From NCBI GenBank assembly GCA_037043015.1, contig CM073322.1, positions 31,615,864 through 31,679,863 on the forward strand: DNA of 64,000 bases. The letters run 5' to 3'. The notes below the pieces were generated by a model that worked only from the letters and a program-made list of their open reading frames with translations, had not been told where the DNA came from and ran no database searches. Within the stretch, counting starts at the first letter, position 1, and every line of letters starts with the position of its first letter. This document shows positions 1 to 64,000 of the stretch, piece by piece. This stretch comes from Bryum argenteum. Lineage: Eukaryota > Streptophyta > Bryopsida > Bryales > Bryaceae. The position numbers and the translations under genes are program-made.

Positions 1-594
1 CGATTCTCCTCGGCCTCGTTTGAGCGTTGCATTGCGTCGTCTTTGACTATCCTGAGCTATACAAATACTAGACTAGAACCCCTACCATCATTGGCAAGTT
101 TCAAAAAATTCAAACTGGAAATAAAGAAATGTTTAGAAACTTTTAGTTGGCATCGAGTTTAAAAGTTTAACATTTACATGAATTAAGAAACTGTAAAACG
201 TTGATAAGTAATAGGTAAACGTCATATATATATATAAAAAAAGGTATAGCAAAACCACACGTATGACCAATGCCGTAGGTCAACTATAATATATGACCCT
301 ACATGGTCCAAACCAAAACTAAGAAAATAAAATCACCTAGGAAGCTGATGGTGAACGACCACTAAAGTGTTGGTCACACTGATCAGCCTCATCGTCTATA
401 AACGCAAGCACTCTTGAGCTAAAGCGTTGACGTCTACTCTTGTCCGATAAGACGGGAGAAGGCGACCACAAATTCTTGAGCTATCCGCTCCGCATAAGAT
501 GGAAGGGTGAAAGTTTGCGGAGGATCACCAGAGAGACTTCCGTTGCCAATCAAACGCGTCGGTTCGAACTCGCGATCCTAAAAGTACGAAAAAG
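1..594. other. AT-rich non-coding stretch
   Basis: I see no convincing coding region or structured element here, only AT-rich sequence with a short TA run near 225-235. It lies beyond the 3' side of the minus-strand broken gene that starts at 595. The last 200 bases are less AT-rich and may be a decayed exon of that gene, but I could not find splice sites or a frame to support this. Confidence 0.4.
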
Positions 595-2330
595 TCAATA
601 CCAATAAATTTCAACCAATTGAAGGTGACAATAGAAGGGGAGGAAAGTAAGAGATAAGTACGCACAAAATGTTGGGCGTTGCTTCTTCAAAAGCGGTTCG
701 GATGTGTCACCGCTGTCGTCATCATATCTTTGGACCGGAATCACCGCTTTCTTCCTCAAAAGCGGTACCATCGACGTATGCCGATAAAAGTCCGTCAAAT
801 ATCTCTTCATCGCCTTCAACAAAGAATGAGATGACGGTTTGATCGCGCGCACACAATCACGGAAGCACCTACATACCAAAGAACCAACATCGTAACTACG
901 ATCTTCAATAAATTGAATGAGAGTTGGTATTAGCAACAACTAACTAACCAGATAGGGGCTCCGATCAAAGACGATTCCCCGCTCGTGCGTCGTGAGAATC
1001 TATAAAACACCGGATGAAGGAGGGATCCTTCTCTCGCGAGCCACGCCACAGTACCATCTTCCTTCTTACGAATGGAGTCATTGCTCGCAAAATTGAAAAC
1101 ATGGTCTTCCTCGTCGGGAAGAATAGGCACACTGCGTACTCTTTCGCAACTTGTCTTATGGAGAATCTCGTGGCAAATGACTTCCGAACAAAAACTTTAA
1201 TGTGGAAGTTGTGTGTACGCAAAATTCAATAGATGAGAGAGATTTAAAGAAACGTTGTAAATAATCATAGACGATGATTTTAATGCAGAATAATAAAGAC
1301 CATACCGTTTTCACGTGTGGGTTTGTTGAGGCCATTGGCATGGGATTATATCCCCACCAATCTCGCACCATTCGGAAATCGAAAGCCTTCGACTCGGCAT
1401 CCAGAGCTTTCTCGACTCGACGGTCCTTGGGATGCATAACAAGTATCGCACCCTCGTCATCAAGTTGTAGAAAGCAAAAAAGAACACACTCTCGAAGTAG
1501 CTTTTCTCACGCTTGTTCCATGACGGGATTTCGGCGGGCGACACGTCAGGTACGGGTAAGTTCTCGGGAACGTCTGCGTAGAGGAGATCAATGCCGGGAT
1601 GGGGGTGTTTCGTACCCATCTCCTTGCATGGGTACTTCCTGTCTTTTCCAATCTTTGGAAATCACAGAAAATGACACATGTTGTAAGCGATCTGTTCCCA
1701 TCAAAATTTAAGAAATAAAAAAATGTAAGAAAAGAATTAAGACACAATACCTTTCTGATGTGGTTGATGATGTCCATGACTTGTGTGTCCCAATCCTTGG
1801 TTTCATGAGCTGCCTTTTGAACGAAGCTCGATGTCCCCTTTTTCCAAGTACATTGGAAGAGAAATTGTAATCTCGGACGACAAACACTCAAAGAACATGC
1901 TTCGGTTCAAGAAATGGGAGTGAAGCGAACTTCTTTCCGGAGTTGTGATCGGGTGTGATGCATTGAGGAGGAGACCACGCATTTGTAAGAGCGCTGCAGA
2001 AAGCCGAGTCAATTGTCGACCGCGTCTCGTGCATTGTTGGTCGCACCATCCGATGCCCGAGTCAAATCAGCTTCTTCGGACCTTGGATGTCTCATTGCGA
2101 GGAGAGGAATTTCTTGATTCTTCTTGAAGATCTACTACGAGCTCCGCTACGACGTTGCGTCGTTTTTTGTTGGCCCGACGTTTGAGCGGTTGAGCGAAGG
2201 AGGTGAAGAGAGAAGGCAAAAAGCGGGCGGCAAAATGGAGAGGTCCTCGTCGTCGTCATCGTTGTCTATCTCCATAGGTGCGGTGCCGCCAGCGCTTGTA
2301 CCGAGGTTTCGAATAAGATGCTTCTCCTCC
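595..2330 (-). pseudogene. Frame-broken exons, possible methyltransferase-like segment
   Basis: The minus strand carries coding-like fragments in changing frames. The clearest runs from 1619 to about 1300: it begins MGTKHPHPGIDLLYADVPEN, then after a 1-nt frame break near 1490 reads GAILVMHPKDRRVEKAL and ends ...NPHVKT next to a possible GT donor near 1310. An acidic DLLYADVPE followed by a hydrophobic GAILVM strand resembles motif IV and strand 5 of SAM-dependent methyltransferases, but the first glycine motif was not found, so the assignment is weak. Other pieces lie at 2200-2080 (basic RRANKKRR, possible nuclear localisation signal), 1891-1742, 1130-950 and 930-600. They share strand with the ParB-like exons just upstream and may be the 3' half of the same gene. 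At least three frame breaks make it a pseudogene or error-rich sequence. Alternative: an unrelated unknown gene. Confidence 0.3.
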
Positions 2331-5068
2331 TTATGAACGGTTATCCTGGCACTCAAGGAACCAACCACCATCGATGGTGTGTTGTGGTAAACCGCCTCTG
2401 TTGGTCACCGGAGAAGAAGGTGGAGGGATCGTTGGCGGCATCGAGACGTCATCGAACTCGACGGGAATGGACCAAGAAGCTAGTGCTCCTTTCGCAAGAA
2501 GCTCTTGTTTCAAGTACCTACATTCAAGGAAGAAATTAGAATGACAGAATTGAATGATAAACAAAAATTATGTTACATTGAAAACATAATAGATATACAT
2601 ACCGGAATAAAAGACGTTTTATTGTAACTTTGCCACCACCAATCCTTTGAAGATCGGAGCCTTTAATGAACCTTGGGCTAGCATTAAGAGAAAGGTAGTT
2701 CCCAAATGCCTTCTCCCATAAAAGCAACCTCCACTTCTCAACGTACTCGGATGGTTTTAAGACGGAATCATTCCATTGAATGTTGAGATTGTCATCTTCC
2801 GCTAGTTTCTGCAATTCAGTTGAAAGGGATTGCTCTAGCTGGAAAAGAAGAATTTTCGTTAGAAATTAAAATATTGTAAAGCCAGTAAAATAGAAAACAC
2901 GGAAAATACATTTAAGTTACCTGTGCCCAAAGTGATGCGCGATGGAGGAAAGCAAGCAATGATTTATCTTTCATTGGCCGGTCCTCTGGAAAGTGAACAG
3001 ATCGACGAGCTTCGGAGGATGAGTTCCACCATTGCAGCCACTTTCCCTTGTAATCGAAGTGCACGTTCGTGGTGGCTACCATTTGCAAACGATCAATTGT
3101 CATATCCGGTTTGTGGTTATTCTTTGTAATGAGAGTATATCTCGCATGAAGGAGATTGACAAAGTTTGAATGTGATAAAGGTCAAAAAGACGATTAGGCT
3201 TATATTGAATTTGAGTAGAATGCGAAAAATACCTCTTTTGGGAATACTTTCCCAAGTTTGTTGTTGGCGGCAATGACCATTTTGTCGAAATTTTTGCCAC
3301 GAATGGACTTAATTTCGATTTGATGGGGTTGTCCATGGCACTCCAAACTCCCGCCCTGTTTGTTTATCCTTCGGAATAGTGGCGTAGTAAGATGCTTGAC
3401 CTCGTCGGATGCTTTCGCTAACCTCCTCTCGTAAATAATTTATAACGTAGTTAAAAGGTGCAAAAAATCGAAAGCAAATTATAACGATATAGCACATAAA
3501 CATAAACCTACCGCATACAAGAATTTGACGAAAACGTCAAGTGTAACCGGATACCAAGTTTCTTTTTTAGCTTTGGCGTTCTTGCAAATTCTGAATCCTC
3601 CGGGAGATAAGGTCCTTGAAGTCCTGAAGTTTCGATTTTCCAAATTTTCTCATGCGTTGTAATTTTGCACACGCACCGTCTTCAACATGGTCATGTTCCG
3701 TAGACCTACACATCGATATCAGATATCAGATATATCATAGTTGAATATACAAGAACATAATTAGAATGAATGTGACAAGTACTTACCAATTTATGTCGTT
3801 CATGGCGTCTAGGAGGAGATTGCTTTCTCCACGAGCATCGAGAACGATGCAGTCAACTGATATGTACCAAGAAGGATCCATCTTGTGGTACCTTTCAATA
3901 TGACGCATCCAAGCGGTAACCCGGTGGTTACCTTCGTACACATAATAATACTTGCCACTCTGGTGTTGAAGAACAGATCAGACTTCAGCATCGTCTCGAA
4001 CTCTTCATTTGCGCGACTTTCCACGAGGATCATCCCCACACCGCATCTTCACAAGAACTAGCCTTCTCTCTCCCTTTCCTATCGAAGGGAGAAACGTACA
4101 TCACCCGATCGCCCTCCCGATAGCCTTTGTTGAACTCATTCTCCAACTTCCTCACGTCTTGTTCCGAAATAGGACGAACCTTAGGATAGCATACGAGACG
4201 ACACAAAGGAATTAGCATGCGAGACTTTTTAACAGGTTTGAATCGAAACCTGTTAATGATCGCAATGGAGTCACTTTTGTGAATCATTCTCATTTCATTT
4301 GCACTCCAATCGGGATCTTTGTCTTGAAGATGAGTTGGCATATGGACGATTCCAACATTGACACTCCCAGGCAACGGAGTATCTTCATCTTCGGAAATAG
4401 TGTCGAGTCCATCATGTTCTTGCAACGCTTGAGGATGACGGTGAATTTCGGAAGGACAATCTTCCGGGACTCCACTGCAAAGGTTACCATCATTTGGGAG
4501 AGATTCACGATCGTGTTCATCTCTAACGCACGAGAGAGGTCGTGCAGAAGGAAGAAGAGGCGGGGTGGTATTGTCATCTTCATCGGTATGGACTTGAGCT
4601 ATGTTCATCTGGCATTATAGAAACCAAGTACAACACAACACGCAAAAAAATAAGAATGTGTGAAGTTAACAAAGCGATAAGATATAAGAAACACAACGAC
4701 TTTATAATTAAGTTCATGATAAAGTCATCAAATCATCAGACAATACAATTGAGTTGAGCGCAATTTTGCGGCAAGACGGGGAGAGCGTCTTGGGGTAACT
4801 CTTGCTAATGCATTTGCGTGAGTACGTCTAGCTTTGGCCTCATTTTGGTTAATTTGCATGTTAACCGCTCGTGCAACCCGATCAACGTCAACACGTGAAG
4901 TGAGACGGACGGGGAGGCCGGAGGAGGAGTTTCGGTCATGAAAGACAAAGGTATCACTAAACGACGAGACTCTACTACAGCCATGACATGATCTCTCAAA
5001 AGTTGACAAATCGCTCTCAGCATCAGAATCCTCCTCACGATGAACTTTCTGTCGCTTCAACGGATCCT
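2331..5068 (-). pseudogene. Multi-exon gene with ParB/sulfiredoxin-like domain, frame-broken
   Basis: Minus-strand gene with several good splice junctions. Exons I can place: from 5068 (acceptor TTTTGCAG before it, so the true 5' end lies further upstream), 4608-3787 (acceptor ATGCCAG, donor GTAAGT), 3705-3508, about 3430-3228, 3121-2921 (donor GTAACT), 2838-2603 (donor GTATGT) and 2517-2331 ending in TAA. The last three exons join in frame and are intact. The first exon has a basic RRSPRLAAKL segment, perhaps DNA-binding or nuclear targeting. The 4608-3787 exon holds the ParB-like box. Frame breaks occur near 4033, 3975, 3590 and 3355. The C-terminal exons (for example WKGKWLQWW-like and LRLLLWEKAFGNYL-like text) match nothing I recognise. 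DNA or nucleotide binding is inferred from the one motif only. Because breaks cluster in the middle exons, I call it a pseudogene, with indel sequencing errors as the alternative. Confidence 0.5.
3787..4608 (-). pseudogene. ParB/Srx-like exon
   Basis: This exon encodes an acidic, Pro/Ser-rich start followed by KVRPISEQDVRKLENEF, a basic stretch, MILVESRANEEFETML and then VYEGNHRVTAWMRHIERYH and DPSWYISVDCIVLDARGE. The order 'R-P-(I/L)-S-x-x-D-V-x-x-L' then 'E-G-N-H-R-x-x-A' followed by a beta strand with a conserved position before 'V' is the pattern of the ParB/sulfiredoxin fold, where GNHR/GCHR forms the nucleotide-binding turn. That is family knowledge; the fit here is by eye. Two frame changes (near 4033 and 3975, both in the same direction) interrupt the domain. 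The exon ends in a textbook GTAAGT donor at 3786. What nucleotide or DNA it would act on cannot be told. Confidence 0.5.
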
Positions 5069-5361
5069 GCAAAACCTCAAAAAATCAAAGGTAAGTAATT
5101 TCCCAGTAAGCGAACACCAATATTGAACATTAACTTTCATATACCAAATAGTCATATGTAATGGAACAATGAGTATGAAATTTCAAACTAGAAAAATTAA
5201 ATGATGGCTACACTTGACCCAAGCAAACCAAGAACAACGCTCCACTTCAACCCCAAAAACAAAAAACAAAGCACTACTTCCACAAAGAAAACCAAGATCG
5301 GGCCTCAACTTAGCCGAAATTCACTAACTTTCAATCAAGTAAAAGAAAATGTTGAAAGATT

Positions 5362-8250
5362 GAAAATCACAAACGAGGTAGCCTCCCCCCCCTTTGCGTG
5401 GACGAGAGGTCGGCGGTGACGCCCACTTCCCCTTCCCGCAAAAGCCATCACTGGGACCAAGCAAGCTCACAAAGGGGCCCCTTCGTGCCAACATCCGCTT
5501 CCCGGGGGCTCAAGTCCGAGCAAGCATAATCGAGAGGATTCAAGGGCTCACCTTGGTTCCACATGTCAGATCCCGAGAGGCTCAAGTCAAGCCAGCTCTC
5601 TCTGCGACGTGGTGCTCGGGCGTGCCATCGTGCCAGCACTTTGCCGGGGCTCGAATTCCATCAACCAATCTCAACAACGGGGCTTGACTTTGCCCGAGAA
5701 GAACAACACGGGGCTCTTCACCAAAACGACCAACCCCCACAAAGGTCTTTGCACAAACTTCACAAAAGTGCCAAAAACAGAACGAAAATCACAAACGAGC
5801 TAGCCTCCCCGACCTTGCGTGGGACGACGAAAGGTCGCGGCGGCGCTCCACTTCCCCGCAAAAGCCATCACCGGGACCAAGCAAGCTCACAAAGGGCCCC
5901 CTTCGTGCCAACATCTGCTTCTTCCCAGGGCTCAAGTCCGAGCAAGCATAATCGAGAGGATTCAAGGGCTCTCCTCGGTTCCACATGCCGCATCCCGAGA
6001 GGCTCAAGTCAAGCCAGCCTCTCTTTGCGACGTGGTGCATCGGGCGTGCCATCGTGCCAATAAATTTCTTTGCCGGGGCTCGAATTCCATCAACCAATCT
6101 CAACAACAGGGCTTGACTTTGCCCGAGAAGAACAACACGGGGCTCTTCACCAAAACGACCAACCCCCCACAAAGGTCTTTGCACAAACTTCACAAAAGTG
6201 CCAAAAACAGAACGAAAATCACAAACGAGCTAGCCTCCCCGGCCTTGCGTGGACGAAAGGTCGGCGGCGCACGCTCTCCACTTCCCATAAAAGCCATCAC
6301 TGGGACCAAGCAAGCTCACAAAGCAGGCCCCTTCGTGCCAACATCCGCTTCCCCGGGCTCAAGTCCGAGCAAGCATAATCGAGAGGATTCAAGGGCTCGC
6401 CTCGGTTCCACATGCCGCATCCCGAGAGGCTCAAGTCAAGCCGCTCTCTCTGCGACGTGGTGCGGGCGTGCCATCGTCGCGCAACAAATTGCCGCCCGGG
6501 GCTCGAATTCCATCAACCAATCTCAACAACGGGCTTGACTTTGCCCGAGAAGAACAACACGGGGCTCTTCACCAAAACGACCAACCCCCACAAAAGGTCT
6601 TTGCACAAACTTCACAAAAGTGCCAAAAACAGAACGAAAATCACAAACGAGCTAGCCTCCCCGACCTTGCGTGGACGAAAGGTCGGGCGGCACTCCCACT
6701 TCCCCGCAAAGCCATCACCCGAGGACCAAGCAAGCTCACAAAGGGGCCCCTTCGTGCCAACATCTGCTTCCCGGGGCTCAAGTCCGAGCAAGCATAATCG
6801 AGAGGATTCAAGGGCTCGCCTCGGTTCCACATGCCGCATCCCGAGAGGCTCAAGTCAAGCCAGCTCTCTTTGCGCGACGTGGTGCATCAAGTGCCATCGT
6901 GCCAACACCGCTTTGCCGGGGGCTCGAATTCCATCAACCAATCTCAACAACGGGGCTTGACTTTGCCCGAGAAGAACAACACGGGGCTCTTGACCAAAAC
7001 GACCAACCCCCCGTCAAAGGTCTTTGCACAAACTTCACAAAAGTGCCAAAAACAGGATCGAAAATCACAAACGAGCTAGCCTCCCCCGCCTTGCGTGGAC
7101 GAAAGGTCAAGGCGGCAACTCCACTTCCCCGCAAAAGCCATCACTGGGACCAAGCAAGCTCACAAAGGGCCCCCTTCGTGCCAACATCCGCTTCCCCGGG
7201 GCTCAAGTCCGAGCAAGCATAATCGAGAGGATTCAAGGGCTCGCCTCGGTTCACATCTTCGCATCCCGGGCTCTCGTCAAGTCAAGCCGGCTCTCTGCGA
7301 CGTGGTGCATCGGCGTGCCATCGTGCCAACACCTTTGCCCCCGGGGCTCGAATTCCATCAACCAATCTCAACAACGGGGGCTTGACTTTGCCCGAGAAGA
7401 ACAACACGGGGCTCTTCACCAAAACGACCAACCCCCTCAAAGGTGTTGCACAAACTTCACAAAAGTGCCAAAAACAGAACGAAAATCACAAACGAGCTAG
7501 CCTCCCCGGCCTTTTGCGTGGACGAAAGGTCGGCGGCGCGCGCCCACTTCCCGCAAAAAAGCCATCACTGCACCAAGCAAGCTCACAAAGGGCCCCTTCG
7601 TGCCAACATCTGCTTCCCCGGGCTCAAGTCCGAGCAAGCATAATCGAGAGGATTCAAGGGCTCGCCTCGGTTCCACATGCCGCATCCCGGGGGCTCAAGT
7701 CAAGCCGGCTCTCTTTGCGACGTGGTATCAGGCGTGCCATCGTGCCAACAATTCCGCCGCCCGGGGCTCGAATTCCATCAACCAATCTCAACAACAGGGC
7801 TTGACTTTGCCCGAGAAGAACAACACGGGGGGCTCTTGACCAAAACGACCAACCCCCCACAAAAGGTCTTTGCACAAACTTCACAAAAGTGCCAAAAACA
7901 GAACGAAAATCACAAATGAGCTAGCCTCCCCGACCTTGCGTGGACGAAAGGTCGGGCGGCGCTTCCCACTTCCCCGCAAAAGCCATCACTGGACCAAGCA
8001 AGCTCACAAGCAGGCCCCCTTCGTGCCAACATCCGCTTCCCCCCGCTCAAGTCCGAGCAAGCATAATCGAGAGGATTCAAGGGCTCGACCTTGGTTCCAC
8101 ATGCTTTGCATCCCGAGAGGCTCAAGTCAAGCCGCCTCTCTCGAGACGTGCTCCTGGGCGTGCCATCGTGCCAACAACTGCCTCGAGGGCTCAAATTCAA
8201 TGAACCATTGGCAAGAACAGAGCTTGACTTTGCCCGAAAAACATCAGGAG
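5362..8250. repeat. ~422-bp GC-rich tandem repeat array, about 6.8 copies
   Basis: The phrase GAAAATCACAAACGAG recurs at 5362, 5784, 6214, 6636, 7060, 7481 and 7905 (last copy with small changes), giving spacings of 422, 430, 422, 424, 421 and 424. Each unit then reads through TTGCGTGGACGAAAGGTC, CAAGCAAGCTCACAAAG, TCCGAGCAAGCATAATCG, GGCTCGAATTCCATCAACC and CCCGAGAAGAACAACACG. Long segments are almost identical between units, while differences pile up in a few short places. The final unit decays after about 8130. The array is GC-rich in an AT-rich neighbourhood. All three forward frames give long open stretches that simply repeat in shifted frames, so they are not taken as genes. A 5' flank at 5200-5360 shares the Lys/Thr-rich composition but is not a clean unit. 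Confidence 0.95.
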
Positions 8251-8269
8251 GGCACTCTCACATAACATT

Positions 8270-8800
8270 CAATTCATGCACCCCTCCCACTCATTTCACA
8301 TCCGACCATCTAAGCTCTGCTACCAGCTCGATCATCATCCTGGAGCAGACCGATTCATGCAAAAAGGTCCAATGCGACCCAAGACTTCTAAGCTCGAAGT
8401 CAAGCCAGCGGCAATGACCCAATTTCAAGGATTCTAGATTTCCATACTCACCTTCAAGCGGTTGAAGTAGAAAGCTTCCAATTCGTCCCGCGTTTTGATT
8501 GCATCTCGTTTTGATGGACAACTATGTGATCTGTAATACTCCGTGTAAAACTCCGCGAACAAGCCGGACTCACGACGATTGCGTACTCACATTTTCCGGA
8601 TCCAACTCGACGTGCTCTTCTTCTAGCCGATTCGTTACTTCATCTTGTTCACGCATTCGCGCCATTCCTCTCTCGCACTTCGCTCTCGCACCTCCTTCCT
8701 CCAACCCTAATCGGAAATTGATGAAACACCCTCACTTGAAGGAAAGAGAGGCCCCGAACGTTCATTGTTCTTATCGTGATTGATGACGTCCACTCAATTG
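8270..8800 (-). other. Exon-like fragments upstream of the array
   Basis: On the minus strand a segment reading MARMREQDEVTNRLEEEH ends at 8591 with a GTGAGT donor. After a 69-nt putative intron and a CACATAG acceptor, a 69-nt piece spans 8521-8453 and ends with another GTGAGT donor. The next acceptor would lie further downstream, across or after the tandem array; the exon at 5068 has an acceptor but no local donor partner. These pieces may therefore be 5' exons of the ParB-like gene. The phase through the 69-nt piece is uncertain because two frames remain open. No start codon was fixed. Confidence 0.3.
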
Positions 8801-9094
8801 CTATTGTTAAATATAGCTACCTCTCTCTCGACAAAGTCGGATTCTATTATGAGTGGGACAATTTCTCCTCCAAGGCTTTTTCTCAACTACCCGACACTTT
8901 CTAGAAATATAATCCTGCCCGAGTCATTAACCTCGCGTACCCCAACCGAATCGGCCGGAACAATTTAATGCAAGGTTCTAGCAATGGCGGCGATGTATGG
9001 GGACTCGAGGTCGCCATAGCTACGCCGAAAAGCACCGCCAGCGGAGAAGTCTCATGGATCGAGAATGGGACCTCGCAGAATCATCCGAACTGGC

Positions 9095-9507
9095 GTGGCT
9101 CGCTCGGGCGGGAAGCATGATGTTCGGGCAGGAACCATGGCCCTCATCGACATCGGGCGGGTACCATGGCCTCATCGACATCGGGCGGGTACCATCGAAT
9201 AGCGGACATCGGGCGGATACCATGGAAGATCCGACATCGGGCGGTTACCATGGGGACGGACATCGTTCGATATTTATGGGGACCCGCATCGGGCGATATA
9301 TTCGGAAGGACATGTGGCGGATACCATGTGGACGGACGTCGGGCGGATACCATAGGGCGGACATCGCGGATAAACATGGGGACGATCATCGTGCGGATAT
9401 CATGGGGATGGTCAATGGGCGGATACCACCAAGACGGACATCGGGCGTATACCATCAAGACGGACATCGGGCGGATACGATGGGGACGGACATGGGGCGG
9501 ATAACCT
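9095..9507. repeat. 26-bp minisatellite
   Basis: About fourteen degenerate copies of GACATCGGGCGGATACCATGGGGAC-like units, most 26 bp and the first ones 28 bp. Because 26 is not a multiple of three, the overlapping plus and minus open frames are artefacts of the repeat (they show the same residues rotating through frames). The array sits between the 422-bp array and the 10-kb gene. No promoter or coding role is visible. Confidence 0.9.
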
Positions 9508-10050
9508 TGGGACAATACCTCTTGTTAAATTTTCTAGTACAACACTATGTCTCCAATGAATTCATAAACACAATGTCTTCGTATTTTTATTACCGCACTT
9601 AGGTTGTACACTTAATATAAATATGAATAAAATGTATGACACCAAGAGATCATGACACTCGTTAATATTTTTCCGTAAAGTCCTAATATTTGCATCCATC
9701 TCTCATACATTTGAATACGCAAGTTATGTGAATTTGAATTACGCTTGTTACGTATTATTTGCGCTCTACGACATATATTACTCGATCTATGTCCTTATAT
9801 ATCAAGTATCTATATCATGTCAAAATTGAACTACGTCATATCAAGAAGAAAGAACTCTCGTTGATCGTATACTTAACTTGACCCCTACGTCCTCCCGAAG
9901 AAACCAAGAAGTAAGGTTTATCATGTACCTCCTCTACTTCTTCGACGCTTGTCTCAAAACCATCCGCTACCTCATCATCAGTATCCCCTGGCGACAAGTG
10001 GCTTCAGACTCCCTCACCGATTTCAATGACTCTCTTCTCTTCAAAAGATG

Positions 10051-10572
10051 CTACTTCATCTCCGATCCATCGTCTACCTCTTCCAATCCTACACGATCCT
10101 GAAGACAACCCATTTTGTAATTAATCCATATATGTATTTAGGAATATGTTGACCTTTACAAATATTTACATAATTGTATCATAGAAAACTTTAGTACCTC
10201 ATGCGTAGATTCCACACCTCCATCGTCATGCCCATCCACGCAAAGAGTATCAGTAGACGTCTTGAACTGCCTGCTACGCCCATCGTCCTCCTCTTCTTCA
10301 CCTTCGTCCGTCCCCACACTCTCTGGAACACTGTCGAGGTTGAGCGAGCGCATCTTGATAGTCCGCCCGAATGGCGGTAGCACATCATCGCCGATCAGTA
10401 AATCGTACCCGTCTGGCTCCCGATCATCGCCGCTTGAGCTTCTTTCATCACGCTTCCGCATAGCACTACGCCTCTGTGCTTTAGAGTTAGTGAACTTCGT
10501 ACCACCCCTCCGCTTCTTCTTTCTCTGACCTATTTCCTTTCCTCTATCACTACCGCTAGCGATTTCATCCAT
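10051..10572 (-). CDS. Small two-exon gene, Lys/Arg-rich then acidic protein
   Basis: Exon 1 runs 10572-10198 from ATG (MDEIASGSDRGKEIG...) and ends in GAG followed by GTACTA. Exon 2 runs 10098-10051 after a TTGTCTTCAG acceptor and ends EVDDGSEMK-stop; the 99-nt intron keeps the frame. The product is about 140 aa: a basic cluster QRKKKRRGG near residue 15, which could be a nuclear localisation signal, then GDDVLPPFGRTIKM, then an acidic EGEEEEDDGRSR stretch. I do not recognise a family. An acceptor-like TTGCAG sits just before the start, so a 5' untranslated exon is possible. The open frame without splicing would instead end ten or so residues later. It could also be another exon set of a neighbouring decayed element. 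Confidence 0.4.
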
Positions 10573-10619
10573 GCTGCCTGCAATGAGATAACTTATCACT
10601 CGTCTCACATACCGAGTCC

Positions 10620-11400
10620 AAAACTTCTCTATGCATATGAAGTTGTCGAACCCTAATTCTCAACTCCATTATATAAGTTGCTCCATGCGGCTACGATACC
10701 CTAATCAGCCAACGCGTATTCCCTAATTCCCGCCATCATGGTGTCTGACAATTCAAAATAAGCTAACTTCTGACCGCATCTATTATCCAACTAAACCTCT
10801 GACAATGACTGCCGCCGCCACTTTACCGTCTACCCATACTTTTTTAATCGTGGAATCCAATATTTTTAATCGTTTGTACTTAATGCAGTTTTCTCAGTTC
10901 ATATTATTTAAGTATTTTAAGTAAAGTGCTTTAAAATCATCATGCTCACGATTAAGAGTATCCGATATCTGGACTTTTTATTATAAGAAATAACGTTTGA
11001 TATGTATTCAATACGTACGCAAACACCGTACACCAATGTCTCATATTTGAACATCCGAAACGCACCTGAGACTCTCTTTCTCCGCACACTTGTTGATGTT
11101 GTCTTCTTCCCCTACGTCTATCATGGCATCCTCTACTCCCTTACCTCCCGCGCGCACGTCATTGCCATTAGGTCCAAGACTTAAGTCCTCCCATCCGCAT
11201 TCCTCCGGGGTGGGACGGAGTGGTCAAGTCACTCCGTCTTGGCTAGCAATTCGTTTCGGTTTTGATGAGTCATCTCTTTGGTTAGAGAAACATGTCATGG
11301 ATCCAAACACTAATCTTGTCCAAGATTTCGTGCTTGTCGAACCAAATCGACCTAGACAAGAATTGTAGAATATATAAGCTACAAATGGCCACAAGATATC
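10620..11400. other. No gene seen
   Basis: AT-rich sequence between the minus-strand small gene and the plus-strand transposase relic. This would be a divergent intergenic region. I see no clear TATA box, repeat or terminal inverted repeat. From about 11230 the sequence becomes coding-like but without a sustained frame. Confidence 0.4.
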
Positions 11401-11410
11401 GGGATTCGGC

Positions 11411-14400
11411 ATGACAGACCATCAAACGCCTCCACCGTCCTCCTCACTCCTCGTAGTTCTTCTACCATCTCCACAGCTTGTTCCAGATTCTTGCTCGTGT
11501 CAAGGTCGAACCCGGACTCAAGTCCGAATCGATATTTCGATTCATCCGACGATGAAAGAAAAGCGTCCATGCGATCCGTCGACTATCATCGAATCGCATC
11601 CACCCTCGTCTGTTACAACGCATCGCAGAACCACCCCGTTCCTCTTCCCGCGTCCAAAGTCGTAAAAACCAAAAACATTCTTTCCTCTCTTCGTAGACTT
11701 GGTAGTATGTCTCGCAACAAAACTATCCTCAAAAAAATAGATTTCCATTCCATTCGTACTCACAACGTCTCTTTCCTGCCTCCCACTTTCAACGGTGATG
11801 TCCTCTATGTTCTCCCTCCCGTTGTACCAACCACTGCTGTCAAGGTAGCCAAATCTATGGAAGGGATGGACAAAAGATACGACGGTCATGTGTGGACTAG
11901 GACAATGACTACTAACATTAGTAACAACCTCGGTTTGTCTTTCCGCTACTCTAATTGTGTTGGTCATCTTCAATGCCACAATGGGAATTGCGGCTACTTA
12001 CTACGGCCCGACCGCAGAAAGCGGGGTGAATGAGGTGGAGTTCGAGGGCTTTACTAAGGACCCCTTCCCGATCGGCCACGCGCCTCCTCCTTCCTCAACA
12101 CTAGTCTGTAAGATCTGCAAAGAACCTCCCGTTTGTGTTGCTGTATGCTCTTCTAAAATATTCTACATATTTGGAGATGAGAGTCAAGAGCGGGCGTGTG
12201 TGCATATCGGTACCCACGAACATCCCACAAAGTCGGAGATTACAGATGTGCACGTAAAATAATTGATGAGTTAATAGAGGAGCACGTAGAACGTAACCCA
12301 CAAGCTACAACGTCCAAAATAGTCATGGAGGCTAGCAAGGACTTACTCGAAACTTACTTCTCCGTGAAGAAGGTGACCTGTAACCTCCAAGCTCACCCTC
12401 CGGGAGCTAGAACCTATCTTCGATCAATGTAAAGAGTTGAACTCTCCCGGCGTCGGGAATCGTATTACCACTTTTAAGCACTTGCGCAGACAGATACGGT
12501 GTCGATGGGATCACCAAACTTCGAGGCCTCAAAGAATCGGGCTTACATCCAACGTAAATCAGTTTCCGGGCCAAGGAGATGAAGGTGACAAAGTTTTCAT
12601 TTTCAAGATGTCCGAGGTCGGCCCCGAAGCGGTGTTGACCTTGTTCGTCGTATGCGATCCGAGGGCGACTGTCCCACGCGTGGTTAATGTTCGACCACGT
12701 CAAGCGTGTCAAGAATCGACCACCATGGCGTGCCACGTTTATGACTCAAAAATCGCCGCATTCTAACTATTGCATGCAGATTTTCCGTCTCAAGACGGAG
12801 AAGCTCAAATCGTCTTCCGGAAGAACCTAAACCACGCTCATGGCGAGAACGGGGTGGAAGCGCGCAGATTTCAGGTTCATGGCCGACGGTCGCAAAGCCA
12901 AGCTGGAACGCTGTGCGGATCATTTACGGCTCCGGTGACCCTAAAGTCCCTATGGAAGGCCGCGAACGAACTTGCTACTTCCATTGGACGCAATCCCTAG
13001 AGAAACACACCAAACAATACATCGTGCACGAGCTGCAAGATCAACATCGACATCTTTGTAAGCAATACAAGGATGCACGCACCATGGCTGAGGCGGAGAC
13101 AAGATACTGGGCGATCCGAGCGTGGTGGGCGTCGGCGCGCGCCACCTCGGAAGTTGGATTAGGTCACCTTGAACACCGGGCGCATTCGGCACTTCCGATC
13201 TGAGACAATGGGGTGGCTTCATGGAACTAGTGAGTCCGCAGCCACTATACAATTATGTTCACGTGCGTTTATGTCATGGAAATCCGCAAATTTTATTTAC
13301 TTTTTTATCATAGAGTATTTATTTTTACGATTCATCAGAACAACATTTTAAAATATTTAAACTTTTAAAAATCTATTTTTAGATCAGCCTTTCGGTGACG
13401 AAAGTCTAACAACTCGGATATCTTGACCAAGTTTTTTTGTTACTAAGTTAAATGTCTTTGCACATTACAGAAAATAAATATTCGGCGGAAGAGTCATGGA
13501 GATGCCTTCATGTAACCTTGCGGAATCTATCCATAACAAATGGTTGCAAGCGTCCGGCAACAAGGGTGGGGACTTGTACGTTGCAGCTGTTGATGATTAT
13601 GTTCGTGCTTTCCTCCAAGTTGTCGGTTACCACGACTTCAACGGAGGTGGCAAGGGTGGTAGTGGACCAACATCTCAAGAATCACTTTTCGTCTTGCCCA
13701 TAAAGCTTCACGAATCGGCGATCCATCGGGCCTCACAAAGCAAAGGTGTCGACTATCCGGAGCTGAGAAGATTTGTACCCGAGACGCCCACCTTGAGGGG
13801 GCCGAGGTGTTCGGATCCAAGAAAAGTAAGGCTGATGTTCCGATTGGGCCGATGATGAAACGCACAGACCTGACACCGTGAGCTACTTACGTCCCCGAAT
13901 TGGGAGAAGGGTTACCCGAGCCTTGGCTGAAAATCAGTACTATCCATGAAGAGGATGAAGTTGAGGAGCCACCGACATTTCCATCCACTTTTGCTGGACC
14001 TAGTATTGAACGTGTGACCGCTGTTCAGGAGACTAAAGTTGACGAAAGGTTGTGGCACATTGCCCGTTTGAGGAGAATTCTCGCAAGGCTTGTTGGGGTA
14101 TCATGCGAAAGAGTAAAAAAGATGTGACTCACGAATTATTCGAAGAAGGGAAGGCCACCGCAGCTCAAACTTACACCGGAGTATGGCAACGCCCTCAAGA
14201 GGGGCCAAGAAAAATTGATCGATTTCTTTTTTTTGTGCGGATGATATTGACAAAAAAAGTGAAGGGTCATCGTCGCAAGTGGATTGAGCCATTCTCTCAA
14301 AGCGAGGATAGACCCCTATTCCTTCAATATGGCCTGTTAAGATAGGGACTAACCTCACACAAGATGAAATGGAGGCGTTGGAGAATGCGGGCTTTCGACT

Positions 14401-14906
14401 ACCACAAAAAGAACAGCTTCCTACGAACCGTACTTTCAATAATGCTGCCCCACCAAGAAACTTGTCCCATATTCTTGTCCCGGAGAAGCCGGACGTGTTC
14501 CCGAGGTCAAGAAGATCGAAGAACATGAAACGCATTGCAGCGATGACTTCAAAGCACATGAAGAATATTGAGTCTGCCACCTCAATGCGGGCCAAAATTA
14601 TGAAGGTAACCATGATCCCGCAGCCAGGTTTTGGGTGTATCGTAGACTTGGAGTCGGATTCGGATGCAGTTTATAGACTATCAATTAGTAAATTCCCGGA
14701 TTGCTCATGCCCAGTGTTCAAGAAAACAATCTCTTCGTTAGGGACGGAGAGATCCATACCGACCTTGCAAGCACCTATACTACATCACGGTATTGGTTTG
14801 CAAATTTGATCCGGATGCAGACCTCTTCATCCACGCGGCCACTCTTAGTTTCAATGAGGTGAAGAAGATTCTGGAGGGAGGAATCCTAGACCATGCTACA
14901 GATTAG
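11411..14906 (+). pseudogene. MULE-like transposase with SWIM zinc finger, frame-broken
   Basis: A plus-strand transposase remnant split over many frames. Recognisable pieces in order: KSMEGMDKRYDGHVW and CVGHLQCHNGNCGYL (11850-11995); ACVHIGTHEHP then CARKIIDELIEEHVERNP (12200-12300); EAQIVFRKNLNHAHGENG (12790-12850); VRIIYGSGDPKVPMEGRE running into CYFHWTQSLEKHTK and an AIRAWWASARA segment (12915-13160); PSCNLAESIHNKWLQ (13505-13550); and FPDCSCPVFKK with a later P-C-K-H, the CxCx(n)CxH pattern of a SWIM finger (14690-14790), ending GGILDHATD-stop at 14906. This order (N-terminal zinc-binding part, DDE core, SWIM finger) is typical of Mutator-like transposases, which cut and paste DNA in the nucleus. 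I count at least six frame changes and no intact catalytic core, so this copy cannot make an active enzyme. Terminal inverted repeats were not identified. Confidence 0.75.
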
Positions 14907-16040
14907 AATGCCTTATATCTCCTCATCTACGTACGCTATATGTTACTATTACGATTGGGTGCTCCACACTACATGTGATATTTTTTCAAATCTTACTAAA
15001 ACTTATTATACCATTACATACATGTACAGCAAACCTTGCCAATTTGTCTAACTCAAAGTACTACTCACTTAGAAATATTACTTTAGAAACCTCTTAACAT
15101 TTAAAAATTTGTGATTTGCTGTCGAGTTTTGCCGCTCAAGTCTCACAAAATTCAGGGAATTTCAGCCTTATTTCCACGGGTTTGGGTCACTAAATCCACG
15201 GTTATAAGTCTAGAATATTCAAATATACTTGAGAATATTCGAAAATTATTCTCAATTTTTTTTGAAAAAACTATTTTTAGAAATATTTTTGCTAAAATAC
15301 AAACTCCCCACTAAAAATTCAAAACCTTACCGCTCACCGCTCACCGCTCAACGCTCAACGCTCACACGGTAGCAACGTCCCTTCGCTCTGCCATCGTTAT
15401 GTCTAAACCATCCACTACATTAGAGTAAACGATGAGACAGTTTCTATTACTGATATTTGAATTATATAATCCTTTACCATTTATATTTTTTCCTTTATCA
15501 GGACAATTTCGATCATGCGCAATAAGGAATGCTTGTCGGGCTCGTGTGAGCAGCGCGTTACACATGAGGCAACTATCCAAGGATGTAGTATAGATCTCTA
15601 GGGTTCTTTGCATTCGCTGAATTTTTGTTGTATTTTCATGATGACGTCAGCCCTAAATTATCCCTAATCCGTACATTCAAAAACAAGTTTAATAATAACC
15701 TAAATCATATGTTCAATATAACCTTTAAATAGTCATGCCTCCAATATTTATTTGTTCATCATTATGATGACATCAGCCCTACTTTCAATATATTCACATA
15801 AAATCTTCAAGACAATACAAATGAAGAATTCTTGCGAGGTGGGACCCACATTAAAAGAAGACCCAACACCACGGAATTAGGGACCCTAAACCCTAAAAAT
15901 AGACATTTAAAAATAGTACAGTACAAAAATAAGTGGTAATAGGGTACTTTACTTTGAAATAAATTGTTAAAAAATACTCAAAATTGTCCCGTCACCGCTC
16001 TACGCTCACCGCTCACCGCTCTACGCTCTACGCTCTACGC
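14907..16040. other. AT-rich non-coding with two CGCTCAC microsatellite patches
   Basis: No supported gene. The stretch contains two patches of 9-10-bp units (CGCTCACC / CGCTCTA) described separately, and two copies of a TGATGACRTCAGCCCTA phrase near 15640 and 15765. A minus-strand open stretch at 15362-15600 runs into the first patch but has no recognisable content. Confidence 0.4.
15328..15366. repeat. CGCTCACC short tandem patch 1
   Basis: Four to five units of ACCGCTC/ACGCTCA in direct tandem. The same motif, in the same orientation, recurs about 650 bp downstream, so the two patches form direct repeats around an AT-rich segment. Confidence 0.8.
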
Positions 16041-16046
16041 TCACGC
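15990..16046. repeat. CGCTCTA/CGCTCACC short tandem patch 2
   Basis: About six units of TACGCTC and ACCGCTC in direct tandem. The minus-strand transposase-like reading frame from 16592 runs directly into this patch and stops at 16041, so the patch marks the truncated 3' edge of that gene. Confidence 0.8.
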
Positions 16047-18214
16047 CTCTACGTTCCCCGTGATATGAACTAGTATCGTTACCTGTGAAGATTGCCAATG
16101 CATAGATTGTATTTCATTCTGAATCTCAAAAGTATAATTCTCTGCAAAGTCTATGTGAGACAGAACCACATCGTGAGGCAATGTGTCCATACTTTTCCGA
16201 CATTGCACATCTTGCCACCTAGCAACAAAATTATGAGTCACAAATTTCTGCAATCTTGGCAACAAATATTGTATGAAATCATAGCAAGAAGTTTCCTTAA
16301 ATACTTCCTGAATTTTCTTCCTCGGCTCTCCATTGTCATTGAACCCGACTAACTCGTTCTCAAAACACCTCCATTTCAACGTCCACGTCGAATTCGTCCT
16401 TTCCAGTGGACGGATTGGGAGTTTTTCTGCACCACAGTTTGCACACAACCCCATGAGACATTCGAGCTTGTGAAATTCAGCAGTCTCAGCCTTAGGGCAG
16501 ACAATTTGCTCCCACAACATTGTGACTCCTTTGAAACTATATTCTTTCACAAGAAAGATGTCGGTCCGTATGCATCGATGCAAAGTGGACAATCATAAAC
16601 GCAAGAAAGAGAGGCGTGTAGTCCCTTGGCGGCATTTCGCATGTTGTTCATCCCTTCCCGCAAAAAGTCCATCTCTACGTGATATTTGCAACAAAGAAAC
16701 ATTGCGGTCTTTGCACCTCTTCACAAAAACGGCTTGATCTCTCGAATGTGCTTAATCCTATGGATGGTCTTCATGCGCCATACGGAACCGAGAATGGAAA
16801 GAAGCCTCTGCGAGAATCAATAATTAGTGCATGCCCGAAGAAGGTAAGAATGCATATACTTGAAATTCATAAGCAAAGAAGGCATCATAAGTCAATGAAT
16901 ATACCTTTGAGGATATGTGGGACACTATTATATTCATACTTGAATACTATACCCACATACAAAGTTTACGAAATAGGGACATTGAGAAGTATATAATAGT
17001 TCAGTATATACAAACAGTAGTACATGCATGGTACTCTATATAGTAAATACTGACACTAAATATACTGCGATATGTATGTATGATATACATAATGTATAAT
17101 TCAGATTTAGACATATACTAGTAAGTATATATTAGAATAGACGAAGAAGGTGGGGTCTAGCATGTAAACCATCCAGTACTCCGGTGCACCTTATAGTACA
17201 TTATATCCTTTAGAAGGTACACTGTTTTGGACTCCTATACCGAATGGGTACACTATTTTGGACTCCTACACCGAATGGGTACACTATTTTGGACTCCTAC
17301 ACCGAATGGGTACTAGTACCAGTACACATTGTGTACAAACGGTTCAACAACACACCATCAAAAGTCTACAAGATTAAGGCATGTATTGAGGAGTACAATT
17401 GAAGTTAGAAACGTACCAGGCTTTCCAATAGGAAGTGTGTTGGGTGATGCTCATAAGTCTTCGGCCCCAACCTCTTCCGTGTTACGTCCTTCTTGTTAGG
17501 ACTTACACGAGTTTCTGAAGTCCACCACAGACTTACTAGAGCTTTGCTGCTGTTCGAGATGCCTTCTCGCTTTCGACGTTCAGCCAGTGTGAAAATTGAA
17601 GAACCATTCAATTCAAGATTTTGGCGCCTCTGAATTGCATTGGAGATGTTTTTTACCTTTGTGCCGAGGACCCTTGATAGTGCTCGAACCCCAGGAACAT
17701 CTCTGCAAACCGCGGCTTCTAGCAGCGTTGTCTTCCTCACCAACTTCTCTTTCGAAGTCGGAATCTTTAGTGATTCCAATTCGGTCCTGTAACTCTGGAT
17801 GAACGAATGCTGAGCTCTGGCTTCGGAGGGACGCGAGTAGTACTCCGGGAGATGGGGCATCAACGCATTGTTACGAAGCATTGACTCTAGGACGGCTTTC
17901 CTGAACTCAGGGCCCCGACTCACACCCTGAAACTCGTCGATGATGAACTGCACTATTTTTTTTGAGACTCTGGACGTCTCTCTTCGCCGAATTTCACGTG
18001 ATGGTGCTCCAGGCTCATCAGTTCTAGGGAGCATTCTCGATGCTTCTTCAACAGCACGTTTTCGCGCCCGACATTGTCGCTGCCGCTCTGCTGCACGCTC
18101 TCTTGCAAGAACAGCATCAGGCCGCAGATGCTCTTCTAAAACTGCTTCTGCTCTCTGAGAAGGTCCAGGACGCCTCACTCCAAGGCGCCGTTGTTGGTTT
18201 CGGGAATTCCCCAT
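16041..18214 (-). pseudogene. Transposase-like gene of unidentified family, truncated
   Basis: Exon 1 is 18214-17417, starting MGNSRNQQRRLGVRRPG, open for 266 codons and ending at a strong GTACGT donor. It is Arg-rich with coiled-coil-like ERAAERQRQCRARKRAVEE, then SRVLGTKVKNISNAIQRRQN and ALVSLWWTSETRVSPNKKDV. A second exon begins at an TCTCGCAG acceptor (16807) but its frame breaks near 16720 and again near 16558. Downstream text includes CCKYHVEMDFLREG, CPKAETAEFHKLECLMGLCANCG (zinc-binding Cys/His spacing), TSCYDFIQYLLPRL and HIDFAENYTFEIQNEIQS. An Asp in HIDFAENY followed by conserved Gln/Glu suggests the start of an RNase H-like DDE core, but the remaining catalytic residues are absent: the frame dies in a CGCTCTA repeat at 16041. 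Two frame breaks plus 3' truncation indicate a dead copy. I believe this is a mobile-element family but cannot name it. Confidence 0.55.
17215..17315. repeat. 31-bp tandem repeat, three copies
   Basis: GGGTACACTATTTTGGACTC followed by CTACACCGAAT occurs three times with a 31-bp period (GGGTA at 17246 and 17277); the first copy differs by ACTGTTTT and TATACC. It lies in the intron between the two coding blocks of the 16-18 kb gene. Confidence 0.9.
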
Positions 18215-18433
18215 GTCGTTCACTACGTAGTTACCACAATACAGAGTCAGATAACCTAAGCGATGAAAAAAAATGAATGCAAGGTTACGAGCGTCCGACA
18301 CGATTACAAGACACACCTACAAATGTGAAACGCTAACTGCGGACTAAAATCCGAAAGCAACGTCAGTCACTTTACCGTCTGATTTGCGCTTGAAGATTTC
18401 GCGCTACGGGACTCGAGCGGGGACGCGCTGCGG

Positions 18434-18531
18434 GGCTCCTACTGAAACTCGCACCGGGGCTCTTTCCTGAAACTCGCACCCAGACTGCTGCTGAAACTCG
18501 CAACCGGGGCTCCTGCTGAAACTCGCACAAG
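18434..18531. repeat. 24-bp tandem repeat, four copies
   Basis: GGCTCCTGCTGAAACTCGCA-type units of 24, 26, 24 and 24 bp. They lie 5' of the 18214 start on the minus strand and would be in its leader or promoter if that gene was transcribed. The minus-strand translation shows a Cys-Glu-Phe-Gln repeat but I see no reason to call it a protein. Confidence 0.85.
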
Positions 18532-18631
18532 GGCTCGTATCGGCTCCAGAACTCCTAAAACCGCTGATAGCATTCACAAATCTCTCTTCGACTTCCAAAT
18601 TCTCACTAGGCATCCTAAACCTTCTCTAGCG

Positions 18632-19848
18632 ATTCATAAACTCTCCAAGAATCAAAGCGCACAACATATTCACAACAACTTCACTTTCGGGCTTCGCACT
18701 TTCTGAGTTTTTGGTGAAACAGCTTCAAAAAACACAACAACAGAAAAAACTAACCAGAAAGGGCGATTCCGCACAGCACCAAACCCTAAACCTCCCAAAT
18801 TCATTGGGATTCCATTCATTTGACAAACGTTCACAGAAAATTCTCCCATTTTTAGAACGAAATGGACGTTGAATTCAAGTCTGAGCTTTGAAGATAGCCT
18901 TCTAGCGCCGCCCCACAGCACTAGCAATTACAAGAGTCCAAGGAAGGACGATAAAGCAGGCACTTCAGATCCGTTTCGAGGGAGAAGAAGGCGGCAGTTA
19001 CCCACTCTTGTCCAATGATATTAACGAGCTTCATGCAACAACGGAGCGTCATCATTGCGAAGGTTACTTTTGCAGGTCGTGCGTTGTCAGAGAGCCGCCG
19101 ATTTCAGCATAAAGGCAAGACACGTGGCGATGTGTCAGGCCCCACTAGTGTCACAGAGTACATTCAGGTACTTCAGAGTATATAACATACCATAAAGTTC
19201 TCCCCAGCTGCATTTTTAGATCCGAGGCAATATCTGCTAACGGAATGGAATTTATTCTCTGCTATAGGTAGCCCACGTACATTTTGGTCACATTAAACAG
19301 TAACTACGAAAAAAACAAAAAAAAAAAACAATTCCACTTAGAATTTCTTTGTACTGAACTAAACAAGCTAAGTCTTTCAATAGATGACATTTTGGACTAT
19401 GGCTTGCATATTTCCATATGGAATGTGCAAGACCAATGTGTGTACATTATACAATCCATAAGTTACGCCTAGATTGTACAAATTCTCTTGCCCAACAAAG
19501 TATATTTGTGCCAAATACAAAACTGTGACAAGTATATGTTAGTATATAAATATACTCTTTATGTTCATTTGAAGCGCAATCTATTAATAAACACTTCAAA
19601 CATTGGTAGTAGGTTGAGTATATATCCATATTATGGTACCAAAAACCTCAACAATTTCCTATAATTCAACTGACATAAGATTCAATACCACACACCCCTG
19701 AAACTGTCTCTGTGACTACATTTTTGTACCGGTTTAGTGTACATTCACCCGTAAGCTGAGTGTGTTACAAGTATGTGAAGTGTTTCAGTTTTGCAAGTGT
19801 GTCGGGAATTCAGGTTTATTATAAAAGTTCGAGTCTCTCACGTGCGCG
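18632..19848. other. No gene seen
   Basis: Mixed sequence upstream of the 18-kb gene, then AT-rich DNA with a 14-base A-rich run near 19310-19330. No splice-flanked exon, tandem repeat or inverted repeat recognised. Confidence 0.4.
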
Positions 19849-19982
19849 ATTTTGCAAGAGTATTTTGTACACGAGGGTTTGTAGGGGTGTAACGAGTATA
19901 GGAAGAGTTTCGTGAGGGTTTGCACGAGTTTTACAAGGGTTAAGTGAGGGTTTGAACAAGTTTAACAAGTGTATCTAGAGTT

Positions 19983-20236
19983 CACTACTAGAAAAGAGAG
20001 GGGTTTGAAACGTTACAAACTTTGCTTCTCTGCAAATGTCGCTAAAGTCTAGCGACGTTTTGGAACTTGTGAAGAAAATAAGCAACGTTTCGAACTAGAT
20101 TATAAATAGCATTGCTTCGTGATCCGATAACATTGCTTATTTTCTTGAAAACGTTGTCTAAAAAAGTTCCAAAACGTTGCTAAACTTACGTAACGTTTGA
20201 GAAGAAAACGTTACGAACCCCTCAATTGTAGTAGTG
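19983..20236. mobile_element. CACTA-type MITE, 254 bp, GTT target duplication
   Basis: Begins CACTACTAGAAAAGAGAGGG and ends CCCCTCAATTGTAGTAGTG, with CACTA termini and partly matched subterminal AGGGGTTTGAAACGTTA / TAACGTT...ACGAACCCCT arms. Direct GTT triplets flank it (19980-19982 and 20237-20239), the 3-bp duplication expected of CACTA (En/Spm) transposition. Inside are repeated AACGTT motifs in both orientations. No coding capacity, so it would need a CACTA transposase in trans. Confidence 0.85.
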
Positions 20237-20420
20237 GTTGAGTGGAGGTTTGCAGAAGTGTATGGTTGAGTGAGGGTTTGCAGAAGAGTAACGAGACAGT
20301 GTATTGGGGTTGAGTGAGGGTTTGCATGAGTAAATGAGGAATTGAGTGAAGGTTAGCACGTGCGAATGAGGGATTAAGTGAGAATTTGCACGAGCGAATG
20401 AGGGATTGAGTGAGGGTTTA

Positions 20421-20654
20421 ACCCCAATTCCGTTAAAATGGCACTATGCCATGTGCCATTTTGTCACACTAGATCTTACATTTGTGCTCATATAAAATGG
20501 TATTTTCTGTAATATCACAATTTTTTGTAATATTTCTTTTTTATATACATTGTCACTAATATTCCCTAATATCACCTTAAAATTCTGTTATATCACATGG
20601 TTTTTGAACTACAGTTCAGAAAATTGAGGTGTGCCATTTTACCGGAATTGGGGT
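20421..20654. mobile_element. MITE copy 1, CCCCAATTCCGTTAAAATGGC ends, 234 bp
   Basis: Left end ACCCCAATTCCGTTAAAATG and right end (reverse complement) ACCCCAATTCCGGTAAAATG form near-perfect inverted repeats of about 24 bp. It shares the interior CACTATGCCATGTGCCATTT and repeated 'ATATCAC' text with the copy at 30473. Flanks show TTA on both sides at best. The right end is followed by a second TTAACGGAATTGGGG, as if part of another end was added. It interrupts the 32-bp minisatellite. Confidence 0.8.
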
Positions 20655-21046
20655 TTAACGGAATTGGGGCACGAGCAAATGAGGGATTGAGTGAGAGTTT
20701 GCATGAGAAAATGAGGGATTGAGTGAGGGTTTGCACGAGCAAATGAGGATTGAGTGAGGGTTTGCACGAGTGTATAAGGGTTAAGCAAGGATTTAGTGAG
20801 GGTTTGCACATGGGTTAGAGCAAGGGTTTGTATGAGGACTTGCACAAGGATCCGGAAAAGGAATTGCTCGAGGATTTGGACAACGATTTACATGAAAGTA
20901 ACAAGTGTATGAGGAATTCAGTACAAGATTTGTACTAGGGTTGTAGGAGTGTAATAGGTGTATTGGGGTTGAATGAGGGTTTGCACAATTGTTTTGAGGA
21001 TTGAGTGAGGATTTGCATGAGTTTATTCAGTTATATTTTATAAAAT

Positions 21047-21940
21047 GAGGCTAAAAACGTTGATAGAGCAAGTTCGAGATGTTATCTAAGTAGTAAGAAC
21101 GTTTTAAAACCCCTCAATTCAAATAGTGAGTTATCTATATACAATTATATCAAAAATATACTTAGACTATGGGAGATTCATTGTTGCACTTATGAAATTA
21201 TACGTAAGATCTTTTTGACCCCTAGACCTTGCTGAACGTTGAAAAACAACATTTGGAATAACTTTCAAGAGTCATAACTTCTTTACTTTATATCCTTTTT
21301 TGACAAATTTGTTGGGTTGAATCCCCAATCAAGTAAAGTTTGTGTTCTGAAGATTTCAAACTCAGATCATAAATTATTGTAACAATGAGAGATTTATTAA
21401 ATTTGGTACGCAGAAAGCAAATTAAGCACTAAGTCTATTTTATGCCTTGAACCCAATCAAAACAAGGAGAACATGTCTTGAAGTCAATTTAGAGTTTGAT
21501 ATTGAAGACCTTCCAAAACTTAAGAGAGTGTAGTTATAATACTTATATCTTGAAAATAAATTCTATCACGCTTGTGCTTGGACAGTGATAACTCTATATA
21601 TAAAAGAACATTGTTTGTTTGTTCGTCCTTCATGTAGATGGCTATGGTCATGGTTATCATCATTTCTTTATGTATACATGATATGAAGAGTTTTAGAGAT
21701 TTTAAAAAGTTTTAGAGATTTTGAAGAGTTTTGGTATGTGGAATTTGATTGCTATCAAAAGTTTATTATATCTTAATAATATAATACGGAGTCAAAAGGA
21801 CAAGGAATGTGAAAGATGCAAATAGAGGCGGAGAGCGAGGGAACATATGATGGGAATCGCGAACCGGATACCGGAAATAAAAGATGAAAACCAGTAGTAG
21901 AAAATGTGACCTAACAAGGGAAGTTGGAGGATAGATCCTT
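21047..21940. other. Non-coding; CACTA-like end and dispersed repeat segment
   Basis: At 21104-21128 the text AACCCCTCAATTCAAATAGTG resembles the right end of the 19983 MITE, but no left partner was found. At about 21225-21380 lies one copy of a dispersed segment (AAAAACAACATTTGGA..., AGTCATAACTTCTTTA..., GGTTGAATCCC.AATCAAGT) seen also near 26190, 30055 and 32470. From 21780 the plus strand becomes purine-rich. No gene supported. Confidence 0.5.
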
Positions 21941-21942
21941 AA

Positions 21943-22500
21943 TTGACTGGTTCTGAGGTAGATAAGCTACTTGTTGACTTGCAGGATCCGGAAGAGCTCA
22001 CGCTACAAGCCGAATTCTGGACGTCTCTTGTCCATAGGAGAGGAGCCCCATTCCTTGTGTCGCAAGCTTTCCCGTCGCCCCCGTCGACCCGACGCGTCTT
22101 GCGGTTAGGCAAACTCTTGATTTGCCTGGGAGGACCGTCCTGGCTTCTTCACAACTCAACTCTAGCTTGCCGTAGCTTATAGAGTTCAATTCTAGTAGTG
22201 TCTTCCCACCTCAACAAGAACTCGTTGGCCAAGAGTGGCGGCTTCCCCATCGATCGCGGAGCAAGCGCTTCTTCTTTCTTCCATGTGGCGCCCGTTCAAG
22301 CGCATGAGAGGTTCGAACAATTTTCGACAAAGATCATGAGGTTGAGTCGAGAACAATCGCCGACACTTCTAACGTCCTCACCACAACGATTGACAAAAGA
22401 ACACGAGCAGGTTAATGAAGACCTTCTCCAATCAACTCATTTAAGGCACTACCGAAGCTCTCACCTCAACGCTTGGCGAATGATCGCGAGCTGGATATGT
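21943..22500 (+). other. Coding-like fragment of unknown origin
   Basis: Two plus-strand open stretches in different frames: VDKLLVDLQDPEELTLQAEF...RRGAPFLVSQAF (21943-22182) and HERFEQFSTKIMRLSREQ...LTKEHEQVNEDLL (22198-22503). The base composition rises and codon text looks protein-like, unlike the AT-rich surroundings. The QDPEEL text and the following 22640-22850 AT-rich tail could be the end of a decayed retroelement or a processed gene fragment. No start, splice site or domain could be fixed. A CACTA-like TTCTAGTAGTG sits at 22189-22199. Confidence 0.25.
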
Positions 22501-22909
22501 TGAAGTTGTAGTGTAAGGGAGGTTCTCTTCTGACTGTTCAGAGAGAAGATTGCAGTAGTAGAGGCAAAGGTAACTCTTGCGAAGAATGTAATATGAGTAG
22601 TATTGAAGTATGTAGCAATTGCTTAGATAGGATTATTCCTCCTCAGCCAAATTAAGGAAACCCTTCATGGCTTCTTTTTAGTATTTCCGGCTAGTAATTT
22701 AGCTAGAGTTTAGTTTTAGTCCCAACTCCCAAGTGGGCTTTGGTTTAGTTTTTTATGAATTGTAGAGTATCCGTCTCCCCTCTTAGTCCTGAGGACTTTG
22801 CACTAGGCTTGTATGAATTGCTTGGAGCGTTCACGTCGTGAGGCATTGGAAAATCGCGATTTTTCGCCTCTATCAAACAACCCCGGATTTTGGGTTTTTC
22901 AGGATGGAT

Positions 22910-23335
22910 CCTCAATTCGGTTAAAATTGCGTTATTCCGGTAAAATGGCGCATTTTGGGGTGCTTAAAATGAAAAAAATAACGCTGGTTTTTGTCGAGTT
23001 TTGACATTATAGGGTAAATATTTCTAACCGCATTTCAAAAACAACAATGTTTTAGAACGGTCGTTTAGAAATATTGCCCTTTGACTATGTCCAAAAGTCA
23101 AAAACCATAAAAATGTGTGATATTATGGAAATTTTGGTGATAGTATAGAAATCGCTTGATATTACAGAGTACATGTGTGAAATTAATAAACATGCCATTT
23201 TGCAGGCATAAATACTTCTGAACTATAGTCAAAAATATACCTGTACAATGGCACGTTTTAGAATGCGAGCGAAATAGCTCATAGGAGCTTTGGCAAAATG
23301 GCACATGCATTACCGCCATTTTAACACAATTGAGG
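22910..23335. mobile_element. Related terminal-inverted-repeat element, 426 bp
   Basis: Left end CCTCAATTCGGTTAAAATTG and right end (reverse complement) CCTCAATTGTGTTAAAATGG match the ends of the 20421 and 30473 MITEs. A second AAAATGGC motif sits just inside each end. The interior is longer than in the other two copies and carries 'GATATTA' and 'CATGCCATTTTG' text. No clear target duplication. Likely an older or different subfamily member. Confidence 0.6.
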
Positions 23336-23339
23336 TTAT

Positions 23340-24600
23340 AGGGAATTGGGAACCAATTATGGGAGCTATGAACAGAAGACGGGAATCGAGAACATGACTT
23401 TGGAGAAGGGAAACCAATAAAAAGGAAACAAAGGATGGAGAACAAAGATAAGAGGACGGGAGAATCAAAGATGAGAACCGGAAACGAGAATTTGGAAATG
23501 GAGAATCATGAAGTAGGAAATAGAGGATGGATATAAACTGAGAACAGAGGATGAAGAACCGAAAACAAGGGATCGGAGGACATGCTATAAATCTTAAAAA
23601 ATACTAGAAACCGGAAATGAGTGAAGAGAGGACAAGGTATAAATTCTAAAAAGCACGGGGACTATAAACAAGGGAACCAGGGACATGGGATGATTTTTGA
23701 AGAGCACCCAATAAGAGTTCATCCATCCGGGCGAGCGGGACTTCACAACTTATTTTTATATTTTCAAATTTTAATTTTATTTATAATTTATTGCGTGTCC
23801 TATGGAGACGAATACATACTAGGAGGGTTGTTGTCTTACATGACGCACTTTCTGTCTAGATTTTCATGTCCAACATGTCCGTCTCTTATGTCCAGTTTAC
23901 AAGAATGTCGACCATATGAGTACATTGTAAAAAGAGGTCGAGAGTTTTACCTTGTGAGACTAGGTAAAAGGTCTTTTTATACGTGACAAAGGTTTGATAA
24001 TGACGCGGAAAAAATAAACGTCACATTAGGTAACAATGATCCAAAAGCATGTGTAGTGCAACATCTTCCAATGATTCAAAACCAATTTGAGCCATCCTCC
24101 ATTCTCATGGACACTTTAAATCCAGAATCAAGCCTAAAGAGTACTTTCATATAATTGATTCACTTATTGAACTTTCAAGAAATCATCCATTATACAAGAA
24201 GATATTTGCCCTCTTTAGGCCCCATAAAATGACTTAACTCCCCATATCTAAAGTGTTCTTCATATACAATCCCTCCTAAGTTTCGTCCTATAAAAAAAAA
24301 CTTAAAAAATTCACCCGCAACCATTCCCCATCCTCATTCTCAAACCCTCAAAAGCTTTGTCAATTTTCAGATGCTATGAATGTAACCACAACCAATCTTT
24401 ATTCTCCGATCCGAAATATGACCCTCGCAAACAATGTCCTTTCACAGAAGTTAAAAATATACTCATAACCAATTCCCCTTCTCCAATTTGAAATATGACC
24501 CTTCACAAAACTTTCCCTTCTCACAAAACAATTGAAAAATATGGCCACAAGCTACAATATCTCCAGTCTCCAATGAAATATGAGCACTTTTCAAACCACA
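23340..24600. other. Purine-rich strand segment, then AT-rich non-coding
   Basis: From about 23340 to 23720 the plus strand is strongly purine-biased, built from diverged GGGAATCGAGAAC / GGAGAACAAAGATGAG-like words without a fixed period. The remainder to 24600 is AT-rich. No gene supported; a plus-strand open stretch at 23740-23980 has no recognisable features. Confidence 0.5.
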
Positions 24601-24617
24601 TACCTGGTCAAAGTATT

Positions 24618-25317
24618 GACAATCTATCTAGTGCGGCGGTGGATCCTCAACCGGCAGCATTGATCTGAAATGTGCATACAAGCCTTTTAAAAACAATGCA
24701 CAAGCAAATTCAGTATGAACGTCTTCATCACTTTCAGAAGACGAAGCAACACTGCAGTTGCTGAGACGATATACATTCGGTGTAAATAGTACTTCGATTC
24801 GGCACTTCACCTGCTCACGGTCTTATAGTGTCCATTCCTTAGTCCTTGACAGGACATGGCCATATATTCGATATATATTACTCCCGAATGATCTCAATAA
24901 ATGTTTAATAAGTAGGGGTCTTCCTGATCTGCAGTCTTGGTTTTCTCTGAAGCTAGAAGGTGCTGTAAATCCAGGGTCCATTGTCAGTGGCACGGCAGTT
25001 AAAGTGGAGCAAGCGTTCATTCTCTCAAGATTGTCAATCGCAATGGAGGGCAAGTTTGCTTTCTTGATTGCTCGCTTGAATTGGACAACTTGTGTCTGGG
25101 GCTTGTGTCCGCATTAGTTGGATCGTGTGTGATTGGTGTGACTATCTATCTAGTGTGGCTGTGGATCCTCAACCGGCAGCATTCGAATGTAACACCAAGC
25201 ATGACTGGAAGCATGATTCGACGTATGACTATTGTGAAAACCGCTGCTAGAGCCGCCATGGCTCCTCCTCAGCATCGAGACTCGGTAAGTGACTGCAGAG
25301 ACAACCGTCGAGACTAA
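24618..25317 (+). pseudogene. Relic copies of the small membrane-protein family
   Basis: From 25003 an open frame without an ATG reads SGASVHSLKIV... then LDNLCLGLVSALVGSCVIGV and TIYLVWLWILNRQHSN, a hydrophobic helix followed by W-I-x-N-R. It aligns with the 31287 gene (ASVQCSLLKK, IDNFLLLLL, NWIHNRR). About 370 bp upstream of the helix the leader text CACTTCACCTGCTCACGG...ATTACTCCCGAATGATCTC matches the leaders of the 27.6-, 31.3- and 62.5-kb copies. A 43-bp piece encoding TIYLVRRWILNRQH-stop (24618-24660) is repeated at 25140-25182 with three mismatches, a further partial copy. The missing start codon argues against function. Confidence 0.55.
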
Positions 25318-25319
25318 AA

Positions 25320-27340
25320 GGATCTAGTTATCTTCCCAAGCCCAAACCATATTTTGAAGCCCAGACCATTTATTGAAGCCTAGGCTGATGAAACCGGAGA
25401 TGGTAGAATCGCTTGTTTAGGAAAGAAAAATAGTTAACTAAGAAGGAAAGATGGCAAATTCTGAAGTGAGTCAACCTTGTGCGGTTGTTATAGATTTTAG
25501 ATCATTAGTTAAGGAGTGGTTTTAAGTCCCGTACAAGTTACTATATATGGTCAAGGGAGTATTGTATTGTATTTGGGTTCTTACCAATAGAATTGGAGTT
25601 TGACAGTGTTTTGGTGAACATCTCTCTATCAAATGCTTTTGACATGGCTACCAAGTTTGGGTTTCTTGGTTAGCCTTTGGCTTTGCATTTAAGTTTTCTC
25701 TACTTCAAGTCCCTTTCGGACATGGTGGTCAGCCTCTGGATTTGTATTAGGGCTTCTTCATTAATTTCTCATTCATGGCTTTCACAACTTGGCTACAAGA
25801 GATACTATAGATGAATGTGATTCAACCTCACAAAAAGTCAAACCGAGCAGGCCTCCCGCTCGCCCGCCCGATCACCTCAACACACCTCAACACGCCTGAT
25901 ATGACAACCTTGATAAAAATCATGTATTTTGGCATCTTTTTGAATGAAGACTCATCATTGCATATCCAATATCAAAATCATCCATGTAAAAAATGATTAA
26001 CTAAAGCTTTGTTAAAATTCATCTAAATATCATGATTATGTAGAAGAATTCCCAAAAAACTATATTTGATTTCACATTTAATTGGCTTGCAATGGTAAAA
26101 CATGCCCCATGTTTAAAAACCTTCAATGCATACGAGTAATTCATACTTTATCATAATATGTACATTTCAACACACAAACTAAAATTGATTTGGGACCGAA
26201 TCCAAGTGATTTTGTCATTATCAAAGTTTGGACATGGCTCTTCAATCAAAATTTTAACCCCTAAATTTCCTTAAAAACCGAAACGGTCTTTTGATGTTTT
26301 GGGCAGCCTTAGTTTCTTAGTAAAAATGAATATTTTTGAGATATTTTTTGGAATTGTGTGAGTTACATTGCAAAGTAGGTGTGGCAAAAATTGCAAAGTC
26401 AAATTCCAATTTTTGAGTCTTCTAGGACAATCCTTGGGTTGCGAGCCGAGATGGGGCAGCTCAAATAAGTAACTTTTTTGATATTTTTTTTTTTGAAACA
26501 TGTTCATTACTAAATCACTACTCAAATTTCAAAATGACGTAAGTCAAATAGTTTGCCAATTTTACAAGGGCAGACTCCAAAAATTTCAAAACCAATCTTT
26601 GCAATGCCCAAAAAAACTTGGGATACAAACTTTGAATGTTACAATCTCTCAAATGGTAAACATCCAACGGTCAATTCTTTGAACAGTAATCAAGTATATT
26701 CTTAGGTACAAGATCTTACGGTTGGAAGTCCTAAAAAAGGAAAAGATATTGGTCCACACCCCCACGAGTGCTTGGAGGTGGAGAATCGCAGATTTGAGTT
26801 TTCAAGCTCCCAAAAAACACCAAGGAAATTTAGGGGTTAACCCTCTATCCAAAATGTAGAAAAACGACATTGGGGATGTTTAGGGGCTGATTCGACTTTA
26901 AAAAGGTTTATAATAACAAACATTATTTATTTATTCCTATGAATTATCTCAAATTAGCAACTGAAATTACACAAAAATAATCTCATAAGTCTCACATAAC
27001 AAAGATGACCACACCACGTGAAATTTTCAAGTTCACTCTAACTATCCCTAACATGGGATAAAAACCAAAACCAAAATCACCATAATGGGATAATTTTTTC
27101 TATTTTAAACTCCTTCTGCATAGAAACCTTCCAAATAACAAATTCTCTGCACCAATTTGATGAATGAGCTACCTTGTGACGAAAGAATGACATTTAAACT
27201 TCCACTTCTTTGAAACTCTATTTTCCCCCATTATCGTTGAAGCTCAAGAGTACACAATGACAAAATGTCAACATATAGTATCAACCTAGTTAATAATTGC
27301 AGTTATTTCTTCAAATTCATTAAACCTAAAAGAAAGCTCT
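25320..27340. other. No gene seen; dispersed repeat block
   Basis: AT-rich. The part from about 26180 to 26260 (TTGATTTGGGACCGAATCCA) belongs to the dispersed segment also found near 21300, 30070 and 32530. The part from about 26340 to 26740 is diverged but collinear with 50640-51050 (AAAGTCAAATTCCAA, TGAAACATGTTCATTAC..AATCACT, CATCCAACGGTCA, AAGATCTTAC). No coding potential. Confidence 0.5.
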
Positions 27341-27632
27341 TCCAAAGAGTAGACAACCTGTTGAGTTTGGCCGACTTCGAAGAAGTTGAAGCAACTTAGG
27401 AGCTGCTATGACGAATAGACGATTCATGTTCTGCATTAATAATACATCGATGTTTCATGTGAAACACTTCACCTTTTCGGAGGATACACTACTAATAAAG
27501 GACGAGAACATAATGATACTCAGTATAAATTACTCCACGATGATTATATTCTATGTGACATGAGTTTGTGGATTCCAAATTTTGTCTGTTGTCGGATGAA
27601 CACAAGTAAACTTCATATTAGCTGTGGTGAGA

Positions 27633-28434
27633 ATGAGCTTGCACAATCAGAGTACTCACGTCAATATAGAGTGTACTAGAACCTTAGCGAGTGTTCAATG
27701 CTCTCTGCTAAAAATGTCATCTCCATCAATGACCAAATATGAATCTACGTTCACGTTTAAGGTTGACACCTTGTTTCTTATGTTACTAGTACCATTCGGA
27801 CTGGGTGTGATCTATGTACTGATCGAGAACTTGGTACCTCAGTGGGTGCAACACTGGGCACTTTGGCTGGCGGGACGGTAGGAATGACGAATGGGGAGAT
27901 AATCTGAATCAAGAGCAGCAAATTTATCAAACCTTGACTAATGAGACAGTGGGAACTGCCACCACCAGAGATGGGACAATGGAAGGCACTATCAGAAATG
28001 GGACAACAGGAACGACGAGGGAAGATACGACCTTGGGCACGGTGAGGGGAGATACGACCCTGGGCACGGTGAGGGGAGATACGACCCCGGGCATGGTCAG
28101 GGGAGATACGACCCCGGACACGGCGAGGGGAGATACGACCCCGGGCACGGTGAGGGGAGATACGACCCCGGACACGGCGAGGGGAGATACGACCCCGGGC
28201 ACGGCGAGGGGAGATACGACCCCTGGCACGGCGAGGGGAGATACAAACCCGGGCACGGCGAGGGGAGATACGAACCCGGGCACGGCGAGGGGAGATACGA
28301 CCCCGGGCACGGCGAGGGGAGATACGACCCCGGGCCCGTCCGCCATGGATCTGACTCCGGCACGCCGGCTGAAATTACTACCCTTGGCACCCCGATCGCT
28401 GATGCCACTCCACGCACGCCCAGCAGCGCTATGA
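27633..28434 (+). pseudogene. Small membrane-protein family member fused to RGD repeat tail
   Basis: ATG at 27633 (MSLHNQSTHV) opens an 82-codon frame: ECTRTLASVQCSLLKMSSPS, then a hydrophobic helix around residues 46-66 (TLFLMLLVPFGLGVIYVLI), ending ...ALWLAGR-stop at 27881. It is about half identical by eye to the 31287 product, and both have the ATGAG(C/T)TTG start. A 1-nt shift just before the stop opens GWRDGRNDEWGDNLNQEQQ, which matches the position of the paralogue's acidic tail and leads without stop into about twelve RGDTTPGTA nonapeptides, ending at 28434. I infer that the ancestral frame ran through and that a single indel near 27870 broke it. Upstream DNA from about 27350 (TTCGAAGAAG, CATCGATG.., ACACTTCACCTT) matches 31020-31180. 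Confidence 0.5.
28019..28337. repeat. 27-bp minisatellite, about 12 copies
   Basis: Units of GGCGAGGGGAGATACGACCC plus CGGGCAC, 27 bp each, with few differences. Because 27 is divisible by three, several frames on both strands stay open: the plus frame gives RGDTTPGTA repeats and the minus frame gives GVVSPLAVP repeats. Only the plus frame connects to the membrane-protein gene upstream. GC content is much higher than in the surroundings. Confidence 0.95.
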
Positions 28435-28539
28435 CTACCAGAACACCCACTAGCCATAGGACCATGGGGGCACTCCATAGGGGCACTCCGACTAGGGATA
28501 AGCCGATCGAACCCCCATTGCCGAGAAAATGAGAACATC

Positions 28540-30470
28540 ACCCATCCGACAAGGAGATTATTACAATGAGCTTAGTAGACAACTGAAGAGTGGCTTACAA
28601 TGACCCCGATTAGACCCATGAATTGATGATCACAATGAGATGATGATTATTATAATCATTGAGCAAGGAAGCTCCAAGTGCTGTCTTATGGTATCGTAGA
28701 ATTAAGGGATTAAATCACAATACCAAAATTTGGACAACTGGTTGTTATGGCAATATAAAGAAAACACAGGGTTAGCGGAGAAAATGAAAACTACTTTGTA
28801 CAAAGTAATGTATGTATGAAGTAAGTATATGCCGAAATTGTACAATCAAATTACAAATTTGATTTCATTCTGCAAGAACTCTCGGCAAGTTTACTTATTC
28901 CTAGCAATTTGATATAAATATTTACTTTGCAAAAAGAGTGATATCAAGCAGAAACACACATAATACTTACGGTCATTTAAAGTGGAATCAATAGTTTCTT
29001 TTGTGGTTTTTCATGGTGAAAGACAAACTCAAATGTATGCGGTATGCTACATTTACTCTATTATAAACATGTTAAGAAATCTAAACAATAGTGGCATTAA
29101 TTAGTCTCATTCATCTACAATAATATATAGATAAGAAGTTATTTTCAGAATATCTCTCTAAGTTCTAGAATATTATTATTTCTCATTCCAAATTTCAAGA
29201 CAAAATAACCATCCTAAAAAATAAATTATAGAAGGAATTCATTATCAAGAGCTATTTTTAACAACCAATATTCCAATCACGGAGTTAAGTATGACAAACA
29301 AATTTGAACCAAGAGAATCATGTATTTCACAAGGATGAGGCTTTGATAAAACCAAATAAGGTATCTACAAAAATGGTAGTCACTTACAAATCTTCAATTG
29401 AGTAAAAAAAATAAAATAAAATACACTCATGAAATATAGTGAAGTCACTCAAAACACAACATGGTCATGCTTTTCATAGTTTGTGCCTTGAAATCACTCA
29501 CATCACAACAACAATGGTCATGTCTTTTCACTATAGTGGTTATGTTGCATTCTTCTTATGTTATACTCATACATTTAACCCCTAAATGGTTTGACTCATT
29601 TGTAGTAAAATGAACACATCCTCAAAAGCATTGTCATAGGTGGAGGTAAAAGTGTGTTATCCAAATCTCAACCGTACAATCTTGTCGTAGACATATTGAA
29701 CATCATGTGGGTCAAATTTTGAGTCATGAGGCTTCATAGATTGCGAGATCATAATGTATTAATACTCAAAAATGATCACATAATTTCATCATTTTCACTT
29801 TAAAGTGAAAATGCTACCATTAGACTTATTGCAATGAAAAAGTCACCAATTAGAATGTTGTTCACCTTCATCTCAGTAGCATCCTTGAACAAAAAAAAAC
29901 CATGAGAAAAATTTCTTTGTGCAAATTATGGCCCTGCAATGGTGAAAACTGCCCTAAATTTTACAAAGGAAAAAATGTCTAAAACTAGGCTGCTGTCACT
30001 GAAATGCATGCCATTAATTCATACTTCATTGTATGGGTCTGAGATTTTCATTACATGAACTAGACTTGATTTGGGACCCAACCCAAGTGATTTCGTCCAA
30101 AACGGAGTCCGGATGAAGAAGTTATGGCTCTCCAAAGTTGGTGTCATCCAAAATGTCGTTTTTCGACATTCGGCCCGCTTAAGGGTTAAGAGTCCAATCA
30201 ACCATTTTATGGTCGATATCAAAATTTGAGTTGTACCCTCTTGAAAAAGATATATATTTTATTTCATTTTTTTACTCTTACTTTCCACAAGTTTGGTGAG
30301 TTGGGAACCACATTCAATTTAGAGAGACTCGTTTGGATTCATGGATTGTTTCCAATAAGCCTTCAAACACAAACAGGGCAAGGAAATAATTTGAAAAATA
30401 TGGCTTGTATTTTAGTACAGGTTGAGTGAACTAAAATACCGGATTTGCTTGGTCCACATTTGTTTGTCAT
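28540..30470. other. No gene seen
   Basis: AT-rich intergenic DNA. Around 30055-30190 is a copy of the dispersed segment (GACTTGATTTGGGACCCAAC, then GAAGTTATGGCTC, then a CGACATT...CGACATT motif), in the same orientation as at 26190 and opposite to 21300 and 32500. It is followed directly by the 30473 MITE. Confidence 0.5.
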
Positions 30471-30472
30471 AC

Positions 30473-30713
30473 ACCTCAATTTCGTTAAAATGGCACTATG
30501 CCATGTGCCATTTTGTCACACCAAATCTTACATATGTGCTCAAACGGAATGGTTTATTCTGTACTAAGTATTACATTTAAAAAAATAATATCACTTCATT
30601 ATATACATTGTCACTCATTTTCCATAATATCACATTCAAAATTTTGTAATATCACATGGTTTTTGCGTTGTAGTTCATAAAGTTGAGGTTTGACATTTTA
30701 ATGGAATTGGGGT
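30473..30713. mobile_element. MITE copy 2, 241 bp, TCATAC target duplication
   Basis: Left end ACCTCAATTTCGTTAAAATG and right end (reverse complement) ACCCCAATTCCATTAAAATG. The interior matches the 20421 copy closely (CACTATGCCATGTGCCATTT, CAAATCTTACATATGTGCTC). It is flanked by an exact 6-bp direct repeat, TCATAC, at 30467-30472 and 30714-30719, which I take as the target duplication. No coding capacity. Confidence 0.85.
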
Positions 30714-31286
30714 TCATACTTAACTGTCTCGAATATTGGTAGTTATACAACATTTGTGACCGATTAAAGATTGAAAGCAGCTTCTGATAAAACAATCACG
30801 GCTTCAAACTTCTTGTTGTTTGAAGCTCCACTTTCTCCCATAATTATCACTGAAGCTAAAAGAACATATTTAAAAAATCCCAATACGGCTTCAACAGCTG
30901 GGACTCCGTCCATACATTCCAAAATCCAAGAGAGAACTCCTTACCTATAATTCAAACTAACCATTCCGTACTTGATATGGAGGTAAGCATACTAACAAGC
31001 CTTTGATCAAACAACACCACAGCCCAACTGAGTTGTCTAACTTCGAAGAAGATGGAGCAACATAGCACCTTCTATGATTGACGATCCATGCTCTGCAACA
31101 CATCGATGCGTCATATGAAACACTTCACCTTCTCGACAGACACACTGCTTATAAATCGCGAGGACATATCGATTCCACAATGATCTAAAATTTATGGGGG
31201 TTCTCATCAGGATTTGAATTTCTGTTTGCTGCCGAATGAACACGCACTAAGCATACAAGGAAAACTTCATGTTAGCTGTAGTCACA

Positions 31287-31616
31287 ATGAGTTTGCAAAA
31301 TCAAACCTCCACGAGTAGTACTAATGATAGCAATATCGAGCGCACCAGAACCCTAGCAAGTGTCCAATGCTCTTTGCTGAAAAAGTCATCTCCATCGGAA
31401 ATCAAGTACAAATCCACGTTCTCGATTAAGATTGACAACTTCTTGCTTCTGTTATTACCATTTGGATTGTGTGTCACCCATGTAGTGCGGAACTGGATCC
31501 ATAATCGGAGAGACGATGGGAACCCCAGAAGTGAAGATGATGATGATCATGAACCGGATTACTTCGAAAGATTTGATAATATCATGTTACGTTACCAAGA
31601 TCATCAAAATCATTAA
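31287..31616 (+). CDS. Small single-pass membrane protein (family of four or five)
   Basis: A 109-aa intact frame starting MSLQNQTSTS; an upstream in-frame ATG at 31269 is possible but the paralogue at 27633 lacks it, so I chose the shared start. Residues 1-50 are polar with ERTRTLASVQCSLLKK; residues 51-68 form one hydrophobic segment (NFLLLLLPFGLCVTHVV); then RNWIHNRRDDGN, a positively charged edge suggesting this side faces the cytosol, and an acidic tail EDDDDHEPDYFERFD. No known domain. The G-L-C-V-x4-R-x-W-x3-R-R-D-x-N pattern is shared with the 62219 gene. The 260-bp leader is conserved with the other copies, which implies either recent segmental duplication or selection. Function unknown; a short regulatory membrane peptide or gene carried by a mobile element are both possible. 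Confidence 0.5.
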   Translation: MSLQNQTSTSSTNDSNIERTRTLASVQCSLLKKSSPSEIKYKSTFSIKIDNFLLLLLPFGLCVTHVVRNWIHNRRDDGNPRSEDDDDHEPDYFERFDNIMLRYQDHQNH

Positions 31617-31619
31617 GGT

Positions 31620-33690
31620 TAGACTGAAGAAATGGTTTATGAATCCTTTTAACCTTTACACCTCATTTTTTGACTTTCAATCGAATAATTGTATTTGTTT
31701 TGGAAAGTTTCAAATAAGTTCTCATTTCTCATGACCATCCGAGAAGCAAAGAAACTACCGTGCAAAAAACTCCAATTTTAAAGATTTTGATGTTTGTTGG
31801 AAAAAGTGTTTCATTTTTGACTCAATGAAATTAAGGGAAAAAATTTGATCCTCACCAAAGAATAGTGTGCTCACCTTGAACCATTTTAAAATAAAATTTT
31901 GGAATCTTATTTGACGACTATGATGTATCTCAAAACCATGATACTAAGCGATCTATTTGTAGTGTGTTTTCGGAATGAAATGTAATTATATACCAATTGT
32001 AAGTATTTTGGTGGGAGTATTTTTGATGATACACTTAGAAATGGTATTTCAGACAAAATTGCACATAAATCCCAAAACAACTTTGTTATTACAACTTTCA
32101 TATGAGTTTCACTTTAGCTTCACGTGAATTTAGAGTAATTTTAAGAGAAAATCTAAAGAAGACTTGAGATATCGATTTTATTTCTCACTTCTTACAACTT
32201 CTTGTCTTTGAAGTAAAATGATTAAGAGTTAATTTTCTCTCTTTCACATGTAGAAAGTTAGATACCAAGCATTCAAATTCATAACAATTCGTACACTATT
32301 TATGTAGTAGAACAAATTAAACATTATGATATCAAAATAGTGCCACATGATAGTGTGATAAATTCTCACCATTGAAAGGATGGTCTAATCTGGTAAAGAA
32401 AATGATAAGTTGGACCCATTTATATCTTTTATAGCCATGAAATGCACCGAATGTGGATAAACAACATTTGTAATGGCAAGCTATCAACTTCAAAGAGTCA
32501 TATCTTTTTCATTTGAGGTAGTTTTGGATGAAATCACTTAGGTTGAGTCCAAATTCAAGTCTAGTGTCACTCATATAGTGTAGTATAAACTATTGGCATT
32601 CATTTTAATGACTGGAGCTCTTTTATCATCCATGAGGCATTGTTTTATGTAGTATTCTATTTTTATTATTCGTAAAAAGAAATTAATATACAGTCACCAC
32701 CTTAAGATAAAGTCCAACAACTTTGTAGTTGAGAGAAGTTCGATTTTGATAATTTTGGTATTGATGCCATATTTAACTACTTCTGACAAGGAGTTCAGAA
32801 GTAACAGCGATCCAACACATGGCATGTTTTTTGTGCTAGAGGTTTGGCTTCTGACTATTGTTCCTTCGTAAAAGCTGTCAAATTCAAACAAATATAGAGA
32901 GGTTTTAGGATTGAACATGTTCTCATACTCAAATCTTTGTTTAAAAGTCATCACAAATCACATTAACAAATTAAGTAGGTCAATTTAAACACAATCAAGA
33001 ACCTTCCTAGCTTGACCTAAAGTGTGGCTAGATAAGCTCCTCCAATGCCTCCCTAATGCATGAGAGCCAAGCTACCACGGTAGCAACTTTAAATTTTCTA
33101 GAATATTACCACATGCCAATTATGTATTTGAGTACATTTCAATTTTTAAGAAGACTTATAGAATTACAAATATATAAAAATTTCCGTAGAATAGGAAGCC
33201 ACACAATAGGTTGGGGAACCTCACGTGCCAAGCCTTTTTGTTGATGCTTTGAAGGCCCTTCATTATGCACTTTATGCACTAGTGACCAAATGAACTATTA
33301 CACTTAAGTTTATACACCTAAGTTTACTTTCACAAAATCATCCAATAAATAAATAAACAAATAATTCATTACTAGAAAGTTTGTATAACAAGCTTTACAA
33401 GAATCTATAAAAAGGCTCACAACAACTCAAAAAACTATATTGCTTAGATCTTCAGTTGCACTCCTACCTTATTCCACCTTTTTTACTTTTCAACCTATCA
33501 CATCAAACCTAACAACAAATGTGAAGGTATAGAAATTTGAAGATACACAAGACATTCAGAATATTATGTTATTTATTGCTTGAATTCGGTATTTAGCATT
33601 ATAGAACTATTGTTATGAAACTAATCACATTAGCAAAATTTGGTGTTCAAGTTTGTAATCAATGTTGCATTCAAGAAGCGTTTGAATTGT
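31620..33690. other. No gene seen
   Basis: AT-rich intergenic DNA. At about 32460-32600 is an inverted-orientation copy of the dispersed segment (AACAACATTTGTAATGG, AAGAGTCATATCTTTTTC, GATGAAATCACTTAGGTTGA). Nothing else recognised. Confidence 0.5.
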
Positions 33691-33792
33691 AAATGTAATC
33701 AACGACAAGTGTTATGTACAAACAACCAATCTACATTTACATTGTAAATGTAATCAACCACAAGTGTTACATATGTACAAACAACCAATCTA
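33690..33792. repeat. ~64-bp imperfect tandem duplication
   Basis: TTGTAAATGTAATCAAC followed by ACAAGTGTTA...TGTACAAACAACCAATCT occurs twice in tandem. The second copy was interrupted by the SINE insertion: its continuation CTACATTTACAATGTAC resumes at 34210 after the element. Confidence 0.8.
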
Positions 33793-34201
33793 GATAGATA
33801 GATAGAAACTCCGGTCCCTTTCTAAGGGGCCGGCGTGAATGAAGTGTCCGTTCGTCGTGAATGAAGTGTCCGTTCGTAATGCTAATATCACGATGGCCAC
33901 GTAATGCTAATATCCCGATGGCCACCGGACAAGGGGAAATTGGAACAATACTACTTCCCCCTCTCGAGGGTGGACACTATAACTACGCTAGTTTTTAGCC
34001 TAGTAACTAATGCCTTGAAGATACTTGACATAGTATCCCCCCAAAGGGCTTTGAGGTACCCATACAACAAGGTCCAAAGACCCCCCACAATAGTTGGGTG
34101 GACTATAGTGGTGAGCACCACGCCGGCATGGGGATTAGAACCCACGACCTCCTCATTGGGGGCCTAAGCCCTAACCACCAAGCCAAGGCTTGTGGTGCCT
34201 T
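33793..34201 (-). mobile_element. tRNA-derived SINE, 409 bp, 12-bp target duplication
   Basis: Read on the minus strand it starts GGCACCACAAGCC, has a box-A-like TGGCTTGGTGG (34185-34175) and a box-B-like GGTTCTAATCC (34142-34132) separated by 32 nt, the spacing of an internal RNA polymerase III promoter. It ends in a TATC microsatellite tail (TTTCTATCTATCTATCTAGA). It is bracketed by an exact 12-bp direct repeat ACAACCAATCTA at 33781-33792 and 34202-34213. These are the hallmarks of a SINE copied by a LINE reverse transcriptase. A direct duplication GTGAATGAAGTGTCCGTTCG sits near 33835-33875 inside the body. The plus-strand open frame across it is not coding. Confidence 0.9.
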
Positions 34202-34414
34202 ACAACCAATCTACATTTACAATGTACTCAAGTACTATGTATATCAATGTCAACAAATATATCATTATATGTTCAATGAATTACAATGAACAACTAACTA
34301 CTACTAGTAAATCATTTGTACTTAAACCATTGTATATACAATTGTTTCGAACATTGTCTTGAGGGACATCACATTCAAGTATCCTTCACATCATGTGATA
34401 CTAACAATTGATCT

Positions 34415-34957
34415 TCAAAAAAGTAAAAAATATGCCTCTTTGCAAAAAGATACTGTAATCTCGTTCTTCCATTGTGCGACAAGAGTGTTGTCTCCATTGC
34501 CACCCAAGTACTCCTTCATTTGAGAACTCTCTATCAAGGAAGCAAGAGCAACCTTAAATTTATCCTTAAAACAGTCAAGCCTCTTCTTCATCTCATTTGT
34601 ATGGTGTTGGCATGCTTGGATGTAAAGCTCAAAGCATTTTAGTTGATAAGCTTTGGTGCACTCTACTCGAGCCGCATCAAATATAGCTTGTGATTCTGAA
34701 CAATCAAATACTGTTGTCGCAATCTTCACTTGGGGAATGTTGAAGCCAAAAGAAGGAGGGATGTCTTCTTTTTTAAGTTGGCAATTAAGCTTCTCTAAGT
34801 GCTTTTCACAACCTCCAACATAGAAATACAAGTCTTTACATTGTTTAACAGTCATTGTGAGAAAGTCTTTAAGGAACGATGGCATGACTTTGTCAATAGA
34901 ACAATGAGTAGTCTCTTTGTTGGCCCGTAACCGCTTGTTGGAAGCTTGTTTCTCCAT
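34415..34957 (-). CDS. Hypothetical 180-aa single-exon protein
   Basis: Intact ATG-to-stop frame, starting MEKQASNKRLRANKET. The middle is predicted mostly helical by composition: VMPSFLKDFLTMTVKQCKDL, KHLEKLNCQLKKEDIPPSFG, ECTKAYQLKCFELYIQACQH and MKKRLDCFKDKFKVALASL. Nine Cys are spread without zinc-finger spacing. No signal peptide or membrane segment. I do not recognise a family; charged helical text with a PPSFGFN turn could belong to a gag-like or nucleocapsid-like protein of a transposon, or to a lineage-specific gene. Codon text is free of breaks over 543 nt in AT-rich DNA, which supports it being or having been coding. No introns or promoter identified. Confidence 0.5.
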   Translation of the reverse strand: MEKQASNKRLRANKETTHCSIDKVMPSFLKDFLTMTVKQCKDLYFYVGGCEKHLEKLNCQLKKEDIPPSFGFNIPQVKIATTVFDCSESQAIFDAARVECTKAYQLKCFELYIQACQHHTNEMKKRLDCFKDKFKVALASLIESSQMKEYLGGNGDNTLVAQWKNEITVSFCKEAYFLLF

Positions 34958-36419
34958 AATAAATGTATACTTATGTGAAATAAAAGGTTAACAATAGCAC
35001 CTGTAAAGAATAATCTTGGAAGTTAGAAAGCTCACAAAGAGAAAAAGTGTAGGATCTAGTAAGGTTTCAATGTCTATAATCAAAGATCTCACTACCTAGT
35101 GTGTTTAGCGCACTACACTTTGGACTTTTAATAAAGTTCTTCGATCTAATCACTCTTTAAATATAGGAATTTATATCAACAAACTAGAGGTATCCGCAAT
35201 GATGAAAACACCTTCATACAAAAACAATACTTGCAAGAATCTTTGCAAATGGACTTTAGAAAAGAAATTGAAAAGCTTTAGAACAAATGTTTAAGCTGCA
35301 AATTTTCAAACAAGAAGTTAGAAAAGCAATGACAAGACAATCTCACAAGATGTAAGAGTGAAGACTATGAAAGCTTCTTCAAAGTAGCTTTCTTGTTCCC
35401 TCAAACCTCCTCTAATAGTTGACCAATGCTCTTTAATAAAAGGAAAACTGAAGAAATAGCTGATAAGTGTTTTCTTACTGTGGTTGGGCCATGTATTATA
35501 TAGTCTCAAGTCCTAACGGCCTAACGAGGCCACCTATTCTCAACCACCGAGAGAAAAGAAAATCTTGCCTCATTCATTCAAGTTTTGGGATGATTAATGC
35601 TATCATCCATAAGATCTTTAGTATATAATTCAAGGAATGAATTTTGTATTGATTAGAAATTTTAATCATACCTTATTTAGAGTTTTACTTGTTGAGTCCC
35701 TACATTCTTCCCCAAACATGGTGGTCTTGATTAGTCTTCATCAACTTGTGTTCCAAAGAGTGCATGCCACATATGAATATGCACGTAGCAATCTCCAAAA
35801 TGATTTTAAATCAACAATAATGGAAGGCACTCCAAAACTTCAAGTCTATATCCTTTATTGTATGATTCGACCTAAATCTTAAAATTGTTCTCTTTTAATG
35901 CAAGGTGGGAATTTTCAATTTGTTATTCATGAAAAATATTCTAAAGATCCCATACCTATGTATATTTTCACGTACATCAAATCTTTGAACCAAATTCCAA
36001 AAAAAACCAACAGCAGTGTTGTGGAGCCACCGAAAACCACCTTTGACCCCAAGAAGACAATTGTTCCTACTAGATACAAATAGGAGTTTGGGCAACTTCC
36101 ACACAATTTGAGAAATTGGCGTAATGTTTTGGATTTTTATTGAAATTTTTCCACTCTTATCAATTTCATACAGCTAGCTGCAAGATTGCTAAGCAGCTGC
36201 TAGAATCATTGGAATGGAAATTCGATTTGATGCGAAACAGAGAGGTGCGTGGTTTTCGAGAATTGTTCGTATTGTAGCGAATGTTACACCTGCATAAAAT
36301 TTCACACCGAGCTTGAATGTGTTGCGAGGTGTGAAGTTCTTTAGTAATTATCCTGTATGAATCTATTTGTGGGAAGTTGATCTAGCCCAGAATGATTTGT
36401 GTTATTTGATTATGAGGTT
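34958..36419. other. No gene seen
   Basis: AT-rich DNA upstream of the 34957 start and downstream of the pectin methylesterase stop (both genes are on the minus strand). No terminator-like or repeat structure recognised. The pectin methylesterase 3' untranslated region must lie in the last few hundred bases. Confidence 0.4.
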
Positions 36420-38569
36420 TTAACAAGGGACTCCATTGCACTGCATTGATGGAATGGGTCTCATGTTTTGCGGAATCCAAGCTTCTCCATCCACGAAACT
36501 GAGCGATAGGAATGGTGCCGCTTCCCAGTCTGTGAGCTCCCGCGACCAGGCCACTCGGCCGGCCTCATTGGAACCAGGGCCGGAGCATCTGTACTGCCCA
36601 TAGTACACGGACCTGCATCATTCCGCAATGTTCACACGTTCAGGGCTGTAGTCACACGACATCAGTTCACCAGGCTTATGAACATTCAAGCAGTAACTAA
36701 TGCTCGTTACTAGGCCATTTCAAGCTAGCAAGCTCCTTTCTTTCACGACTGAACTGTCCACTTTGCTCATGAAGATTAGGTTCCGAAAAATACGATCTTC
36801 CCATTACTTTGAATAGAACAAGTAGAACTCCACATCCCGGTTACATAGACAAATGGAAAAAGAAAACTTTCTACAAGAGAGAGTATCACCGTCCGTACAC
36901 TAGCTTTCACAAGAGGAATGTGCCTGTAAGGTAAGCACACCTAGTTTGGACTTAAACATGAAGCATATTTGATGAGTGCAGATTCAGTTTACGAATGTAT
37001 ACTAGCATTGATAGAATGTCATAGAACATTTTAACTTCGAGTCATTGATAAGTTGTTTGTAGTGTCGAAAGCCAGTTAAGTTTTTAGTGTTGGATTGGCT
37101 CGGGAACTAGCTTGATGACCTGAAAACTGGAATTAGGGTTTGGAGGAGGATAGTGGGAGCTTACATTTGTCGATCAGCAAGACCCCAATCGAACCAGCCG
37201 GGCGCATAGATGACGTCCCCCATCCAAGTGTAGGTGTACACCACTCGTGAGAAAGGGCCCCACGCACGCCCCAAGTAAACCTGCCCGGCTCCTGTGATGC
37301 GGCAGTTTTGGAAGGCAAAACCCGTATTGTCGGTGGCATTCTGCCTCTTCTGCGCCGTCACTGCTCCCCACGATGTTTGCATCACATTCAGCTCACAATT
37401 CTGCACAAGCATCCCTCATCTTTCAAATCACTGCCACTGAGATGGAGATTGTGGAGAATTTGTATGCGGGTCTATCTGTGGCTTACATGGAAGATGGACA
37501 GACCATTCCCGAAGATGAAGTCAATACTGCCTTGAATGAAGCAGTCCTTGTAGTAGTGACGACCATTGTGATCATACAGGGAGTCTTGGTTGCCGATGAT
37601 TGTGCAGTCATGGAAGGCCGCATAGTCGGATGTCACGCGAAGCGCAACTGCTTGCATTCCGATCGCTCCTGGTGGCGGTGCCGGTGCTGTATTCTGCCCA
37701 GCACATTGCATATCGTTTATCAGGCATCACATGTCTAATGCAGGATTGATAGATTCCGCATTCTACTAGACAAGTAACATTCACGTTATGAATGGCAAAC
37801 TAGTAATTAAACAAATGACTACCTCCAAATACACGTAAGGTAAATACCTAATGTGCATCCAGAGCTCTGAGTCTCTGGCAAATTCAAGCTCCATTGAAAC
37901 TGAAGGCGCATTTTGCGACGAGAGTACCTGGAAAGTAACGTTCTTAGCTAGGAAGAAATTGCCGGCAACTCCGAACGTGGCACTATCGAAAGTATGATTG
38001 CCAGAGAGGAAGTTAGTGTCGTTCCAAACAATGGTAGGTTGGCCTACTCCTTGCAACGTGATCATAGGTCTTGTTCTCTCGATAAAGACTTTCTCTCTGC
38101 ACGTTACAGTCAAGAGCATCAGATTACAGCTTGTAAGAACCCGCAGAAACGCTACTGGTAAAAAAGCACACCTGTACACACCAGCATTGAGTTGAATAGT
38201 GATACGGTACTGCCGGTATCGGTCGCGGGGGATGGAGTTGACAGCATCGTTTAGGGTAAAGAAATTGCCGAGACCATTCTGATCGACGACGATGTAAGTC
38301 GAGGGAGTCAAAATGCTCTCCCAGTCGACGTACTGCTTCATGCCAGGATAGTCTAGCGACAGGTCCGGTTGCACCATGGTGTCTCCGAGCTCATCGGTCG
38401 ACCTCGCCTCATGTCGCAACCTTACGCTCGCGATCCAGTCGTCGTACTCGGCCTCCACGCGGCGCTCGACCAAGCCACGGCCCTTCAGATGCTCCTTGCT
38501 ACAATCCACTCTTAGCAACATCACCGACAGAAACATGCAGGCACCGAAAAGAGCTCTGCTCACCGCCAT
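36420..38569 (-). CDS. Pectin methylesterase (PF01095 type), five exons
   Basis: Removes methyl groups from cell-wall homogalacturonan. Exons 38569-38172, 38096-37928, 37693-37487, 37400-37165 and 36612-36420; all introns are GT-AG and the frame is kept, giving 400 aa. Residues 1-23 form a signal peptide ([19 protein letters not shown]). There is no PMEI pro-domain, so this is a short-type enzyme secreted to the apoplast. Family motifs: [19 protein letters not shown] (strand region), GMQAVALR with Gln203, GNQDSLY with Gln225 and the acid/base Asp226, GSIDFIFG with the nucleophile Asp247, and YLGRAW with Arg303 and Trp305. The C-terminal [20 protein letters not shown] is also typical. All catalytic residues are present. 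The only unusual point is Ser227 in place of the common Thr in QDTLY. Introns are 75, 234, 86 and 552 nt. Confidence 0.95.
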
Positions 38570-39710
38570 CGGAGCTCTTCAGCCCCTGCTAGCAACGCAT
38601 CAATGGCGAAATGGCGCCCGAAGGACCTCTCTGTCTAACAGTCCCCAGCGTGTGAGGCCCAGCCTGGCTTCAATGGCGTTAGATGATCGTGGGGCAGTGT
38701 ACAATCGATCTCAGGTGCGTTGCATGGTCAAGCATTTTGCTGTACGTGATTAATTACACGACTGTACGAGACAAAAGCTGCAGTTGGGGTTGATGAGGTG
38801 CAAAAATGACAGATGAAGATTCACTTAAGACGATGCATTGTAACCAGGATAAACTATCAACGCCTTGCTGCCAGAGCAATCATGTGTTGTGTACCAGTGT
38901 ACCCTATTTGTATGTCCGTTTGCAGACGCGCCGTGCCGTGCACATTTGCTCTGTAACCAGCTGGGGGGCAGGCCGGCCTTCATTGTCTAGACAGGTCTTA
39001 GATAATAAGGTTGATATATTTAACTTCAATATTTATACAACTTTCTAAACCTAAGGACTAAAAAATTACTACGTTATTGAGGGCAAAGAACTAAAATCGA
39101 GGGTGATTGCAATGCTTGTTGTAGGCGTTGTTTTATGTCTTCGTACTTGCTTTAATAACATTATCAACTTCAGATCTATGAAATTATGAGTAATGTTACT
39201 TATCAAAACGACAAAGTTGCTTTTTTTTCTTTTGCTAGTAATGATTCCAAAGCATGCAACATGATGTCGGGATGTTATTTCACTTGAGCAATATTTGACA
39301 AAAAAGTGTTACAAAACTCCTCGCACATTCTATTAGTCGTTAATCCATATTGAAGAACGATATATTTTCATAGTTTTACAAATTACCCGCAGGTATCAAC
39401 TCAAAATATGATTCTCTTTCTGTTTAACAATTATCAAAGTAATATCTTAAAATTCTCTATTTAATTTTTTAAATTTAATCTATACCACCATGGGTTTGTA
39501 CCTTAGTTACTCTTGATTTGAGTCACTCAATGAAACAAGACAGTCTTCATTTACGATTGTAGGCTTGCATACTTAAACCAATACATGCATAGTAACAAGG
39601 ATAAACCATGAACATCTTGGCGCCAGACCATTATACTCTACACCGAAAGAGGAGGTCTGAGCCGTGCACATCTGCACTGTGACCAGCTGGGGGCGTTCAT
39701 TGTCCGGGTA
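38570..39710. repeat. Upstream region of pectin methylesterase with diverged direct repeat
   Basis: This holds the promoter of the 38569 gene; no certain TATA box was found. A block at about 38842-38992 (AGGATAAACTATCAACGCCTTG..GCCGTGCACATTTGCTCTGT..ACCAGCTGGGGGG) recurs, diverged and shorter, at about 39597-39706 (AGGATAAACCATGAACATCTTGG..GCCGTGCACATCTGCACTGT..ACCAGCTGGGGG). The two are direct repeats about 750 bp apart, perhaps a duplicated promoter piece or a mobile fragment. Confidence 0.6.
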
Positions 39711-41862
39711 CTTACACACGCTTCATTACTCTTGTGGCCTGCGAATGCAACATTGCTCAAGTAGATTCCTTAGACACACATGTGTTCGTGAAATTTAAGA
39801 TATCAGTTCCTTTTTACAATGATACAGCCTTTCCAGGAGAGTGACGACGAAGTCATTTTGTAGTTGACATCGATCGGAGGTGCTCTTTCTATGTGCATTG
39901 CTGTCCTGAAGCTTGCACTGAAGACTTGGGTGTACTACAACAGTACCAAACAGGGCCCGCATTTACACTCTGGACCTCACATGCATACGTAGAGCTTCTG
40001 CCTCCACATATTTGGACTATAGCTGTTAGAACAGAAGTCACTCGTGGAAATTTCTTCCTCCCCTGAAATTGTTGTCATAACTTCTCTTCGACCATTCATA
40101 CTGGAAAGCTGTTCTCTTCTGAGCAGCTTTGTCTTGCGAGGATTACCAAATGATGAAGAGGCTCCCCTGGGGGAGGAATATTACCGAATGGCTGGAAGAG
40201 AGAGCCAAGAAAGTGAGGGAAAGCAAGGACATACATGATCACACGTGCTGCACACACCCTGCCGACCTTACTTTGCCAGTTTCATGTGTGTTAGCTTGTC
40301 ATCAATAGATTGAAGCAGCAGTTCAGCACCTGCCGGTAGAGTTGTATCGCAATCATATCGTAGCTTTGGATGCTCCCGGACAGCAACTTAACAGTTGTAG
40401 CATCCTACATACATCTATCATGATATACTCGTGCTATGCTTCATCTTTAGAGTACTCTTTCTACAAGCTTTTCATGTGTTCTACTTGCGTGAATGGGCAA
40501 AGCAGTAGGAGCAACTTGTTTGGATTCGTAAGGTGCCATTCACACGTCGATTGCTTGCTTTACATGTATGTTCCCACTTGGTCTTGGAAGGTGGTCTTGG
40601 AAGGTGGTCTTATCTCCTTAAAGAAGTGTGTGTCTCCACCTATATTCTTCAGTTATTACCAATCCTACATGGATGCCCATTTGGCAAACTTCAAAGAATG
40701 GAGGACAGATAAATATTAGCTAATATCTGGGAGGACAAGAAATAATTGAGTATTAATATGCAATTGTTAAGGAAGTATCACCATCAGAAAGTTTCTATAG
40801 TTTTGAACACTTACAAGTGATCTTAATTAATGAGGCCTTTGGGGAGCGGTTATGTAATTGAGGCTACTTTTCCAAGCCTCAATGATGACACCTTTTTTAA
40901 AAAGAAGGGATTTCCCCAATTTTGTGGAGGTGTGAAGTTTTGATGTAAGTTTAAAACAAAGACCAATGGAAAAGGACCTTTAGCAACTCCAAAGTGTCAT
41001 TGTGAAGAAAATCATGTACATTATATGATTTATTTTAAATGAAATCATGATTGACTAGACAAAGATCGATCATGTAGATGAACTAGAATTCGGTATTATT
41101 ACTTGGCACATAGAAAAATGAAATCTTGTGTAGCTTTCTGTACAAGAACACAACAACACAGTATCTAATAATTGGGGAAAATCCCACAATTGAGTAGAAT
41201 AAAATGCAAACTATCATAGATCATTACATACAATTTAGGTGAATTTTTTTCTAAGATGTTTGAACCTTGTAGATTTTAAGCTTCAAAAAGGACTTTTTTT
41301 TTTTATTGAGGAAAATTTGTATCACTTGATGATTTCCTATTTTCAAAATTATGTATTCAATGAAATATTAATAAATAATTGAAGCGTTGGAAACATACCC
41401 TACCTCCACGGCTCAAGTTTGGTAGAAATTATGTTCTTTTTGTAGGTGCCTTATACGGTTTTCATTTACTTTCATTTTTCTATGTACCAAGTATCTCAAC
41501 ATTTGCTTGAAAATAAAGATAGAAGTAATTGGAGGAAATACTTAGAATAAAATTTTAAAAATGCATGATTTGTCAAGATTGTCTCAATAATACCTTGTAT
41601 AAAAATGATTGATCTTTCAAAATGGATAACGGATAATATATATAAACATTAACCCACCTAATTTGGTTTAGATTTGACATGCAAGTAGTATGTCAAGTTA
41701 AATTTAGAATTCAACGGTTGGACCTTTTTAATAACGCGTAGGTCAAGCTTTTTAAATCTTCAAGTAGAAAGAGGTCATTTTCTGTAATTTAGGCAAACCT
41801 GCACCAAGGAACTCTAGAAGTCAATCTTGAAATTCTTCTAAACCTATTCAATTGCTTATACC

Positions 41863-41863
<1 letters not shown>
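39711..41863. other. No gene supported
   Basis: Moderately AT-rich. Plus-strand open stretches at 40044-40238 and 40342-40719 have no recognisable domain and no splice context; the second contains a GGTCTTGGAAGGTGGTCTTG duplication at 40580-40612. I leave both uncalled. Confidence 0.4.

Positions 41864-41941
<78 letters not shown>
41864..41941. repeat. Poly(A) run of 78 A
   Basis: An uninterrupted A tract preceded by CTTATACCC and followed by CTTAAATAC. Could be the tail of a retroposed sequence inserted in plus orientation, a slippage-expanded mononucleotide repeat, or an assembly artefact. I could not find a matching target duplication around a plausible upstream body. Confidence 0.9.
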
Positions 41942-41943
<2 letters not shown>

Positions 41944-42938
41944 TAAATACTAAGCAAGTGAATGTGACCAGAAATGTCACCCTACAAACTACATGGATAA
42001 TTGCAAAGTCAATTATTCTAAATCTTGCATGGGTTTCCCTCAACATAATAAGATCAGTTTACCTCTAAAGTAAAATAATTCTTAAGTACATAAAGTTGGT
42101 GTCTATATTTTACAACAAATTGATGCATGCATTAATTCATGCCATGCAAGGTAGTTTCCACCTCCTTATCCTAAGAAAGGAATTAATTACGTATTCAAAG
42201 TTAAACCAAGTGGGACTTTTGACCATGCAATGTATCATATAAAGTCCAAGTCTAAAACCCTAAAAAGGTCCCTTAAACAACTTGAAAAGGACACCTAAAA
42301 GAATGAGATTTCAAGGCGCCTGAGATTTTGAAAGACCACCGAAGTTTTTAATCAATGCTCAGGTCGGAGGAAGTTGCTTGCCTTTGCTTATAAATTTTCT
42401 TGTCTCACAGTCTCAGTTTTGAGTTTGACTTTCAAAAGTGCAAACACTTCAGATTCATAAACTTGGATTTATTTGAATGAGTTTTTCTCTATCACCCCTT
42501 TTTTATCACTTTTTGAAACAGAGATTCTGGCAAGACGAGGATTAGATTGAAAGAGCGTGATCGGCGAGGTGACACAAGTTTCATAAAACTAATAAATTCG
42601 CCCACACTATTTCAAATGTTTGCAACAAGAAAGACCACCCCCATTTAATTCTGATTCTCTTGGGACGAGTTACATGGACGTTGCAGACTAATTTAGAAAT
42701 TGAAGACTCTTGGACCACAATCAAATGAATCTGGACATATTGGAGAATGCATTTTTGGACAAATGGATAATATTGTATTTTCATATTCTGTTATATGTAT
42801 GCTGTTTAACATAAATATATACTGGTTAGTTACACAATAATAGTATGTTTCACTTTTTAGCCCTTCATTTGGCTTTGTTGTCACTGGACCCTCGCATACA
42901 TCCAAGTCTACGTTCCCTGACCTATTTAGGGACGTTTC

Positions 42939-43077
42939 ACATGGGGAGTCAAGTCGAGAATGAGGCGGAAGGAGGCCAATGTGATTGGTTCATTACTTGT
43001 AGTTCGAAAAATGGACCAATCATGTGGAGAGGATTTTTGCTCTCCATCGACCCCATGTACGGCTTGACTCCCCATGT
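42939..43077. mobile_element. Foldback (MITE-like) element
   Basis: ACATGGGGAGTCAAGTCG at 42939-42956 and its reverse complement (one mismatch) at 43060-43077. A second inner pair, CCAATGTGATTGG... and ...CCAATCATGTGG, lets most of the segment fold back. No coding capacity and no certain target duplication. The minus-strand open frame across it just reflects the symmetry. Confidence 0.55.
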
Positions 43078-43079
43078 AA

Positions 43080-45679
43080 AGCGTACAGTAGGATCGCTAC
43101 CTTGTTTTGGTAGGGAGCCGACTACCCAAGTGATGACAGGCTGGGTTGGGTTGGTCGACAAGTTTTCTCGTTAATTGTTTGCAAAGAGGCGGATGCCAAA
43201 ACGTACAAGAGACCAATATGTCTCAATCAATCCCGTGTGCACAAGCCATCTTAGATTCTTAGGTACTAGTGGCTAGCATAATGTTCACCCTACGGTGCTA
43301 TGATATAAAACCATAAACATTCATGAACACGTCAAACAAACACTCTGTTCACACCACCTAACCCAAAAGTGTAGTAAGGGTACAAATGTACAATCATGCC
43401 AAAATATTTAAAGGTCAAATTCTCCCTATTTGAGTCATCTTACAAATAAATTGCTCAGGGTTTTTTTTTTTTTTTTTTTCCAATACTTATAAAGTGATCT
43501 TCATACAATAGAAAATCCAAAACCCTTTGTTGACAAAAAGCCTAGTTACAACAAATTTGACCATATCGCGACGATCATGTAAAATCATGATTCTCTTGAA
43601 CAAGTATCATTGTTAGCAATCAAAGCCAATACAAGCCCCTCGCCATCAAATTGTCCAACACTCGCTATCCACGCATGTCCAACGGAGAACCTTTGTTCAA
43701 ACAACGGATTGTGCATGCCATGACCACCTTCGTGCAACACTTTGCTAAAGTATCAAGCCCTCTTTACACTATATTTGTGAAGCCAAGAGGAGAAGGATTT
43801 CAACCAATAGAAGGCCTAAGAAATGAGAAGTCAATGAAGAGAGGCTTTACACAAGCAAAATTTAGTCCAAAGGAGAATAGGAGCTAAAAATGACATGGCA
43901 AGCAATTTTTGTCTTGTTGAGTCTACACAAAGATTGGTCTTCTTGACGGCCCCATACGATTGTAGTTAGGCCTACCTCAATGCGGTGGGCCTAACTAAAA
44001 ATCCGGAGGGCCATTGGGAAAAAAACCACAATCAATCATTTAGTGTATTTTAAGTTGAGTTTAGAAAAAGCTCCACATGGGAGTCTTTGGCCTTCTCTCA
44101 CTTTACACTACATTCAAAGGCCATGCCACCTCAAGGATTGGCTTCTCAAGTATGGGCCATGGCCCAACTGGAGTTTGGATTATGGCTTCTCATCTCTAAT
44201 GTCAAGAGGGCCTTAGTATTCGACTAACTTCGATTTGGTGTAGGAAAGTTGGTGGCGAGCTAAAAGCATGTGTAGCCCGCACTGTGAGACATAAAGTGGA
44301 GCCTTGTTTGGAGTGTGAGGAACCCCAACCAATCCAATATCTAGCAAAGAGGGTTAAAAAATTCTCCGAAATTTTCAACACACCATAATTTAAAGTTATC
44401 CCATGTCTTCACTCACACATTCGAGTTTTCTTTAACCAAGGGGAGAGTGACACGTGACACATATTTTATTAGTAAGAAATATTTTTATTATAACCGGCGT
44501 GTCAGAAAATGTGATTGGTGAGCGACATTTCCCTTTACCCTGGGTGGGGTTTCGACGCCCTCCTGAGCTGCACCCCCGAGCTTTTCACGCAGCCAAGCGG
44601 CCTGGCCTGGAGCACAGGGTTGGGCATGCTCTAATGCCATGCATGCACATTGTACGTTCTCGCAACACTCTGACTGACTCCGAAGCACAAGGAGTAAACT
44701 TCCTATTTAGAAAGACATGTCCTCATGACGGCGTGTGTCACATGGTTTTGTTAGGCGGTACAAATGCAACAGTTCCCAGATTAGTGAATCATGATTCAGC
44801 ATGGTTTAATGAAGCACGATTAAATGATTTTAGGGTACATAATTATCCCGCCATTAACTAGACAATGATGGGCGCCTAACAATCTAACATACAGTTCGAT
44901 AACTTAGTAAATTCAGTAATCAGTCTATCAACGGGAGGTTAAGCAAATGAATAACCCGTGAAGAAGACCCAATTAAGCATTGCACCATGTTTTTGAGGCT
45001 CTGTACCGGTACTTTCACTGATCGTAAGGCTATGGATTTCAATGTTACAGCAAGTGCTTCAAACAGCGCTTTTCCAAAATGCACCCCTACTTGCGTCCGC
45101 TCACAACTTGTTAATTGCTGAATCATATTGCGTTGCTCATCCTTTACCGACCAGTAGTATGGCGAGCTTTGTGGATCGCAGGGGATTGACATGTATACCT
45201 TGATAGTAAATATTCTGTATATTCATACAACGTTGTTAGCCAAGCCAGTAATTAAGCAGTGACTTGTAGTTTATGATGTTGGAAATAGAGAACAGTCAAA
45301 CAGAGTGACTTGCAGCGACAAATGCGACAAGCATGATGCGATCGTGTTGCAGATAGTTATCTTTGCCGGATCTGGATTGAATTTGTCAAATGTACAAGGT
45401 CAGGCTAAATTCTCTACAGCCGGACACAGGCGAGAGTCTGTCGCGGGAAGAGTGTTGCTCAGAGGACACCCGTGTATGTTCTATGAAGAAGCTAATGTAC
45501 CGAAGAATGATGTGGCCAATGTCCTCTGTCCAGAGGATTACTAGAATAAACATACGGCCTATCTTCAACTAGCTACTGATCAGAAAATGTCTGCAAGGAA
45601 TTGATGTACTGTTGTAATGCGATCATGGAAAAAATTTCTACAAGTGATATTACACTTGGTGCTCTGCACGAGATAATTC
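43080..45679. other. Non-coding with dispersed repeat blocks
   Basis: A run of 22 T is at about 43459-43480. Three short blocks at 44268-44328 (GCCCGCACTGTG...GGAGTGTGAGGAACCCCA), 44443-44526 (GAGTGACACGTG...ATTATAACCGG...TGATTGGTGAGCG) and 44583-44640 (GCGGCCTGGCCTGGAGCA) recur in the same order, inverted, at 60050-58980. They mark two copies of one unnamed element. Open stretches at 44454-44861 (plus), 44920-45192 (minus) and 45305-45544 (plus) are not called. Confidence 0.5.
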
Positions 45680-46402
45680 CTAATGGGCGGTTGTCACCTT
45701 TCGTGACCGCCGCGAGAACGAGAACGCCGAAAACGAGAACAAACCATTGAGGAACGACGACGATGTCGACTTCCTGGGCTTCCGAAACACGCTGTCCAGG
45801 CTCTTGCCGGAACCCAAAAAGATCCTGCTGGTGCTGGTCTCACGGTGCAGCGATTTGAGACCGCTGCACGTGACCTTCGGCTGGACGTGATCATGCGTGG
45901 GAGTCAGGGGCGTCGTCGTCGTCGTTGACGTCGTCTCAGTTTCCTCCCACAAGGCCAAGTTCTCAAGGCGATCCTCCTCATGCATCTCAAGCTTGCGCCG
46001 GAAGCTGTGGCGTCTTGCAAAGCTGTGGCGACCGGCTACGTGGTCGTCATCATCGTCGAGATTGAACTTCTTCCGAAGCTCCTGGCGAACTGAGGCATCC
46101 GTGCAGCACGCTGTGCTGTGGCGCGCCGGGAGGACATCGTGGGATCCACGCATCGTGAGCTCCCGCAGGCAAGCGTCATCGTCTGAGCTCAAAGTGTGGC
46201 TGCTTGAAGTGAAAATTGAGCTTCTGTCATCCTCAGAGCTGCTGGGCTCCAATTGCTGCGGCTCAGGAATCTCTAGAAAACTCCGTAGCGTGGGCTGCAC
46301 TCTCGTGCTGTAGCGACGGCCCATGAAGCTGGCCATCGACTGCTTACGAGACTGTGTCGCCGTATTGTCCATGTCCGGAGTTGGCATTCTGTACACACCC
46401 AT
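45680..46402 (-). CDS. Intronless Ser/Arg-rich 240-aa protein, unknown function
   Basis: Intact frame starting MGVYRMPTPDMDNTATQ; an upstream TTG frame extension has no ATG, so this start is chosen. Features in order: Ser-rich QSMASFMGRRYSTRVQ (21-36), LRSFLEIPEPQQLEPSSSED (39-58) with a run of acidic/Ser residues to 77, basic KKFNLDDDDDHV (111-122), a tandem RHSFARRHSF (125-134) of the Arg-x-x-Ser type that basophilic kinases favour, a Thr run (157-164), and a basic Ser/Phe-rich end FSFSAFSFSRRSRKV (222-236). It appears intrinsically disordered, with no signal peptide or membrane helix. GC content is well above its surroundings and the frame is clean for 723 nt, which supports a real gene. 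No known family recognised; a plant-specific regulatory or phospho-scaffold protein is a guess. Confidence 0.65.
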   Translation of the reverse strand: MGVYRMPTPDMDNTATQSRKQSMASFMGRRYSTRVQPTLRSFLEIPEPQQLEPSSSEDDRSSIFTSSSHTLSSDDDACLRELTMRGSHDVLPARHSTACCTDASVRQELRKKFNLDDDDDHVAGRHSFARRHSFRRKLEMHEEDRLENLALWEETETTSTTTTTPLTPTHDHVQPKVTCSGLKSLHRETSTSRIFLGSGKSLDSVFRKPRKSTSSSFLNGLFSFSAFSFSRRSRKVTTAH

Positions 46403-46409
46403 TGCAATG

Positions 46410-49059
46410 CTGCAGACTCCCGCTCTCAAACCTCACAAGCAACGAAATCACCAGAGTACACCACAACACTCCCTTATCATATCTACGCCAATTGATCGAA
46501 TGCTGTTGCAAAAACTTCTAACTGCCAAAGTCCAACCCAAGATAATCCAATGTCCTCGATGCCGGCGCCACAAACGGTTATCAATTATCATGAATCAGGA
46601 TTGACGAGAGTTTAATACAGCACTGAACTGAATGGCGCTTCGTGGACGTACACAGTCTCTGCTGAGCTCTGTTTGCAACTTACAACGGCTCTGGGATACC
46701 GGCACCTGCTAACTGCAAATGTCGAAGAGCGGATACAAATAGGGAAGGATGGAAATGGGAGGGACTAAGAATGCTGGCGGAAGAGGTAAAATCTGGTGGT
46801 GAGTCTCGCCATCACGTGCATAGGACACTGCCTGGGCAGCGGGAGCGGCGGGCACGGCAACGGGGTCATCACTCAACAGTACAGTACAGGAGCGCAGTAA
46901 TGACAAGCCCTGGTTTCGCTCATCGTTTACCTGGGGCAATCTCTAGGCACTTAGATTCACTGACGTAGTGGCATTCATCGCCAGTAAGGGTAACATTCAC
47001 ATGATGCTTAATCATTGAGTGGTGGATTTAGCTCCCATTTTATGGCATTTCATGCATTTTGTTACGGGGGAGTCGTGGTAATTAAGCTGCCCCACTGCAC
47101 GCGCAACAGTTGCAGAGCAGCAAGTCAGCAAGCGGCACGCCCCCGTCAGGCGGTGAAGGCGAGTGTCACCCTTAAGAATAACATAAATGGGAGCATTTAC
47201 CCTTCAGTAAGTGGCCTGCTTTGCTTGCGTGCTGCCTTCCTTTCATGAGCGGGCTCCATTAGGGGTTTTGGTTGTTGGCTTGCTCTATGAAACATGGCTT
47301 CTCCGTGCCAATGCAATGTGAGCAAGTGTAAGACTTTCCATTTTCGTGGTAATTGCGACATGGCTGCCGCTCAACGGAGCTGTCTGTTCCAGATACTCAG
47401 ATCAACTACATCAAAATGTGAATCTTCACAAATGCAGCTGAATTACATCAAAGTTCCGTTGTATTTTGAATGTTGCCGAAGGTAGAATCGCCTGCAAGCA
47501 GACATCCCCATGACCTATCAGCCTAGATTCCTAGATACTTGCCTACTTCTTAGGTCTCACCATCTTGGAAGTTGGAATCTACCTCATGTTGAACTTACTC
47601 AAAGTAGAGTGATCACTTTTATGTTGGGTTATACTAGTGGCTTCTAAGATTTGTATTAGTTTTCTACCTTATGTGTTTTCTGATACCACAAGAAGTTTGT
47701 CATTTTTAATTTGCTAAATGCTTGTAAATAGTAAGTCACACATTCAATTATTGCAAGTATAGTGAATGCCTTTATTAGGTGTTCCTACCTTTCTTGGTGC
47801 ACCCAAATCTTCCACCCGTACTGCTTACTTATTGAATTACCCTAGGTAGGTGTAGGTAAGTGACTGTAGACCATGCATATGTTCAGCTATTCAAATTTAG
47901 TAGGATAATCAAAGGCATGTTTAGAAGATCCAATTGTTTGGATGTGACAATTAGTGTGCACCATGTCCAAAGAATTTTTCTGGGGAGTGGTCAATCCAAG
48001 GGTTATGCTGAGATTGCATGAAATAATCCACAAGACAATGAGTCTACATTAGCTACGCGCTCTTGACATTTATAGAAAAATGATTGTGGCACTAAGACTC
48101 AATCTGAAATTCTCAATGGTGCTTAGAAGTGAATATCTGATGTGCATGCCTTGAAAAACTACAAAGCAAGTCTTTAAGCCAGTTGATTGCACTTTGGGTC
48201 TACCTTCTCAAAAGTAATTTCATACGTCGTATATTATTCCACACTAGAATCCTTGTAGATCATCCTTAAAGAATGGGGCGAGTAATGTAACTAAGTATCA
48301 ACAAAAAGCTACTTGTTTAAATACAAACTTCCTTTCAAAGTAGACTCCAAGGAACAGACGAGAAGACGTGCAATTACGCAAAAAACACAATATATTGGCC
48401 GTAGCCACACGCTCCAAACTTTAAAAGTTAAGGTTAAGCATATTTCTCAAATTTTTAGTTTTTATGAACTCAAAAAGCAAGACAATAGGCTCCAACGCCA
48501 ACACATATATAATATTTTAAAAACTTGTACATACGCAAAAACACACCTCTATCTATATAACAGACTCTTTAAAACTTGGAAATTATATTTGGAAATTAAA
48601 ACTTGCAAGTAGGGTTGGTGCTAACATGGCACTGCATATGTATAGCCATGTGACGTGGCACACCATGGGAAGGAAATCCTTTACCTCCCCTATGCCACAT
48701 GGCATTGCATGGAGTTTTTGCCGAAGTAGGGATTCGGACGGGGTCTCCACCAATCTACTAGATGGCTTTACAAGGTCACGCAAGAATCATCAACCTAGTG
48801 ATGATCACACATGTTCATATAGATGAGAGGATGGTTATAAGTAAATAGTCTCTTTTATAATCAAGAGAGTATAGAGCCCTCTTTAGTATAATTACTATCT
48901 TTTGAGTTTTGACTATACGAGGCCACGAGAGAGCACACCACTGATCAAATCTGGTGTGCTCCCCTACTATATGGAATTGTCTTTCTTACTAGTGATTTCA
49001 CTAATAGAAAGGTGATCTCATTAAACCATTTGAGTATCATCATATTGGCAATTTACAGC
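46410..49059. other. No gene supported
   Basis: The first 150 bases are presumably the leader of the 46402 gene. The rest has no frame with recognisable content. Near 48640-48730 is an imperfect inverted pair around GCCATGTGACGTGGCACACC / CTATGCCACATGGCATTGC, and GGTGGAGACCCCGTCCGAATCCC on the minus strand looks faintly tRNA-like, but neither is strong enough to call. Confidence 0.4.
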
Positions 49060-49062
49060 CAA

Positions 49063-49203
49063 CACTAGTAGAAAAGTGCCTTGGGTATACCACACGAGTA
49101 TACCCTAGGGTGAAAATCAAAATCCAAGGTCGGTGTAAAGTGCCACTAAGGGTGTACTCGTTGGTGTAGTGGCTAGTATACTTGAGCCACTTTTCAACTA
49201 GTG
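49063..49203. mobile_element. CACTA-type MITE, 141 bp, CAA target duplication
   Basis: Left end CACTAGTAGAAAAGTGCC and right end (reverse complement) CACTAGTTGAAAAGTGGC are inverted repeats. Direct CAA triplets at 49060-49062 and 49204-49206 are the 3-bp duplication typical of CACTA elements. Non-coding. Confidence 0.85.
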
Positions 49204-49429
49204 CAAGCTATTATACTTAAAACCACCTATTCAATAGTGCTTCGAATTTTCAACAATGACAAACACAAAGTTACAAACCATGTGAGTAGCCAATTCTTCA
49301 CGTATTTCCAAAGAAAAGGAAAATATACTCGATATGTTGTAATCATTCTCCATCTAGACGTTGAATATAAACTTCAACTGAAACTCATTTTGTCTTCATG
49401 TATAGATGACACATACTACTAGGTTTCAT

Positions 49430-50347
49430 CACGACGAACTACGGCAAGATCGTAGCTAAATACACGGAGCCTGTCCGAATTTGGTCCCCCAAAATCGTCG
49501 TTTTCATTACAGGCGTACGTAGTAATTTAGCAAGCTACGTTGGGGTGTAGCATCCGTTACGATATACAACCCTGCTGGGTACTGCTCGTTAACATAACGG
49601 AATATACTAAACGTAGCAAGAATTATCTTCCCATATGTCCGTATTTTCGGAACTGATGAGCAAACCTCGTTCTTATCATGGATCCGTTATCCCTTTTTGT
49701 TACATTCGCCCACGAAAACTTACCTAGGAGCTTCTATCCCTAAACTTATAAAACCGCGACACAAAATATGGATTTGCTGTATTTTCGCATACTTTCTAAA
49801 GGTGTTTCCATATGATATCCCCATATATGTATCTGAATCGAAGGGTACCAATTTCAAACCCAAATTTATCATTTACCTCTCCCAGCTACTACCCCATTCT
49901 GTAGTTTAACTACTAACTGAATTTGGCATCTACATATGAGGTGAAATTATATTTTTCCCATCTGTAGTCAGAAGTCCGGCTGAAAATTACTATCAAACTT
50001 GCTTTCCGGATGAGTAGGTAGGTAACACAGAGTTAACTCAATTTAAAATGCAGGGGTAACTCTAAAATTGCACCGTCTCAACCTGCACCCCTTTCCCCCA
50101 CTGGACACGTGTATTTACATTTCATGTAAGGATGACGCATAGAGTTGAAAAGCGGCGCACTAAGGGAATTGGAGGGAACGTCGCGTTCCCCGGAAATTGA
50201 GCTGTTCTCCACGAACGTAGTGCCAACGTAGCTCCGGAGAGCGGGTTTTCGGCATTTTCGCAAACGTAGCCCGGAACATCCGTAACATAGCAAAAACCAG
50301 AAATGTAGCTGAAAAAACGTAGCTACCAGGGCAGTATTCTTGTAGTG
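49430..50347. mobile_element. CACTA-related fragment, right terminus only
   Basis: The right end (reverse complement) reads CACTACAAGAATACTGCCCT, a standard CACTA terminus, and the inside holds many short ACGTAGC / GCTACGT motifs in both orientations (49455-49560 and 50205-50335), as subterminal transposase-binding repeats do. I could not fix a matching left terminus; the ACGTAGC-type motifs start near 49450. The middle (49600-50100) has no transposase coding. Left limit is therefore approximate. Confidence 0.5.
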
Positions 50348-50349
50348 AC

Positions 50350-51342
50350 AATCCACACTAAATATCAAAAGAATCAATATTTCCATTTTCCATTGTCACC
50401 AATTGACAATGATGTGATTGGTTCTCACAATTACAAAATTACATCCATAATTTACATTCGATGTTATTGTTTGTAAATGGTGTATCTTAGTCTTAATCCT
50501 TAACTATCCTTAAAAGCCAATTTGGCTTTTTGTTGTTTCTAGCACGATAGGTGTAGGTGTTAAAATCAATTATTATGCCTAAGATTATTACTAGGTGAAG
50601 GTGTTATAATCAATTATTATGCCTAAGACTATTACTCAGTGTTCCCTATACTACAAGGTGTGTGTGAAAAAGTTTCAAAGTCAAATTCCAAATTTAGAGT
50701 TTTTGATGCAATTATTGGTTTTCACTCCCTAGGTGGGTAGAAAAAATAATAAATAAAATAAAATAGATTTTTTTAAAAAAATTATTGTATTTTTATTTTC
50801 ATTTTTGAAATATGTTTATAACCAAATCACTGTTTGAGTTCCACATGGCCCTAACTCAAATCGCTTACCAATTCTACAAGGCAACCCATAAACTTTATGA
50901 GAGAAACCTTTAATTTTTCTTAAAATATCAGTAAAGAATTCTACACAATCTTGGATGTAACTATCTTGTTCATGATAAACATTCAACGGTCACTAAAACC
51001 AGTGACTAAAAATAGGCTTATTCATAAGATCTTACATTTAGAATTCTAATTATAAGAATTCTAATTCGACTCACACTCCCCGCAGTACATACCGCAGTAC
51101 ATAGAGGTAGAAAATCATATTTTTGAGGTTTTAAGCAACAACTGTGTTAGTGTAATTACAAGCACAAGAAGTATACACAACTTAAGAGAGAAAGCACATT
51201 AAAGTAGCACAAAATTTGACTTCACCCTGTACAAGGTACAATAAGAATCGGCAAACAAAAGCAAAGGAATATTTTACAGAAAAAACCAATTCGACTTTGA
51301 AACTTCGAGCTTTTTGACCGGTTAAAAATCTTGAAATATACC
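50350..51342. other. Non-coding, dispersed repeat copy
   Basis: The interval 50640-51050 is diverged but collinear with 26340-26740. A short direct repeat, GGTGTTATAATCAATTATTATGCC-like, occurs at about 50551 and 50597. No gene seen. Confidence 0.5.
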
Positions 51343-51418
51343 CAAGTATCATATGGGTATCACATGGTTAATGCCCAACCAAAGTATCACATGGGTATCA
51401 CATGGTTATTGCCCACCT
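51343..51418. repeat. ~37-bp tandem duplication
   Basis: AAGTATCAYATGGGTATCAC followed by ATGGTTAWTGCCCAMC occurs twice in direct tandem, just upstream of the copia insertion. Confidence 0.75.
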
Positions 51419-51454
51419 AGAACCTAGGTGCCAATCTAAAATGTCGGATGATTA

Positions 51455-51736
51455 TGTTGTGGAAGCACTCGCACTTCTCCCGGGTTGACTTCCACCCACC
51501 CACCTTTTGCTTATCCAGAAGAATTTAGTTAGGGCCGTTAGCACATTGATGGAGCTTGCTTTACGGAGATCGTGGAGCCACGTGCCGTATCTGCACAGGG
51601 CGGCCGAGCCGCCACTTGCATTTACACTTTGTACCTACTTTCTCCAACTGGATTTAAGCTTCTTCTCCCGCCATTCGCGGGCTCTTCTTTTTCTCTTCCA
51701 TTCTGTTTTGCTTCGGAGCTCTCCCGGCTCCTAACA
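51455..51736 (+). repeat. 5' LTR
   Basis: 282 bp, TGTTGTGGAAGC...CTCCTAACA. By eye it is identical to the 3' LTR. It should hold the promoter for the genomic RNA; a TATA box was not clearly visible. Confidence 0.97.
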
Positions 51737-51752
51737 CGTTATCAGCACCGCA
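51737..51752 (+). promoter_or_regulatory. Primer binding site
   Basis: The sequence directly after the 5' LTR, CGTTATCAGCACCGC, resembles the TTATCAGCAC-type binding sites of plant copia elements primed by a tRNA fragment. The exact tRNA cannot be fixed from this alone. Confidence 0.6.
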
Positions 51753-52228
51753 AATTTTTTTTTCTTGAGCTATGCATATTCGAGTACCCGAATAGTTTTG
51801 TCACTGCAGAATGTTGTCACGATGATCGACAATGCGAGCCCAGTTACAGCAATCGAGGTCTAGCTAGAACCAGCCGTAGTTAGTTAAACTCAGCCGCCGT
51901 TCGTATAAACTCAATCGCCGTTAGTACGACTCAGCCGCCACAACAGTCCGGTTAGATCAGCGTTCGCCCTTGCTGAACCTCAGCCGCCTAGCCGTACCTG
52001 GGCCGTCACCGAAGCCAACGAGCTGCTCAGTCACGGCAGCCACCAAGCTGCTCCGTCCTTGCAGCCAACGACCTGCGCCGCCACTGCACCGTTACTTGCC
52101 CCCGAAACACCGAACTCCCTGACCGTAGATGACAGTTTAAACCGCAACATCGCAGACACAGCGTTGACAGCATCGACAGCCCCGATATTTCCGGCGAAGC
52201 AACTCAACCGCCGAACCTGCTGGACCTC
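51753..52228 (+). other. Retrotransposon leader
   Basis: Untranslated leader between the primer site and gag. It contains repeated CAGCCGCC / CTCAGCCG words at about 51890-52090. No gene. Confidence 0.5.
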
Positions 52229-55012
52229 ATGCTCAATCCCACAATCATGGCAACCATGCGCGAGACACGCACGCAAACACTGATGTTTGACCCGCTTGCG
52301 CCAGACGGCACAAACTTCCTCGAATGAAACAGCGATGTAACGACGTACCTGTGCGCGGAGGAGTTAGATGGTGCGCTGGATCGAGCCACAGCAGCCGAGA
52401 TGACTACGGCGTGGCGATACCAAGCGCTCATGCTCATCAAACGCCATCTTGATCCTTCACTTCGCCAACAGTACATCGAGTGTCAGGACCCTGCGGACCT
52501 CTGGCAACAGCTCCAAGAACGCTTCCGTCACGGTACGAGCTTACTACTCCCACAAGCTCGTAGTGAATGGATGAATCTACGCGTCCTGGACTTCCCTAAC
52601 ATGCAGGGATTCAACGCCGAACTTCACCGAATTGCCGCGCAACTCCGGATGTGTGGAGACCGTGTCACTGATGCGGAGCTAATCGACAAGACTCTATCCA
52701 CGTTCCCTCCGGCCACTGCGATCCTGTCACAACAATACAGGAACATGAGGTTCGCAACACACTCCGAACTCATGTCATACCTGCTGATGGCTGAGAAGCA
52801 GCAGGTGATCTTGCTCAAGAACGCGGAGTCCCGCCCCGCCCGCGAGATTCACAGTACCGAGCCAACACCGACGCCCCAGCCCGCAATTACTCCTGTGCCA
52901 GTGCCAGTTTGCGCCACCGCCACGACTACCATCGATCGCGAGACCCACAGCACGGAGGCCGCGAAGCGCAACCCGCGTGGACACGGCGGTCGAGGAGGAG
53001 GCCGCGGTCGTGACTCCCGAGGTGAGCACTATCGAAACTATTATCGTGACAACCGCAGGGACGGCCACCGGAGTGACAACCGTGATCGTGATTCAACCGA
53101 GAGGTACTCACATGACTCGAGGTCAAACTCTCAATATGAGAGAGATGGCCAGTCCAGTAGGTCATCAAAATCTGATCACGGTCCTGGTCCGTGTCATAAG
53201 TGCGGGCGTCACGGGCACTTTGCCCGGGAATGTCGCACCGCACCTTACTTCGTCGATATGTACCAAGAATTACGAAAACTAAAGGAGGAGAAGAGGGAGG
53301 TGCACACCCTCGATGCTCCCTCCTTTAGCAATGTCGACTTAGAGAATTATATGACACAGTTAAGTCCCGATATCGTGTCAGATCCGAGTGTTGCACTGCT
53401 TGATAGTGCATCTACTCACACAATCTTGAGGAGTCTGGTCTTCTTTGAGTCCTCATGTATGCGCGGACCCTGGCAAGAGTGCAAGGTAGTCACTATCGCC
53501 GGAAGCCGGAACTTCAAGTTCCGGGAGGGCCGGGCAATGATTGAATTGCCAGGGGGATTCCCCCTCGTATGTGACCGGGCCATGTATGCCCCAGACGCAC
53601 CCCGGAGCCTGATCAGCTACCGGGACTTGCGCAAAAACGGGATCCATATCTCCACCTCGGTGGAAGATAATGAAGGCACGGAGGTGCTAAAACTCCAACC
53701 CAAGACGGGCGCCCCAATAGAAGTGAGAGCGACTACGACGGGACTCTACCCACTTCAAGTGAAGGTGCCAACCTCGACCCAACTTGAGTGCCACTTCACT
53801 GCGTTGCCCAGGGCGCAACTTTGGCACCGGAGATTCGGTCATCCCGGCACCACCATACTACGCCGGATGTTGCCGATTCTCGAAGGTCACCCGTTGAACA
53901 CAAGCGATGCGGACAAGGCGCCAGACTGCGTTGCTTGCATCCAAGGCAAGTACTCCAAGCACCCAGCAAAGTGGAAGCTCCCCACTGAACTTCCACAACC
54001 GCTGGAGCGTCTACACGGGGACATCTGTGGACCGATCAACCCTCAATCGGGTCAGTTCTCATACTTCCTGGTCCTCGTAGATGCTTCTGGTAGCCACGCC
54101 GAGGTGTCTTTGTTGACAATTCGTAACATGGCGTTTCCCAAACTCCTAGCCATGCTCATTAAGTTTAGAGCACACTTCCCAGATAAACCAATAAAAACCT
54201 TGAGGATGGATAACGCCATGGAGTTCCGCTCACATTCCTTTGAGGACTATTGTACAGCGTCCGGAATCGCACTAACATACGCGGTTCCGTACGAACACAC
54301 ACAGAACGGCCTTGCTGAGGCCTACATTAAGAAGATTCAGCTAGTAGCCAGACCCTTGCTTATCCATGCTAATCTCCCTTCAACTATGTGGGGACATGCA
54401 GTCTTGCATGCCGCCACATTACTTAGGTTCCGCCCAATACTAATCAATTCTCAAACGCCCTTAGAACTAATCTCGGGACGAACTCCAAATGTAAGACACT
54501 TGCGTGTCTTTGGGTGCCAAGTATTCATACCGGCACCCGAACCTCAAGTCAAGACAATTAGCGTCCATCGAATTGAAGGTGTATACGTGGGCTTTGATAG
54601 CCCAAGTATCATCCGCTATTTAGACCCCAAAACCGGGGCCCTTCATAAGGCCCGGTTTGAGAATTGCCGCTTCATAGAACATGTTTTCCCCTCGGTTCCC
54701 AACCAAGGAGAAAACAAGCCTCTCCTCTTTCGTGCCACCCAGAGTTTCACAATGAACCCAGACCCTAGAACTGCAATTTCTGAGACTGAAGTCCAGAAAT
54801 TGCTCCAGCTTCAAAGTATTGCTAGTCGAGTGCCAGACGGATTTGACTCCGGTCCCAGAATCTTACGTAACCCCATCCCGGGCGCCGGAAATCCCAAACC
54901 GGCACCCGGAATGAAACCAGTCAAGGAAACAAACATCCCAGGTCCTAGTAATCCCAAGTCCTCAAAACAACCTAAGATACTCAAGGTACCTAAAGCACCC
55001 ATAGCAAAATGA
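52229..55012 (+). pseudogene. gag-pol: copia gag-protease-integrase, interrupted
   Basis: From ATG 52229 the frame meets TGA at 52325, where relatives have a conserved Trp, then is open to TGA at 55010. Gag part: helical region to about 52830, then Arg/Gly-rich tract and a CCHC knuckle CHKCGRHGHFARECR at 53192-53233. Protease: LLDSASTH at about 53399 (Asp-Ser-Ala in place of the usual Asp-Ser-Gly). Integrase: HRRFGHPG with a later CVACIQGK (HHCC zinc motif), then LHGDICGP, LRMDNAMEF and QNGLAEAYIK, giving the Asp-Asp-35-Glu triad; NAMEF replaces the common NGGEF. The product would be cut into capsid, protease and integrase. The 870-codon open part suggests little time since inactivation, or inactivation at a few sites only. 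Confidence 0.9.
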
Positions 55013-56903
55013 GCCAAGGTTACTAATGGTAGTGGTTCCCTCGAAAAACCAACTGATCCTCATTCACAGGTAGCACCCCAACCACCCACAGAGCTGCATT
55101 TTTCTCAACCTGAGGAATTGAACCTCACGTTAGGGCCCGATCACCCAGTTGAGGTGATGGGATCAAACTAAGGCCACTACACCCGATCCCATTGGAAGTC
55201 GGAAGTAGAGCACACTCCCGTAGTTCAAGTACCCATAGAACTAGAAGTTGAAGCATTCGTAACCCAACTAACATCTCTCGATAATGACCCTCTAACTCTT
55301 GAACACGCACAAAATCGGCCAGATTGGCCACAGTGGAAACTCGCGCTTGAAGCCGAGTACCACTCTCTTCGCAAGCGCGAGGTGTTCGGTTCCTTACGCA
55401 CAGATCTTAAGACCAAACCCATTGGTTACAAACTAGTATTCATAAGGAAACGCAATGAGCATGGGCAAGCGACACGATACAAAATACGATGTGTCGCCCA
55501 AGGCTTTAATCAAAGACCGGGAGTGGACTTTGACCATGCTTACTCTCCGGTCATGGATTGCTCTTCCTTTTGTTTCCTCCTTGCCCTAGCTGTGCAGATG
55601 ACTCTCACCACGAAGCTCCTCGATGTCGTGACCGCCTACCTCTACGGCGAGCTTGATGAGGAGATATTCATCAAGCCACCACCGCAGTTCTTGGACACAA
55701 CTCCAACACCCCTTGCGGGACTTCAGGTACAACGGCCTTCGCTTGTGCAAGGCGTTGTACGAGCTTAAACAAGCCGGGAGGGGGTGGTATCATCACCTCC
55801 GCCGTTTTTTAATTGAAAATGGCTTCACCTGCAACCAGGCACTCCCTTGCATATTCGCCCGGGCCGCACAGGGTGAGTTTGTCATTTTAGCTGTTTATGT
55901 CGATGACATAAACCTTGTTGGCTCACCAGACTTGTGCCAGGAAGTTGAGCAACTTCTCGTAGCCCGCTTCGAGATGAAGCTTCTCGGGCGAACAACATTC
56001 TGTCTAGGACTTCAGGTTCACCACTGCCCCGATGGCAGCATTCTCTTACACCAAGAGACGTACACGAAGAAGCTTCTCAAGAGCTTCAACATGGCGGAAT
56101 CGAACTCAGTGTCAGCACCAATGATAGGACGGAGCAAGACCGGCGACGATCCATACCGACCTTGCGAGGAGGAGGAGGACGAGGTCGATAAGACCAAGTA
56201 CCTCGCCGCGGTCGGTGCTATCTTGTACCTCGCCACGCACACACGCCCCGACATTGCCTTTGCGACGAGTGTTCTTGCTAGACACAGCAAGAAACCAGCT
56301 CAACGCCACTGGAACGCGGTTAAGCATTTGCTTAAGTACCTCCGCGGTACGGAGGACTTAGGCCTTCACTTCACGAAGACCGCCGACTCGAACATATCCG
56401 GTTATGCAGATGCAGGTTACAAGACCGATGAGACGATCGGCAAATCCCAGACTGGCTACATCTTCATCAAGTGCGGAGCTCCCATCTTGTGGCGCTCAAT
56501 GAAGCAGACCGTGACGGCCACTTCAACAAACCACGCCGAACTCATAGCACTTCATGAGGCGGCACGCGAAGCCGTGTGGCTCCGCACCATGGTGAGCTCG
56601 ATTTCTGAGATGTGCAGGTTCCAACAGACTACAGGAGCAACACTGATCTATAAGGACAACGCCGCAGCCGTTGCCCAAGTCGGCGCGGGCTTCATCAAGG
56701 CAGACAGAGTTAAACACATCAGCCCGACGCTCTTCGGCTACATGCAGGACTTGATCGAGAGCGACCAGGTGAAGGTGCACAAGATAGAGTCGGCCCGTAA
56801 CGTTTCCGACATTTTAACCAAGGCCCTGCCTGCTTACAAACACCGCCAGCTCGTTCGTGCCGCCGGCATGAGAACACTTCAAGAGCTCGAGTCTTCCACT
56901 TAG
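55013..56903 (+). pseudogene. gag-pol: copia reverse transcriptase and RNase H, interrupted
   Basis: Continues the same frame after the stop at 55010, with a further TAA at 55169, then is open 55382-55768 with RYKIRCVAQGFNQRPG and LDVVTAYLYGELDEEIF (reverse-transcriptase core). A 1-nt frame change at about 55710-55725 passes to the frame that is open to 56903: LCKALYELKQAGRGW, the catalytic YVDD at 55894-55905, RNase H text GYADAGYKTDETIG, TSTNHAELIALHEAAREAVW and IYKDNAAAVAQ. Polymerase and RNase H acidic residues are visible. The enzyme would copy element RNA to DNA inside virus-like particles; as it stands this copy cannot make it whole. Confidence 0.9.
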
Positions 56904-56977
56904 GTGCGAACGGGGAGAAACTCTTTTCTCCTCCCGAGACCTTCCGGGGAGGAGTTTTTAGTGAGTCTCCCTCGTTC

Positions 56978-56986
56978 GAGGAGGAG
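56978..56986 (+). promoter_or_regulatory. Polypurine tract
   Basis: GAGGAGGAG immediately before the 3' LTR, the expected primer for plus-strand DNA. A second purine block, GGGGAGGAG, is at 56946-56954. Confidence 0.8.
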
Positions 56987-57268
56987 TGTTGTGGAAGCAC
57001 TCGCACTTCTCCCGGGTTGACTTCCACCCACCCACCTTTTGCTTATCCAGAAGAATTTAGTTAGGGCCGTTAGCACATTGATGGAGCTTGCTTTACGGAG
57101 ATCGTGGAGCCACGTGCCGTATCTGCACAGGGCGGCCGAGCCGCCACTTGCATTTACACTTTGTACCTACTTTCTCCAACTGGATTTAAGCTTCTTCTCC
57201 CGCCATTCGCGGGCTCTTCTTTTTCTCTTCCATTCTGTTTTGCTTCGGAGCTCTCCCGGCTCCTAACA
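56987..57268 (+). repeat. 3' LTR
   Basis: 282 bp, same sequence as the 5' LTR, ending CTCCTAACA and followed by the GATTA duplication. Confidence 0.97.
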
Positions 57269-58970
57269 GATTATGTAAAGTAGGAGTGACCGTAACCGGA
57301 TGATCAGAAAAATCTTCTCGGATATTTTTGCTGCCCGCGACATGTAACTCAGCTGCCCGAGTGAAGAGCCTCTCACTCTGCTACAGAAATTCCCCTTCTA
57401 CACCTCAGGCTGCCCGTATAAATAAGAGTCAGAGTTTAGAGGGAAAGTCATCCTGGAAGTTGCAAACAGAGGTTATAAATTAATGATTGTAAACAAGCAT
57501 TAGAGGGTGGGTTTACACTAGAGCGAGGGCCATTTGAGAATGGAGGCCAATTCGTCCCATGTGGCATGCAAACAAGCCCCAAATGCCATGAATAAAAAGT
57601 AACTCTAGTGCATTTATTGTCCTGACACGGCCTCCAAGAAGATGAAAGGAACCCACCATTTCCGAGCTCTCTTTTGAGAGGCTTGGGCCCATATCAGTGG
57701 CATTTATTTTGCTCACAAAAAACTAACTTAGTGGAGAGGCTTGGGCCCATATCAGTGGCATTTATTTTGCTCACAAAAAACTAACTTAGTGTAGACGAAT
57801 ATTCTATAAACAATATTGGCTCCCACTCCCAATGTAGCCTTATCTCCTACACCAATGAGGGAGCTCTATTTCCATGGCCCCAATTCATAACTCAGCCTCC
57901 AGTCTTTGTGTAAACTGGGCTCTTATTACTCTTTCCAACTTTTTGGGCTGGGTTACTGCAGTCAGTCCTTTTCTCCAATTTGGACGTCTATCTTGTGGTT
58001 TCTTTTTCAAAAGCTTTGAATTTCCTACATGCTGCAATTTTGCATGAAGGGGGCCCATGCAGAGATGCTCCATGTGATAAAAGAAGTTTTTTAGAAAAAG
58101 CTGTACATGCAAGTCATGTACTTTGTGGAATATGAAGAGCTCTTTCTTAAAGGTGAAGGTAAGTCAAATATATATTGTTTTGTATTGTAAAATGAGGAAT
58201 AGTTCCAAACAGGTCGTGATAATGTGTGATGATGGGTTTATCAATTCTATAGAGGGTTGACTTTTCCTATTTCTTCTATAAAATTTTAGAATAGGAGATT
58301 GTCCTTACTTAAATCACTTGCTATGGTAATTTTTAATCCGCTAAGTTTTCTCTTACCATACTGGCTCTTTCCAGTTTAGACATTCGTCTTAGCTAGCTCT
58401 ATCTGATTTATACGTGTAAACTTCCTAATTCGAACATTGACATATAACTTATAAAACCTTCAGAAATGCTTAATTCTTCACATGGAGGTGTGCTTAAATT
58501 CAAATACAACTTAGGCCCATTTCCAACAATTCAAAAGGCATGTACAAAATCTCAATGATAAGATCATTCCCTACTACCATTTCTATGAGTAAAAAAATGA
58601 AAACCTGGAAAAAAAGTAAGATCTCAATTTTTGGTGAGTTTTTGAAGTTTCCGCATTTTAATCAATTTGGGGCAGATTTTGAGAATAATCGGAGCAATTA
58701 CAAGAGTTTGGGCAATTTTGGGCGCATTTTGAATAGTGTTTTCAAACTGACAGTGAATATCTTTTTAAGTATAAGGAATTTTAAAGCATGAGTTGACTTT
58801 TCAGTAAGGTATGGGAAAACTCTACAACCTCTTATAGGTTTCAACCTTAGAAACCTTATGCAATCGAAAAAAAGCAAAGTTAGGTCGAATGGATTTGGGC
58901 CTCAATCACCTTAAGGGGTTAACATAATTGGGGTTACTACCACAATGGAGTCCCTCCACTTTCACAACTT
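57269..58970. other. No gene seen
   Basis: Continuation of the pre-insertion locus. Holds a 58-bp tandem duplication at 57676-57792 and a T/A-rich part with short open stretches (58540-58791) that I cannot support as coding. Confidence 0.4.
57676..57792. repeat. 58-bp tandem duplication
   Basis: GAGAGGCTTGGGCCCATATC...CAAAAAACTAACTTAGTG occurs twice in tandem, starting at 57676 and 57734, with no visible differences. Confidence 0.95.
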
Positions 58971-58974
58971 TTCG

Positions 58975-60055
58975 GTTAGAGAATGCAATGCTCAGCACTA
59001 TGCTTCAGGTCAGGCCGTTACGTTACGGCTACAGGTTAGGAGATAGGGGAGAGAAAAAAGACGCTCACCAATAGACAGGGGAGAGGAAATAGGGGAGAAG
59101 AAAGGAAATAGGGGAGAGGAAATAGGGGAGAAGAGAGGAAATAGGGGAGAGTAAATAGACGCTCACCAATCATATTTGCTAACAAGTCGGTTATAATAGA
59201 AATTATTTTCTACCAGTAAAGTCTCTGCCACGTGACACTCTTCCATTGGTTAACCCTTGAAGGTCCTTGGGGTCTGAAACGGGCAGCCCAAAATTGGATC
59301 ACTATATCTTTTGGACTTGGGCATCATGAATAGTGCACTTTTAAAACTTGGGCATCATGAATGGATCAATGATGAGCTTGCAACCTTCTACAAGTTTATG
59401 TACGACCCAACCTACCTACCACAATCCTTTCAAAGCACAAATCACTCATACAAATTGTGCTTTGATTTGTAGAATTTCACTCTTTGAATGCATTACAAGA
59501 AGGTGACCAGTTTGGCATCAAAATATAAGTGAAAAGTTGAGTACAATGAGAGCTACAAGGCATATTCTCTTGCAAAGCAGCCCCTCGCTCTTGCAAGGAC
59601 CTTCAAGGGTTAATAGGGACGCTAAAATGTGAATGAAAACAATGAGTAACTTGGAGTTATGGTGTTCTAGAATTTAGGAGACCTCAACCTTCTTGACAGA
59701 TCTCTGTATGTTGGTGTCACGAGCGTTTTTCGGCAGCCAAGAAGGAGATGGGTGAATTGCCTTCTAATTTTTGATGTATAGGCATAAATGCTAAGGTACT
59801 TTGAGTTCGCAAACCTCAAATTTGAATTCAAATTTATCAAAAACGGTCACCGGGGATCCAAATGAAGAATTCCACAAATTTTGAAGAAAAAACCCTATTG
59901 GCTGATTGGGGCTCTGAAAAACGCTCTTAGCAGTGAAATACAGGGCCCCTTCTTGACCAGGTTACAGTAATAGTGTGTGTGAGCTGGGGTTCCTCACACT
60001 CCAAAGAAATAAGGCTCCACTCTCCGGTCCACAGTGCGGGCTGGGCATGCTCTTA
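58975..60055 (-). mobile_element. Inverted copy of the 44-kb dispersed element with internal purine minisatellite
   Basis: Read on the minus strand, blocks at 60050-59985, 59242-59160 and 59040-58980 match 44268-44328, 44443-44526 and 44583-44640. This copy is longer: about 740 bp separate its first two blocks. Between the second and third blocks is a GGAAATAGGGGAGA minisatellite (59062-59155) flanked by direct GACGCTCACCAAT motifs. No coding region seen; element class unknown. Confidence 0.5.
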
Positions 60056-60059
60056 TCGT

Positions 60060-62200
60060 ACACGGCGGAATGGAACACCTTCGATAATCGGTACAGTATT
60101 AGATCGATCACCACCTCGCAGATAATAATCCACCAAATTAGCAGATAATCTGATTGAAAACATTCGATGGGCATCCTTTCCGGGAACATCAAAAGCATTC
60201 CCGATAAGGCAAACATCCGAACACCCAATCGTCGGGGACCACTCTCACATGCGATCAGGCTTCGCCACTGGCTCCCATTCCGGCGCTTCAGCAAATCCGC
60301 ATTCAAGACAACTTTTCAGATCCCTGCTCGGGTTAATCGCATTCAATAGACCTCGGATGTGTCAACCACTCCACAGCTCCTCCTTTTCTCTTCCTCGCAA
60401 TCAACAAACAGCTTTGGAGGCTTGGAGCCACACCGAAAGCGGGCACTGCAACTACTAGAGACATTCTGCCTATGGTTGACCACACGAGAATTGACAAAAC
60501 ATCTATATATATCTTCCTATCATCGTCTGTTTCATGCATTGACTTGATCACGAGTGCACTGTAGCAAGTACTTTATCTATCGAATTTCCAGTTTGTGGTT
60601 CCCCGTTCATGCTGTACACAACTTATTGATTACTCATGGATAGAACGATCATTAAATGCTGCTTTCTTGATCGTACTTGGATCTTGATTTGGCCACTTCG
60701 GGAGCAGCAACATGCTCTCACTGTTCATGAGACAACTGGTTTACGTCGAAGTCCAGACGTTAGAAACGTTAGATCACTGGTTTATTACGAAAAGTAGCAC
60801 ATTAAAAAGATGGGAAGTATTGGATTTTATAGTAGAAAGTGAATAAGGAAAGAATACTGTATTAAATGTAGGCTACTTGTAAATAGCATAATGACAAAAG
60901 ATTTGGAATAAAATAGGAGGATCAATCTCATTCAATAATTCTCCACTTCAAGGATTGCTGAGGTTATTATAAACTTTTCACAACGTTCGTTCTTCATTGA
61001 CCAAGAATTTGGACTTTTAGTAAGTACTTTGTATTAAATTGTGTACTTGCATCTCAATATTTAACTAATTCTTGTACTAGTGGGAAAGTGTGGTATCTCC
61101 ACCACAAATGTTTCCTCCTTGAAATCCTTGTGGAATGAGTAATTCAAATACAATACCACACTTCTCAGCTACGTCTACCTGTCATTTTTTTTCTCTTTCA
61201 GTTTCCACAGGTTCATTTTTTAACTTGTACATAATTACTATTCAGACTTTTAGTTTTATAGATATTCCCTCAACACAAATGGAATCAATTACTGATGATG
61301 TCGATAAAAGTGATAAATTTAGATTAACTGGTGGAGGTCCATTATGTGTCTTCAATTATTTTCAAGTATTCTCAAGGAAGATCTAATTATTTGATCTCAA
61401 GCTCTCCACTACAAAATCAGTGCAAGCTTTTCATAAGTGGGTTCATGTAATGGAAGGAATTGACTCAATGAATCATGCATTCCTTGGCTCAATCACCAAA
61501 TTCCCTTCTCCTGAAGCCTCGTGATCAACGCACCGCAAAAGCGTAAGATCCGTGTCTTTCATTAGACTGATAAAGAATCATGCAACTTGCGCTGTCCATT
61601 GCTTTTAGATTCTGCATCGAGTCTCGACACATTCTGATTCTTATCATACGTATACCCCATTTATTGCTTCTGGACTATTGCACGCCTTGTGATTACTCAC
61701 GGAATCCCAGAACCAAATTCAAATTTGAAAAAAGTATCACGGAGGACTCATCGAACCAATCTCCATCTAGCTTCTACATGGTTAGGATCGATGAAAATCA
61801 CCGTAATAGAGAACGGTACGAATAACTACCTATTCAACTTGCTTGAGTCCTTCCAAGTCCAGTAAAGCATCATGACGAACCTCCCTAACTTGACAAATTA
61901 ATCACATTCCAGATAGCACCAAAGAGATGATCACATTCCGGATATTAGTACCTTACCCTTTTTAGGAAACCATCAGAATCTTGCCTATTTGTGTAGGTAC
62001 TCTAAACTACTACTTCCACCAAGGAAGTAATCTAGTTGCAAACCAGACAACTTTGACGTTCGTTTCCCCGAAATGGAGTTCTGCAACATGTAGAGGTAAA
62101 TTTAAGACCCTGGTAAGTAAGCCGCTCAGTCTTACAACAAGCTTTTCTGGCATCTCTTTATATCTCTACGCATATGTAACTTGGAACCCATCATCTTTCC
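60060..62200. other. No gene supported
   Basis: Mixed AT-rich DNA. Plus-strand open stretches at 61135-61386 (with a hydrophobic start) and 61580-61825 have no family text or splice context. Nothing repetitive recognised. Confidence 0.4.
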
Positions 62201-62218
62201 TTCCTGTAAAAGTACCAA

Positions 62219-62491
62219 TTACTCCCATTCGGGTTCTGGTAGCCTATATGGTCTTGACCATGGTCGATCCTCTAGATTGACATCAGAGAACCGTGACTCA
62301 TCATCGTCGTCGAAATCAACTTCCAACTCTTGATGCTCATCGACATGATTACTGTCTTCTTGTTCCAAGCGTCGACTCACAAATTTTAATGGTGTTGAGT
62401 TCGCATCTCGCCGGAACCAGCGCCACAGAAGAATCATTACACACAGTCCAACTGGTGTCACCACAGCAAGCCAGAGGTACTGGTTTTCCAT
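62219..62491 (-). CDS. Small single-pass membrane protein, dispersed family member
   Basis: A 90-aa intact frame starting MENQYLWLAVVTPVGLCVMI: one membrane helix at residues 5-21, then LLWRWFRRDANST and a long acidic tail (ELEVDFDDDDESRFSD). The P-x-G-L-C-V helix end, R-x-W and R-R-D-x-N match the 31287 product. The N-terminal polar region of the other copies is missing, because the start lies right at the helix. The leader on the minus strand (TCACTTCACCTTCTCGGAG, then CAGTATAAACCACTCCACAATGATCT, about 62735-62640) matches the leaders of the 27- and 31-kb copies, so the relationship is not just chance similarity of helices. Function unknown. Confidence 0.5.
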   Translation of the reverse strand: MENQYLWLAVVTPVGLCVMILLWRWFRRDANSTPLKFVSRRLEQEDSNHVDEHQELEVDFDDDDESRFSDVNLEDRPWSRPYRLPEPEWE

Positions 62492-62499
62492 TCTAAAGA

Positions 62500-64000
62500 G
62501 AACATGAATTTAAACACTGGATCCTTGCTCGATCGCCTGCTCGTGATTGTTGAATGTCAGTTTCGAGTAATGGAGGTCTGCTTTGGCAAACTCCTTGTGA
62601 GGTGCTACCTTGAAGCGAAGGTTGCAACTATTCCACTTGTGTTGTGGAATAGTGAGATCATTGTGGAGTGGTTTATACTGAAAGTGGCGAGAAGTTATAA
62701 TGAGTGTGCTCCGAGAAGGTGAAGTGATTCACGTGAAATCAGAAGGATAATTGAAATGACAACTTGAATTGAATGAGTATTTATGCGGGACATGTATCGT
62801 CGTTAAATCGTTAATTAATGCTTCGTCTTCCTCAGAGTGAATCAACTTTTGCGTATAAGTTTTTGTTGTTGTAAGTTAGGACCTCCGTAATTGGGTACTC
62901 AACCTCCGATGGCTCACGGGTTGTGATTTTGTGAATGCCTAATGTCATCTCCAAGTGAGACAAATGACCCATTGAATCGTGATGTGTGGGATTTTAATTT
63001 GAGATAATCAATTTTAACATTGTTGAAAACTCTCAAATTAGTACCACGTAACTACTAATTTTCAAAGAATTTGATTGTACAAATCTACTTTTTTTGTTAA
63101 GAATGAGGTAGATTTACAGTTTTAGGGAGCTTTACAAGTTAGGTTACGACCACATTGTTTGATAGGGCTTAAGATTCTCTTTGATAGGGCCTCAAATTCC
63201 TAGAGGCTCAACCCTCAACATTGTGAGTATTATTTGTGCGTTCGGGAAATAAGTGGAAGACCATATCAAGTGGAATTGTCAATTTGGACTCTCTTATAAT
63301 TTGTTATGAATTTTTGGAGTTGAACTTATTGTGTTCCTAAAGTGGTGTCCCAAAATGACACCCTAAATCCATGGACCATGGTTGGTATGTGCATAATCAT
63401 AACTTTTGCTTTTAATATCAATCTCTATGTAAAAAGGCTTGTGAGCCATTACTGGTAGTGTATTTGTTGGTTTTGAGCAGTCTACCTTACACCATAAGGT
63501 CACAAGTGTACATGGTTATTCTTGGGAATTCCCTTAACATGAAAGGTAAGAATACCAAATCAGTACGAAGTGTTTGCTCCACGATTTGCTCCACGGTCTA
63601 CCGTAGGAAGTACCGGGAATGTTCTTGGTACTTTGAATCGTCTGAAATAGTTCCACCTTAGTGTGCTTCTGGTTGGCAACTTTTACCGTGTTGGAAAATT
63701 CTTTGAATCAAAATTAGTACCTTATGGTTCTCTTTATGTAAGTATACTTTTATAATGAACCCAACAACTTTGAATTCTAGTCTGGAGATTTTTCATTAGA
63801 AAGGTATCGATATCAAATTTGCAACTATAATTTTTTATTGAAAAAAAAGTTAAAATTTCCCATGGTGAGTCGGGTGCAGTATTTTCTTTATCCTTTGGTG
63901 GCATCTTAACTACATTTTAAAGATTAGATTCCAATTTAAATCTAGTTGTTAAAAGAGATCTTAGGAAAAGTTGAGATATTATGGAGGTATGTCTATATTT
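62500..64000. other. Leader of the 62219 gene, then no gene seen
   Basis: 62500-62760 is the conserved leader of the small membrane-protein gene. The remainder is AT-rich without recognised features; a plus-strand open stretch at 63458-63661 is not supported. Confidence 0.4.

Follow-up and report, generated by a model that had tools for sequence, protein, structure and literature searches.

Four related copies in the window

The window, the whole stretch of 64,000 nucleotides analysed here, lies in a genome of 259 Mb assembled in 25 contigs. It carries four related copies of a short unit, three on the forward strand near 25.0, 27.6 and 31.3 kb (c1, c2 and c3) and one on the reverse strand near 62.3 kb (c4), all within a span of 38 kb on one chromosome (Table 1). 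An initial annotation had described these copies, together with a short fragment at 24.6 kb, as a family of tiny single-pass membrane-protein genes with conserved leaders. Alignment of the four segments with one another confirmed the homology for all six pairs, with scores between 198.5 and 475.5 (z 7.5-34.6, from 200 dinucleotide shuffles per pair). Every pair score exceeded the highest score of the shuffled sequences (171.5) and those of a control set of 150 unrelated window segments (168 or less). The fragment at 24.6 kb was also found to be real, being a partial duplicate of c1.

The closest pair was c2 and c3, of which positions 27138-27861 and 30747-31523 are homologous in two pieces. 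In all four copies the homology included about 75 bp upstream of the leader as initially described. By alignment, the common order of elements runs from an upstream GAAG..GAAGCA..GACGAT through CACTTCACCT and a TATA-like site to the CCACAATGAT block, which a variable spacer separates from the helix-coding sequence. At the position of the ATG shared by c2 and c3, both c1 and c4 read AGG, a point absent from the initial annotation. When the predicted proteins were compared, c1-c2 and c2-c4 stayed at shuffle level (252 and 51 of 500 shuffles scored as high, respectively), and c1-c3 was weak (18 of 500).

Table 1. Features of the four-copy family, numbered from the first nucleotide of the window
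Feature	Position	Strand	Remarks
Window	C2:31615864-31679863		Contig coordinates
Partial duplicate of c1 helix end	24617..24661	+	45 bp, 93% identical to c1 25139-25183
c1 leader and degenerate N-domain	24728..25080	+	Out of frame with the helix, by eye
c1 helix-plus-tail open frame	25081..25317	+	78 codons from a TTG; probably a relic
c2 conserved leader	27368..27555	+	Homology to c3 from about 27138
c2 ORF	27633..27881	+	82 aa from the ATG common to c3; N-domain and helix alike, C-terminus differs
c2 downstream open frame	27823..28431	+	203 codons, out of frame with the helix, largely minisatellite
c3 conserved leader	31034..31189	+	CACTTCACCTTCTCG, TTATAAATC, ATTCCACAATGATCT; homology to c2 from about 30747
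c3 ORF	31287..31616	+	109 aa; N-domain (MSLQNQ..KIDN), hydrophobic at residues 51-67, then RNWIHNRRD and an acidic tail
c4 ORF	62219..62491	-	90 aa (MENQYLWL..WRWFRRD..acidic tail); N-domain unreadable
c4 conserved leader	62652..62843	-	Holds 28 bases missing in the other three

Other features of the window and the genome

Besides the four copies, the window contains a pectinesterase exon, a 422-bp tandem array at 5362-8237 (6.8 copies, with several overlapping ORFs of at least 150 aa) and a Copia-type retrotransposon at 52400-56903. Matches to gag, the zinc knuckle and integrase were found in the ORF 52400-55012 of this element, and its second long ORF lies at 55653-56903. Just 3' of c3, the segment 31935-33457 forms an inverted pair with 70441-68903 (numbering continued past the window end); the two are about 1.5 kb long and 86% identical.

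Five matches to the SAM domain of LEAFY (LFY) were observed in the genome, by which the organism belongs to the land plants or their near algal relatives; a moss is probable. One is LFY itself on contig C5, and the other four lie at C9:6647737-6652933 (two), C10:4785982 and C3:17027128. The LFY DNA-binding domain was not detected in L042 and L043, segments of about 3.2 kb each that cover two of these four further matches. One LFY copy reads ...NKPKMRDYVHC...GAWCQACY, the D and C residues of which we take to be those of the moss type of LFY.

Constraint on the reading frame shared by c2 and c3

A strong codon pattern was observed between c2 and c3. Over 66 codons the dN/dS ratio was 0.17, a value as low as which was reached in none of 5000 null draws, the differences being 27.0 at 47.1 synonymous sites and 25.0 at 150.9 non-synonymous sites. 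By codon position the differences numbered 20, 8 and 24, and the gaps in the frame were of 12, 3 and 3 bases. Neither copy has a stop codon in this frame, while 77.5% of the null draws gained one. The other two forward frames gave ratios of 0.50 and 3.71, with 11 and 6 stop-bearing codon pairs, respectively; one reverse frame was also lowish at 0.38, although 4 of its codon pairs carry stops.

The initial annotation had proposed calculation of dN/dS for the helix region, and c2-c3 gave there a ratio of 0.44 over 18 codons (null 0.034; 10 residues identical), a weaker constraint. The strongest constraint was found elsewhere, in an N-terminal segment missing from the initial description: over its 45 codons the ratio was 0.24 (null 0.001), and 34 residues were identical. 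The C-terminus of c2 has no match to that of c3. On the constraint of their frame, c2 and c3 are credible as working genes.

Downstream of c2, a 27-bp minisatellite at 28012-28335 (12 copies at 92%) reads TARGDTTPG in the 203-codon frame, and the opposite strand of this region also has long open frames. An intron aligning this frame with that of c2 was considered by eye; a joining of the two would be hypothetical.

Probable decay of c1 and shortening of c4

Purifying selection on the shared frame was detected for one of the six pairs, c2/c3, and there at a high dS of about 1.1. The five pairs involving c1 or c4 gave ratios of 0.66-0.85, none significant in pN/pS (null fractions 0.066-0.499). 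All four copies had been taken for genes, and for c2 and c3, which keep the constrained frame, this reading stands. It does not stand as such for c4, which is truncated at the N-terminal side, nor for c1, which is frame-shifted and has no ATG before the helix. In c4 the N-domain appears by eye to be mostly deleted, and an ORF of 90 codons for helix and acidic tail starts at its own ATG. Copy c1 is probably a relic, and c4, truncated as it is, may still make the anchor-tail half.

As both c1 and c4 read AGG, the N-domain ORF could instead have been gained in c2 and c3, by birth of a start codon in front of an older anchor-tail gene. We regard this course as rather improbable; in an alignment that holds no outgroup, the data agree at least equally well with loss of the N-domain from c1 and c4. 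If the N-domain were indeed restricted to one sub-branch, a step of gene growth would be visible within a local cluster.

Predicted properties of the products

Each ORF has a single hydrophobic peak, at 17-residue hydropathy values of 2.38, 2.61, 2.01 and 2.52 for c1 to c4, and in terms of hydropathy the helix initially assigned to all four copies was thus recovered. A single-sequence model of c3 contains three helices including one at 51-75, at low confidence (mean pLDDT 60.3). Hydropathy and this low-confidence model are both consistent with one helix of membrane-spanning strength, as predicted for a single-pass membrane protein.

Other shared traits claimed for the products were found in part of the copies. 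The R-x-W / NRRD motif after the helix is present in c3 (RNWIHNRRD) and c4 (WRWFRRD) and loosely in c1 (VWLWILNRQ), but not in c2. Likewise, the tail is acidic in c3 and c4, where the net charges beyond the helix are -6 and -10, but basic in c1 (+5) and neutral in c2 (0). The charge within 15 residues after the helix was +1, -1, +2 and +3 for c1 to c4, and that before the helix -1, 0, +1 and -1. The positive residues after the helix give a weak hint that the tails of c1, c3 and c4, acidic in the latter two, might face the cytosol; c2 carries no such sign.

By Pfam scan of the four family proteins, the best match was at E 0.054 and all stayed below the curated cut-offs, and by PDB profile search no relative above chance was found (best E 1.3). 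Viral or bacterial origin of c3 was discarded, as none of 25 pattern matches in viral contigs and 119 in bacterial/archaeal contigs was confirmed. In those parts of the literature that were accessible, nothing recognisable as this family was found.

The conserved leader

The claim that leader words are conserved held for CACTTCACCT, found in all four copies. The other two words are exact only in some: TTATAA in c3 and c4, with CTTATAG in c1 and CTAATAA in c2, and ACTCCACAATGATCT in c4, with c3, c1 and c2 differing from it by one, two and three mismatches, respectively. Just upstream lies a CANNTG sequence in three copies (CACGTG in c4, CATGTG in c2 and CATATG in c3; none there in c1), and the TATA-like sites precede the CCACAATG block. 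Of 156 leader positions compared between c2 and c3, 122 are identical, as added up over three alignment blocks (62/75, 37/50 and 23/31). This level is higher than those of the next spacer (30/54; Fisher 0.0024), of 4-fold sites (10/19; Fisher 0.023) and of synonymous sites (about 20/47; Fisher 8e-6). Immediately before the ATG the identity is 26/32, indicating that constraint outside the ORF extends beyond the leader. As the simplest reading, we favour a promoter or 5' untranslated region as the nature of the leader.

The leader could also be coding, if the copies are exon remnants of a larger gene in which it is spliced to the exon of N-domain and helix, or if it holds a short upstream ORF. 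One leader frame reads FMFC..NTSMFHVKHFTFSEDTLLIKDENIMI in c2 and SMLC..NTSMRHMKHFTFSTDTLLINREDISI in c3 and is open in both over 90 compared bases, with a common ATG, a 6-base gap that preserves the frame and a ratio of 0.45; HFTFS is also read in the leader of c4, and HFTCS in that of c1. However, this ratio reaches a null fraction of only 0.06, while 0.044 is obtained for a reverse frame that contains stops. Moreover, c4 has a stop just upstream in the leader frame, and c1 continues differently. By eye no donor site is common to c2 and c3; c3 lacks the GTATAA that c2 and c4 have. On balance, the leader is unlikely to be an exon; if it were, a spliced transcript starting upstream of CACTTCACC would be expected. 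The block further upstream (27197/30807) was also tried as coding in one frame and was unsupported (ratio 1.10, null 0.65).

Conservation of the leader could further mean that the copies are regulatory repeats or yield a non-coding transcript, and that the ORFs are incidental. Among the larger blocks compared between c2 and c4, conservation is highest in CACTTC..TATA (31/38), and the lack of significant coding constraint in the pairs with c1 or c4 also agrees with such a repeat. This reading is quite improbable: between c2 and c3 the codon differences follow a single frame in a strong pattern, and both other forward frames contain stop-bearing codon pairs.

Distribution of the family in the genome

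The 259 Mb were searched with the DNA of c3 and c4, the proteins of c1, c3 and c4 and a 16-base leader word; c1 DNA, c2 DNA and c2 protein were left out as queries, and the match counts are lower bounds. With c3 DNA or protein, c3 and c2 only were recovered, and with the c4 queries c4 only. The c1 protein retrieved c1 itself and four weak places (E 0.121-3.65). No close copy of the family was thus found outside the window at a reach limited to close relatives, and the further copies for which the initial annotation had proposed a search did not appear; those diverged as far as c1 and c4 would escape. A nucleotide profile of the four copies, far more sensitive, was applied to the surrounding 264 kb. 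At E<1 it detected only the four copies and the 45-bp fragment (E 0.0027), followed by four other matches at E 1.6-5.9.

The leader word, with one mismatch allowed, was found at 15 places against 4 for a control pattern. Three of them are c2, c3 and c4, and of the other 12 six lie in two clusters on contig C4. When the family profile was run over 14 loci (L007-L020), it matched c2 and c3 themselves (L008 and L009) and gave one match at E 9 in L016; none of the 12 non-family places did better than this. A second leader word was unspecific (45 matches against 26 for a control). These results fit local duplication. The term local is firm for close copies only, because the genome-wide searches miss divergence at the level of c1 and c4.

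The initial annotation had offered carriage by an unknown mobile unit as one of two explanations, and the copies, dispersed, one of them inverted and set amid many interspersed repeats, might be cargo or an internal part of an old, nearly extinct element whose distant copies would escape queries that reach close relatives only. Against it, no close copy exists elsewhere by DNA or protein, the homology ends raggedly instead of at common ends, and no terminal inverted repeats above the shuffle range were found in the flanks of the four copies, where inverted scores of 17-23 each fell below their own shuffle 95% value (21-28); the one direct-flank score of note, 24 for c2, is weak and equals the shuffle maximum of 24. 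Within the limited sensitivity of the queries, we consider a mobile unit very unlikely.

Discussion

The four copies are probably best explained as a plant gene family without recognised relatives, duplicated locally on one chromosome and long diverged, of which c2 and c3 are the two credible genes. The initial proposal of a lineage-specific family under selection is thereby upheld for selection as far as c2/c3 is concerned. As to lineage, the comparisons covered Pfam and PDB, and for c3 also viral and bacterial/archaeal contigs, and no relative was found among them.

We propose that c2 and c3 would be transcribed from a conserved promoter of their own, composed of the E-box-like CANNTG, the CACTTCACCT block and then the TATA-like site, and translated into single-pass membrane proteins of 82-109 aa. 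The N-terminal segment conserved over some 50 residues would be the functional part, presumably for protein binding, with the helix as its anchor and with tails that may drift. For the cellular role, a doubtful first guess is that the protein serves a larger membrane complex as adaptor or regulator.

Such a family would add to the small membrane proteins an unnamed group, probably from a moss, in which two paralogues show clear selection. It would also illustrate, within a small cluster, how a gene without known relatives is duplicated, truncated and lost to decay. Families of this kind are common in plant genomes, and the surprise is modest for this reason.

Two classes of plant genes are close to the present family. 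Lineage-restricted (orphan) genes likewise encode short proteins without Pfam or PDB match, occur in few local copies and show selection detectable inside the family; the orphan class is defined by absence from other plants, whereas the comparisons made here were with Pfam, PDB, viral and bacterial/archaeal sequences. Work on small ORFs, such as PMC9638090 and studies of mosses, is the background of the second comparison. Translated small ORFs or micropeptides of plants resemble the four copies in size, in an ORF that requires no intron and in the predicted membrane helix. Unlike the single small ORF of such micropeptides, c1 to c4 form a duplicated family of old divergence (dS about 1.1) with predicted ORFs.
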